The notes beneath the pieces were generated by a model. The model was not told the origin of the DNA. It saw only the letters and a program-made list of their open reading frames with translations, and searched no databases. DNA of 64,000 nucleotides, from assembly GCF_963675165.1 (NCBI RefSeq), contig NC_087384.1:2440501-2504500 (forward strand), in the 5' to 3' direction. This stretch comes from Halichondria panicea. Taxonomy: Eukaryota; Porifera; Demospongiae; Suberitida; Halichondriidae. The position numbers were made by a program, and so were the translations under genes. The stretch's first letter is position 1; the number at the start of each line of letters is the position of its first letter. Below, one piece after another: positions 1-64,000 of this stretch.

Positions 1-3000
1 CAGGACACAGAAACAAAATGGTACAGAATTAAATACTAACAGGGGTATGAGCAATTAAACACACCCTACTATTGTCTTTTTCAAAAACCACATACAGATG
101 GGCAATAAATGTCTCACATAGAGCGCACTTTGAATGACAACCAGGACATGACAGAGGAAACTCTATGACTAGCTAATCTCTGAGATGTGCACAGTTAGAT
201 ACACTCACCTCTGCTTGCATATCAACATTGGCTCCAGCATTGATTAGAAGTTCCACACACTTCAGGTGACCATTGAAACTGGCTGACAAGAGAGGGAACT
301 GACCCGACTGTACATGTAGTACATGATCAGTAGTATGTTACACCATAGATATATGTGTAGAACAATAAGAGGGATTAGAAACAAAAATGTTTACGTGAAA
401 CACTCCGCGTTATAGGGTGTGGCTAAAACTACAAAGGATTATATTTATAGTCAGCATGCTCATTACCCGTCTTGACTGCCATACAATGTGCTGTATACAT
501 AGAAATTGTGAAATTTATGTTAATTATCTAACTATTGCGTTCTGGCAAGGATCATGTGTATTTATTTAGGTATTGCAGATTTTATTGTTCCGAATCATCA
601 CAGAGGCCCGGGGACTTTTTGCTCATTCAACCCAACCCTACTATTAGCCCATGCACTGTGCTAATGATCTATCATTATGTGGCCAAAACGAAAGTGTATA
701 CTGTAGATCTATAAACTACACTAATTGTTGTGAGGATTGAGCTAGCTATACATATACTATTCGCCATGCTAGAGTTTCTAAAACAATCGTCCAGTCACAC
801 AGTTTCCTCTTCGCCATGTCCTGGTGATCTGTAATGTGCACAAACTAGTTTACTTACAAACTAATGTATAGAACAAATTCCTCAGATTCTGGGGAACTTG
901 TGCATTTGCACTATCACTTTGACAATAGATACCAAGCCCAGTTGTCGACATAGCGTTAATTTAGAGAGACTGAGGCTAATTTATTCATTACCCAAGATTG
1001 TGTAGATTATGTAGTGTTGTTAATGAGGTTCATCATTGCATGTGACGTCATGCGTCAATGTGTTTGGCTAGCTAGCTGCTGAAACTATTATACAATATCT
1101 TTAGCAACAAAAGCGGCTGGCTTAAAAACAAGGTTTTTTGCTGTTTAGGCCCTCAATAGATAGAGTATGTAAAACACAGAGGCCAAAAACCAAACCGTAG
1201 ACCTACATATCTATACAAAAAACAAACAACGCAAGTGTGGATTGGTCTGAATGTTTTGGTTCTAAAAGGTGCGCCACTATATCATATAATTTTTGGCACT
1301 GAAATCAATTACTGTAACTGACCTTGCTCTGAGTGTTGACTGTAGCCTTGGCTGCTAAGAGGACTCTCACCACCTCATCATGTCCATTTTGACAGGCTAT
1401 GTGGAGAGCAGTCCAGTTGTCCTGTATTAGAGTGAATATATACATTATTATATACAAGGAGCTTGCACGGTTTGAGCAAATATACACTTCACGTACTAGT
1501 TAATGCACCGTTGCAAGTATACCAGAAGTAATAATTAGTGGGCGTTCGGAAATTCCAGGCTCTTAAATGAATAGGACTATTCTTAGTGTAGTAGGTAGTT
1601 TATGCAGACGTTTCCTCCCGGAGGGACATTTAGGCTAATAACATAGAACACAACGAATATTCTTGCTGATCCATAAGATATAATACCAGCACAGATTTTA
1701 TCTAGGACGTACGTAATTGCCTTTCAAAAACCATATACAGTTGCGCAATTAACCTACATGTACATAGAAAAGTGAATGATGGGTAAAGATCACGATTCTT
1801 AAAAGCAAATAACATGCGCAGGTCCAGGACACAGAAACAATACTAACAGGGGTATGAGCAATTAAACACATCCTACTATTGTCTTTTTCAAAAACCACAT
1901 ACAGATGCGCAATAAATGTCTCACATAGATCGCACTTTGAATGACAACCAGGACATGACAGAGGAAACTCTATGACTAGCTAATCTCTGAGATGTGTACA
2001 GTTAGATACACTCACCTCTTCTTGCATATCAACATTGGCTCCAGCATTGATTAGAAGTTCCACACACTTTTGGTGACCATTGCAACTGGCTACCCAGAGA
2101 GGGGACTGACCCGACTGTACATGTAGTACATGATCAGTAGTATGTTACACCATAGATATATGTGTAGAACAATAAGAGGGATTAGAAACGAAAATGTTTA
2201 CGTGAAACACTCCGCGTTATAGGGTGTGGCTAATCAATGAAATCAATTACTGTAACTGACCTTGCTCTGAGTGTTGACTGTAGCCTTGGCTGCTAAGAGG
2301 ACTCTCACCACCTCATCATGTCCATTGCTACTGGCTACGTGGAGAGCAGTCCGGTTGTCCTGTATTAGAGTGAATATATACATTATTATATACAAGGAGC
2401 ATGCACAGCATGTTTGGGGTGAGCATGCGTGGTTTGAGCAAACACTTTACGTACTAGTTAATGCACAGTTGCAAGTATACCGGAAGTAATAATTAGTGGG
2501 CGTTCGGAAATTCTAGGCTCTTAAACAAATAGGACTATTCTTGTATTCTTAGTGTGTTATTAGTTCTTAGGTAGTTTATGCAGACATTTCTTTGTGGAGG
2601 GAGCAACTCATTTGGCCAAAAGTGAGAGTTTGCACAAAACCTATAGTCTTATACAGCTGACATTTCTATTTGTTATAGGCTAATAACATAGAACACAACG
2701 CTCCCTCTAGAGGAAATGTCTGCATAAGCCCTACTATAACAAGAATTAGGGAACGTTTAGGCAACAGTTTTAGGATAAGTAGGCTGCCACGTGCAGAAAT
2801 GCTAGAGTCAAAGTTCACTGAGGCTACTATTTAAGAGCGGCTACTAAATGTTTCATTTTGCTAGCAAGGGAGGCTACTATTTGAGTGCGGCCTCTGATCG
2901 AGCATATACGGTACATGTAATATTCTTACTGATCCATTTAAGAGACAATACCAGCACAGATTTTATCTAGGACGTACGTAATTGCCTTTCAAAAACCATA

Positions 3001-5850
3001 TACAGTTGCGCAATTAACCTACATGTACATAGAAAAGTGAATGATGGGTAAAGATCCCGATTCTTAAAAACAAATAACATGCGCAGGTCCAGGACACAGA
3101 AACAAAATGGTACAGAATTAAATACTAACAGGGGTATGAGCAATTAAACACACCCTACTATTGTCTTTTTCAAAAACCACATACAGATGGGCAATAAATG
3201 TCTCACATAGAGCGCACTTTGAATGACAACCAGGACATGACAGAGGAAACTCTATGACTAGCTAATCTCTGAGATGTGCACAGTTAGATACACTCACCTC
3301 TGCTTGCATATCAACATTGGCTCCAGCATTGATTAGAAGTTCCACACACTTCAGGTGACCATTGAAACTGGCTGACAAGAGAGGGAACTGACCCGACTGT
3401 ACATGTAGTACATGATCAGTAGTATGTTACACCATAGATATATGTGTAGAACAATAAGAGGGATTAGAAACAAAAATGTTTACGTGAAACACTCCGCGTT
3501 ATAGGGTGTGGCTAAAACTACAAAGGATTATATTTATAGTCAGCATGCTCATTACCCGTCTTGACTGCCATACAATGTGCTGTATACATAGAAATTGTGA
3601 AATTTATGTTAATTATCTAACTATTGCGTTCTGGCAAGGATCATGTGTATTTATTTAGGTATTGCAGATTTTATTGTTCCGAATCATCACAGAGGCCCGG
3701 GGACTTTTTGCTCATTCAACCCAACCCTACTATTAGCCCATGCACTGTGCTAATGATCTATCATTATGTGGCCAAAACGAAAGTGTATACTGTAGATCTA
3801 TAAACTACACTAATTGTTGTGAGGATTGAGCTAGCTATACATATACTATTCGCCATGCTAGAGTTTCTAAAACAATCGTCCAGTCACACAGTTTCCTCTT
3901 CGCCATGTCCTGGTGATCTGTAATGTGCACAAACTAGTTTACTTACAAACTAATGTATAGAACAAATTCCTCAGATTCTGGGGAACTTGTGCATTTGCAC
4001 TATCACTTTGACAATAGATACCAAGCCCAGTTGTCGACATAGCGTTAATTTAGAGAGACTGAGGCTAATTTATTCATTACCCAAGATTGTGTAGATTATG
4101 TAGTGTTGTTAATGAGGTTCATCATTGCATGTGACGTCATGCGTCAATGTGTTTGGCTAGCTAGCTGCTGAAACTATTATACAATATCTTTAGCAACAAA
4201 AGCGGCTGGCTTAAAAACAAGGTTTTTTGCTGTTTAGGCCCTCAATAGATAGAGTATGTAAAACACAGAGGCCAAAAACCAAACCGTAGACCTACATATC
4301 TATACAAAAAACAAACAACGCAAGTGTGGATTGGTCTGAATGTTTTGGTTCTAAAAGGTGCGCCACTATATCATATAATTTTTGGCTCTGAAATCAATTA
4401 CTGTAACTGACCTTGTTCTGAGTGTTGACTGTAGCCTTGGCTGCTAAGAGGACCCTCACCACCTCATCATGTCCATTGCTACTGGCTGCGTGGAGAGCAG
4501 TAAAGTTGTTCTGTATTAGAGTGAATATATACATTATTATATACAAGGAGCTTGCACGGTTTGAGCAAATACACTTTACGTACTAGTTAATGCACCGTTG
4601 CAAGTATACCGGAAGTAATAATTAGTGGGCGTTCGGAAATTCCAGGCTCTTAAATGAATAGGACTATTCTTAGTGTAGTAGGTAGTTTATGCAGATATTT
4701 CCTCCCAGAGGGACATTTAGGCTAATAACATAGAACACAACGAATATTCTTGCTGATCCATAAGATATAATATCAGCACAGATTTTATCTAGGACGTACG
4801 TAATTGCCTTTCAAAAACCATATACAGTTGCGCAATTAACCTACATGTACATAGAAAAGTGAATGATGGGTAAAGATCACGATTCTTAAAAGCAAATAAC
4901 ATGCGCAGAAACAATACTAACAGGGGTATGAGCAATTAAACACACCCTACTATTGTCTTTTTCAAAAACCACATACAGATGGGCAATAAATGTCTCACAT
5001 AGAGCGCACTTTGAATGACAACCAGGACATGACAGAGGAAACTCTATGACTAGCTAATCTCTGAGATGTGTACAGTTAGATACACTCACCTCTTCTTGCA
5101 TATCAACATTGGCTCCAGCATCGATTAGAAGTTCCACACACTTCAGGTGACCATCGTAACTGGCTGCCCAGAGAGGGAACTGACCCGACTGTACATGTAG
5201 TACATGATCAGTAGTATGTTACACCATAGATATATGTGTAGAACAATAAGAGGGATTAGAAATGAAAATGTTTACGTGAAACACTCCGCGTTATAGGGTG
5301 TGGCTAATCAATGAAATCAATTACTGTAACTGACCTTGCTCTGAGTGTTGACTGTAGCCTTGGCTGCTAAGAGGACTCTCACCACCTCATCATGTCCATT
5401 GCTACTGGCTACGTGGAGAGCAGTCTGGTTGTCCTGTATTAGAGTGAATATATACATTATTATATACAAGGAGCATGCACAGCATGTTTGGGGTGAGCAT
5501 GCGTGGTTTGAGCAAATACACTTTACGTACTAGTTAATGCACCGTTGCAAGTATACCGGAAGTAATAATTAGTGGGCGTTAGAAAATTCTAGGCTCTTAA
5601 ACAAATAGGACTATTCTTGTATTCTTAGTGTGTTATTAGTTCTTAGGTAGTTTATGCGGACATTTCTTCGTGGAGGGAGCCACTCATTTGGCCAAAAGTG
5701 AGAGTTTGCACAAAACCTATAGTCTTATACAGCTGACATTTCTATTTGTTATAGGCTAATAACATAGAACACAACGCTCCCTCTAGAGGAAATGTCTGCA
5801 TAAGCCCTACTATAACAAGAATTAAGGAACGTTTAGGCAACAGTTTTAGG
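1..5850. repeat. Nested tandem duplication carrying the ankyrin exons
   Basis: Four duplicated units lie head to tail: about 1-1824, 1825-3089, 3090-4904 and 4905-5850. Units 1 and 3 are a long form and look almost identical from 1-1320 and 3090-4409 (offset 3089). Units 2 and 4 are a short form. Long and short forms differ mainly by about 870 bp inserted in the intron between the two ankyrin exons (about 425-1298 and 3514-4387). The order of events reads as: a short unit duplicated, one copy gained the intron insert, then the 3.09-kb pair duplicated. The first unit is cut by the window edge. Confidence 0.85.
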
Positions 5851-7047
5851 ATAAGTAGCTATAAACTGAATTTTTACACATTAAAAAACGTGGGCGTGGC
5901 TGCGTAATAGCTGATTCAGAGGCCGCTCTTGTATAAAGGCCTCAACCAAGTAGTAACCTCCCTACAGCCGGCCCATTTTCAGTGCAATAGAAGCCGCTCT
6001 CAAATTGTAACCTCAGCGAACTTTGAGGCTGCATGGCAACCATGATTCTAAGGTAGCAGCTAGCTAGGTAGCAGCTTGATAGAAAGACTTTCTCATGGCA
6101 GAGTTCGAGTTTGTGCTAAAAAGAACTTTTCATGACAATGAATTATAAAAGAAGAGAGGGCATGCAACTCACTATCTAGTACACGTAGCTAGCAGAATAC
6201 CGTACAGCGCGAAATTTTCGAGGGGCTTAATTTTCGCGGATTTCGTGGGTTAGCAATCCTATACGAAAATAAAGTCCTTGTTCTTTAATTAGAATTATCT
6301 GTTATAACGTGCAAAGATTTAAAAGCGTGGCTTCCGATATAAGCAGTCATTCCGCAAACATTATGCAACGAAATATGCTTTTAGAGGCCAATCCACTAAA
6401 AATATAAGGCTGGGGCTAATAAACGCCTCTCTTGTGAAACATTTAGTAGCCGCGGGCCTTGATCAAGCATATATATGCATAGTAATTAAAGGTCCCAGTC
6501 CTTAGACTCGCAAGCCAGCACACGAAAGGAGACTGGAAACTCCGTCAAACCCCGTGTAGAGACTCGTGTAACGTTTGCCACAATGTTTGTGGCAACTCAA
6601 GTGGCTAGACCGTACCACATCACCGCATGCGGTTACCACAAGATTGATAGTTACCTTGACTGCATGCACCACCATAATTATTATAACCATATATAGGCAT
6701 TAGCATGCAAGTTGTTTTTGTAGTGTACATGTAGTCTATAGCTAGCTAAGCATCACGTGCAGTAGACTGACGTTAAGAAAGCCACAGCCACTTAGAATCT
6801 TATCTGATATGCTGTCCCACACAATATTTTACACTGAGTTTGACCAGTCTGCTGTTTGCCGTGTAACAAACAGACGGCTCGCGAGTCTATCCTATAATAA
6901 ACCTGTCATTTAGAGCATCATGTGATACCACTACACCACACATGCATTGAACCTCACCTCATCTGCCTGGTTTGGATCCGCCCCTCCTTCTAATGCCAAC
7001 TGAACCACACCCACATCACCCGTCTTGCAAGCTTCCATTAATAATGA
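1..7047 (-). CDS. Ankyrin-repeat gene, partial (nine ankyrin exons)
   Basis: The minus strand encodes a series of ankyrin repeats, a fold that binds other proteins. In transcription order the exons are 7047-6958 (90 bp), 5433-5335, 5188-5090, 4510-4412, 3396-3298, 2359-2261, 2114-2016, 1421-1323 and 307-209. The last eight are each exactly 99 bp, phase 0, with AG and GT borders, and each encodes one 33-residue repeat. Two repeat types alternate: one contains TALHxAxxNGHDEVVRVLLA, the other PLxxASxxGHLKCVELLI. The 90-bp exon encodes a more divergent repeat (MEACKTGDVGVVQLALEGGA). The gene continues beyond the left edge, so its 3' end is not seen. The death-domain exon at 8500-8822 lies upstream on the same strand and probably belongs to it, though the intervening exons and phases were not resolved. 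The physiological partner is unknown. Confidence 0.85.
5851..6957. other. Intron or intergenic stretch rich in MITE fragments
   Basis: I see no coding exon here. The stretch holds an element related to the motif GGGCGTGGCTGCG (5885-5915, also near 28880), a copy of the CGAAATTTTCGAGG family at about 6199-6285, and a candidate inverted-repeat element at 6503-6891 whose ends read TTAGACTCGCAAGCC and GGCTCGCGAGTCTA. It lies inside the presumed transcription unit of the minus-strand ankyrin gene, so it is most likely intronic. Confidence 0.5.
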
Positions 7048-8499
7048 CTGGAAAGATATTAAGATATCGTTTAATACTGTACAAAAACTGGCCAACTGAA
7101 TGGAATCAGGAATACGTACATAGACATGTAATACAAGTGACTCACCATCTCTGGATTTAGATCTAACTTTCAGAGTGACTTATAATTATACTGCATCCTC
7201 AGTCGAGTCACGATCACTCACTGGTACATGCATGATGTACACACTCACTGGTACATGGTACTACGTACCTGGTCTCTAGCTAGCTCTACAGATCTCAGCA
7301 TGAAAATCATCCCATTTGGTCTGGGGGCGTATCATCTCAGGTGATGCTACCTCCATTTGGCATGCGCAAGAGCTTTTTATGGTGATCGAGCATGCACCTA
7401 CAAAGCCTCGATTCCAGGCAGATTAAATTAATCGGCCTTGAATCGAGGCTAGCACCTACGTATAATACTGCAGTTCAAAATTTAATACAGATGAAAATGG
7501 GCTAGCTTGCAATTGGTTCACATACTAGAAAAAGTAAATTTTTATTGAATAAAATGTCGTGACATAATTTACAAATTACAATAATTTACAAATTAGTAGT
7601 CTACGTTTAGGAGCATAAAATTAATGACAATATCTTCAATCGGGACAGAACCGCGTGCAAAAATGTTAGACTCATGGTAGGGTCGTTTTGCGGCTATTAT
7701 TTTTAATTTGTCTTATGAATGTTGAATGGAAAGTTAATTTGGAAGTCAGATAGAGATGAGCGTTAATTAAGGCCACTGTTAGTTGCATACTTGTTTCAGA
7801 TCAACCTCCCTCCTCGGTTTTGCTCACCTGGTCTTTCAACCTATTTTCAAGATTCAAGGTCAATCTTCGAAAACCTTATATAGATAGTGCATCGAGTATG
7901 CATGAATGATTCATTGCCTCAATTTAGGACAAACCTGCAAAAGTTCATTAGATTCGAGGTATAATTATATAGGATCCGTCATCGTTTTTAAGCCGCGGCT
8001 ATTATCTGCCACATCGCTATTTCGGCCTAGCTGCACTGTCTAAGGGTGACCGAGTCTACTGTTCTCATTCAATTTACATAGCAGTGCAGTAAGTAATATA
8101 TAGCGTACAAGAATAATACATGCAATCAATCTGATATATTTAATAATTATGGGATATCGAAACATTTCAACAATTTACACAAAACACAACATACACAACC
8201 ACACATAGTGATAAAGCTGATCTAAGGGTTCTGTTCAGGCATCTCTACAGTCCATGGAGAGCTGTATTATGTGCACCTCCTCACAGCTCCTATATATGCA
8301 TGGAGGCAATAAAGAATGAGTTATTGGATGGTACAACCGCAACCTATCAATGACAGGTGGGTGCAGGGCATACATCTGTTAGGCTAGACACACTGAGTGT
8401 GCATGAGTGGTAGACCATGGGCATAGGACACAAAGTTTGCAATGTAACATTAAAATACCACACATGATGTACACAATAATATTATTATCTTGAGCTCAC
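7048..8499. other. Probable intron, no exon recognised
   Basis: The stretch separates the death-domain exon from the first ankyrin exon. It is AT-rich and contains decayed inverted-repeat fragments: an ATTCCAGGCAGATTAA/TTAATCGGCCTTGAATC arrangement around 7410-7450, and GGTCGTTTTGCGGCTATT-like sequence near 7680 that recurs near 7985 and 39105. No further ankyrin or death-fold exon was found. Confidence 0.4.
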
Positions 8500-8822
8500 C
8501 TTTGAGGATCGAGGTCAGATATAACTTGTGCAGCAATCGCCTCTTTCTTCATCTCTCTAACATCTCCAGAAGGGCCCTGAATGTCGCTTGTGAAGGCTTC
8601 TTTCTTTTCCAGATTTCAAACACTTGATCATAGCTATAGGTGGTTATACTGTCAATTTTCTTCAACCGAACATCAGTTTGCTCGCCAGGGGTTAATTCCA
8701 ACGCATCAACATAGAGTTCCACATTATCAAAGCAGGCAGCCAAATATGATACATCTTTTTGTTGGATTTCCCCGTCACCCAGTTGATTTGTGAAATAGAG
8801 CATGAGTTGACGTTTGCCCAGC
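8500..8822 (-). pseudogene. Death-domain exon with a 1-base frameshift
   Basis: The minus strand encodes a death-fold domain, an adaptor module for apoptosis and immune signalling. Visible features are an N-terminal segment ending CFDNVELYVDALELTPGE, a central region with ITTYSYDQVFEIWKRKKPSQ, and a typical final helix beginning ATFRALLEML. That frame hits a TGA at 8549-8551. The next frame continues naturally as REMKKEAIAAQVISDLDPQ into a good splice donor (GTGAGC, 8499 downwards). A single missing base in the Leu codon just before the stop explains both observations. No in-frame ATG lies between the upstream stop and the domain, so the exon probably starts at a splice acceptor near 8823. 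It lies 1.45 kb upstream of the first ankyrin exon, which suggests a death-domain plus ankyrin protein. The lesion could be real or an assembly error. Confidence 0.6.
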
Positions 8823-10072
8823 AACTGCCGTTGATGAGCTGTAGCTATTCACTGGTTGCATGAGCACGCGCAAATCCTACACTATGGAATGAAACTTAAA
8901 ATAACACACTCATGCATATCCCGTTATAATTATGATACAACAACAAAACAACCAATACACACACTAGTCGTGACGACAAAGAGCGAGTGAAAGAGGCGTG
9001 AAACTATACTCTACTTGACAAGAAGGACGAGTCCACTTTATACCTCACATAAATTAAAATTTGTGCGGTCTATTACACGGGACCTAAATATAATTATGAA
9101 AGCACCGTGGATGCTGATGCCTCGATGGGGAGGCATAAAATATGAAGCTATAGATATTATCGATTTTACAAGTCAAAAAGTGGTAAATGATCGACTACGA
9201 TTGTTGCTAAAAAGATGCCAAAAGTTTAAAGTAATGGCTACAGCATGAAACAGCTCAGTGCAGCTTTTTTCTCACTCTTGCAGCTACTAATAGCTATAGC
9301 GTTTTGGTGCTACTAAGTAGAGTAGCAACACTCCATGGACAAATTTTGCTACGCAACTGTTCTGAAAGGCTACAATGGCATTCCAAGTAAGCCCACATAT
9401 TAATTATACAACTCAAGAAAGAAGCATTATTTTGCAAATCCACATATTGTAATCGCGACTAGAAACTCTTACGTGCACTCACTAAGCAACTGTAACACTC
9501 TACTCACACACACAACACACACTTATAGTCTAAGACTATACGTACCATAATTATACCTCGCTGCTGTTATAATGACACTAACTGAACACGTTGAATGCTC
9601 CAAAACGTATGGCAATAATTATTATTGTGTTATAATTATGATGGATTGGCCGGTAGCTATAAAGAGGGCGTGAGTGACAACATTCCCTGGCAAGCTCACA
9701 AATGATAATATTTGGGCAGCTGACCAATTTTGTAACAAGAAGACATTCTACATCTTAAAAGTACAACACAGACGTCTAGTTAAACAATGAAAGTTTGAGG
9801 AATGTGCGAGTTTGGCAATGAATACGAATGTTTATTGCAGCTCAATAGACAGTTATTATAAGCATGCAGTGCAAACTTGACGGCTGCATGTACAAGTGTG
9901 AGTATAGACAACAGTGTTGCTGGTGTGCATCATTAACTAGATACAGTGTGTTTTACTACGACATTGACAGCTTTAAAGACTAAAAAAAAGTTGAAGTTAA
10001 TAACTAGTCGAAGCTAGCGATTATCAAATCAAGAGTTAATAGCTACGCAGATCAGTTAGCATTGTATACAAA
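8823..10072. other. Intergenic region between the ankyrin gene and the OAS array
   Basis: No convincing exon was found. About 9240-9480 is a reverse-complement partial copy of a repeat whose plus-strand copies sit at 22430-22760, 22915-23310 and 26975-27130. Upstream exons of the death-domain gene could lie here but I cannot identify them. The 5' flank of the first OAS gene has no obvious core promoter motif that I would defend. Confidence 0.4.
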
Positions 10073-12959
10073 ATGGCAGAGAGGTGCTCACCAGTGGTTG
10101 ACATGACAATAGAAGAGGCCCTAGAAATAATGGAAGCTATGATGGATCTGCTTAAGGTACGTATATAAGAAATAACTGTTAGTGAACAAATGTATTTTAT
10201 CAATTCTGCCTCGCAGGCAATGCAAAGAGTTACGTATAAGTACAATATACAAGTTTCACTGCAAACACCATAGATACATGTCAAGCGCTTTAGCTGATTA
10301 AGAATTTGAACACAAAGCAACTAATTTTAAAGACATTAACTCAGCAATAATGCACAGAAACTTTTGAGATTATTCTATAGCACAAACTGACTTCTTACCT
10401 CTAATAGATAATTATAGTTATCATACACGATATAATATATAACATATAGTGCAAAATTTTCGAGGTTGTCGTGCACGAAATCTTTCTGCTATAATGTGTA
10501 AATATTAAAGGCGTGGCTTCCAGTAAGCAATCAACCCACGAACGTTATGCAACGAAATGCTTTTAGAGGCCTTTCTACAAAAAAATATAGTGCCTCGAAC
10601 ATTTTGCACTATATATACAGGTATACTTTTATGTTAGTGACCATTTTCAGCAAAAGTTGCCTGTAAGGTGCGGCCTACGAGTACCGGAGATAGTACTAGG
10701 AGGGTCGCTAGGCACAAGGACAGAGTTACCAGAACAATACGATGCTGACATCATCATATACTCACCAGGTATATATATACCATGCAGAGGCTTATTACCA
10801 TAACCACCTGTTTTTTCAAGCAGTTAAAAGAGTTTTGTCGACAATTTAACTCTGCATATAGCTACATTTCAACGCTAACCCTCTCACAGACATCACAATT
10901 AAGGAGGTGATAAGGAATGGCTATGGACTCTGGCTAAACCAGATCAATCAGTTAATGCACTCGGAGAAAGACCTAGCTGAGGGGTTCGAATTCCATGCCC
11001 TCACAGACAAGGGGTTGCAATTCACATTTGAGGGGATTGAGATTGAGATTATGGTCAGTCCAAATTGGAGAAAGCCAGCTGACTTCTACACCTTCCTAGA
11101 GACTTTGAGACCAGCACACAGAAAATTGTGAGTTGGTGCTAATTGGCAGGTAATTTATTATTACGCTTTGGTCTGTCTTTGTATAGGTTTACTCAGTGTG
11201 CTGCAAAATGGCAGATCCAGTTTCTAAAAAATCAAGCTACTCGGGTGAGAAAGAGACCGTTTACTATACTATAGGTGTCTTATATGTGAAAGTATAGGAG
11301 ACGTTTTAGTCTTGCTTACAAGCATGATTATGAGAAAGCAGTTCTGCCATTACAGATAATTTCATTAATACATGAAAAAAGTATCATCACTATGATTATA
11401 ATAAAATTAATGCAGTGTGAGTTTTGTTGTTTATCCCATTTAGAGAGGTAATTTTTGTCGTGAGTTCATTCGTCGAGCAAAGGCATGGCGTGCGCTCAAG
11501 TGGAGGCAGTGTACGGGGGGACGAGGGAGGCCCTCCTCCTATCTGCTCTCCCTCCTGGTCATCCACGCCTACGAGAATGCTCACAAGACACTGGGCGTGT
11601 TCTCCACACTCAGTCCAGAGACACTAGCACAACAGTGAGTGGGCGGGTAGAGAGGTAACCAAGGGTACAATGGGCACAATGTACATCAATGAGTGCATGG
11701 GTGAATAAGGGAGGTATATATAGCTAAGTACATGCATGCATGTACAGTTAGTGGGCAGGTAAGGAAGTAACTATGAGAGCATAGTATATATATAGGCCTA
11801 GCTAATAATTACATAAATCGAAAACATACAACTGTATAATATATATAATTTATATACAACATAATTATATACATTGCCTATAAATTATATTTCTGCAACT
11901 TTAAGTGCTATAATTATAGCTGATTACTTACTAAAAAGTATTAATAAATGAACAAAATTAATTGTTTATACAATGTACATATGGTAGCAATCACTGATTT
12001 GCACCAACTGCATGTAATGAAATTACTTGCAGTGCCACAGAAGAGCTAAAGAGTATTGTATACAACTGTGACAAAGTCAAGTGAGTTATAGCCGGTTATT
12101 CATTTAACATAAAGGCGACAAGCTGTTGCTATAACAGTATATAAAGTGGAACCTCGGCTACTCGACTTGTCATATTCAGTTCACCACGATATAATCATGT
12201 TCAACTAATAATCAGAAAACGAGCGAGTCCATTAAATATGCATGCGCATTATATCTGTTACCATGCTGCATGCACCATGCATGGAGACATATTTTCTGCG
12301 CATGTGCAGACGACCACATACACTAAATTTGCACTGCTGTTTGTTAAGTGGGTAGATAAAGGCGTAGTTTATCCATTCGATTATCCGGTATATAATTATT
12401 CAGATATCTGGCCTGCCTCTGGAAATTAAGGTGTCCGGATATTCAAGTGAAGTACAACCTGTGCCTTAATCTTATAAAGTGAACCAAGCTCTTTTCTACA
12501 GTAAAATTTGTAGACGTGTGCCTTGGCTAGTTATTGTAGCAGGATAGACTCACTTAACCAAATTGATAATCTTTGCACAACTGAACTTTACATAAGATCA
12601 ACTGCTGTTACATAGTTCCTATGACATCATACATGACATCATACACTGTTATATTATAAATAGTACCAACTGTCACAAAATTAATCCCCCCCTACGCACG
12701 CACGCACGCACACACACACATACACACGTGCAGCATATACTGGGAGCAGTGCTACGCTATGAAGCAGTACCCTACCCTAGTTCCCCCGAGGGCACCTCGC
12801 ATCATTGACCCGGCTAACCCCACACATAATCTGTACCTTACAGGGCTCGCAAATTTTGAGCCCTACAAAAGGTGTGGAGAATACGACACTGGGACGGGGG
12901 ATTGGAGTTCTCTAATCAGAAACATTGGAACGCTAGACTTAAGTAAACCAGTAGAATGA
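10073..12959 (+). CDS. OAS-like gene A1, seven exons, 320 aa
   Basis: This encodes a 2'-5'-oligoadenylate synthetase relative, a nucleotidyltransferase that polymerises ATP into 2'-5'-linked oligoadenylate. Exons: 10073-10156, 10651-10768, 10890-11127, 11187-11244, 11444-11634, 12033-12080, 12734-12959. The summed length is 963 nt, in frame, ending at TGA. Exon 2 carries the loop GGSLGTRTEL (from residue 45) and the metal-binding pair in YDADIIIYS (D59, D61). Exon 3 carries EIEIMVSPNW, where the third catalytic Asp of the family is Glu (residue 120). Exon 5 has RRAKAWRALKW and SSYLLSLLVIHAY. Exon 7 has IYWEQCY and PRIIDPANPTHNLY, the conserved C-terminal core. ATG 10073 is the first start in frame. 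A decayed pogo-like MITE occupies intron 6. D-to-E is conservative, so activity may persist. The exon 5 acceptor is my least certain junction. Confidence 0.88.
12140..12465. mobile_element. Decayed pogo-like MITE in OAS A1 intron 6
   Basis: The ends resemble AGTGGAACCTCGGCTACTCG on the left and a degenerate inverted copy (GAAGTACAACCTG) on the right. This pattern matches three better preserved copies at 26042, 29311 and 35663. Divergence is too high to see a target duplication. Confidence 0.45.
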
Positions 12960-13571
12960 ATATAATTATCACAGCGTAATTGTGTCTATAACTATTCTAT
13001 CGAAAAAATTAACACGCGAATAGGGGTGTTTCACCATGCAGTATACGTGGGTGTGATTTCAATATAAAAAATATTAGCCTGCATGGGGGCCAGACCTTTT
13101 CTCAGAGGGGTGAGCGGCCGAGGGGCAAGAGAAGAAAAGGTATGTAGACTCTTGCAGCAGTCCATGTACCTACATGCTCTTGGAATCATTATCTATCTAC
13201 ATATTCACCTACAACGTAAATACATGCAAGAGACTGAGTCGAGTCGCAGCCAGTAGGCTACTCAGTGGCTGCGAGTAGCTAGCTAGCGAGTTTAAGAGTA
13301 TGGTAAAGTCAAAACTAACATTTAGTAACGAGTATTAAGCTTATAGATCTATACATACACAGTATACAGTGTGAAGGCATGATCTCAGTCATGGAATAAT
13401 AGTATAAATTGTCAGTACAGTTTGATCCCTAAAAACTCCTTTCCATTCAATACCAGATGACATCCACCGCCGTTCTTTAGAAACTTGTCAGACACTGAGT
13501 GGCTATATAGGTATCCACCATGGGATGACTGGACAAGAGCCAGGAGAATCAGAGCTTTCATGAGCTTCATC

Positions 13572-13624
13572 TAGACTCGCAAGCCGTCACTGTTCGCCTG
13601 CAACAGTGACGGCTTGCGAGTCTA
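13572..13624. repeat. 53-bp perfect hairpin
   Basis: A 23-bp arm beginning TAGACTCGCAAGCC is followed by a 7-base loop (CGCCTGC) and the exact reverse complement. The sequence AGCTTCAT flanks it on both sides (13563-13570 and 13625-13632), which looks like an 8-bp target duplication with one extra C. The arm tip TAGACTCGCAAGCC also ends the element at 6503-6891, so this may be a collapsed MITE. Confidence 0.7.
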
Positions 13625-13727
13625 AGCTTCATGAGCTCGATAATCGATCATGCACGGGAAGCCATCTTTGAGTAATAAAATTGAAAGGTCAAGTTTGGAA
13701 TATTCCTGTAATAAAGTGAGTGAAGTG

Positions 13728-13835
13728 CCGTAAAACCTCTATTTAAGGCGACCCTCTAAATATGCAACATTTGGAAACTCTACTTTCGCAAAACGTAATT
13801 ATTAAAAAGTGTCGCCTTAAATCGAGGTCTTACGG
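13728..13835. mobile_element. 108-bp MITE with about 26-bp inverted ends
   Basis: The left end reads CCGTAAAACCTCTATTTAAG and the right end is its near reverse complement (CTTAAATCGAGGTCTTACGG). No protein is encoded. The ends belong to the general AACCTCNATTTAAGG class of DNA-transposon termini. Confidence 0.65.
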
Positions 13836-14756
13836 TGTATCGAAATATCAAAGTTTGTATCCTTCTGACAAGAAACAAGAGCAGTGCATAGCAGATTATA
13901 TGAATGGCAGAGCAAACAGCATGATCACCAATTGTAAGGAATTGTATTTGAAGGTGCATCTGGAACACGGTGAAACAATAAAACAAGCTATATATATATA
14001 GAGGCTTCATGGTGGACAAAGTAGAAACACACAAAGTTACATGCAGCTATAAAATTATTAAGATTAAAATAAACATGGTCTATACATAATTATAATTATT
14101 ATACACTGTTTCGGATGTGTCTACGGGATTTAGAATGCAAAGCACTGCTGTAGTACCCCGAGCGTAGCGAGTGTATTACAAGTGCCTGGCTCTATAAAAA
14201 TGTAGCAAAAGTCAAATATAAGGTATAAGGTCAGCACCCCCCTAAATGTCTCTAGCTAAGGTAAGCTTTCACTAGACTGAAAAATGAACTCTCCACTAGC
14301 AAAGGTTAATCGCACTGTCCACTAGCTAAGGTCAACTCTCTACTATCGAAGGTCACCGTATACTGTTCGCTAGCAAAGGTTAATCGTACTCTCTGGGCCA
14401 CTGTACAATACAAATTCGATTCACATGCAACGTAGATATACACAAGCTGATTCAAAGGGAAAAAGCATGAGCGTACAAAAGTGACAAGACAGTGGAACCC
14501 AATGAGCCAAACTCATATATTTCATCTCTTTGCTAGCACACTCCAAGAGTATCACGGGGACTGTAGGGAAAGTTCAGCTGTTTTTACAAAGTGTGAGGGC
14601 CGGTATAATTATGGCCTCTTCTTAGAGTTTATATATAATCAATAGTGTACATGAACTGCATGTGTACCAAAAATCACCACTAGCCTAGTATAACCTATGT
14701 CCTATAACCTATGTCATTATTCAGTTGTGTGCTGTGTTTATGTCTGCGTCTAAATT

Positions 14757-15336
14757 TTGTCTATGTCCCATTTTTTGGAAAAAATCAGACACCTGATGCC
14801 TGGCCATGCTGGAAAAGACGGTTTGAACAATTTTAAGAAGCATCAGGCCTTGCAGGAGAGTCACAGTCCAAATTTTAACAAGTCAATACATTCTTTACTG
14901 CCTATAAGAGAAGAAGCGGAGTCAGTCCTAGTGTTCACTAATATTACTGCTGAGGAGCGAAGACAGTATGCTGCAGTAGTGGAAAAATGTGAGGAGTTTT
15001 TCCAAGTTTACGCAAGAACATCATTTTTGAAAAAGCTAGGTTCAACCGGAACCAACAAGCAGGAGAGACAGCGGAGCAGTACAATATGGCACTCTACACC
15101 CCTTGCCGAAAGCTGTGAATATGGTGAGACAAAGGATGAGATGATTAGAAATCGCTTATAGTAGTGGGCATCAGAGACAATACACTCTCAGAGAAGTTAC
15201 AGATGGACCCAGCACTCACACTGGAATCAGCCACGATTCGCCAGAGAGAGGCAGTACATGAACAAAAAAATAACTCTTAAACAAGAAGAAGGAGCTGGTA
15301 ATATCGATTTGTTAAAACGGAAATCAACCTATGGTC
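14757..15336 (+). pseudogene. Ty3/gypsy gag fragment, frameshifted
   Basis: An open stretch at 14757-15161 encodes a Gag-like segment with EERRQYAAVVEKCEEFF and a region before WHSTPLAESCEYGETKDEM. It then stops, but a shifted frame continues with a typical gypsy Gag ending (VVGIRDNTLSEKLQ, then TLESATIRQREAV). The fragment is interrupted at 15337-15341 by insertion of the copia element. It resumes after 19372 with the zinc-knuckle region. Frameshift and stops show it is dead. Confidence 0.75.
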
Positions 15337-15341
15337 AAGGA

Positions 15342-15643
15342 TGTTAGAGGAAGTAATTGATCAAGTGGTAAACCACAAGTGTAGTGATTAGGTGAACTCT
15401 TCACTTAGACTGTACATCTAGATTATTCTAGTTAATGTTTATTCTAGAACTGTAGCTGCTGCTGAACTTTGACATTAGAGAACTAGGTAGAACATTCTAG
15501 AGTTATATGTGTTCTGTATATAAGTTCTTGAGTTTTGTGCAAGCTAGGTTATGATTAGGTTATGATTAGGTTATGAGTGTTATGCTGTTTCTGTTGTCTA
15601 CTGAACAAAGTGTGACTAGTGTCAACTGCGATATCTGCGAACA
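15342..15643 (+). repeat. copia 5' LTR
   Basis: The LTR is 302 bp and starts TG and ends CA. A probable TATA box (TATATAAG) lies at about 15517-15524. A short internal tandem repeat of GGTTATGATTA follows near 15549-15575. The sequence matches the 3' LTR base for base as far as I can read, implying recent integration. Confidence 0.95.
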
Positions 15644-15660
15644 GGTTATGGGCCCAGATC
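15644..15660 (+). promoter_or_regulatory. copia primer-binding site
   Basis: GGTTATGGGCCCAGATC begins at the first base after the LTR. GGTTATGGGCCCAG is complementary to the anticodon-arm region of initiator methionine tRNA. Drosophila copia uses this same unusual internal priming site, with a half-tRNA, instead of the tRNA 3' end. Confidence 0.8.
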
Positions 15661-15701
15661 CCTACGGACTTATCACACTGAATTTTGTTCAAGACTAGAC
15701 T

Positions 15702-18700
15702 ATGGCTACGACAGATGAGAAGTGGGTGATCGATAAGTTAGATGACTCTAACTGGACCACTTGGAAGTTCCAGATGAAACACTTGCTACTTGCAAAAGGT
15801 GTCTGGGAAGTTGTGGACGGAACCGAGGAGCTTGCAGAGGATGCGACAGCAGCAGCCCGTGCTGAGTTTTTGAAGAAGTCGCAGAAGGCATTCTCTTCAA
15901 TTGTCCTGGCGATAAAAACTTCTCAGTTGTATCTTGTGACGTCGTATGAGCAGCCGAGAGAAGCTTGGGATGCCCTGAGAAACCATTTTGAGCGTGACAC
16001 TCTAGCCAACAAACTTTTCCTGAAGAAGCAATACTTCCGGATGGAGATGAAGGAGGGGACATCGATCGAGAAACACCTGAAGCGCATGAAGGAGTTGACG
16101 GACCGATTAGCAGCAATTGGTGCTCCTATCGCTGAAGAAGACCAGGTGGTTACTCTTTTAGGAAGCTTGCCCAAAAGCTACTCCACGCTTGTTACTGCTC
16201 TGGAAGCCCGGGTTGACGGTATCTCGCTCAACTATGTGCAGCAAGCTCTAGCTCATGAGGAGCAGAAAATGCTTGGACGAGGACACTCAGGAAACTCTGA
16301 TGCACAAAGAGGAGATGCAGCACTGTTTGGAGGAGAATCAAAGAGGAAATTCAAGCCACGGAAACCTATTTGCTATGGTTGTCAACAACCAGGTCATTTT
16401 CGACGGGACTGTCCCAAAGCAAAGAAGGGACCATCACACAAGGCAGAGACTGCTGGAGAGGAAGACAAAGAATCCGAGTCTGAAGAAGGCAGTGCATTTG
16501 CAGCATCACAAGATGGATCTCAAAATGGTAAATGGCTGGTAGATTCTGGAGCATCCAGTCATATGACCTGGGACAAAGAACTCTTGACTGACTACCAAGA
16601 ATTTGAGGTTCCTGAGAAAGTTGGTTTAGGTGATGGACGGACTGTGGACGCAGTTGGTTTTGGAAGTGTTCACTTGAGGATGTGCTTCAAAGTTAGCCAA
16701 CCAAAGAAATTTGTTATGTACAAGGTTTTATACGTTCCTAAGCTAGCCTGTAATCTTTTCTCGGTAAGAGCAGCTGTATCCAAAGGAGACTTCATCAAGT
16801 TTGGTCACTCTCGATGCTGGATTCGAGACGGAAATGGACATCTCCATGGAATGGGAACATTGGTGGATAAACTCTATCAACTCGATTGTGAAGCGATTCT
16901 CTCTGAGGCAGCAACACTGGTGAATGCTCAGAAAGACAACAATTTTGACGTATGGCATTTTAGACTGGGACATGCAAGTGAGAAATGCATCAAAAATATG
17001 TCCTACAAGAAGCTGGCTACTGGTATCAAATTACCAAAACGAGCTAAGCTGTCATTTTGTGAGGGATGTATCGCTGGAAAGATGAAACGAAAACCTTTCA
17101 AGGCAGTGGGAGAAATACGATCCAAGAGGAAGCTTCAACTTGTGCACAGTGACGTATGCGGTCCAATGCCTACGGACTCTATTGGTGGAAACAAGTATTT
17201 TGTCACTTTCATCGATGATTACTCAAGATGTTGTGCAGTCTACTTTCTCAAAAATAAATCTGAAGTTCCTGAGAAATTTAAGGAATTTGAAGCTCGTGTA
17301 TTCAATGACTGCAGTCAGAGAGTGAGTACATTGCGGAGCGATAATGGAGGAGAGTACCTGTCTAAGGAGTTTAGGAGCTATCTGAAGTCAAAAGGTATAC
17401 GCCAGGAACTTACGGTACCACATTCTCCAGAACAGAATGGTGTTGCGGAGAGGATGAACAGAACCCTCATGGAGACAGCTCGGTCAATGATGGCTCATGC
17501 AGGATTACCTGAAAGATTTTGGGCTGAAGCTGTAGAAACGGCAGCGTACATCAGAAACCGTACTCCAACAACTGCTATCAAGGATACGAAGACACCAATG
17601 GAAGTCTGGAATGGAAACGTACCCAACATTGCAAACATGAAAGTGTTTGGCTGTATGGCATATGCACATGTACCTGATGTGCAGAGAAAGAAGCTCGATA
17701 AGAAAGCTGTGAAACTTCGGTTTGTCGGATATTCTATTCAGTCGAAAGCCTACAGACTGTTGGATGAGAAGACATCGAAAATCTATATTCGGAGAGATGT
17801 GATCTTCAATGAGCAAGATTTTGGACAGAAAACAGAGGAAGTCCCTAAAGGTGATCTACTTGAAACAATTGAGGTAGAGCAAAACCCTGATATCGAATCA
17901 GAGACAGAGGAGGAGCAGGCTGAGTCAGAAGAGAGAAGACAATCTGAACGCACCAGACGACCTCCTGTTCGTTTTGGAATAGATGAGTATGCTGACACAG
18001 CTACAGCCAGTATTCCACATGTGGCTTATGTAGCACATCAGATTGCTGAACCAAATACTATGGACGAAGCATTGGCAGGTGATCTCTCAAATGAGTGGAA
18101 AGAAGCAGCCGATTTGGAGTATGACTCACTCCTACAGAACGAGACATGGGACCTTGTGGAACTGCCAAGAGGAAGAGAAACGATTGGCAGTAAGTGGGTC
18201 TTCAAGATCAAGTACAAAGGAGACGGAGAGATAGAGAGGTTTAAAGCCCGACTAAAGATGCTTGAAAAATACAATCTTCAAGATGCTAAACCCGTCTCTA
18301 CCCCTGCTGATTCAAATGTGAGATTACGAAAGGATGACAATGTTAGCAAGGCTGTGGATTCAGTGATGTACCAATCGATAGTTGGAAGCTTGCTGTATGC
18401 TGCCGTTGCAACCAGACCCGACATTTCTCAAGCAGTGGGAGTCGTGTCAAAATTTAGCTCAAAGCCATCAGAAGCTCACTTAACTGCTGTGAAGCGAATT
18501 TTACGATACCTCAAGGGAAGCTTGGACATTACTTTGCAATACAGGAAAACGGAGGATGGAAGTAGTCTGATTGGCTATTCTGATGCAGACTATGCAGGTG
18601 ACTTGGATGACCGGCACTCAACGAGTGGGAATTTGTTTCTCATAAGTAACGGACCTGTCAGTTGGTTAAGCAAGAAACAACCAATTGTCACACTCTCTAC

Positions 18701-19034
18701 CTGTGAGGCAGAGTATGTTGCCCTGAGTACAGCAACCCAAGAAGCTGTATGGATCAAACGACTTCTATCGGATTTCCATGTATCACAGAAACAAGCAACC
18801 GTTATCATGGAAGATAATCAAGGAGCTATATGTATAGCTAAGAACCCAGTGGTACAGGCAAGGACAAAGCATATCGACATCCGCCACCACTATATTAGAG
18901 AAGCTGTCAGTGACGGCACAGTCAGTTTACAGTACTGCCCGACCGAAGAAATGATTGCCGACATTTTTACGAAAAACCGTTACCCAAGGCAAAGTTTGAG
19001 AAGCTACGTCGTAACATGGGACTCAAGAAACTGA
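15702..19034 (+). CDS. copia gag-pol polyprotein, 1110 aa, RT core deleted
   Basis: This single open frame encodes, in order: a Gag segment (residues about 1-215); a zinc knuckle with CYGCQQPGHFRRDC at 224; an aspartic protease with WLVDSGASSHMT at 278; the pre-integrase HHCC region starting WHFRLGH at 418; an integrase with catalytic D484, D547 and E583 (35 residues between the last two); the start of reverse transcriptase ending at FKARL (847-851); and RNase H with GYSDADYAGD near 961 and KHIDIRHHYIRE. After FKARL the protein jumps straight to MLEKYNLQDAKPVSTP, which belongs near the end of copia RT. The whole palm including the YVDD catalytic motif is absent, roughly 200 residues by comparison with copia family layout, and the deletion keeps the frame. 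ATG 15702 fits the usual leader length after the primer-binding site. The protein cannot reverse-transcribe, so mobility would need an intact relative. Confidence 0.93.
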   Translation: MATTDEKWVIDKLDDSNWTTWKFQMKHLLLAKGVWEVVDGTEELAEDATAAARAEFLKKSQKAFSSIVLAIKTSQLYLVTSYEQPREAWDALRNHFERDTLANKLFLKKQYFRMEMKEGTSIEKHLKRMKELTDRLAAIGAPIAEEDQVVTLLGSLPKSYSTLVTALEARVDGISLNYVQQALAHEEQKMLGRGHSGNSDAQRGDAALFGGESKRKFKPRKPICYGCQQPGHFRRDCPKAKKGPSHKAETAGEEDKESESEEGSAFAASQDGSQNGKWLVDSGASSHMTWDKELLTDYQEFEVPEKVGLGDGRTVDAVGFGSVHLRMCFKVSQPKKFVMYKVLYVPKLACNLFSVRAAVSKGDFIKFGHSRCWIRDGNGHLHGMGTLVDKLYQLDCEAILSEAATLVNAQKDNNFDVWHFRLGHASEKCIKNMSYKKLATGIKLPKRAKLSFCEGCIAGKMKRKPFKAVGEIRSKRKLQLVHSDVCGPMPTDSIGGNKYFVTFIDDYSRCCAVYFLKNKSEVPEKFKEFEARVFNDCSQRVSTLRSDNGGEYLSKEFRSYLKSKGIRQELTVPHSPEQNGVAERMNRTLMETARSMMAHAGLPERFWAEAVETAAYIRNRTPTTAIKDTKTPMEVWNGNVPNIANMKVFGCMAYAHVPDVQRKKLDKKAVKLRFVGYSIQSKAYRLLDEKTSKIYIRRDVIFNEQDFGQKTEEVPKGDLLETIEVEQNPDIESETEEEQAESEERRQSERTRRPPVRFGIDEYADTATASIPHVAYVAHQIAEPNTMDEALAGDLSNEWKEAADLEYDSLLQNETWDLVELPRGRETIGSKWVFKIKYKGDGEIERFKARLKMLEKYNLQDAKPVSTPADSNVRLRKDDNVSKAVDSVMYQSIVGSLLYAAVATRPDISQAVGVVSKFSSKPSEAHLTAVKRILRYLKGSLDITLQYRKTEDGSSLIGYSDADYAGDLDDRHSTSGNLFLISNGPVSWLSKKQPIVTLSTCEAEYVALSTATQEAVWIKRLLSDFHVSQKQATVIMEDNQGAICIAKNPVVQARTKHIDIRHHYIREAVSDGTVSLQYCPTEEMIADIFTKNRYPRQSLRSYVVTWDSRN

Positions 19035-19065
19035 TGTCTTCCCCACATGATAAATTAAGTGGGAG

Positions 19066-19367
19066 TGTTAGAGGAAGTAATTGATCAAGTGGTAAACCAC
19101 AAGTGTAGTGATTAGGTGAACTCTTCACTTAGACTGTACATCTAGATTATTCTAGTTAATGTTTATTCTAGAACTGTAGCTGCTGCTGAACTTTGACATT
19201 AGAGAACTAGGTAGAACATTCTAGAGTTATATGTGTTCTGTATATAAGTTCTTGAGTTTTGTGCAAGCTAGGTTATGATTAGGTTATGATTAGGTTATGA
19301 GTGTTATGCTGTTTCTGTTGTCTACTGAACAAAGTGTGACTAGTGTCAACTGCGATATCTGCGAACA
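19066..19367 (+). repeat. copia 3' LTR
   Basis: This 302-bp LTR follows a purine-rich tract (AAGTGGGAG, 19057-19065) and is followed by the AAGGA target duplication. It is identical by eye to the 5' copy. Confidence 0.95.
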
Positions 19368-20750
19368 AAGGAAAAGGTCCTCCACGTAACCCCAAGAAAG
19401 TTAAACGAGGACAGCCAAAACAGAACAGTTTGGGGGATAAATGCCGTCGCTGTGGATGAGAGAAGCATTCCTGAGACGAGTGTCCCATGCACAAAAGACG
19501 CAGAATGTCATCACTGTAAGCGCAGAGGTCACTACAGTGTAGCTAGTTGCTACAAAAAATCCCTTTCAAGTGTCCAACAAGAAGAAGAGAGCAGTTTTTC
19601 AGACACCTCATTCCTGGATGCGGTCACACAACAAGAGAAGGAGAGCTGGACAGCTAACCTCAAAGTCAATGACAAAGAGATACCATTTAAGATTGACACA
19701 GGAGCCGAGGTCACTGCCATTACAATTGAGACATACATTACCAGGAGAGCAAAGACCAGACAAATAACGTACTGTCTGGTCCAACACAACAATCACTAGT
19801 ATAGTAGTAAAAGGACAAATCACATGTGATCTCACTCTGGGTGCCAGGCGAGCCAGACAGAAACTATTCGTCGTCGATCATCTCAAAACCAACCTTCTTG
19901 GCTTACCTACTATCAAAGCTCTAAAAATGATTGCCAGAATGGGTTAAGTCCAGGCAACCGATTGGTTTCACCAAGGTATTCAAAGGACTCAGGTACGCTG
20001 TCAAGGGAATACGAAATTAACTTGGAACCTGATTGCGAAACCACACGTAATTTACACCCCAAGACACGTGCCCCTACTATTACAACCAAAGGTCCAGTAG
20101 TTGCTTAAACGAATGGAAAAGGCAGGAATGATATCAGAGCCGACACGTGGTGCGCAGGTATGGTTGTGACACCTAAAAAGAACGGAAACCTCCGTATCCG
20201 TATCTGTCGATCTCAAGCCACTTGTGAGACTAGAAGTCCACCCACTGCCTACCGTCGACGAGACCTTAGCACAGATAACAGGAGCGAAAATCTTCTCCAA
20301 ACTAGCAGCTTTTGGCAGACACCCCTAGCTCCCTCGTCGTGGCTACTAACCACGTTCATCACTCCAATAGGACGCTACTGCTTCAATAAACTTCCATTTG
20401 GTATTTGCAGTGCACCAGAAGTGCTCCAACGCTGCATGAACAAGATTCTATAGTAGGCCTACCGGGAGTATAGTATGTCAGATCGACGACATATTGGTGT
20501 TTGGGAGCACCCAAGAGGAACACGACACGAATCTGGAAACGTATTGAGAAAGCCCATGCATGTATATACACTCAGCAAAGAGAAATGCGAGTACAACATG
20601 ACTACAATCACATTCTTAGGACACATGGTTGGCCCGGACGGTGTCAAAGCATACCCAAAGGAAGCGGAAGCAATTGAAAAAATGAACCCTCCAACCAACA
20701 CGTCGAAGCTTCGAAGATTCCTAGGAATGGTAAACCAACTGGGTGGAAAA
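19368..20750 (+). pseudogene. Ty3/gypsy gag end, protease and RT, decayed
   Basis: This continues the gypsy element interrupted by copia. First come two zinc knuckles (CRRCG followed by stops where a knuckle should continue, then CHHCKRRGHY). The protease follows with IPFKIDTGAEVTAI near 19680. RT fragments appear in several frames: VVTPKKNGNLRI at 20160, GRYCFNKLPFGICSAPEVLQ near 20370, the active-site strand QIDDILVFGS near 20480, and FLGHMVGPDGVKAYP then LRRFLGMVNQLG at 20610-20745. At least four frame changes and several stops are present. Homology ends at about 20750 where a MITE begins, so RNase H and integrase are missing. Confidence 0.85.
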
Positions 20751-21219
20751 TTTCGAGGGTGTAAATTTTCGTGCAATTGTCTTATTTGGAAAATTTCGCG
20801 GGTAGTAAATTTCGTGGAGTTAGGGTGTGGCACTATCTCGCATGCGTATACGAAGCCTTCCATGGGTTTAATTTTCGTGTTCTGCAGCCACCCACGAAAA
20901 ACGCGAAATTAAAAACACCTCGAAATGTTCTACCCGTACGGTATACTGTACCGCAAGAGTAGAGGAGAGTTTCACAGAATAATTATAGGGGCATAATTTC
21001 TTGTGTTCAAATCAGAATTAAAGACAAAGTATTCCTTGTTGTTGAAAGTGATTAGACTGTGGTTTCTTACTATAATTATTATTAGACTGTAGTTTTGTCA
21101 TTCTATTAATAGACTAATATTATGTTATGTCATTATTTGTTTTGTATCTAGAATATTCTGCTGTAAAAATAGTGTGTTGATATAACTGTGAAAATCAGCA
21201 CTTGTACCTAGTGCATGCA
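20750..21219. mobile_element. MITE of the CGAAATTTTCGAGG family, then AT-rich spacer
   Basis: The stretch at 20748-20945 begins AAAATTTCGAGGGTGTAAAT and ends with the inverted form CACCTCGAAATGTTCTACCC followed by GTACGGTATA. It truncates the gypsy RT. Related copies lie near 6199, 10440, 21450, 47690, 60605 and 61376. From 20945 to 21219 I see only AT-rich sequence upstream of the next OAS gene. Confidence 0.65.
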
Positions 21220-22952
21220 ATGTCTAGGTTACCTAGGCTGTATCTCACTACAGCTGAAGAACGAAAATGGGAGAGAAAACTTGAAGAACAGAGCCACAGG
21301 TATTCCGAGGAACAAAAAATTACGGCAGCTACTTTCGAGCATGTCGATGAACCTCAGCCGACTGGTCGTTTCAAAGTGGATGATGCTAGAGCATTGGTGA
21401 TTAATACAGTTATGAAAGCAACAGAAAGAGTAAGGGCTTAAAATACCAAGCTACCGTATATTATAGCTGGTTATTTTCGAGACACGAAATTTCCAGGTTT
21501 TCGAGGATTGACCCAGAAACACGAAAATTGGTTTACATCCGGTTTAAACCTATCTACTGTAGGGGTGTGGTCATTTGAACCTCTATCCTAGAAATAAAAT
21601 CCTTGAAATGTTTTATTTGGGCAATCTGTGAAAATAGCCCGCTATGCGATATTATAATACTGTATATAATTATAGAGAGTCATAATTATATATAAATACA
21701 CACTCATTATGTCAATTTGCGTATGCTGCATAATTATATAGAGAGAGTTTCAAAAGGAATGCGGTATTTTAAAGACTAAATTATATGAGGGTGGATCAGT
21801 CAAACAAGGTACAGCTGTACCTGGATGCTTTGACATTGACCTGGTGCTTTTCTCTAAAGGTAATTTAAATAAACCGGCCATTGTACCTCTCCCTGCATGG
21901 CTTATTGGCTTTATTCTAAACACAGATTTGAAATCGATAGATTGCATTAAAAACAAAGGCTATCCTGAGACACTTGAAAAAGTTGACGAGTATTTCGAGA
22001 AACAATTCCAAGAAAAGTATCACTGTGAAGATAAACAAGGAGTAACAGTGAAGTTCACATACAAATTGACTGATGATCGTAAAATCACAGTGAAGCTAAG
22101 CTTCTCCTGCTACTGGGACCCTGGTAAGCCTGAAGAGCTTTTTGATATGCTTGAAACAATCGACTCACATGAGATAAGAGAACTGTAAGTGATAATAACC
22201 ATAATCCTATATAATTATACAGTATAGACTCTTGTTAATCCGATCACCCTTGGGCCCGGCCGACAGTGCAGTTTTGGCTGCAATAACGATGTGGCTGCGT
22301 TTCAGAAAGTATATAGCCACAGCTAAATAGCCACTTTGATAATGAATCACTTTGTTCTCTATTTATGCTATTGTTTGGGTATATAATTGGCCTAGAGCAC
22401 GCGATGTGCCAGAATAATTATGCCTCGGTGCGCATGCGCAAGTGAGGTATACGGTAGTGTGTTTATGTGTGTGTGTATAGACTGTTTCAGCTGCTCAAGG
22501 ATCAATGAAATGCAAGTAAGAGTTTCTATAGGCTTCTAGTCATGTTTTCTTGGCTTAATTGGTATTTGTGGATTTGTAAAACAAAGCTTCATTCTCGAGT
22601 TATGCCTAGTTTTGCTTATACTTGGAATGCCATTGCAGCCTTTTCAGAAGAAGAGTCCGTAGCAAAACTTGTTCACCAGTGTTGCTACTCTACTTAGTAG
22701 TTAGCTCTGCACTAGTATTGGTAGCTGCAAGAGTGAGAAGAGGGCTACAAGGCTCTGCTGACTTTTTTTTTTTGCTGTTTTATATATCGACTTAAATTTT
22801 TTCGTGCTATCGCGCGACCTGAGCACCCTTCTACTGATATTCCTAGAAACGCCACTGCTTTCTCATGGCAGAGTTCAAGTTTATGCAGGTGAAAATAACT
22901 TTTGATGACAAATTGTTATGCCTCGGTGCGCATGCGCAAGCGAAGTATACGG

Positions 22953-22997
<45 letters not shown>

Positions 22998-25900
22998 CGT
23001 GTCTGTTTGTCTGTCTGTCTGTGTGTGTATAGACTGCTACAGCTGCTCAAGGATCAATGAAGTGCAAGTAAGAGTTTCTATAGGCTTCTAGTTATGTTTT
23101 CTTGGATTTTAATTCGTGGATTGGCAAAATAATGCTTCGTTCTATAGAGTTATGCCTATACTTGGAATGCCTTTTCAGAAGAGCACGTATATATAGCCAA
23201 ATTTATTTCAATGAGTGTTGCTACTCTACTTAGTAGTTAGCTCTGCACTATAGAACGCTAGCTATTGGTAGCTGCAAGAGTGAGAAGAGAGCTGCAAGGC
23301 TCTGCTGATGGCAGCCATTAATTTTAGACTTGAACTTTGGCATCGATCGTTTTTAACAACAATCATGGTCGATCATTACCCACTCTTTGAGTTTGCATGC
23401 ATCAATGAAGAATGTTTATTATGTGTATAAAATTAAGCTTTATGTTATGTAGCTTTGGCATCTCCACCGAGGCATCAGCACCTGCGGTGCTTTCATTGAA
23501 TTAGCTGGAGCTAATAAACGCCACTCTTGAACAGTGGCCTCTCTCGAATTGTAGCCTCCTCTTTCAGCAAAATGAAACATTTAGTATAGCCACGGCTCCT
23601 GCATGATCAAGCATATACGGTAATACTATATATAGGACAGCCAGAAGTGACCAATATAAAAGAATATAGCGAGTTGGCTGCGTTTTGAGCAATATACAAC
23701 ATAATAATAATGATCAAGCTAGCAATCGGAGCCAAATGAAGCGACCAGTATATTGAGGTGACCGTATTTCAGAGAGCCAGATTAGCGAGAGTCTATACTT
23801 ACTGTATATAATGTATACGGTTACCTCATGTATGAGATATGACCACTCAGGTGCATTAAGGCACGTCCAGAATCAAGAAAAGACCAACGTCACATACGTT
23901 GAAAAGTGTGCGATATTAAACATATCAATTTGACATTTTGTTTTCTCATAAAAATTTAAGTTTCCTTAATCAAAAATAAAGATCATGTGATTATCATGTG
24001 ACCAATTAACATGAAATTTCATTGTAAAACTAATTATAAATAAAGCATTTGTTCCAGGTTAGTTAGATCCTATCTTTTCCAGGAATCCTGATGTACATAT
24101 CATATACTGATGAAATCCTGCTGCGCAAAAGCAGATTCATAGGTAATCATGGTCTATACAAACAACAAGCTAATATTTACCTGAATTGTCCCTGATTTCT
24201 CCTCCTAACTTTCTTGCTTGGCTGCACTCTGTCTTGCGCAGCAGGAAACAAGTTCTCTACTATCTAATAGTCTTAGTTAAGGCCTTTAATAGCTACTAGG
24301 TAGCCTACAACAAATGCTTTCAGGGTTTTACTCGATCAACTAGCTACGGTCAACTTTAATAAATTAAGTACAGTGTCATGTGACCCAAGCTCCGCCCTCA
24401 CTAGTAATTGCAGACATTTGCCACCCACGCACGTGATAAACATTCCAAAGCGATGACGTCGCGCACATGAATATCATTATAACAAAATTCCATGTCATTT
24501 TAATTTGGACAGTCCTTAATACCCCTGAGCATGCATGCTTTGAATAATTATACTCCGACCTATGCACAGAATTATATATACATGCAGGTTCATTCCTGGT
24601 ACATTCAAAATGCAGTCTGACTTTATTAAGTGCGTGGACCCTGAAAATCACCCTAGAGGAAATCATAGGACCTGCCAAAACGTAAAAATTATACCTAGAA
24701 TCATGCAGTTAGTTTGCGAGTGAAGAAAATGAGCCAAATCAGATCAGCAGAAAATGTGACCCTTTGCAAGCTACCATGCAGCATAATATCAGGAGTGTAT
24801 GAAGAGGAGTATCCAACTGTAGCAGTTGTAGTGTAAACCATGTTTCGGTACCAGTATGTCATACTACGTCACTATCAGACCGCATCTTAAGTGGGTGCGT
24901 AGAATTAGTTAAAAATGATATCAGCATACACGCATGTGGTTTGTACCTCCAAGCCCACATTTATGCATGGCTAACAGTTTACACAACTACAAGTGTTAGT
25001 GACGGATTCAATCCGAAATATAGAATGGAATGTGCATGGGAGTCGCATACTCCTCTTCATACACTCCTGATAATATATACCAGAGATTTTGCGATTTTAT
25101 TTTTTTGAAGTGACACAAGCTGGCCTCCACAAATAACGTAGGCGTGGCTTACGGGAACATAGGAATGCAGACAGGCAACAAGACTAAATGAAATTTTTAC
25201 TCACGAAAACCACCGTTTCTCAATTAAGTTGAACGATTTTTTACCCCACGAAAATTACCTGCTATATACAGTATATACATGCATTGTTATACAGATACAT
25301 CATCTGATTAAAAGGGCAAAAAAGTGGAGAAACAAACAAGATTGGACAGTCCACACTGAACATGGAGATCTACATGGCGAGCCTGGCTCCTATCTCATTT
25401 CCTTGCTAGTGATCACAGCACACTTTCATGTCGAAGAGAAGTTCGGGGAATACGGGTCCAAAACACAGCATTTTAGGCAGTATACAGCCAGGTATATAAC
25501 CCTTTATAATGTTTATATATCTGTCTGTCTTGACATCTGAGGTTGTACGAGTGTACCTAACAAAAGTCATGAATTATATAGAGTGACTGATGAATTCAAG
25601 AGAATTGTTAAGCAGATAGGAGAAAAAGAAGACTTTGGGTGAGCTAGTACCGTATCTGGAGTTCTGTGATGTTATTTTCGTATGAAACCCTATATATAGG
25701 CATGGTTTACCGGAATGCATGTATAATGATGCAAAAGAAATTTTTAGTCACAAAAAGTACCGCTGTTCAATTTTTTTACCCCATGAAAATTACTTAGGGT
25801 GACATAAAATTATTTTCACCATTGTCAAACGTAGACTTTTCTGCGATTTCAAGTACTGTTTAGTTCATTTTGCTGGTATTAAATTCTGCTAAAAGTTGTG

Positions 25901-26823
25901 AAATCACAGTGTTTGTAATTAATTACTCGTAATAATTTTATGTGGTTTCTATAATCATTCCCGAGTACACATTTTTGCGATTTTACTCTCATCCGCAGAA
26001 TTAGCAGAAATTAATACCCAATTTTATGTCACTTTTAAGTACAGTAGAACCTAGCTAATCTGGACCCTTTTTAAAGTTCGAAGACCGGACAAAAAATAAT
26101 ATTAAACTGAAAAGAAGAGGGCTGTAGAATAGACTACTGCACATGCGCACTTTATTAATAAACTGCTCAATATACCTCACTGAATACAATGGCTATACTG
26201 CAAAGAAAACGAAAAGAGCTCACAAGACTCGCTGTATATTGGAGAGAAAGTTGAGATAAAATTAGCTAGCAGCTTTCCTTCTGGCCACAGTAATATCACA
26301 CGCATGCATTTGAGTGTTCTTTGTTAATGATACTTAATGACATCCGAAATTTTCATGTATATTTGAATGGGGGTTTGGTCCTGCTCATTCAGATTAGCGA
26401 GGTTCTACTGTATATATATATATATATAAAGTCCTTTATAGCGCTTTGTTTTCGAGGAGCACAATTTTTAAGGTTGAAGCCAATCCGCGGAAACTGCATT
26501 TTAGCTCCTCAAAAGTAAAGTGCCTTACATTATTGAAACAATAATTGATATGAAGCACTATAATGATGACATACATGTACCTTGCATGCACTATTACTCT
26601 TAATAGTCCAGTGCCTTTCAAAGCTAAAGACTCTGGGCTAAAGATGATCCGAGAGAAGTACTCTCACCTCCTTCCTGCTCCGTGGTGGCTGATTGACCCG
26701 GCTAATCCTGCCAACAATGTGTACATCAGTGGCATGTCTGGTTGGAGGAAGGACAAAGGATGGCAGGAATTTGCTACAAAGGTGGACAACATTGACCTCA
26801 CCATAGACGTCCAGCAGCAGTAG
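21220..26823 (+). CDS. OAS-like gene B1, seven exons, 383 aa, active site altered
   Basis: This is the only reconstructable subfamily-B OAS relative. Exons: 21220-21429, 21742-21859, 21926-22184, 24588-24681, 25295-25491, 25582-25638, 26607-26823. They sum to 1152 nt in frame, with the same junction phases as the A genes. Exon 1 is long (70 aa) and charged, starting MSRLPRLYLTTAEERKWERK, unlike the about 25-aa first exon of the A copies. Exon 2 keeps GGSVKQGTAVPG and the FDIDLVLFS metal pair. In exon 3 the strand that should hold the third Asp reads TVKLSFSCYW, with Lys (22093-22095) at the catalytic position. Exon 5 has KRAKKWRNK and GSYLISLLVITAH. Exon 7 has APWWLIDPANPANNVY. Intron 3 (2.4 kb) is full of repeats. 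Synthesis of oligoadenylate is doubtful; a nucleotide-sensing, dsRNA-binding or regulatory role is inference. The exon 2 acceptor is weak (no clear pyrimidine tract). Confidence 0.85.
22425..22760 (+). mobile_element. MITE of the GCCTCGGTGCGCATGCGCAA family, copy 1
   Basis: The element starts TTATGCCTCGGTGCGCATGC, contains a palindromic GTGCGCATGCGCA and a GGTATACGGTAGTGTG boundary, then a GT-rich stretch and a conserved body. It lies in OAS B1 intron 3. The same head recurs at 22918 and 26975, and the body recurs inverted at 9240-9480. Confidence 0.7.
22915..23310 (+). mobile_element. Same MITE family, copy 2, with expanded GT tract
   Basis: The head is as in copy 1, followed by a long GT microsatellite (about 22958-22995) and TCTG repeats. 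The body is shared with copy 1 (GCTGCTCAAGGATCAATGAA). It also lies in OAS B1 intron 3. Confidence 0.7.
24789..25070. mobile_element. 282-bp MITE in OAS B1 intron 4
   Basis: The inverted ends are TCAGGAGTGTATGAAGAGGA and its exact complement at the right. A 5-bp direct repeat TAATA flanks it (24784-24788 and 25071-25075). No coding capacity. Confidence 0.8.
26042..26410. mobile_element. Pogo-like MITE in OAS B1 intron 6
   Basis: The ends are CAGTAGAACCTAGCTAATCT and the inverted GATTAGCGAGGTTCTACTG. TA dinucleotides flank both sides (26040-26041 and 26411-26412), the target duplication of Tc1/mariner/pogo elements. Confidence 0.8.
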
Positions 26824-26974
26824 ACACTTTACAAAGTGCTGCTATACATAATAATTATAGGATATTCCAACAGCTGCATGCATATTTGTAACCTTAGCTA
26901 TATACTTACGCATGCATCAGTGCATGTTTGTATAATTATGGACCAGTGCATGCAACTGTGTATATATTATCTAT

Positions 26975-27144
26975 ATGCTTCGGTGCGCATGCGTAAGCGA
27001 GGTATACGGTAGTGTGTTTGTGTGTGTCTGTGCAGAGTGCTACAGCTGCTCAAGGATCAATAAGTGCAAGTAAGAGTTTCTAGTCACGTTTTCTTCGAGT
27101 CAATAATGCTTTGTTCTCGAGTTATGCCTAGTTTTGCTTACTTA
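26975..27144 (+). mobile_element. GCCTCGGTGCGCATGCG-family MITE, copy 3
   Basis: The head TGCTTCGGTGCGCATGCG and the body fragment GCTGCTCAAGGATCAATAAG match the copies at 22425 and 22915. It abuts a truncated OAS exon directly at about 27145, so its insertion, or a deletion next to it, removed the upstream part of that copy. Confidence 0.65.
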
Positions 27145-27261
27145 ATTGGAATGCAAGGCCTCGGGGAAGTAGAACCGAGCGGGGGAGAAGACATTAAAAA
27201 ACGATGGGAGATATTTGCAAAGAAAATTAAAACACTTAATCTTGTGATGAACATCACATAG
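27145..27261 (+). pseudogene. OAS subfamily-C exon 7 fragment
   Basis: A short frame with GLGEVEPSGGEDIKKRWEIF and then TLNLVMN and a stop matches the end of the C-type copy at 42932-43148 almost residue for residue. Everything upstream of this last third of exon 7 is missing and replaced by a MITE. The 3' flank (GGTCATTTA, CTTTACAAGCACAT-like) is also shared with the 43.15-kb copy, so this is a duplicated and truncated gene. Confidence 0.8.
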
Positions 27262-30002
27262 GTCATTTATATAGTATGTTATACTGTTATGTCATTTAGC
27301 CTTACAAGCACATGTCTCAATGCAGCTATACCTATACAGTGCCTTTAGTCTAGAGAGTAATTTTGCTCCTATATAAATATTTTGTGATTAGAATATTTCT
27401 AAGAAATTCTGCTGTTACCATTGTGTAGGAAAAATCACATATTCAAAAATATTTCTATGGCAACCAAAGGTGATGGGTATGTGGTGCTTTATATAACGCC
27501 AACATAATTATTTCTATAGTGGACAATCGCTTAGCAATGGAAAAGACCAATCGTCGTCGGAAGGTCTGGAACTCTGGCACAACATTCCTGAGAATAGTTT
27601 GCTTAACATAATTTATATTATAATTTTGTTTAGCCTACGTAAGTACACACACTAATCACTACTCCATTACTAAGTTGTTTTTTGAGTGTCTTTTCGCTTA
27701 GCAATGGAGTTAAAGTAAACTTGTCGGCTAAGATATTTTTCACAACATGAAATTGTCTATCTTCTGGTAGCAGCAACTTCATTGAAAACGAGGTTAGATC
27801 GTAAGTACTCTGTTTCTGTGACGTCAAGGACAAACCGCGATGGTAATGATGTTATACTGGCTTGTAATCTATGAATTTCCTGACTAAGAATCGTGTGGGC
27901 AGTGACCAATACCTACCACAATGTTAACGAAGCCATTTCACAGATGTATTGATGTCAATAAAACATCCCTCCAAGATGGCTGCTCCACACACAGTATATA
28001 GATAGAAAAAGTAGCACTTAGCTATCCACAGCCTCATTGAAGTGTTTTCACACTCCTAGCTGGGCATATGCATGCAAAGTAAATACATTTACACCAACAA
28101 GTGAGAGAACATATTTACTCTAGGCTATAAAGGCACTCTACTGTATAATCATAGATAAAAGAGAGAAATGGATAGGAAACATTTAGCGCCTCGAAAACTA
28201 TCCGTGTTTTGCCCTGGGTTTAATCGAGGCCGCCAACTGTACATTTAAAAAAAATGGCCAAAAACACAAAAAAAAGACAACTGATTGTCTTACTGTCAGT
28301 GTGAGAATCTTGCTGCTAAACTTTTACTTCTGTTTAATACTTGAGGCTATATGACACACAGTACACTACTTATTTAGGTTGTTCTAGCTGTATTATAGGT
28401 GTTATTGGTACAGAAACTTCCTAAGTAGTGAAAGCAATGTTTCTGTACCTCTAAGCAATCCCAAAAAATTTCCTGTTATTTCCAAATGATATAGCTACCT
28501 AGTATAAAGGGACATTAAATTGAAGTTGTAGGGAGACTTGGAAAGGTCTGAATTTTCCAAAACAGCCGTAGAAGTAGTTCTCCTGGGGGTAGGGAGCGAA
28601 ACACGGCTGTATCTTAGCTCAGTGTACGTATTTTATATGCAGCTTATGGGAACACGTGATCCGTTTCCAATCCATTTCTCTCTTTTATCTATGGTATATA
28701 ATATGATGTTTACTATCTCAGGTAGGTTCAGGACTGGGACCTCCCGATTGAAGTCTGCACAAACCTTTGAACTACCTACTACACTAAAAATTTCGAGCTG
28801 AAAGGAAGGTTTATACCTCCGGAATTAGAACTAAAAAAGATAAGTAATTTTTTACACACAAAACATATTAAAAATCGTGGGCGTGGCTGCGTTTTAGCTG
28901 ATTCAGCAATAATTGCTGGTCCCAGTCCTTAACCTACTGAGATCTGATGACTATATAATCAGCGTGCAATTACCTGTTGAGTAATTATACACGCTGTCAA
29001 TGACAACGTAATGTTTTGAATAACGGCCACGGCTGAATGTTAAGAAAACTGCAGAGAACTTCATCATAAACGATTAGAAATCAATAGTATGGTACTCGTG
29101 CAATAAGTACTCAACAAGCACTGTATGGCAAGGTTAATAGCACTCGGCTACGACTCTAGAAGCCTTGACATTGCTTATTAATCCTATATTACACTATTAA
29201 CCATACTATACTTATTGACAGCCTAACATAATCCAAAAACTATAAGCAATGCACATGCACACACAAATCCAGAGTGAACTATAACAGTATGATAGATACC
29301 ATGCACAATACAGTAGAACCTCGCTAATCCGGACCTTTTTAGTCTGAAACCTCGCAAATCTGGCAAACTGAAAGAGGAGGGGCTGTCAGTAAAATAGACT
29401 ACTGCGCATGCACAATCTAACTTGCTTTGCTGAATCAGAACTGCTCAAAACATTGGTCACTGCAAAGAAAACAAAGAGCCGGAGAACTCACAAGACTCAC
29501 TGAATTGGAGAGAAAGTTGAGATAAAAGACTATATAGCTAGCAGCTTCCCTTCTGGCCACAGTACATATGCATTATTTTGTTACTGATATTCATAATCAA
29601 TTACCGTTAATCCGGAAATTTCATGTATTCGGATATAGGCTCTGGTCCGGCTCTATTTTGATTAGTGAGGTTCTACTGCATGTACTGATTATGCAGTTAC
29701 CAAAAAACTCAATAAAAAGACATGGCCATATTATACATAATTAATTGACAACTGATGAAGTTAACTATCTATATGGGCTGCCATAGCGGTGAAGCTGTGA
29801 TAGATTGAAGTTTCCACAGGGTGTCATATAGGATTTTGAAGTGTAGAGGGGGAAATAAGAAAGTAACCAGAACATTAATTTTTGCTAAAAAAAGGTCAAC
29901 TGTTATTTTAATACCCTATATGTAAAATTGCCAGCTATGGACACTCAGTCATACAACTAGTACCTGAATGCAAAAAAGGGGGGGTACCCCCCTTTCCCCC
30001 TG
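27262..30002. other. Gene-free stretch with decayed repeats
   Basis: I find no OAS exon here. Notable pieces are paired phrases around 27515-27550 and 27650-27720 built on CGCTTAGCAATGGA, which suggest a decayed inverted-repeat element; CTCGAAAACTATCCGTG near 28190, related to the MITE at 54654; GTGGGCGTGGCTGCG at 28876, shared with 5888; and the pogo-like MITE at 29311-29678. A run of seven G against six C (GGGGGGGTACCCCCC) lies at about 29978. Confidence 0.4.
29311..29678. mobile_element. Pogo-like MITE
   Basis: The ends are CAGTAGAACCTCGCTAATCC and the inverted GATTAGTGAGGTTCTACTG. TA flanks the left side; the right flank is CA, probably mutated. Same family as 26042 and 35663. Confidence 0.75.
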
Positions 30003-30862
30003 GCAAAATGGTGGGTGGGCTATTAATTTAGAAAACTTTCCATGCACGTTTTTCTCTTAAGGGATATCAAGAAGCTGGTGAAGAATATTGCTAAAAATCA
30101 AGACTTATATATCACTGAGTTTTTGGTGCTCCTTGCCTGTATAATAAAGGAATTAAGAAGTGCATATTATAGAGTGAGTTGCTTTATCATTTACTATACT
30201 ATAATTTATGTATAATATTATACAGTGCAACATATGCACCGCGGTTGAGTTAGCCCGCACAGAATCAGGGAAATTAGGAACTGGAAAAATGGTGGATGGT
30301 CTGCTATTGATACTATGGACATGCAGAATTCTTTTCACTTACTTGCTTATAGAATTATGACCAAGGATATCAAGAAGCTGGTGAAGAGTATTGCTATAAA
30401 CGCACAACAATGTGTATGTACCATAATAAACACATAACGTATACTATAGCTATAGACAACAAAGATTGCAATTGCATTAGCTAAGTAATATGCACTTCTT
30501 AATTCCTTTATTATACAGGCAAGGAGCACCAAAAACTCAGTGATACATTTAGAGATCGAAATCCTCACATAATTGTATATACATCTACATCCAAATAATT
30601 GTGTATACAGACACACACAATATAGCTACAACGCTCTATTAATACAGCATTCACGTCCCTGGGGAAAACCATGTATATAAGTACAGCCGGTACGTACACG
30701 AGAAGCCATGATCATTGACCGGTCTATAACCCGTACAAGAACCTCTACAAACATGCATGGCGTCTGTCAGATTGAGCCACAAAAGAGAGACTCGTTTCCC
30801 AAGAGATGGCAGCTGTTTCTCAGAAAGATCCATCTTATATACATCTAACTGTTGACTTCTAA
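30003..30862 (+). pseudogene. OAS subfamily-C copy, scrambled and truncated
   Basis: This is a broken duplicate of the C gene at 46374-48242. The end of exon 5 plus exon 6 (around GATATCAAGAAGCTGGTGAA) is present twice, at 30003-30130 and 30240-30408. An exon 7 relic lies at 30648-30862, with CATTCACGTCCC, then an altered middle, then AAGAGATGGCAGCTGTTTCT. A segment at about 30108-30170 recurs inverted at about 30470-30545. Exons 1-4 are absent. The lesions are extensive, so no product is expected. Confidence 0.8.
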
Positions 30863-31147
30863 TCATTTTTCTCTTGGACCCTGTGTACATTTATAACATT
30901 TACAAGAACAAGATTAAGGGTGACCTGCTGACTCAATAAAACAAAAGTTCCAAGAATGAATGATTATTCTATCTTTTTTGTTTACTGCAGACAACGTTAT
31001 TCATATTTTTCAGGTAACGTGCACAATGCATGCGTGATTTTCGTTAGAGCAACGTACACACCCATAATCAGTACTATAAGAGTAATGGTCCTGACTATCT
31101 ATGCACAAAGCATCCTATATAATAGTTCTAACACAACACCAAACGAA

Positions 31148-32650
31148 ATGGCACTAGAACTGGCAGCAAAAGTGGAGCATGTACTAAGATCGGTAAGATC
31201 CGTATAATAATTATTATATGCAAGTGTTTTTGGCGATTTGGCAAATCAGGTGAGGTTTGCCAAATTTGTAAAAAAAAAAAAATGTTGTCAAATATAGCGT
31301 ACCCTATAAGCAATTTCCAAATGTGTAGCAAGCCGTGCAGAGCAGAATCGGAATAACTATTTCTGAGGTTGTTCTCGGAGGATCAGTGGCTTATGGAACC
31401 GCAGTCCAGGGGAACTATGATGTGGATTTGGTTGCATTCTCACCAAGTCAGTGACTGATATTACAACAGCACAACAAACTAGAACACATGCACGTACATA
31501 TCACATAATAACTATAATTATATGTATAATTCTATGTACATGCATATAGCATCACATTTTTAAATCAGACATACATGCATATATTTAACACAAAGTTGTG
31601 TTCAATTAGTCTTCTTAAATCAGGTCTTCACCCAAAACAAGGGAAAGTGTCTGAAGATGGGTACAGCACAATACTATAGCCAAACTCAAGATATACCTTC
31701 TAGAGCACCTAACTGGGAGATATATACCCCAAAAAATGGAGAAGCAATTTCATGGCTGGCGCTTTACTGCTAACTACTTGCAAGTTGATTTGCAGATCAG
31801 CCCTCAATGGGAGGACCCTAACCTGGAAGACATGTATTCCTACATGAGAGACATGCATCCGGACAGGAGAATCTTGTATAGCTATATACGATATTATGGC
31901 TAAAGCTATTATATATGAATGCATTATATACGTACAGGTTTTCTTGTGGAACAGCCAAGTACAAAAACTCCTTAATGGAGGGCCAGCCGAGAAGGGTAAC
32001 TATATTAAAGTATATACTAGGTGCATGTATATTATTGTCTATAGCAACAATTAATAATTAATCTACCTGCAGGCAAAGATACTTATCAAAAGAATTAATC
32101 AAAGTGTGGAGAGACTCCGTTTGGGATGGAAAAGTCAATGGATGCCCAAAGTCTTTCTTTCTTAGCATTCTTGTGCTCATCTCCTATCATCGAGCTCCAC
32201 AGCAACTACTCAGTGATGCAACTCCATTGAAAACCCTTGCAAAATGGTAATTAAACTCTAAGCTCCGTATAATATATACTAAAACTCTTACTAAACTATT
32301 GAATAATACATTGTACAGGGTGGCAAGAGATATACAGGAACTTGTGCAACATATTCGAATGGACCCAAACCTGGAGTAAGTCGAAATCAGAGTTCTATAC
32401 AGCTATATAGTATTACCATGACAACCCCTATAGCCTCCATGTTCCCGGGGAGAACCAAGTGATTATGAGAAAGTATAGTCACTGCCTTCCTGACAAGCCA
32501 CGCATCATCGACCCGGCCAACCCCTTCAAGAACTTCTACAAACAGGGTCTCTGTCAGATTGAGCCTTAAAAGAGCGACTCGTGTGAGAAACGAAGGGACA
32601 TATTTGCAAGACAGATTGCAAGCCTCAACCTGGTGATGAATGTCGTGTAG
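31148..32650 (+). pseudogene. OAS subfamily-C copy with all seven exons, three lesions
   Basis: Exons: 31148-31192, 31329-31446, about 31625-31877, 31938-31995, about 32075-32250, 32319-32375, 32434-32650. Exon 2 encodes GGSVAYGTAVQGNYDVDLVA with both metal Asp residues, and exon 3 keeps QVDLQISPQW with the third. Lesions: a frameshift in exon 3 (the start reads LHPKQGKVSEDG, the end FHGWRFTANYLQVDL in another frame), a frameshift in exon 5 (KILIKR versus VWRDSVWDG), and a TAA in exon 7 after CQIEP where the 48.1-kb copy has Gln. The catalytic residues were intact at the time of inactivation. It lies just downstream of the scrambled C copy, in the same order as 46.4-48.7 kb. Confidence 0.82.
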
Positions 32651-32876
32651 CCTAGTGGCATACTTATATGAACAACATACTATAAGCGTGTATCATTTAC
32701 AGTACATTTTAAAAGGGATACACTTTAATGAAAAAGAGAAGATACTATAATAGTTTTATTCTACTGTGTTATTTATTAGTAAATTAATAGTGTTGTGGTA
32801 TTGTGTAAACATTATGACAATTATTAGTACATAATTAATATTTGAACACTCGCCACCCCCAAGTGCTTTGATATTA

Positions 32877-32992
32877 CCTATGGATACCGAAGATTATCAC
32901 GAGTCTGTGTCAGTAACTGCACGAGTGCCTGCAAGGCACGAGTGACAGTTACTAATAGGCACGGACGAGTGATAATCATCAGTATCCATGGG
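32877..32992. repeat. 116-bp imperfect palindrome
   Basis: The left arm (CCTATGGATACCGAAGATTA) pairs with the right arm (TAATCATCAGTATCCATGGG), with ACGAGT-rich sequence inside. It is probably a foldback MITE between two OAS pseudogenes. Confidence 0.6.
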
Positions 32993-33949
32993 ATAATGCT
33001 TAGCAACCAAAATGCAGGTTGAATCTGCGCATGCGCGACATGTGGTTGCTTTGTCAACCTGAAGGACGCGTACATAGCAACAAAATAGAGTTTCTCCCAG
33101 TTGAAGACGAGTTTAAGAGAAAGAAGACGGCTAAAAGACAAAGAAATAAGACTCTATAGAACACCAGGAGAGCTTGCAGAAGGCTACTAAAAGATTTGTA
33201 CAGAAGTTATACTTTACTGTATCAGAAATATAAAGTAAATTCATTGCGACCATTACTTTAGAAAGTCAGAATTCATATTTTATTCACTATGGTAACCAAC
33301 CAAACAGTCCCTATCAGAAATACAGTTTAGCCTGTCCAATACACTCAATAATTATATGCTGGCTAGTTTCAAATCTAAGACCTAGATGTCGGAGTCAGAG
33401 CTACCAAGTTTGTATTTTTCAGAAAGTGAAAAGAAGGAATGGTGGGATAAAATAGAGAAAGGAAGTGAGGCCTTTCTATCAAAAAATGAGGCCCTTCTAT
33501 CAAAAAAAAAATGAAAAGGTGCTCGAGATGAAGGCGGGGGCTGAAGATACAAAGGGGGTTACGATAAAAGATGCCCAGTCATACGTGGTGAAACAAGTAG
33601 TGGACATATTACAAGATGTAAGCTGAAATCTGACCGTTTCTTTGTACTAAATCAGCTTCAATATTATTTTTGCAGAAAGGGGAGTTTCAAAAAAAGTTCG
33701 ATATAAAAACTAACGAGGTGTATGGAAATGGGTCTCTGAAGCAAGCAATCACAGTGCCTGGAAATTTTAACATTGATTTGGTTCTGTTCTCAGAGAGTAA
33801 GTATACATAATCGTTACAGGCAAGCCAACTATAATTATATCAAAATTTACGAATTAATTATTATATTCAGCTTTGTGATCATGACAGATTATGCTTATTA
33901 TGCCTCGAGGCGTAGCCGCACGAGAGATACGGTAAAGCTGACTGTGTGT

Positions 33950-34741
33950 TAGCCTCCACCCCAGGCCGATCCGTCTCCAATTGAACGCTAGGTCGCCTAC
34001 TAGGCCTGGTATTGATTGTATTTGGGCGTGATCTGGGCGTGGTTTTTTAATACATAAAAACAAATTGACTTGTGGTACAACAAAAAATGAATCCTCCAAC
34101 AGTGGTCTTCAACAACAGCCTCTGGGGCAGTATACAGCAGGAAATACTTCCCAGAAGACACTTCTTTGGCAGTGGCAACCAAATCTTTGTCGATTCCTTT
34201 ATTGCTACTGAGGATGGCAGCAGAAACACCTCTATTGTTTAGACTCCTGATCTGGTCAATCATGAGTCTCATGATGAGAGATACAAGGGGAGAGACAATT
34301 AACAAGAACAACACTTTTGTCAACAGGAGGAGCCTTGGTCCTACCTAGCTTGTAGTCCATTAAAAAGGGTAGCAACTGATATAGCAGAGAGACTTGCCAT
34401 ACCCCGTTGGGAACCAGATAAACACGTCCCTTCCCTCAAACAGGAGCTTGAGAGCCTGGGCCTGTTCTGCCATGAGATCGAGAGTGAGGCCATCTTGCTT
34501 CAAACAAGACAACGCGTTGCATGCCATAGCTAGCTAGCTAGCTATAAATTGAGAACATGACACGGAGCTAAATTACTGTAACTTTTACGGGAGTAAAATG
34601 CCTCTACGTACACCTTTAGTATTACAGAAAAAAAGCAGGAAACAGAATCTCTGCTTTTGTTTCCTGTTCCTGCCACGCCCAGATACAATCGTATTTTTCA
34701 ACTTCGTTCTATTAAAAAAAAATCGGCCTGGGACCAAGGCT
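33950..34741. mobile_element. Nested inverted-repeat element carrying a helicase fragment
   Basis: Direct repeats GACTGTGTGT flank the insert at 33940-33949 and 34742-34751. The ends are imperfect inverted repeats about 75 bp long: left AGCCTCCACCCCAGGCCGAT, right (inverted) AGCCTTGGTCCCAGGCCGAT, and further in both share GATTGTAT followed by TGGGCGTG. Long inverted ends with a 9-10-bp duplication are typical of MULE-type DNA transposons. The interior is a fragment of a RecQ-like helicase gene, so it looks like a gene-capturing element. Confidence 0.65.
34090..34527 (-). pseudogene. RecQ-like helicase fragment
   Basis: The minus strand encodes the first motifs of a RecQ-family DNA helicase: FEGRDVFIWFPTGYGKSLCY (Walker A), then after a stop and frame change IVSPLVSLI, MIDQIRSLNNRGVSAAILSS and SGKYFLLYTAPEAV. 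The order and wording match the start of RecQ helicase domains. Only about 140 residues are present and the frame is broken between Walker A and the next motif. The piece sits entirely inside the inverted-repeat element, which suggests capture from a host gene. Confidence 0.7.
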
Positions 34742-35662
34742 GACTGTGTGTGTGTGTTGTGTGTGTGTCTGTGTGTCTGTTCCAGCTGTAACTGCTCAAC
34801 GGTTGCAATGCGACGAAAACTAACAGCTTCTATAGGCTTCTAGCCACGTTCTCTTGGATTTTGATTCGTGGATTAGCAAACTAAAGCTTCTTTCTCGAGT
34901 TATGGCTAGTTTGACTCACATTGAAGGCTGTTGCAGTCTCTTCAGAATCTTTCATAGCATCATCTGTCCGCACAAACTTTCTATTCAACATATGAGTTAG
35001 CCTTGCACTAAAGCGCTAGCTTTTTGTTAGCTACAAGACTCAGAAAATACCTGTTAAAACAGCTAGCTAGCAGTAGCCATTTGTGAAATTGATCTCTTTG
35101 GACACACCCTTTAATTATTCCTATGGATGTAATGCGCATGCGCGCTCATTCCCCAGATCCAGATCCTCCTGGCAGAATCATATTTTTCTTGAGGGCCTGG
35201 TAAGCCACAAAACACTACTATAGATAACAATATGTATGTACACAAGTCTTTTCTTCTTAAATATTATAATTATACACTGCATGAACTACAGATCCAATTT
35301 TCTTCTTTCTTGAGGTCCTGGTATTAAAGCCACATAATACAACAATAGATGCATGTAATAAGTCTTTTCTTCTCAGTGACTTTATATAGATAAGCTAACT
35401 TTATGAAATAATTATGCACTTCCGCTTATAATTAATTGAAAACAAATCTTCTTCTTTGTTGCTTCCTAGATCCTTGAGGTCCTGGTATAAGCAGCCACAA
35501 AACACAACAATGATACCATAATTATACAATTGCAAGTCAGTTTTAGACAGATTATTTTATAAACTTTTTCCTCTTCTATACTTTCTCTTCTATACTTTTG
35601 AGCGAAAGCAAATCATGGCGAGAGGCATTAGCACAGCGCCAGCTTGAACACTAGTTATAATA

Positions 35663-35953
35663 CAGTAGAACCTCGATTATCCGGACACCTTGGTTCCAGA
35701 AGCAGGCCGGATAAGTGAATATGCCGGATAATTGAATAGATAAACCACGCTTGATCCACCCACTTTATTGATAAACAGCAGTGCCACATGGTTGTATGCG
35801 CATGCGCAGAAGATAAGCAGGCATGTCTCCATGGTAACAGCTGCAATGCGCATACGCATTTGAGGGACACGCCCATTTTCTGATCTTGTTATCAGTGATA
35901 ACAAGAAACTGCCAAGCCGGATAATGGAGGGCCGGATAATCGAGGTTCTACTG
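35663..35953. mobile_element. Pogo-like MITE
   Basis: The ends are CAGTAGAACCTCGATTATCC and the inverted GGATAATCGAGGTTCTACTG, flanked by TA on both sides. This is the best preserved of four copies. It lies in intron 2 of the B pseudogene. Confidence 0.85.
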
Positions 35954-37647
35954 TACAAAGAAAGGGCGAATAAATTAAAGAAGAGGGTATATGCAACAGC
36001 AAAACAGCAGAATTCAAATTGTCCATGGGCGAATGAATGTGCACGAATAATTTATAATAAAGGTAGAAATTTCTATTTTCACATTCGTCTGCCCACGATT
36101 TAAATTCTGCTCACTACCGTGTATTATAGATAGTCACTTGCACGCCCTCTCTTTTTTTATGCGCCCTTGCTATTACTATAATTACAAAATATCTACAGGT
36201 TTTACAACTGAAGATTATCTTGCTAACAACGGCTATCCTGAGAAGCTGGAAGAAATCAACAAACACATCAGTGAAAGAAAAACTTAAAGACAACTATCAA
36301 CGCATTGAAATAAAGAAAACGGAAAAGAAAACATACACAGAGCTCATTTTTAACTTCATGCCCACCAAGGACAATCGTATGGAGAGTATCAGAGTGACTT
36401 TAATGCTTTTTCCATTCTGGAAGGATACATCTACATGTACTAAAAAGCTCTTTGATTTGATTTTGGCACAGGATTCTTGGGAGAAGAAGCAGCTGTAAGT
36501 TTTTGAGATACTTATATCCTGAAGCTATTCTATATGCACCTATATACCTATTATATAAAGCCTCTTCCCTGGTGTCATCAAACTCCAGACACAGTATATA
36601 CGGAAAGTTGACAGAGATCACAGAGTTTGTCAGAAAGTAAGAGTTAGTCTATTGTGATTGTCAATGATGTTTCTTTTATATAATAATTATGTATAGATAC
36701 ACGTCCTAATTCAGAGGGCAAAAGCATGGAGAGACATTCAAACGTGGCCCGAGGACAGTGATGACTGGGTACTTCAAAGACCTAACTCATACCTGATTTC
36801 CATGCTAGTTATCAAGGCGTACTATATTATATGAAGTACCAGAGACAGAAAAAGGCAATAAATTGAAACCTTATGCCACCAAGTAATTATCATCTTAATT
36901 TATCATTCCTGCTTTACATTCTATATAACAACAGGGTGACCAAAACGTTTATAAGTATCGTAAAAAGATTAGGACAACTTTATGACTGGGAGTAAGTTTT
37001 TACTGTAATATATGTGCAATGGCTGTGACACTATAATACCTTTTGTGCATCCATGCATGCAGTGAATTGGATGAACCTATAGAGACAAGAGTTTGGTTGC
37101 CATTAGAATTAAATATGCCTGCCTCCTTCCTGCTCCGTGGTGGCTGATTGACCCCGCCAACCCTGCCAACAATGTGTACGTCAGTGGCATGTCTGGTCGG
37201 AGGAAGGACAAAGGATGGCAGACATTCGCGAAGAAAGTGAACACCATTGACCTCACCAAAGACGTTGCATGAGAAGATCCTTGGAGAAGAGAATTAAAAC
37301 TTGCAAGAGACATGAATCCTCTTGCTATAATTATAGCGCATGCACTTTGATTTTTGTGACTTGTGATACCAATACCAATATTCATTTGGTATAAACACAG
37401 GCATTTCAAATTTTCTATAGCACTATAGTACACATGATGTCACTTCTAAAATTAGGTACTGTATATGGTAATTTTCAGGGGACAAAATATTCGTGGTTTT
37501 GTGGTTGAAGCTCTGACCACGAATATTTTACCCACAAATGAAGCGACCTTGACTACCTTTACCTGCAGTGCAATCAGTATACCACGAAAATATTATCCAC
37601 AACATTGTCTAAATATTGCCAAGAGTATATGATAATATTATGTTTGT

Positions 37648-38070
37648 AGGGATTTGGTAAGTGGCTAGATCAGCTACAGACGTTTCTCGAAAGACAGCCC
37701 AAAGTCGCGACAACCAAACAGACCAAGTTTTCTGTCCAATTTAAGTTTGACGACATTATCGACGTTGACCTCTTCGTTAGTCCGTATACTGGAACAACCA
37801 TGTTTACGACTTCCTCAAGGTGTCCCAAAAGAAAAAAGATACGAATAAGTTGAATGTATATATATACGTACAGTATTGTAGGTAACTTTTAAAGGAGAAA
37901 TTAAATATTTGACAATTGTAAAATGCACGGTCTATCGATGTAACTATAAGATGGGGCTGCCGCTCTCCATAATTTGCGATAGTCTAAACTCTAATGTGTG
38001 CGTGTACAAATATACTCTGTGTGCGCTGCTAAATGGCAGGTGAAATTCTTTGAGCAACAACCAAATCAGG
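37648..38070 (+). pseudogene. OAS subfamily-A fragment (exons 3 and 4)
   Basis: The stretch 37648-37851 matches exon 3 of the A gene at 51403, including KWLDQLQTFLERQPKV and the third Asp in DIIDVDLFVSPY, then shifts frame. The stretch at about 38018-38068 matches exon 4 (AAKWQVKFFEQQPNQ). The following flank (TATGTTGACATTAGCCGTAC) matches the region after the A gene ending at 56718. It is a partial block copy with no exons 1, 2 or 5-7. Confidence 0.82.
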
Positions 38071-38395
38071 ACGGTACGATGTATGTTGACATTAGCCGTA
38101 CAATCGGCGACTGAGTGTATTGTTAATCTGACCTTTGAACTGTTTGACTATCTAATAGTGATTGTCTAGAGCTCCTTTTAGAATGGTATCTGCATCGTCC
38201 ATCTTTCAACGTCACACCATGCCCACTGTTGTGCTGGTATGGTGCCTGGGGGAGTGGAGTGTTAAGTGGGGGGGTGGAGTGAGTATGTGGGGAAATAATA
38301 AGCATACGTGCACGTGGGAAGGGGGAGGTAGTTTTGAATTTACTTGCTAAGTCAGCTGCAGAGAATTTGTATGGTAAAAGCCAACCTAATCACAC
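38071..38395. other. Copy of the 3' flank of the last OAS A gene
   Basis: The sequence from TATGTTGACATTAGCCGTAC to about 38390 parallels 56775-57080, including CATCGTCCATCTT and a G-rich stretch before TTTTGAATTTAC. No gene was seen. It marks the boundary of a duplicated block. Confidence 0.55.
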
Positions 38396-39975
38396 ACACA
38401 CACACACACCATGCTTAGTGAGGTATTGCCTCAGAATGAAAATCATCGTTTACCTCAGCTCCCTCAGTTCTTTCCTCACTTCATCCTTCTCCTGCGTGGG
38501 AACAACCATTGATTCGTACAACATGTATGCTTGTCTTCAGAGTAACCATAGTACCAGACGATATCATTTATGGGTGCGTATATCCTCCTCGTAGGTGTGG
38601 TATATCATAATTATACAGTAGACTCTTGCTTTTCCAGCTCTCTAAAGCACGGCGGCCACCTCGATAATATCGGCCATTTGGTTCAGGACAGATTGCTAGC
38701 TATACCGTATTACTAGAATGTTTTGCGAGCAACATTTACGAACTTTGCGATGGTTGATCAATTCGCAATAAAAAAATCCGCAAAACCTAAATTATTACTA
38801 GTATTTACACATGATCCTTGCCAGACGCAATAGTTAGATCGCAAAGGATCAACTTTTCTGCTGATTTAGCTCATTCGCAAAGGTTTTTCACCAGCAAAAT
38901 ATGCTATAGTAATACGATATAGATGTTTACTGCACAAAACTCGCCCTGAATGCAGCCACTTGCTATTCTGTATACTGCATGGGCTTCCACAAATACTAAG
39001 TCTTCAATGTTTATTACGGCCGGATATGACGTTTTGGGTGTGGTTTGGCAGATAAAATAGAGAGCAATTATCCTTGAGACAGAACCGCACAATTAGTGAG
39101 GTAGGTTCGTTTTTTAGCCGCGGCTATTTTCTGAAATGCGGACACCTCGCTATTCTGGCCAAGCTGCATTGTCCCAAGGATAGATAGATTAACAAGAGTC
39201 TATACTTATAGCCTGTATGTGTGCTTCTGACTATATACCTGTCAATGGGGAAAATACCACATATTTTGGCTTCCAGATTGGTCTATCACACCTGAAAACG
39301 TCTGTGTTTCCCGGACCTACAAAACTATTATTAGCTTGTAGCTAAATATATATTATACCTTGAGGGTTCACATGTCTCTTACAACATCAAGAACCATGGA
39401 GAACTTAACTATATATTATTTGAGCCTGGCATCATCATCTAGCTTGCTTCAGGCAATGGATGCATGCATCTCGAAGCAACATGGACCTGGTATACTAATT
39501 GCCACAGGAAAAAGCTTGATAGCCTGCCTATCCCTAGTAGTAGTAAAAATACACACAAGTTGAATACTGAATGCATCATAGATGAATAAGAAAGTGAACA
39601 ATACGTATTCAGTTCACACATCTCATACAGTTGGTATATACGAGGAACTAAAATTTAAAACACTATTGATGGAGTCGTGATCGTTTCACAATTTTTTTCT
39701 TCACTCAACTCTTCACTTTCCTATCAACTTTGAGGCATAATATTATGTTCTATAACCCAGAAGGTGCTGCTCTATAGACCATTCAACAGGTTTTCTGGTT
39801 CATGCACTTGGTATACTAACATTATCTTCATCAGATTCATTTGAAGCTTTTCAGTCGTTTCGACATCAATGATGCATGGGGTCTTCTGGTTGGTCAGTTT
39901 CAACTGTCGAGGCAGAGTTTGCTAATCAATTGGAGGTGATCTGTGAGCATTATGCAATACTCATTGATATATCTG
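38396..39975 (-). pseudogene. Coiled-coil gene relic, copy R1
   Basis: This is the first of three related stretches (also 57515-59945 and 60880-62360). Read on the minus strand, about 38430-38530 encodes MVVPTQEKDEVRKELRELR, a charged helical segment. The 39640-39770 region is a decayed equivalent of the ERNVEELSEENKRLRKEI segment seen in R3. Shared non-coding phrases include CTATCACACCTGAAAA (39287) and GGAGGTGATCTGTGAGCA (39930). The product is unknown; only short helical segments remain and both ends are unclear. Confidence 0.4.
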
Positions 39976-40029
39976 TAAGAGCGTTACTATAATTATTGTG
40001 TACTGCTCAGGACATTTCTCCAAGCAGGC

Positions 40030-40250
40030 TGCCTATATTTAGAGGGCAAAAGCATGGAGAGATGATCCTTAGAGAAGGGTATTAGACTTGTAAGAGACAC
40101 GATATACTCGTGCTATAGCATTTATGTGTCTTATATATAGTTTATTCATAATCTGATTTGTCTGGCTTGTGATTTACACCAACACCAATATTCATTAGGT
40201 ACAAATGTTATATAATGATGCTAGTAAATGATGTCACTTCTAAAATTAGG
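40030..40250 (+). pseudogene. Fused remnant of an OAS subfamily-B copy
   Basis: AGAGGGCAAAAGCATGGAGA (40041-40060) matches the start of B-type exon 5 (36715). It then jumps to sequence matching the region after the B-type stop codon (GATCCTTAGAGAAG, then ACCAATATTCATTAGGTA, compare 37275-37395). The shared phrase GATGTCACTTCTAAAATTAG occurs here at 40229 and at 37437. A deletion has joined exon 5 to the 3' flank. Confidence 0.65.
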
Positions 40251-40316
40251 TACTACCCCCTAACTGCATGGCCTCAACAGTTTGTATTTTATAAAGACTT
40301 CAAGCCTGCATACATA

Positions 40317-40445
40317 CACTGTAAAAAAAAAAGTGCGGTGAGCGCACTAAAACCGTCGCATATAGCACACTTTTTCAAAAAAGCGTGCTATATGCGACGG
40401 TTTTAGTGTGTCCACCGCACTTTTTTTCAATCATTTTTTACAGTG
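40317..40445. mobile_element. 129-bp near-perfect foldback MITE upstream of an OAS copy
   Basis: The ends are CACTGTAAAAAAAAAAGTGC and its inverted copy. The arms, including ACTAAAACCGTCGCATATAG, pair over about 55 bp around a short A-rich loop. TA flanks both sides (Tc1/mariner-type duplication). It ends 30 bp before the ATG at 40476, so it may be part of that gene's promoter or 5' UTR. Confidence 0.88.
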
Positions 40446-40475
40446 TAGATCTTTCTATATCATAGCATATCTGAA

Positions 40476-41876
40476 ATGGCTCATAAAGTGACTAAAGTAC
40501 TCACTATAGAGGAAGCAAAAGTTAAAGTAGACAAACTTGTCACTGCATTCCAGGTAATAGCTCTATACATGAGTTCTACCTGCATGACTCAACTGTATAA
40601 TTGTAAGTGAACATGCTTAAATGTTTATATTACTATCATATACGTATATAGCATGGAGATATCGGCCTAGCTGTGAAAAGAGGTGATCAAAGCTGGCTCT
40701 CTGGGACATGGCACTGCAGTTCCAGGAAAGTTTGACTTGGACTTAGTCATCTACTCTTCAGGTATTTATAAGCCGACATTGAGAGTGTTTAGGAAAACGA
40801 TTATAAAATATATGTATACAATAAATTATTTAGCTAAAAGCTGGCCCATGCATGCATTTCCCACGTACTTTTGTAGATGTAGATGCAAGAGAAATAAAAA
40901 ACACCAGGGCAAAAAGACAGTGCACAACTTTTGGAGATATAGACACGGGCTATGGGAAGTATTTAGACAAACTGAGGATCTTCTTACGCAGTGTGCCGGG
41001 AGTGACGCTCAGCAAAACCAAACCACATGCAGTGAATTTCTACTACTATGGAATTGAAGTGGATCTGCTGGTTAGCCCAAACTGGCCAAATCTAGATGCA
41101 CTCTGGACGTTTCTCCAAGATGTTGACCGAGAACACCTTTTCGAGTGAGTACAGTAATATATAGCTATACACTGCATGTCATAATGCCATACATGCATCT
41201 GTTTCAGTTTCTCAGTGAATGCCTCAAAGTGGCAGGTGCAATTTTTCAGTGAGGTTCCAAGTCAGGTAAGCAAACAATAATTATTCTAAGACATACACAT
41301 AACCGTATGACATGTATGCATGCAGGCTAAAGAGTTTGTCAAGCGTGCTAAGGCTTGGAGGAACAAAACATGGTCACACAGTAATGTGGGAAAACCAACA
41401 TCTTATCTCATCTCTCTTCTTGTATTGAAGGCATACGAAAATGCACGAGGGCGTGGTGTCAGCACATCAAGCACCTCATTAATTGCTAGAGAGTAAGTTC
41501 AGTAAAGCAGAATTTTAGTTTATATATATAACACAATTGTGTGTATCTATACCCAACCATGCACGCAGGACAAAAGTTGAGCTAAAGAAGATTGTTAGGG
41601 ATCACACAACTGTTAAGTAAGTCAGATGAATATAAGATTGACACTGATAACCATGCACAATAACATAAACTACAGTATGCACTGGAAGAGGTACTACACT
41701 TATAGTGTATCTACTCTCTATCCACGACTATATATACCAAGTGAAAGAGAACCAAGAATTCTCGATCCGGCAAACCCTACAAACAACGTGTATATAAAAC
41801 TGGGATAAATGGGAACTGGACACAGCTGGTCACTAACATTGACACTATCGATCTCACAAAAGCTGTGGAATATTAA
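40476..41876 (+). pseudogene. OAS subfamily-A copy with two single-base lesions
   Basis: Exons: 40476-40553, 40652-40761, 40877-41144, 41208-41265, 41326-41492, 41569-41616, 41676-41876. All catalytic residues are present: GSLGHGTAVPG, FDLDLVIYSS and IEVDLLVSPNW. Exon 4 has VNASKWQVQFF, exon 5 KRAKAWRNKTW and TSYLISLLVLKAY, exon 7 PRILDPANPTNNVY. In exon 2 one extra base in AGAGGTG shifts AVKR out of frame with VIKAGSLG; an alternative acceptor at 40682 would restore frame but drop about ten residues. In exon 7 one base is missing after NNVY, giving an early stop. With only two single-base faults this is either a very recent pseudogene or an assembly error. Confidence 0.8.
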
Positions 41877-42600
41877 AGTCTTAAATGAGCATGCATGTAT
41901 AGGTGTAATAGCTAATGGTTAGCATTTCATGCATGTAGTACTAGAAACTGGCACAACTGAAAACTTTACTAGGAATTAATACTATAATGTTTGTCATGTT
42001 CATGATGGTTAACCTCAAAACAATGAATATTCTGAAGGAACTTTTCATGGGAATCATCTCAGTACAAAAGTTGCTAAGCATGAAGGTGCGTGCTAGTGAG
42101 TGCGGAGCTGGAGGCATTTCAGTAACTACCTTAAATTTAAATGGATGAACTATAAACTAAAAGATGCATTCTGTAGCTATATCTATAGCTATAACATGAC
42201 ATGTGTTTCTTTATAGTCATTAAAGCTGAGGGGGGGGGGGCAGTCAAATTATACACATCAGAGAAAACAACCAATTTTACGTGCCTCTATACAATCAATC
42301 CCATTGCCATTAGAGTGCAGTGCACTTATATACGCACACTACGTTACTGATAAAAGTATAACAGCACATGAAAAGCAGCAATGTTGTGGACCATGCAGTA
42401 CAACCACACGTGCATTTAGTGCTATCCTTTGATCTATATAGATTACTAATTATTGTCAGGAATACATACCAGATTTACCCTAAACTGATAACTATAACAC
42501 TGACCATAAAATACTATAAGGTGACATTATTGTCGCGAGTATTAATTTATGTTACTTCTGCAAATGCATGATAGTAAAATCGCAAAAATCTGTTCTCGCA
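41877..42600. other. Spacer, no gene recognised
   Basis: AT-rich spacer with a 10-base G run near 42231. I looked for the missing 5' exons of the following C-type copy and did not find them. Confidence 0.4.
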
Positions 42601-42616
42601 GACAATTGGAAATTGC

Positions 42617-43148
42617 ATTAAAACCACTTGCGAGTATACACCAAGTGGTGCATCGCCCAAAATCTATATTCCTTGTTGTAATCTCATACGACAGTGGCTC
42701 AGAGTCTGTGTTGAACAAGCAAAACTACTAGAATTGGCAGAATGGTGAGCAGTCTGGACTGGCTAGAGAAAAATGAATTATTGACCATAATTATCACGTA
42801 TATACAGGATGACAAATGATCTGAAGTATCTAGTTAAAGAAGATATTTTACCTGACGCCAGCTTGGAGTAAGTTCACTCTCAGTATACATAAATATTACG
42901 TATAATAAAAATTATTACATACATATCACAGCCTCATAGTCCCTGGGGAGAACCCCTTAATAATGGAGAAGTACTGTGACATCCTCCCAGACCGGCCATG
43001 CCTCCTCGATCCTGCCAACCCATTCACAAACTTGTACCGACAAGGCCTCGGGGAAGTAAAACCGAGCGGGGGAAAGGACATTAAAGAACAATGGGAGATA
43101 TTTGCAAAGAGAATAGAAACACTTAATCTTGTGATGAACCTCACATAG
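42617..43148 (+). pseudogene. OAS subfamily-C copy, 5'-truncated (exons 5-7)
   Basis: A decayed exon 5 is visible around 42640-42746 (RPKSIFLVVISY in one frame, AKLLELAEW in another). Exon 6 is 42808-42867 (MTNDLKYLVKEDILPDASLE) and exon 7 is 42932-43148, with VPGENPLIMEKYCDILPDRP, LLDPANPFTNLY and a clean stop. Exons 6 and 7 are open and in phase with each other. Exons 1-4, which hold the active site, are absent. The last part of exon 7 is duplicated at 27145-27261. Confidence 0.8.
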
Positions 43149-43490
43149 GTCATTTAGCTTTACAAGCACATTTACTAGCTGTTCATTGCAGCTATACATG
43201 TTCATGTTTGCTACCATCAATAAAATTGCAATAATAAATGCAGACTCTTGAGTCTAATATTCCAGGAACTATAAGCAACCAATTAATGTATACACTACAC
43301 ACACAATTATACAGTTACTGTATAACAGAATTCATGACATACCACAATATTCACTCCTACTATAGAAATACAGTTACGGAGAAACTCAATTATTACAACT
43401 ATAAAAGAGCTAGGACCTCCAATGTGTATACGTACCTATATACTTTGGATTTCTAACTTCATTTTAGCTGAAAGCTATATACATACCAAC

Positions 43491-45004
43491 ATGGCAGCCT
43501 CTCGTGCCCCAAATCATACTGAAGCTGAGAAAGCAATTGGAGAACTAGTCCTAAGATTACAGGTACTCGACCCATGCGCCACTGTAACTCTACCCTATAT
43601 AAATATTAATACCCCTACATATATATACTAGCTATTCAGTACTGTGACAAAGCTATATATAATTATATCACAAGTTATCTATAGAATTTTCAATTCAGAC
43701 AAACCTTTCAAAGTACACACAAAGCCCCAGTATTAGAGTGAATGAGATTGTTAAGGCTGGCTCTATGGGACATGGGACGGCTGTGCCTGAACACTTCGAC
43801 ATTGACCTGGTACTCTACTCTAGCGGTGAGTATATATATACGGGACTAGCTATATGCTTGTCTTTACATCATTTAATAAATAATAATTACTGAATGCAAT
43901 TTGAACATGCAGATGTGAACAGAGATACAGTGAACAGAAACGGATACGAAAGCTACTTAGAGAAAATAAGGGCTTTCATAACAGATGGCAGAGTCTTCAG
44001 GGCAGGAATCGTCACTAACATCAATCTGACTAGATACGCTGTTCAGTTTCAATATGAGGGCTACATCGATGTGGACCTCCTAGTCAGCCCTGTCTGGTGG
44101 GGGGGACAACCCAAACATCCACGAGAGCTCTTTGAATTCCTACGAGATAGGGTGCCTAACGATGCTGAAGCCAGGCATAAGTAAGCTACACGCATTACTT
44201 CACATGCATGCATGCTTTATGCTGACTATATAATGAAAGCACGAATGCTCTCTTTGAGTAAATCGAAATCACTGCATGTATGGTTTCTGCAGGTTCAGTG
44301 TGAATGCATCCAAGTGGCAAGTTGCTTTCATGAAGGAGCAAGATTCATCTGTGAGTTCACCAACACATTACGTTCAGTAAATACCTAATAGATTGTCACA
44401 CAAACAAACATAAGGTGAAGCAGCTAATCATACGAGCTAAAGCATGGAGGAACCAGCTATGGCAAAAGAGCAAGGGAGGCCGAGGTCGACCAAGTTCCTA
44501 CTTGCTCACTCTGCTGGTACTTCACGCATACAAGACTTCCTCTGGTACTGCCAAAAGGTACGTAAAATTACAATAATATAATTATATACAAGTTAATATT
44601 TGACACTCCACACAGCACAACACAAAAACTGAAGGAAATTGTCCGCAACCACAGGACAATGAAGTAAGTAACCCAGAGTGCATGTGCATGTTTTTGCAGT
44701 GCATATACGCATGTGCATGATATACAACTGTATACAACCGAGTCTGCATGCATGCTAATTTTCCAGCATTTACTGGGAGAACTACTACAACGCTAGAGAC
44801 TACCCCACCCTCTTTCCTTCGTCCACTCCACGCCTGGTCGACCCGGCCAATCCAGCTAACAATGTCTACCAGTCTGGCATTGGGCCGTACCCACCCAAGA
44901 AAAGGCCATGTGACTACGAGCGTGGGGATGGGGACTGGAGCCAGTTTGTGGACAAAGTGAAATACTTTGACCTTGAGAAGAGTGTGGAGGAGATCACACG
45001 TTAA
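43491..45004 (+). CDS. OAS-like gene A, seven exons, 317 aa
   Basis: This is an intact 2'-5'-oligoadenylate synthetase relative. Exons: 43491-43562, 43699-43825, 43913-44180, 44293-44350, 44415-44557, 44616-44663, 44767-45004. They sum to 954 nt in frame. Catalytic elements: GSMGHGTAVPE and FDIDLVLYSS in exon 2, and YIDVDLLVSPVWW in exon 3, so all three Asp residues are present. Downstream are VNASKWQVAF (exon 4), IRAKAWRNQLW and PSSYLLTLLVLHAY (exon 5), KLKEIVRNHRTMK (exon 6), and IYWENYYNARDYP plus PRLVDPANPANNVY (exon 7). Introns are short (about 60-140 bp) except where noted. This is one of the two best candidates in the window for an active enzyme. Sponge OAS proteins are known to synthesise 2'-5' oligoadenylate; this copy's activity is inferred from residues only. 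Confidence 0.92.
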
Positions 45005-45922
45005 GACCGTTCAAGAGAGCTGACTAACTTTAGTACTTACATACACAGGACTATAGTAGCACATTGTTAACTTATAGAGTTTCCATGCATGCATGTGTGA
45101 CCAAAAATAACAAAAAGTATTTTGCAACAAATTAAGGGACTCTCCTCTCCGTAGCCAGACATACAATATTTAGAATAACATGGCAAGACACAAAAGAAGA
45201 CCAATAGGACAAGCTACATGTATATAGGGAGATAGTTAAGCACGTATCTGGCATCCTAAACAAGGACTGTTTATAGAGGCCATTATATGAGTATTTATTA
45301 TTATACACAATAATCATCATCGTGTATACACATGAGGCATTTCAAAAGAAAGTATATATTATATAGGACATGTATAAAGGCATCTGAGATATTTGTAGAG
45401 GCTCGTTGGGCCAGGGCACCATGCATGCATTGTTTATGAGCACTATAATTATAATTAAGCAATTACTTCTGATAGGTCTCCTAAAAGAGACGTGGTTGAC
45501 GTTGCTACTGGATACAGTATAACCGAGGCTGATTCTATATATAGGAAAGCTTGAGTTAAGTGAAAATGTGTGTCACTACAAGCATATATATAATCAAACA
45601 ATAATTATGTGTATTCGAGTGAAATAGGGGAAATGGCTAAGGGAGAGGAAAAATGTCGGGGAAATTTATATTTTGCTGCCGATTGATAGATTGAAGCTCA
45701 AACATACAAAAAAACGTACCTATTAGGCCAAAAATGTGAGAGCATGCATGATTAGCTACATGAACTAGATGAATAGAGCAAGACTAGAGGCTGAGGCAAA
45801 AGTTTTTTTTTATGCAGCATCAACTTGATAAGCAAACAGCAACATTATTTATTAGGTAAATGTCCTCAACCAAACATCCATAAACAAGGAAGGGATCAAG
45901 CTAGCTAGCTAGCTTACTATAC
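45005..45922. other. Intergenic spacer
   Basis: No gene was recognised. It is AT-rich with several CTAGCTAGC and TATAATTA runs. Confidence 0.4.
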
Positions 45923-46343
45923 CAGGGGCGGATCCAGGGGTGATTTTGAGGGGCTGAAGCCCCCCCCTTTTGAAAAAACTACCATGTGTTGTAGTCTGAC
46001 TCTACAACAATTTTGCCACCAATTATGCATCTGTAGACTCACTTGAAATCACTTCAGAGATGCTAGACAACAGCTACTAGGAGTATAAAGGATCTAGGGT
46101 AGCTAGCTGGACGTACCTAGCTAGCTAGCTAGCTGTACGTACGTACGTACATCTGATCAGTACAGTATCACCATAGTATTAAAAGTAAGTGCAGAGGTCA
46201 ACGTATTCTACTCATTAATATGAACGTTCAAAGGTCAAATCTTGCAAAAAAATTCGCCTCCGGCGAGGCTGCCCTCGTACAGGGCTTCGCCCCTTTCTAG
46301 CTAGTCTAGCCCCCCCCCTTTGTTTTTCCTGGATCCGCCCCTG
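45923..46343. mobile_element. 421-bp MITE with GGGGCGGATCC ends
   Basis: The inverted ends are CAGGGGCGGATCCAGG and CCTGGATCCGCCCCTG. The 5-bp direct repeat TATAC flanks it (45918-45922 and 46344-46348). C-runs next to both ends are typical of this widespread family. It ends 30 bp upstream of the ATG of the C-type OAS gene at 46374. Confidence 0.88.
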
Positions 46344-46373
46344 TATACATAGTATACACAAGGCCATGTGACA

Positions 46374-48242
46374 ATGGCACTGGCTCTGGCAGTACCCATG
46401 AGCAAAGCTAGTAGAGTGAGGACTCCACTCAAAGATGTCACAGCATTTGTGAAGAGGGTTAGAAGCATACTAAAAAAGAAGGTGATCTTCATTTGGAACT
46501 CTAGATATGCCATGTGCACTGTGTTTTTCTGCTCTAGGAGTCTACAGTACTCTGGGCATAAGCATATCTGAAGTATACCTTGGAGGGTCCCTGGGGCAAG
46601 AGACAAGTCTGCCTGCACACTTTGATGTTGATCTATGCATCTATTCACCAAGTACAAACACACTATGCATACACTATATATACTACAGTTCATGAGAGCA
46701 AATGAGCTATATTAATTCATGTTGTGCATTAGCCTAAATTCATGCTAACCCTACAAGCCCTACAAAGGCTCACACAGACTGAAACATAATTATTGTGCAT
46801 ATAAAAAAATTATAATAATTATGTTCAATCTCAAATTTAAAAACTAAAAATACTTACATGATTATACATAATTATGTTATCTTATGCGTTATGGTATCTT
46901 ACTATACAGGTCTGCATCCGAGCACGAAAGAGGTATCTGAGGAACAGTACAAATTCATACTGGGCAGAACAATCAAGTGCCTAAGGCACTCCATTACTGA
47001 CATAAAGAACATTGAGAGGTTGTACCACGGCTGGCGTTTCGAGACCTCTAACCTGAACATTGATTTACAACTCAGTCCTCAATGGAAGAAACAAAACTTG
47101 GGGGATTTGTACGACTACCTCAAAGGAATGCATCCAAAGAGGAGGAATTTGTGCGTAACCTTCTTGTCTCTTATCGTTCTATGATATTACTCTCTCTAAT
47201 TATGCACACACAAAGTCAGGTTTTGCTGTGGACTGTTCAAGTATCAGACAATGCTAGTAAAATCACAACCACAACAAGTACGAAATATTTACGATATCTA
47301 CAGTATGTCACATGATTTATTAACAGGAAAAAACACTTATAAAAAGATTCAAGGCATGGAGAAACAGAACATGGGACAAGCAGAAAAATGGCTGCCCTAA
47401 ATCCTACCTACTGTCTATGCTCGTACTGATATCCTACGAACATGCACCTGCTGAGTTAGCACAGGCAGAATCACTAGAAGAACTGGCAAAATGGTGGGTG
47501 GGCTATTGATTTGGGAAAAGTTTGCATCCACTTGCTTCTCTCGCTTATATAGGATGACCAAGGATATCAAGAAGCTGGTCGAGAGTATTGCTATAAATCA
47601 AGACCTAGAGTGAGTTGCTTTACCATTATTTTACCACTATGTACAGTAAAACATTGTGGTACAACATTATGGTATGTATATACTGTACCGTATAGCGGGT
47701 ATATTTCGAGGGTATAAATTTTTGCGTTCATTTTCGTGGAATAGCAGCCTTTTGCAGCATGCATGCATGCGATATTAAATTCAGGGTTATAAATATTCGC
47801 GGTACATGCTTAATCCGCGAAAACCACGAACATTTATACCCTCGAAATAATTATACCCTCTATACATATAAAATTAATTATACGGTATATACAGTCATGA
47901 ATTTGTACAAAATTTCATACCCTAAACACGTGCCAGGCCGCAAAAACATTGCAATGCAGTAGCCATTAAAGGAAGTACCAAAAACCTAAATAAATGTACA
48001 GACACACAACTACTCTCTATCAATACAGCATTCACGTCCCCGGGGAGAACCCTGTGATTATGGAGAAGTACGGTCACTACCTACCCGAGAAGCCACGCAT
48101 CATCGACCCATCCAACCCTTACAAGAACCTCTACAAACATGGCGTCTGTCAAATTGAGCCACAGAAGAAAGATTCGTTTCCCAAGAGATGGCAGTTGTTT
48201 CTCAGAGAGATCCATAACTTAGATCTGACTGTTGACTTTTGA
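46374..48242 (+). CDS. OAS-like gene C, seven exons, about 319 aa, one junction out of phase
   Basis: This is the best preserved subfamily-C copy. Exons: 46374-46481, 46538-46651, 46910-47150, 47220-47277, 47327-47493, 47553-47609, 48029-48242. Exon 2 carries LGGSLGQETSLP and FDVDLCIYSP; exon 3 ends NLNIDLQLSPQW, so all three Asp residues are present. Exon 4 (FCCGLFKYQTML) lacks the KWQ of subfamily A. Exon 5 has KRFKAWRNRTW and CPKSYLLSMLVLISY; exon 7 has VPGENPVIMEKYGHYLPEKP and RIIDPSNPYKNLY. Junctions 2/3 to 6/7 are in phase. Junction 1/2 is off by one base: exon 2 after the only good acceptor starts in the wrong phase. A single base may be missing there, or exon 1 may be different. The ATG lies 31 bp after a MITE. 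Confidence 0.78.
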
Positions 48243-48479
48243 TCATTCATCCTTGTGTATATTATTTGCTTTGTACAAAAATTTGAATCATTCTTTTAAG
48301 GGTATAATTTTATAAGTACAAGCATAAATTGTTATTAAGATAGCAAAACGCTTCCAAGAATGAGTGAAATGCCTTTTTTGTTTACCCATAATTATTATTA
48401 TAGCATATTTCTCAGGTAATGTGTGATTTTCATTAGTTCACGTGACCATCTTATAAGAGAGCGGTGGTCCTGACTATCT

Positions 48480-48730
48480 ACAAAGCATTCTATAGTTCTA
48501 ACACATCCAAACAAAATGGCACTATTTGGCGGCAAAAGTGGAGCATCCATGTATATACTAAAATCAGTAACATTAACATAATTTTATCGAAGAAGCATTT
48601 AAGGCAATCTCAGTAGAGCAGAATCGGAATAACTATAATAATTATATTTCCGAGGTTATTCTCGGAGGATCAGTGGCCGCAGTCCAGGGGAATTATGATG
48701 TGTTGCATTCTCACCAAGCCTCATGACACG
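48480..48730 (+). pseudogene. OAS subfamily-C copy: exon 1 and 2 relics
   Basis: ATGGCACTATTTGGCGGCAA (48515 on) resembles the first exon of the 31148 copy, with an insertion. About 48620-48715 matches exon 2 (CGAGGTTATTCTCGGAGGAT, then CAGTCCAGGGGAATTATGAT) but has internal deletions that remove bases around the DVD motif. It continues at 50814 after about 2 kb of other sequence. Its position just after a C gene mirrors 30.0-31.45 kb. Confidence 0.72.
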
Positions 48731-50813
48731 AAGGAATAATGACGATGCATGCAATAAAGGGCATTAAGGGTGCTGGAACACCTACGCCCACGTACGCCCA
48801 CACACACGTTGCTAGGGAAAGCTAACTATGAAACTACCTGCAGGGGAGACATGGATCCTTCACAGGATTATGAAGCAACACTCTACTAGTGTGCATTCCA
48901 AAAATGGAGAGGAAAGGATGATGACAACAGATTTTACACTTGATTTTCATCATATAGCTAAAAGAAGTTCCGCTTAGGAAACCAGTAGAGCTATGGACTT
49001 GATTGTTTGTTTGCAGGTGCACTACACACAGCTCTTCAACATTACGAAGAGCTTTTGTTGTAAAATCCCTTTGTTATCTATTTATGAGAATTTTTTGTCA
49101 TGACACACCCTCTAGAGAAAAATCTAGACCGTATATGGACAAAGTCAGCCCGTAACTTTGTTCACCTTACCTAATTATAGCAGCATGCTAAATATAGACC
49201 AAGTCCTGTACGTAGATAGTCAGATCGAACACTTTTTATATCTGGCTCTAGCGTACGCGTACGCTAGAGTATAAATTAAGACGTAAGCCTGTAGACCACG
49301 CCCCAATTGCGTGCGTAGAGTGCAGAATTAGCGTTGAAGATCAAGAGCCATTTGTTAGTAGCCTGAAGAGAAGAGATAGGCAACGCTGGGGCTACAGACA
49401 GCGCTGACAATTGGCTGGCTCATGGTAAACTATGAACTAGCTTTGCTAGCTTGATACACAGGGCCTTGCTTTTCACTCCCTTCCCCTTCAGAGCTTCCAT
49501 GAAAGCCTGTGTGTAATACCACTCTTGGACCTCAGTGTCACCAGAGTGCTGTGCTCCAGGCCAAGTTGGACCAGTCTCTTTGTCTGGGCTGCAGTAATGC
49601 TTGGCTTCCCCGGGCATCAGATTGGTGGAACCTCCGCTTTTGTGAGGTCTACACAGCTCCATCTGCTTATTAGCAGACCGAATAGGGAGGTTGGGGAGGC
49701 AGCTGATCAGTGAATGGTGTGTTGTAACTGCCTCCATCGCCAGGACATCTGGAAATGAGCTTCTGTGAGTGTGATACATAAAATAAATAATAACACATGA
49801 TTGCCAACCTTCCAGACGAGTTCCTAGCGTGTTTGTAAGTATAGGTCCTCCATCCCAAGTTTTTTGCCAGAAAGGTGACTGTCCCCTTCATCTGGACAAT
49901 ACATGTGCATGTACAGTGAATAATTATGTAGTGGCACCGGGTCAGGTAGAATCCATCCATAGGAACCAACTTATTTTTGTCATCACCCCTGTTCACAATA
50001 TTTTTTTCGTACCTGACCACAGGACCATTCTGCTAACTTGGTGGCAAGGATCTCCAGCTTCTGAAGGATGCGATGCCATTGTGTGCTGGAACATGGTGGA
50101 AGACCCAACCAGCCACTCAACCGGACGTATCAACATGCAGGTGGCCATTGAGGAGAAAGGACAACACTGGATAGTGCCATGAACAGCTCGAATCGTGGAT
50201 AGTACACGTCTAAAGCACTGAAGAGAAACGTCTCCACTCGACACAAATGAAGACAGTGTGTATTAACATTAAAAGACAATCCAACCTGCTGTGTGACTAA
50301 TGCTAGTTGAGGAACTTGGACACTCGTGCTGATTGTACTGAGACTGGGGTCTATTGGCACACTTACGTTTCTCCCATCTACTACTGAAGGCACTCCTTTG
50401 CTACAAATCTGGCTCTGTATTTATTGGATTGTGTTATTTTGTTATTGATTTATTAGTTTGTGTAGCTACCTGATTTTCTTTTGCAGCTTGTAGTTAATTT
50501 AATTGAAGACATTCTCACAAAACCACTATGTTGTTACTTGTGGTTACTACTATACTAGCGCACGCATTGAAATTAAATACTGCGTGTGCAAGTCTCAGGA
50601 TCTAAACGTTGCATTTTTGTGGTTAAATTATGTCAATTTGTTACTATGTGCGGGCACCCTTAAGCAGTTTACAATTTGTAGTACTAATGGACTAATGTTA
50701 TAACTGCACAACTGTACGAATACATATAATTTTTGCTTTACTCACAGTATCATAATTATACATCAAACCTTTAATGTACGTACATTTAACATCAAATACT
50801 CTTCTTAAATCAG
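48731..50813. other. About 2 kb insert inside the C-type pseudogene
   Basis: This stretch separates OAS exon 2 and exon 3 relics, so it is an insert or a greatly expanded intron. It contains a perfect 24-bp palindrome at 49246-49269. Both strands have open stretches of about 110-120 codons at 49420-50250 (for example a minus-strand peptide with KLEILATKLAEWSCGQ before a donor-like GTACG). None matches a family that I recognise. A decayed DNA transposon is the simplest explanation. Confidence 0.4.
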
Positions 50814-50890
50814 GTGCCCACCCGCAACGACGGGACGTGTCTGAATGGGAAACAAACGGACAAAATCCTAACGGCACGATGCAGGTATTG
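50814..50890 (+). pseudogene. OAS subfamily-C exon 3 start relic
   Basis: After TTCTTAAATCAG, the same acceptor context as at about 31615, the sequence encodes AHPQRRDVSEWE, matching LHPxxxxVSEx at the start of C-type exon 3 (31625 and 46910). Similarity fades after about 60 bases and no later exons were found before the next A gene. Confidence 0.65.
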
Positions 50891-51402
50891 ATCATAGACA
50901 TACACATCTCGTTGCACTTAATTAGTACATGTACTATTATAAGGAACATAAGACTATAGGCAGTTACCATGGTGATCGAGACAATACATCATATTATTCT
51001 CCTGAAAATCATAAACAAGTCATTCTAACATCTCAAGTTCCAAGTAGGACATAATGTGATCACGAGTTCACAGAAGTCATATTCATCTATATAATTAATA
51101 TACGCTAAAAGTCAGCAACTATATACATAACATGTACATGTACTAACGTTAGACTACCCAGAAAGTATATATAGTACAGTACAACCATGACGTAGTATTG
51201 CCAGCTGGCTATAGATAACGTTTTCCCCTCAGTTTAGTCTGTGTACCCGGGAGTTGCCTGAGAATGACATGACACATTTGGTGGAGGGTAAAGCCCTACA
51301 TCAAAGTTGTTAGCGCAGAGACAGCTAGGGTTATAAAGTGAGGCTACAATCAGTGCCACACACAGACCTTCAAATAACAGAGTGACAGGATAGAGATACA
51401 GA
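50891..51402. other. 5' flank of the OAS A gene at 51403
   Basis: AT-rich spacer with no gene and no repeat that I can classify. GTTATAAAGTGAGG at 51330 could be a TATA-like element about 65 bp upstream of the ATG, but this is weak. Confidence 0.3.
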
Positions 51403-52828
51403 ATGGCTCACCCGGACATTTTAAACCACAGAAGAGCTAAAGAGGCAGTTAACGAGATTGCTACGCTACTCAAGGTAAATACATAATAAAATTCATACTA
51501 AACCTAAACCACAAGTTGTATAAAGTACTTGGAAATAGTATGACCTACTATTAATACTCTTTGTACATGATGTACGTACAAAGGATAACCAACCAATTGC
51601 CATCGGTGAAGTGGTAAAAGCAGGCTCTCTAGGGCATGGAACAGCCGTCCCGGGGGACTTTGACCTCGACCTGGTCATTTACTCACCAGGTAGGCCAAAA
51701 CAGAGTTACCTGAATTAGCTATGGTATGATAAGCATTGCGTTTTGGTCGCAAATATCTTGTGACAAGTTTGTGAAGAGTTGCAAGTTTTGTGTCGCATAT
51801 AGCTACACACAATTTCAATTCAGATGTTGATACGCATACGATGCGGTACAAGGGATTTGGTAAGTGGCTAGATCAGCTGGAGACGTTTCTCGAAAGACAG
51901 CCCAAAGTCGTGATAACCAAACGGACCAAGTTTTCCGTCCAGTTTAAGTTTGACGACATTATCGATGTTGACCTCCTGGTTAGTCCGTACTGGAACAACC
52001 AACACGACTTTTACGACTTCCTCCGAGGTGTCCCAAAAGAAGAAAGATACGAGTGAGTACAGTTAACAGTATATATAGCAGGTAATTTAAACGGACAAAT
52101 TACATTGCAATTGCAAATACATGGCCATTCCATGCATACAAAGGTGGGGCTGCAGTTTTTAGATATTGCTGTACGTGTGCAGGTACTCTGTGTGTGCAGC
52201 TAAATGGCAGGTGGAGTTCTTTGAGCAACAACCTAACCAGGTACTGTATAGCCTAAGGCATGATCGACAATTACACTGAGCTACAGGTGAAGGAGCTTAT
52301 CAAGCGTGCAAAGGCTTGGCGTAACAAGCTCTGGTCCGAAAGGAAGCTGTCCAACAAGCCCAAGTCCTACCTCATCTCTTTACTCGTACTCAACGCCTAC
52401 GAGAAGGCCACAAAGAGAATGGGAACTTCCAACACAAGGAGGATCGCCGAAGCGTAAGCTAAAAACACTTTAAACTACACAAATGATATGTATATACACA
52501 CTATAGCACAATGGATGAGCTGAAGAATCTCCTCCTTAACCGCCACGGCATAGAGTAAGTCAGCAATATATGGTACGTATTAATTTATCTCATGTATGAT
52601 TGCATTGCATACAGTATCTACTGGGAGAAGTTTTATAGCGTGGGTGGAGGTGTGCCCTCTGGTCCCAACCTCTTCCCAACTTCACTGCCGCGTATCGTTG
52701 ACCCGGCCAACCCAGCCAATAATCTGTATGACACGGGCGTCGCCAAGAGTCGTGGTCAGAGAGGCGACGGGTGGTCTGAGCTGGTAGAGAACATACACTC
52801 AGTGGACCTGCTACAGCGTCTAGTGTAG
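51403..52828 (+). CDS. OAS-like gene A, seven exons, 297 aa
   Basis: This is the most compact intact copy. Exons: 51403-51474, 51584-51689, 51824-52052, 52183-52240, 52287-52453, 52507-52554, 52615-52828. They sum to 894 nt in frame. Exon 2 has KAGSLGHGTAVPG and FDLDLVIYSP. Exon 3 has KWLDQLETFLERQPKV and DIIDVDLLVSPYW, so all three catalytic Asp residues are present. Exon 4 has AAKWQVEFFEQQP, exon 5 KRAKAWRNKLW and PKSYLISLLVLNAYEKA, exon 7 IYWEKFYSV and PRIVDPANPANNLY. Fragments at 37648-38070 come from a close relative of this gene. It is likely an active synthetase judging from its residues. Confidence 0.92.
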
Positions 52829-53344
52829 CCAAGCATGACTTGGAACTATAAAACATTAACCTGTGTGCTTAGAGTATCAGGTGTGTATATATACATTGTA
52901 ATGTAAGACTAGTTGCCTAGTTATAATAGCTTCAGAGACAAATTTGTGTAAATGATAAAACCGAATGTAAAATGTACATTCGTAAAGCAAACGTGATTTA
53001 TTGTATACTACCATGCACAATTTTACGTACACGGAAGGTGACACAGTAAGTACCAGAATGACATGGCATATTGGCAAATAAAGCCCCTATATACATCAAA
53101 GGATAGCTGTGCCCTACTACCATAGTTCGTTATTCATTGTATGCCTCCACAAAGCCATGAATACTGGTAGTAAATTCATCTGCATCAAATTTTCCATGAA
53201 AATATTTTCTGCAAGTCATAGTAGCAGTTCAAACAAACAACCCAAATTCCAAGTATACTATAAAACCTCCCATGCATGCACACACCCACACAAACACATA
53301 ATCAAGTGACATCTGTACAATGAAGTACACCGTAGGTACATGTA
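52829..53344. other. Spacer between two OAS A genes
   Basis: No gene recognised. Plain AT-rich sequence with a short CACACCCACACAAACACA tract near 53280. Confidence 0.35.
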
Positions 53345-54195
53345 CATAACTAGTGTTCAAGCTGGCGCTGTGCTAATGCCTCTCGCCATGTTTTTGCTTT
53401 CGCTGAAAAGTATTAGAGTGTTATATTAGTTTCTATAATGAATTTTATATTAAAGTTAGCTTATCTATATAAAGTCACTGAGAAGAAAAGACTTATTTAC
53501 ATGCATCTATTGTTGTATTATGTGGCTTACTAGGACCTCAAGAAAGAAAAAAATTGATTCTTCCAAGATCTGTAGTTCAGTGTATATAATATCTAAGAAG
53601 AAAAGACCTGTGTACATGCATATTGTTATCTATATTGTTATATGGTAGTGTTTTGTGGCTTACCAGGCCTTCAAGACAAAGATGATTCTGCCAGGAGGAT
53701 CTGGATCTGGATCTTGGATATTATTATTTTCTCACACGTGGGGAATGAGCGCGCATGCGCATTACATACACAGGAATAATTAAAGGGTGTGTCCAAAGAG
53801 ATCAATTTCACAAATGGCTACTGCTAGCTAGCTGTTTTAACAGATATTTTCTGAGTATTGTAGCTAACAAAAAGCTAGCGCTTTAGTGCAAGGCTAACTC
53901 ATATGTTGAATAGAAAGTTTGTGCGGACAGATGATGCTATGAAAGATTCTGAAGAGACTGCAACAGCCTTCAATGTGAGTCAAACTAGCCATAACTCGAG
54001 AAAGAAGCTTTAGTTTGCAAATCCACGAATCAAAATCCAAGAGAACGTGGCTAGAAGCCTATAGAAGCTGTTAGTTTTTGTCGCATTGCAACCGTTGAGC
54101 AGTTACAGCTGGAACAGACACACAGACACACAGACACACACACACACACAGTCAGCTTTACCGTATCCCTCGTGCGGCTACGCCTCGAGGCATAA
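53345..54195 (-). mobile_element. Repeat element, copy 2 (inverted relative to 33898-35655)
   Basis: The minus strand reads TATGCCTCGAGGCGTAGCCG from about 54195, then GTCAGCTGACTGTGTG-type and CA/GT tracts, and ends near ACTAGTGTTCAAGCTGGCGC at 53351. It lacks the helicase insert of the first copy and so represents the uninterrupted form. Confidence 0.75.
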
Positions 54196-54412
54196 TTATT
54201 ACATGAAGTAGGTTTCATCATCAAGTGACGACTATTCTTGGCTTGTCTACAAAACAAAATTAGCACGTCATCCTCATGATTAATCATTCTAATATTAGCC
54301 AAATATGAATACTGTTCGTAGGAAAATGGGGAAACCCACAACCATTGACTAACCTATATAACAGCTGACTGGTATATAGAAGTTGACCAGTGAAAAGAAA
54401 AAGAGAGAGAAG

Positions 54413-56718
54413 ATGGCAAGGAACAAGGACATCACATTTGATGATGCTATGAGAGTTGTGGATGAGCTTGCAAGAGAAATAAAAGTAAGTCAGGATCGAT
54501 AGTCGATATCAGTGCCACTGATGTGCCCAGGTGGTGGCTAATTCCAATCACACAAATTGCCTGTGGTTTAGCATATTAGTATTATGTGGTAAAACTGTGC
54601 CTATAAGAGGTGGTTATTTTTGTCTAGAGCAATTTTCTCGAGGTAGTTTGTACCATAGATTGAAGAGTTAGAGGGATAGGAAACGGAGTGGTGCACGTGA
54701 TGATTTTACATTGAATCTGCAGTGGAGCCACGAAAATTATCCGCATTACGCCCTATGAACGAGGCTATTAAGCACATTTTTGCCGGGTACCCAAAGCTGT
54801 GTTTCCTCGAGACATCATCTCTTTCAGCAACTTATAACACCCCTATAGTCCATGAGCCACGTGTATAGTACTTGCTAATGACTGACCACACCCAGTAAAA
54901 AGAGACTTTCCAATAAAGTTATATGTTCCCAAGGCTGTTTTAGAGCTATTGGAACATGTAACGTGTAAGCGTGCTGGTTATGACTACTACAATAGGTATA
55001 GACCTAGAAATATAAGTGAGTTGCACGGACTAAGCACAGTTACTTGTAGTTTATTATGCACTGGGTGTAGAAATAGATATTGTTGTGATGGCCTCGATTA
55101 AACCGCAGCGTAGCGCGGATGTTACTCGAGATACAAACCGTTTCCTATCCCTCTAACTCTTCAATCTATGTTTGTACTAATCACCACGACCAGGGTGGGA
55201 ACATATCTGTGTCACATTTACTACATGTATATAATTATGGTAACTAGCATGAACACATATATTCACTAGCATCATAGACATGGCCTGAACAGAGTCCAGG
55301 TGCTCAAGGCTGGCTCCCTTGGTCAGTACACAGCCATTCCAGGCAACTTCGATGTGGACCTAGTGGTCTACTCAGAGAGTAAGTTACTCACTTGGCTGCC
55401 CTACAAACAATATTTTTCGTGCAGCAAATACATATGCTGAGATAAAATGTCGATACTCTACACATAATCATTACATAACAAACCTCGCTATACATAATTA
55501 TAGGAAACCTCAAATAGCGGAAGGGGGCTTACTTTAATTAATGAGACTCAAGTACACTTAATTATACAGGTGTGGATCCAGACACTGTCCTGAGTGAAGG
55601 ATATCGTACGCCTCTACACAAACTGCGAAGCTTTTTGGGAGGTCTACGGAGTGTCATGCTTCAAACACCACTAAAAATGTCTGTGTCACTGAAATACAAG
55701 ACATATGACCAGCAAGATCGAGAGCTATCGATAGACGTTGACGTCTTGGTCAGCCCAAAATGGGAGAATCCAGCAGATCTCTATGACTACCTGAGGAAAG
55801 CCAAACAAGACGGAGCAAAACCTGCCCAATTATTTCGGTAAGCTAAACACACAATAACAACACAACAAGTGTTGAGTTGTAACACTATACCATGCACATT
55901 AGATTCTCAGTGAATGCTTCAAAATGGCAGGTTGCATTTATTGAAAAGCAGGATGATAAAGTGAGTATACACATGTACAATGTCACGAATCTGACACACA
56001 TGTATACAGTAGCTAGGGCATGCGTTTCAATTTGTATACTTAAAATCCTACAGGCTAAAGAACTTATTCGCCGTGCTAAGGCGTGGAGGAACAAAGAATG
56101 GCCTGAGGGGAAGCTATGTACTGGAAGGCCAAAGAGTTATCTCATCTCAATTCTGGTGCTTAGAGCTTATGAGCTGGCATTGAAACAGCACTATGGTGGA
56201 ACTATTGAGCAACGGTAGGGGAACTCCCTTGTGTACAAATAATTATTAGCTTCCGTTTCTACAGAACAACAGCCACTTTGAAGCAGATAGTGAAATCTCA
56301 CCTAACAGCGGAGTACGTTGAGTCTAAAACTAGCCACACGCACTATATGTGTTAGCGAATTGTGAAAACTAACATAATCACATTATTTTGCTTAGACAAA
56401 TGACTAAAGTCAACACATGCAGAATTTCAGTGTCAAACGTTTCTTTCACAAGGTATTTTCCAATCTATGCATGCACACAGTATCTATTGGGTTGACTACT
56501 ACAAACCAGGGGACTACCCAGACTTGTTTCCAGCCAGGCTCCCCCGTATCGTTGACCCTGCCAACCCGGCCAACAACCTCCACAACACAGGCATAATCGG
56601 AGGCAGCACCTACACCTCACACTCGTACTACGAGCAGGGAGACGGCAATTGGACGCAGCTGGTTGGAAAAATTGAGTCTGTCGATTTGACCAAAACTATT
56701 GAACAGATACAAGCCTAA
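54413..56718 (+). CDS. OAS-like gene A, seven exons, 317 aa (last of the array)
   Basis: Exons: 54413-54484, 55270-55378, 55570-55837, 55903-55960, 56054-56214, 56265-56312, 56481-56718. They sum to 954 nt in frame. Exon 2 has KAGSLGQYTAIPG and FDVDLVVYSE; exon 3 has LSIDVDVLVSPKW, so all three catalytic Asp residues are present. Exon 4 has VNASKWQVAFIEKQ, exon 5 RRAKAWRNKEW and PKSYLISILVLRAYELA, exon 6 TLKQIVKSHLTAE, exon 7 IYWVDYYKPGDYP and PRIVDPANPANNLHN. Intron 1 contains a 517-bp MITE. Its closest relative in the window by eye is the gene at 43491. It is likely an active synthetase judging from its residues. Confidence 0.92.
54654..55170. mobile_element. 517-bp MITE in intron 1 of the last OAS gene
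   Basis: The inverted ends begin CATAGATTGAAGAGTTAGAG and extend about 34 bp. TTTGTAC flanks both sides (54647-54653 and 55171-55177), a 7-bp duplication. No protein was seen. Confidence 0.85.
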
Positions 56719-57514
56719 ATTACGTTTTTAAACCACCGAGCACAGACTTAGCTATAACAAAGCACCTTTTTGTATTGTGTATGTTGACATTAGCCGTACA
56801 GTCAGTTAGTGCATGTTAACCTGACCTTTAATTTGTTTGACCATTTTGGTAGTGAGTTTTTTTATCCGCATCGTCCATCTTCCAACACCACTCCGTGCCC
56901 ACTGGGTTGGTATAGTGCCTGCATGGGGGGAGTGCATGGAGCGTTAATTGGGGGGGAGGATATGTGGGGAAACAATTCCTGGGGGAGAGGGGGAGTCATT
57001 TTGAATTCACGAAACTTACTTTCCAAATTCACTACAGAGAATTAAGGTATATTAATCAGACTATAGTGAGAGATGGCAAAAACCAACCTCCTTATAACTA
57101 TAGGTCACAGCACCTGGGAGACGAGAAATATTACCACAGAAGACGCACCTGTTGGTGCAGGCCAGACCAGGTGTGGTTTCCATGTATCAATGGCTCTCGA
57201 TACTGTAGAACAAATACTTGTGACAATCACCCCTCCCCCTCAGAACAGACTTGGTCCATAGATACATCTTCACCCCGGAGGAACCAACCACAAGATAGCC
57301 TACAGAGGGTAGATAATCAACATCATGTAGACATTGGGCCTACTAAAGTTTGAACCCCTGTGACAACAGTACAAACACCATGCACAGTGGCAGAACATTC
57401 TAAAAAGCGGCAGAATCGACACCACAGAAAGTTACTGGTAATGGTCTCAGAATTAGAGACAGTCTGCACAGAACACTTCTCAGACCGCCCGTCTATTAAA
57501 TATCATCACTGACC
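56719..57514. other. 3' flank of the OAS array
   Basis: The stretch 56775-57080 is homologous to 38075-38390 (TATGTTGACATTAGCCGTAC, then CATCGTCCATCTT). The rest is unclassified; an open plus-strand stretch at 56964-57353 does not resemble a known protein and lacks supporting splice structure. Confidence 0.4.
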
Positions 57515-59945
57515 ACACACACCTTGCTTGGTGAGGTGCTGCCTCAAGGCGAGGGTCACCATTTTCTTCCACTCCCTCAATCAGTTCTTTTCCTCACTTT
57601 ATCCTCCTCTTGCGTGGGAACAACCATTGAATCTTATGCTTGTCCTCAGAGTAACCATGCACAGTAGCGGACGATATATTGATGCATATCCTCTTGTAGT
57701 GAGACGTAACTCAGCTCCTCAATTTTCCTCCCAGCCTCGAGTCATATTTTCCTAGAATCCAGAACGTGCTGCTTAAGATATCATCATACAATAGGTCGTT
57801 GGGGTCACTTGATGCAACGTACATTTTCTTCATTATTTTGGAGATTCTTCAATTGTTTCTTGTTTCGACATAAAAGGGTATCGTCAGTTTCAACTCTCAA
57901 GGCAGAGTTTGCTGATCAACTGGAGGTGATCTGTGAGAATGATGCAACACACATTAATCTCTAATTGTTATGTTTAATATAGCGTGACTATCCGTTCAGC
58001 TCAGAATATTTCTCCAAGAAAGATGACAAAATCTTTCTCCGATTTACAGCTAGCAGGGATACCACCGTTGACCCCTAAAAAATCCAGACTAACAGAAGTT
58101 TAGAATACTGTTAGGTATGTATACGGGAAAACCGCTACATCTTTTGCACCAATGTGCAATGCAACATGGACAATAATATTATTGCAAATAGATTTCTCTG
58201 CTGCTTGTACTCTTCAAATCTGTAAAAAATAATCAGTTCTGTAGCTAGAAGCTGAAATTTACTAAGGTGATATCATAGATAATAGAGGAAGGTATCACAG
58301 TAATATTATTCATCAGTGAAGCAAGCATGATGATGGAAGTAATCAGTATTATTAGCTTCTGATTCTATCTAGGCCATAGTCAGAATATAGAATAAACTTC
58401 TACTTGTTGGATTTACAATACGTGAATGTTACTAAGAGCTGTTACAGCTAGAATATTCCTCCATCACTCGTACTTGGAGCTTGAAAGAACTAGATCTAGT
58501 ATTTGCATCATTGCATTCCTGTACATGTCAAAGCCATGTGGACCTGGTACTAATCGTCACACTAATGTGTCTACTTCCACTTTGGTAAAACCATTCATGA
58601 CTCCCTATACAATTTGGACTCGAAGCTAATCTTAACAAGAGACTCTCACAAAGACCTGGGAGTGACCATCCAGAATAGTCTCTCCTGGGACCAACATATC
58701 AACAACCTATGTTCGAAGGCCTACAGTACAGCTGTTTGTACCTTATTAAAAGAAACACTCAATGCATGCTCTCATGATCTCCACACAAAAAGAACACTTT
58801 ATACTAGTCTACGCTTGTTAGATCTAATTTAACATTTTGTTCGCAACTGTGGAGACCACAGACACACAAGGCCATTACAAAAGTGGAACAAATCCAGAGA
58901 AGATCTTCAAAGTTTATTCTGAACCTTACATGTAGATCTGATATTCTCGACTACAAAAGTCGCCTCATTAAACTGGACCTTTTACCACTAATGAACTGGC
59001 TAGAGTTGCAAGATGTCATATTCGCCGTCAGGTGTCTCCAAAAACCAGTAGACAACTTCAACATTACTGAGTTCATATCATTCTCTACCAGCAACACAAG
59101 ACTATCGTCTAATCACAAGCTAGTTCATAAAGGTCATCATCGCTCAAACACAACAAGACACTTTAACTTCAAAAGATTGGTCAGACTCTGGAACACCCTC
59201 CCTTTTATAGATCTCTCTCACTCGATGTCAACTATCAAGAATCAACTCTACAAACATTTCTGGGACAGTTTTCTAGAACGCTTTGATCAATCAAGAATTT
59301 GCACTTATCACCTAGTCTGTCCCTGTTGGTCTGTATAACTGTATAATTATGTATACATTTTATGTAGATTTAGTCAGGTGTTCCTTCTAGGAACTTCCTG
59401 TCAGTATGTTTAATTTCTGACGCACAACAATCTATTCACCTTGTGTAAATGTAAAGTCATACTGTAAAGCATAGATTATTATTATTATTATTATTATTAT
59501 AAAACGCTTTGAAGAGGCAACAACAAGACTCACTTGATAGCCATTATGTATAATGATGGAAGTACAAATTACAAATTCAAACATATCTCCTTAGCAAATA
59601 CGTATACACTATACACACAAGTGGAATACTGAATGCACAGTGGATGAGATGAATAGGATACAAACAAGAAAGTTAACAAAATGTTTTACACTTCGACATC
59701 TCATATCTGAGTTGTGATCATTTGAATCGTTTCGCCATAACAAACATTTCTGTTTTCTTCACTGAGCTCCTTAAATTTCCTCTCAGCCTCGAGACTTCTT
59801 TTCTTAGAATCCAGAACTCGATAATTCAACAGGTCTTCTGTTCTTTCGAAATCAAATCAGATCTTTTGGTTGGTCAGTTCAACAGCCGAGGCGAAGTGTT
59901 GCTGATAACTGGAGGTAATCTGTGAGCAATGATGTACTGTAAACT
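57515..59945 (-). pseudogene. Coiled-coil gene relic, copy R2, split by a LINE
   Basis: The minus strand at about 57530-57620 encodes, with a frame break, a segment equivalent to VVPTQEKDEVRKELRELR of R1, ending in AAPHQARxx before a donor-like GTGTGTGTG. A second segment at about 59700-59800 reads SLEAERKFKELSEEN, matching LETERNVEELSEEN of R3. The 58570-59510 LINE fragment lies between them. Frame breaks show that this copy is dead. Confidence 0.42.
58570..59505 (+). mobile_element. Non-LTR retrotransposon 3' end
   Basis: The plus strand encodes the C-terminal part of a LINE reverse transcriptase protein: DSKLILTRDSHKDLGVTIQ and LSWDQHINNLCSKAY, then in a second frame MEQIQRRSSKFILNL, SRLIKLDLLPLMNWLELQDV, FISFSTSNTRLSSNHKLVH and RHFNFKRLVRLWNTLP. 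This wording is typical of CR1/jockey-group elements, downstream of the RT palm. It ends in a short TTA repeat tail (about 59478-59500). It is 5'-truncated and has at least one frame break near 58830, so it is inactive. Confidence 0.85.
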
Positions 59946-60879
59946 GATGGGTATTTGAGAGAGAACACACCCACTGTTCAAATAGGGACCCCTCTACATT
60001 CACCAATTCACCACCCCAGCCCCTCGGATACTATCGCTAGAAATAGGCCAGAATAATTATGGATCAAAAAGACTCACAGAAAACACCTCACTATTCGACA
60101 AGGTCACTATTTAACTAGGACACCTACATACGTATAGGTCTAGAGATCTGATGATTATAGGTCTTGACAAATTATGCTTCTTTTGCCTATCATTCTTTTC
60201 AAAAAAAAGTCAGCCTATTATAATTCCAGTTTGGTGACCCATTATTTTAAAGACAATTTATTTGTTTGTATTGACTGTAGCAATACAGAAAGCTAAAGTC
60301 CCACAACGGCTACAAAACCAGCAAGATATAGCAGAGTTGCACTCTAAGAGCTATTCTAGGTCAGAGGGCAAAGTCAGTGCATGCCTGCCTATAGTGGCTA
60401 TATAGTGCTTACAGTACAGGTCTATTGTAAAGATGCCTAGCTACATGAACCAAGTGAAATTAGGTTTATACCAGACTCTGAGGGTCAAATTATGCTAGTT
60501 TAGTGCCCTATTATTCTCAATTATGCTAAAAGTCTCCCTTATTATTCCAAATATTACCAAGCCCTACTGATGATCCAATTAAAGGAATTCGTGATTTTCT
60601 GATACCGTACAGCAGGAAATTTTTGCGCTTTTCGAGGGTAGAGCACCTAATGTGAAAATTAAAACTGGGGTAAACTCACACGCACCGGTATTTCACATGC
60701 AAAGCTCTTGGTGGGTGTTGTTTCCTGGCATTCAAACGCCAAAATTTCTTCTAAGGCTCCGTAACCAAATAGCTTTATGCTTGTATTATTTCTAGCACTA
60801 CAGTATGATTACTTGAATCTAGATCTCTGTGACAAAATTCCCTCTAAAGGCACCTGTCACAGAACATCTTAAAAGCAAC
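59946..60879. other. Spacer, no gene recognised
   Basis: AT-rich sequence with a start of a CGAAATTTTCGAGG-type MITE near 60605 (ATACCGTACAGCAGGAAATT). Nothing else was supported. Confidence 0.35.
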
Positions 60880-61375
60880 AGACACCAAAGAAAGTTACTG
60901 CATGCTAATAAATAATGGTCTCAGAATTAGAGACAGTCTGCACAGAACACTGTTCTCAGACCGCCCGTCTCTTGAATATCATCACTGACCACATACCACC
61001 CTAACCTACCCACCAACACACATACCTTGCTTGACTGCCTCAGGGTGTGGGTCACGATTTCCTTCGGTTCCTTCAGTCTTTTTCCTACTTCATTCTCCTC
61101 CTACGTGGGAACAAGTATTGATCTTAAAGCCTGCTCCTTAATTGGAGTAACCACATGCAGTACCGGGCGCATATCTCCGTAGGTGTGATATATATTTGTT
61201 TATCACAGTGCTTAGTAATACGTGTGCTTCTGAGTCCTGACCTGTCAATAAGGAAAACACCACATCTTTAGGTCACCAATTTGGACAATTGTAGTCTATC
61301 ACACCTGAAAATGTCTGTGTTTTCTGGAGCTACAAAAAAAACCTTATAAAGTAGATTCATACATTCGGTTCATAA

Positions 61376-61886
61376 TACCGTACAGCGGGAAATGTTCGCT
61401 ATTTGGCTCCAAAGCCCTCAGCATAAATTTTCGTGGGTTCTAATATTCGCATTTCAATGCCAGGAACAGTGGCATAGGCGCATAGCCAGGATTTTGGGAA
61501 GGGCAGGGCTTGAGCAGGACCAGAGCAGGCGCGAATAGCTTGGAATTTTACCTGGTCATCACTTTTCATCAGCAGTAAGCATGCGCAGTACATGGCCCTG
61601 CCCACATTTCCATTGAATGACATCATTCTAGTAGCTACGCATGCAGTAGAGTGCAGAATAGATTGACAGATCAAGGTAATTCAAGCTGAGTTGGAGTTGA
61701 TGAAGCACAAGGGGGGGGGGGCTCTAGCCCCGTCAGCCCCCCTCTGCCTACGCCACTGAGGAAACCACACCCACAAGAATGTGAAATACCGGTGCGTAAG
61801 AGTTTATCTTTTAATTTTCTCGTTTTCTGTCTGCCTCCGAAAAACGCGAAATGTTGCACCTCATGAAAATTTCCCGCTGCACGGTA
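61376..61886. mobile_element. CGAAATTTTCGAGG-family MITE with a nested MITE
   Basis: The outer ends are TACCGTACAGCGGGAAATGT and the inverted TTTCCCGCTGCACGGTA. It is interrupted by the element at 61467-61758. Outer copies elsewhere in the window end in the same TACCGTA motif. Confidence 0.75.
61467..61758. mobile_element. Nested 292-bp MITE with CAGTGGC ends
   Basis: The ends are CAGTGGCATAGGC and GCCTACGCCACTG. AGGAA flanks both sides (61462-61466 and 61759-61763). A ten-G run lies near the right end. The insertion is younger than the outer MITE. Confidence 0.85.
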
Positions 61887-62360
61887 AGTCTACAACAATC
61901 TCTTTAGAGCTTGGAATTAAAGAACCGTCAAAGAACCTATCATGCTTCAGGCAATGGCAACCACATCGACCCGGTACTAATCGCTAGAATCTATACGAAA
62001 AGTTTTGAACAGGCATGCAACTGAATGCCAGCTGACTTATATAGGTAAACTTACCCACAAGTTGAATACTGAATGGACCATATGGATGAATAAGAAAGTG
62101 AACAATAATGTTCATTTTACGCATATCTCCATTTGACAGTTAAATAGGTATTTGAACTAAAATTTTAAAAACTTTTGATGGAATCGTGATCGTTCACAAT
62201 ATAAATAGAACCTACACACTTTATTTCTTTTCTGAGACGTTTGTTTTCTTCACTCAGCTCCTCAACGTTCCTCTCAGTTTCGAGGCATCTTTTGCATGGT
62301 TGGTCATGATCAATTGGAGGTGATCTGTAAGCAACACCCACTAACATAATATCTGTAAGA

Positions 62361-62577
62361 GGGTGACTATTCACACTTATTTATATTTATATAGATCTAG
62401 TCTCACATAGTTGTACTGCTAGGACATTTCTCCAAACAAGCTGCTAAAATCTTTCTCAGGTGTACAGCAGTCATTACGTCCTTTGTTTGTGCTGTAGCCA
62501 ATACTAGATACCCAGGATTCATTTGGGAAGGGACTTTCTCTCGGAAGAAGCCACGTGGACTTGGTACTAATTGTAAG
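62361..62577. other. Spacer before the direct-repeat pair
   Basis: No gene recognised. CGTGGACTTGGTACTAATTG at about 62553 echoes the end of the R repeats (58534, 61967). Confidence 0.35.
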
Positions 62578-63392
62578 TTAACAACTTGTGTCGCAGTATC
62601 GGGTATAATTCTACGAGTATATCGTTATGCAGAATTACTTGCTAATAATATTATATGCAAACCAATAGCATAATGATATTGGTTGGGGTTCAAGAGCATT
62701 GTTCATCTGAATGGGCATCCCCGCCTAGGGGATTAACCCCTCAGCCTTTCGGGGGTTATATTTTAGCCAGATCTTGTTTTCTTTAAAATGGTATTTTACC
62801 ACAGTAACCTATTACTCAATCTGGTGCCCATGCACATGATTTGCTCTTGTCACAGTGCCGGACAGGGTGCAAACTGACCGACACTGGAGATACAAAAAGA
62901 ACTAAAAGAACTAAGCATAATTATAAGTACAAGGGGTGGGAATGAGGAGGGGAATGAACTAAAAGAACTAAGCATAATTATAAGTACAAGGGGTGGGAAT
63001 GAGGAGGGGAATGAATGATGGACGTCTGATATGCTCACAAAGTGACTGCTAATAGTTCTGAGACTGCCACGAGGCTTCAACTTTAGTGCACATGCGTTGA
63101 GATGAGTGACGTCATTGCGGCCTGCTCCTTGTTGTTAACCCCATTTAATATGCTATTAAATTCCATTTAACAACTTGTGTCGCAGTATCGGGTATAATTC
63201 TACGAGTATATCGTTATGCAGAATTACTTGCTAATAATATTATATGCAAACCAATAGCATAATGATATTGGTTGGGGTTCAAGAGCATTGTTCATCTGAA
63301 TGGGCATCCCCGCCTAGGGGATTAACCCCTCAGCCTTTCGGGGGTTATATTTTAGCCAGATCTTGTTTTCTTTAAAATGGTATTTTACCACA
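62578..63392. repeat. Pair of identical 226-bp direct repeats with a 363-bp interior
   Basis: The stretches 62578-62803 and 63167-63392 match base for base by eye (TTAACAACTTGTGTCGCAGT to TTTACCACA). They could be LTRs of a tiny non-autonomous element or a local duplication. The interior contains two tandem copies of a 60-61-bp unit (about 62894-63014, AGAACTAAGCATAATTATAA). No flanking target duplication was found, so the class is open. Confidence 0.7.
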
Positions 63393-64000
63393 TATCTTTA
63401 CGTCTATCTTTTGTTTGGGTGAGGAATGAGTCCCTTCGACTCACAAATACTCCCAAGCTGAGCCCAAACAACCCTTTATTGTCATTTATGTACCTTTTAT
63501 TTACTCAGTCTGACGTATGTTATATTATCTCCATGATATTACAGATCTTTCTTTAGTTAGTGTATATAGGAAGCCTATCTTGATTTCATGTATACCGGTA
63601 TAATCATCATTATATAGATAATGTACTAAGGGCATGACGGAATTAGCTCCATAATTCAGACACAAGACACAACAACCAAAGTTAGAGAAGAACGATTACT
63701 TCTCGGCTCTTTCTATAATTATGATGCTGGGAAAAACGTAGCCAAGGAGTGCATGTGCATGCAGAGCTTGACCATGCAAATAACGCTTGCTGTTAGCACT
63801 ATTGCTCTGATTCTAAAGGAGTGGCCAGTATAGTAAAGAGGATTCAGGCCAATTGTGGATATGCGTGGACAAAGCGAGATTTTCTGAGTAGTCTACCGTC
63901 GTTGAACTGACTAAAACGCCATGTAAGCTAATATAACATAGCATATGCAGAAGTGATTGTTGCGAGAGAGAGCGTCGGCTAATTAGTTATGTATTCCTCT
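63393..64000. other. Right end of the window, no gene recognised
   Basis: AT-rich sequence without open frames or repeats that I can classify. Confidence 0.35.

Follow-up and report, generated by a model that had tools for sequence, protein, structure and literature searches.

The locus examined here, in the sponge Halichondria panicea, raises the question of whether a run of OAS-like genes on a single strand is a genuine birth-and-death array, how far such an array reaches, and what its proteins might do. In vertebrates OAS synthesises 2-5A, an antiviral messenger, and reported gene numbers range from one to twelve per species (PMC6307210). Sponge and vertebrate OAS are said to be unlike in genomic structure (PMC2852836), and four sponges are reported to lack both RNase L and interferon (PMC6307210). 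Our overall reading, which we regard as likely in the absence of expression or enzyme data, is that the locus belongs to an OAS birth-and-death array propagated through block duplication and exchange.

Layout of the window and OAS family membership

The window is a 64-kb stretch of DNA without any N. The original prediction, made from the sequence alone, placed about 15 OAS genes, pseudogenes and fragments on the plus strand between 10,073 and 56,718, with five complete open copies and three interleaving subfamilies, and these claims held. The first gene starts with its ATG at 10,073 and the stop codon of the last ends at 56,718, and between them we count 14 OAS-like units, all on the plus strand (Table 1), of which five are complete genes, four are broken and five are fragments. 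Subfamilies A, B and C do interleave (5′ to 3′: A1, B1, two C fragments, C1, B2, the A2 fragment, A3, a C fragment, A4, C2, a C fragment, A5, A6), and the five complete open genes are exactly A1, B1, A4, A5 and A6, each with intron phases 0-1-2-0-2-2. Because of its frameshift, we rejected the window copy of C2 as a plainly open gene. The A2 fragment carries 139 bases at 93% identity to exon 3 of A5. Scanning the window and 29 other loci with HMMs gave 301 exon matches on the array strand and none on the opposite strand. A4 is only 31–44% identical to five other aligned types, and we therefore take the A, B and C types to be old paralogues.

Table 1. Features of the window, with positions counted from its first base.
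Feature	Position	Strand	Remarks
Ankyrin-repeat gene exons	176..7179	-	single repeat in each exon; head-to-head with A1; no gene model built
OAS gene A1, complete	10073..12959	+	7 exons, 311 aa; Pfam OAS1_C 35.7 bits
OAS-like gene B1, complete	21220..26823	+	7 exons, 362 aa; long first exon
C-type fragment, last exon	27154..27258	+	
C-type fragment, last exon	30681..30859	+	
OAS gene C1, broken in window	31148..32650	+	2 frameshifts, 1 stop
OAS-like gene B2, broken	33386..37272	+	three frameshifts relative to hand-built template
A2, A-gene fragment	37650..38073	+	exons 3 and 4 only, frameshift present
OAS gene A3, broken in window	40476..41876	+	2 frameshifts
C-type fragment, last two exons	42808..43148	+	
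OAS gene A4, complete	43491..45004	+	7 exons, 312 aa; triad D-D-D; OAS1_C 50.7 bits
OAS gene C2	46374..48242	+	one frameshift, start of exon 2; OAS1_C 18.8 bits
C-type fragment, exon 2, degenerate	48577..48723	+	
OAS gene A5, complete	51403..52828	+	7 exons, 297 aa; triad D-D-D
OAS gene A6, complete	54413..56718	+	7 exons, 317 aa; triad D-D-D; OAS1_C 33.8 bits

Membership in the OAS family is supported by profile comparison with solved proteins. A profile built from six window genes finds OAS2 as its best solved relative (3.3e-29), followed by OAS1, OASL and OAS3, with E-values for solved OAS proteins running from 3.3e-29 to 1e-6, whereas a bacterial CD-NTase of clade C (CdnC) trails with a far weaker match at 4e-4. 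Pfam searches required spliced models, as single exons gave one sub-threshold match among the nine OAS exons scanned. With such models, five of the six scanned window members match OAS1_C (PF10421) at E up to 0.1. A4, A1 and A6 score above the curated cut-off of 19.9 bits and C2 scores below it, while A5 is among the five matching members without a given bit score. B1 is the sole member for which a Pfam OAS1_C match was sought and none was found, and on its own it matches solved OAS only weakly (E 0.0057), but direct comparison with A4 gives 1e-30 for B1 and 8e-35 for C2, and C2 on its own also matches solved OAS2 at 6.5e-05. The B1 comparison rejects the idea that B is a mere annotation error. 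By sequence profile the array genes are nearer to OAS1/2/3/OASL than to other nucleotidyltransferases, which supports placing them in the OAS family, and failure to assign B and C to the OAS fold, which would have refuted the original prediction, did not occur, with the reservation that B is assigned only through its relatives.

Blocks of the array along the chromosome

The array extends far beyond the window, a point absent from the original prediction. Contig C8 carries nine such blocks between 1.62 and 2.56 Mb (an array of roughly 0.94 Mb), the window being one; three lie on the minus strand and six on the plus strand, forming two arms that point outward. Genome searches at E<=0.01 gave at least 147 matches for A5, 69 for B1 and 134 for C2 (minimum counts in every case), and these matches are confined to this interval or to C5:3.144-3.154 Mb. 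In the window and fetched stretches we find 81 distinct places with the C-terminal exon 7 (79 on C8, 2 on C5) and 71 with exon 2, and no place on the opposite strand. From these, 31 complete gene models of ten types could be built (30 on C8, 1 on C5); in 29 the introns are GT-AG with phases 0-1-2-0-2-2, and two, both A7, require a GC donor. Altogether there are about 13 paralogous types (A1, A3-A9, B1-B2 and C1-C3).

Both block architecture and mosaicism are shown by the comparison of blocks. The nearest relatives of the window block are P2/P3 on its left, P1/M3 in its middle and P4/M3 on its right, and its best partner changes 26 times when 1-kb pieces are taken every 500 bases. Gene order is almost unchanged between M3 and P1, which run in opposite directions and match at 99.7% over shared stretches, and a larger part of M3's inner flank than of P1's resembles the window flank. 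Distant blocks can be 100% identical over some stretches, while certain copies are decaying. C1 and A3, both broken in the window, have open copies in M3 and P1, and C2 has open copies in M1, M3 and P1. This finding of open and broken copies of one type in different blocks supports the birth-and-death claim of the original prediction.

In a tree of the models, each type represented by at least two rows (nine types) comes together as a single group across blocks, with UFBoot at 99-100 and SH-aLRT at 97-100. The A rows do not form one clade (2 changes; they unite in just 3% of bootstraps), and long branches join each other. Among types with at least four copies, of which there are five, within-type dN/dS is low, with pooled values of 0.11 for A5, 0.14 for A1, 0.18 for A4, 0.21 for A8 and 0.27 for A6; the other values are 0.29 for A3 (2 changes), 0.43 for C2, 0.82 for C1 (4 changes) and 1.28 for A7 (one pair). 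Only open copies were used, which biases the ratio downward, and the pairs are non-independent.

Active sites and dsRNA-contact residues

The state of the catalytic triad is shown by the models. The complete A3-A7 and C1-C3 models carry D-D-D. In A1 the triad is D-D-E, the third catalytic Asp being replaced by Glu (IEIEIMVSP) in all seven A1 models that reach that exon; in B1 it is D-D-K, with Lys in the third place; and in B2 the first Asp is Asn and the third Thr. One caveat concerns the alignment, as MAFFT places the third Asp two columns away from pig D147 (mutant chain 4rwo), whereas the HMMER alignment pairs it with D147 for 1px5. Like B1, OASL lacks the full triad. We infer that B1 is probably catalytically dead, although there are no enzyme data.

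Human R195 is an important dsRNA-contact Arg. The array genes are OAS paralogues, as are vertebrate OAS1/2/3/OASL, but they differ in that the equivalent Arg, present in pig OAS1 (R194) and human OAS2, is missing: all 12 types compared have V, I, S, N or T there, and none has a basic residue; the equivalent of human K199 is basic in 6 of 12. Since the dsRNA-contact Arg equivalent is non-basic in every type compared, a vertebrate-type dsRNA switch is improbable, and we infer, again without enzyme data, that activation is likely to follow some other course than that switch. Sponge OAS is reported to be dsRNA-independent (PMC6307210), and for this reason we take the R195 equivalent to mark vertebrate dsRNA-activated OAS and not the whole family. 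At the acceptor-site pair corresponding to pig T187/T190, 11 of 12 types carry changes and thereby share the substitutions reported for four sponge OAS; sponge OAS with an altered pair are described as also making 3′-5′ products (PMC6307210).

Neighbouring genes and the explanation of the array

Upstream of A1 in the window lie exons of an ankyrin-repeat gene; Pfam Ank was found in those at 2249-2446 and 4400-4582, and the remaining exons were assigned by likeness. A genome search places related ankyrin exons head-to-head upstream of all nine blocks. Between the two arms on C8 is a cluster of LRR-transmembrane-kinase-Ribonuc_2-5A genes. The six KEN-domain matches all fall at C8:1.96-1.976 Mb or C3:3.87 Mb, and the C3 locus is likely to be IRE1, though that gene itself was left unread. 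The nuclease motif R-x4-H (R-N/D-x3-H) is present in all three open C8 proteins (RNKTEH, RNKSEH, RDKITH). The 16 best solved matches of the C8 kinase-KEN proteins are all IRE1, with RNase L absent among the best 60 of 267. The C8 proteins share kinase and KEN with RNase L and IRE1 but differ in that leucine-rich repeats and a transmembrane segment precede these domains, and, unlike RNase L, none of the three open proteins scanned has an ankyrin domain. A search through the KEN domain for canonical RNase L (ankyrin, kinase-like and KEN in one protein) did not find it. Genome searches with the OAS1_C, STING and Mab-21 families returned no matches, but the control genomes were equally blank, so no absence is inferred from them. 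The partners listed for KEN are kinase, ankyrin, CCCH, UBI and BRCT, and LRR is not among them (PMC3710099).

The explanation that we prefer is as follows. An old set of about 13 OAS types would sit alongside divergent ankyrin-repeat exons as one unit, and this unit would have been copied with gains and losses to give nine blocks in two outward-pointing arms. Ongoing reshuffling through unequal exchange and gene conversion would follow, and would therefore leave identical stretches in distant blocks alongside decaying copies. Most A and C types, retaining the nucleotidyltransferase active site, may make short oligonucleotide messengers from ATP, 2′,5′-linked and perhaps 3′,5′-linked too. Enzymatic products, regulation and any immune role are inferred, with no expression or enzyme data behind them. 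A functional link between the array and the KEN proteins is a possibility only, without binding or functional data, and we consider it very unlikely that the region is a linked messenger-effector system, in which OAS would supply messengers, ankyrin proteins would read them and LRR-TM-kinase-KEN proteins would cut RNA, as an RNase L split over clustered genes.

Three alternatives must be weighed against this explanation. The one that survives best, though we think it unlikely, is that these are OAS-fold nucleotidyltransferases whose product and role are unrelated to immunity (e.g., stress or nucleotide signalling). In its favour are the altered T187/T190 pair, as in the sponge OAS that make 3′-5′ products, and the four sponges without RNase L or interferon. 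Against it, vertebrate OAS is a family of the immune system, and families driven by conflict often show repeated block duplication, exchange and pseudogenes.

The second alternative, an assembly artefact in which the two haplotypes of a single smaller array were placed one after the other and now appear as the arms, or as some of the blocks, we consider very unlikely. For it speak the near-identical gene order of M3 and P1 in opposite orientation, with their 99.7% stretches, and the runs of N at the right end (C8:2,560,384 and 2,561,315). However, nine blocks are impossible from two haplotypes, the N-free window by itself carries 14 units, and the M3 inner flank is like the window flank more extensively than that of P1. 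Apart from stretch L026, the 287,000 fetched bases also contain no N, although most of the inter-block DNA was unread, so scaffold gaps are possible there. Because the window block is a mosaic whose nearest relative differs on its left, middle and right, simple haplotype duplication is disfavoured; the block identities are mosaic and not allelic, and the collapsed-haplotype copies that would have refuted the original prediction were not encountered.

The third, a mostly decayed array in which only one or two genes still work and the many other copies are carried passively by an unstable region, has in its favour the four broken units among the nine multi-exon window units, plus the five fragments, but it is very unlikely given that 31 complete models of ten types persist and that dN/dS is 0.11-0.27 in the five types with at least four copies.

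Thus we return to the birth-and-death array propagated by block duplication and exchange. What is already described for sponge OAS, namely several genes plus pseudogenes of the family, is shared here, and the difference lies in the genomic order now visible, with nine blocks, two inverted arms, an ankyrin partner and dozens of copies. In the literature searched (titles and abstract openings, mostly open access), no comparable OAS array or LRR-TM-kinase-KEN protein is described. If real, the array would be an OAS repertoire several times above the reported range per species, arranged like an immune-gene supercluster. The Glu (A1) and Lys (B1) active-site variants are natural test cases, and effector candidates are offered by the ankyrin exons duplicated along with the OAS genes and by the LRR-kinase-KEN genes that lie between the arms. 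The array would in this way render testable the role of OAS in animals that lack interferon or RNase L.

OAS units in the window and along the contig

The open frames of the window were compared with each other, which sorted plus-strand exons into four families, and these were joined into gene models by a spliced aligner using GT-AG introns and intron phases, with frameshifts and stops marked. The original prediction was of five complete genes among about 15 2′-5′-oligoadenylate synthetase (OAS) units, and this count held, as the spliced models contain 14 OAS-like units between 10,073 and 56,718. The complete genes are those of types A1, B1, A4, A5, and A6, each with an ATG, seven exons with phases 0-1-2-0-2-2, and a stop codon. 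C1, B2, A3, and C2 are broken, and A2 and another four units, all of type C, are fragments; C1, C2, and A3 nevertheless have open copies in other blocks, the blocks being nine repeated OAS units on contig C8. We also observed an inverted pair of a repeated element (about 34.7–35.7 kb and 53.3–54.2 kb), whose open frames match on opposite strands.

When a profile of six window proteins was compared with solved structures, the top matches were OAS2 (3.3e-29), OAS1, OASL, and OAS3, and bacterial CdnC (4e-4) came next after the OAS proteins. For the Pfam domain OAS1_C, A1, A4, and A6 score above the cut-off, A5 matches with no score given, C2 falls narrowly under the cut-off, and B1 has no match. 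In direct protein comparison, A4 is matched by B1 at 1e-30 and by C2 at 8e-35.

Protein searches of the source genome with three queries (E ≤ 0.01) gave at least 147, 69, and 134 matches, and all listed matches lie on C8 at 1,621,452–2,560,383 or on contig C5 at 3.144–3.154 Mb. On C8, genes at 1.62–1.83 Mb are minus-strand and those at 2.07–2.56 Mb plus-strand, and thus the two arms point outward. The right end of the array adjoins gaps, with runs of N at C8:2,560,384 (200) and 2,561,315 (at least 185) right behind the last block. Those parts of the nine blocks and of the C5 locus that carry the genes were scanned with an HMM, giving 86 hits for exon 7, 73 for exon 2, and 71 each for exons 3 and 5, with none on the opposite strand; after merging, these represent 81, 71, 66, and 65 distinct places, respectively.

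There are 31 complete models (six A1, five A4, five A5, four A6, three C2, two each of A7, C1, and A3, and one each of C3 and B1), of which C5 contributes one, an A6. Intron 2 of both A7 models requires a GC donor (apparently GC-AG), and intron 3 appears to be missing from them, in contrast to the remaining complete types, so the ordinary complete models number 29. Five further models, four A8 and one A9, are open with an unresolved first exon. These gene numbers are lower bounds because only the best search candidates were scored and block edges were cut. The A1 copies in blocks P2 and M2 are truncated by the edge of the sequence taken for analysis, and most DNA between blocks lies outside that sequence.

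Features of the window block and of the wider array on C8
Feature	Position	Strand	Description
Ankyrin-like exons	window 176–7,179	minus	one repeat per exon; two exons submitted to Pfam match Ank
Copia-type LTR element	window 15342–19365		between A1 and B1; identical 300-base LTRs, one 1,111-codon open frame
1.9-kb repeat	window about 48,765–50,664		about 20 near-identical copies listed across genome
A7 gene	C8:1,640,232–1,638,664	minus	open copy
LRR-transmembrane-kinase-Ribonuc_2-5A (KEN) cluster	C8:1,960,813–1,976,790		about five genes, between OAS arms
A7 gene	C8:2,327,000–2,328,501	plus	open copy

Divergence of types and probable exchange between blocks

A4 is 31–44% identical to five other aligned types, and synonymous sites are saturated in 55 of 66 type pairs. 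Copies of the same type across blocks differ on average at 0.2–5% of coding nucleotides, and in the tree each of the nine types represented by at least two rows forms one group across blocks. Of the proposed subfamilies, C is one clade (100/99) and A is not recovered as a single clade; the placement of B1 and of the root is unsure.

Aligned block pieces of at least 500 bases range from about 69% identity (different gene types) up to 99.9%. The nearest partner of the window block is P3 or P2 on its left, P1 or M3 in its middle, and P4 or M3 on its right (P and M being plus- and minus-strand blocks), and it switches 26 times along the block, with some 1-kb pieces 100% identical. From this switching and these identical pieces, we conclude that the pattern is likely one of unequal exchange or gene conversion, not that of two haplotypes.

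The Copia-type element is missing at the corresponding place in P2 and P3. The 1.9-kb repeat is absent from the same place in P4, M3, P1, and M1, and is an insertion in the window block. In all nine blocks, exons of the ankyrin family seen at window 176–7,179 stand upstream of the first OAS gene and head-to-head with it, and thus the duplicated unit consists of ankyrin exons together with OAS genes; C10, C15, and C17 also carry this family, as do other parts of C8.

An LRR-kinase-KEN cluster between the arms

RNase L was sought in the genome by its Ribonuc_2-5A (KEN) nuclease domain, which gave six matches, four at C8:1.9608–1.9765 Mb and two at C3:3.87 Mb. The C3 matches are exon-like and are likely to be IRE1, the C3 gene sequence being unread. 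Three of the C8 genes are each open in one frame (734, 659, and 677 aa), and their proteins have leucine-rich repeats after a signal-like start, then a hydrophobic span, a kinase, and KEN; two further copies are degenerate. The nearest solved relative of the kinase-KEN half is IRE1 (8.7e-49), and the nuclease motif R-x4-H is retained in all three open genes. This architecture is not among the KEN partners listed in passages of PMC3710099. A GCN1-like exon adjoins the cluster. In a genome of 131 Mb, the odds that one such cluster would land by chance within an interval of 0.94 Mb are about 0.7%, and thus a link to the OAS array is possible and suggestive, but it is not shown.

Active site, dN/dS, and inferred function

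The six window proteins, when aligned, show no variation at the Gly-Ser of the P-loop or at the first two Asp. The third Asp is retained in the complete A3–A7 and C1–C3 models, is Glu in all seven A1 models reaching that position, and is Lys in all four B1-type models. Its pairing with pig D147 comes from aligning to 1px5 with HMMER; against the mutant chain 4rwo, MAFFT places it two columns off. Within-type dN/dS is 0.11–0.27 for A1, A4, A5, A6, and A8 (four to six copies each) and, on few changes, 0.29 for A3, 0.43 for C2, 0.82 for C1, and 1.28 for A7.

At the site of pig R194 (human R195), all 12 types have V, I, S, N, or T, and at that of human K199, six have a basic residue. The pig T187/T190 pair is altered in 11 of the 12 types, with both Thr kept in C3, and this resembles the sponge OAS of PMC6307210, which have lost these Thr, have few basic interface residues, and are called dsRNA-independent and capable of 3′-5′ products. 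There are no activity data, and it is from the nonbasic R195 site, the altered Thr pair, and the sponge OAS of that paper that we infer that the array proteins would synthesize oligonucleotides in the manner of OAS, without the dsRNA switch of vertebrates.
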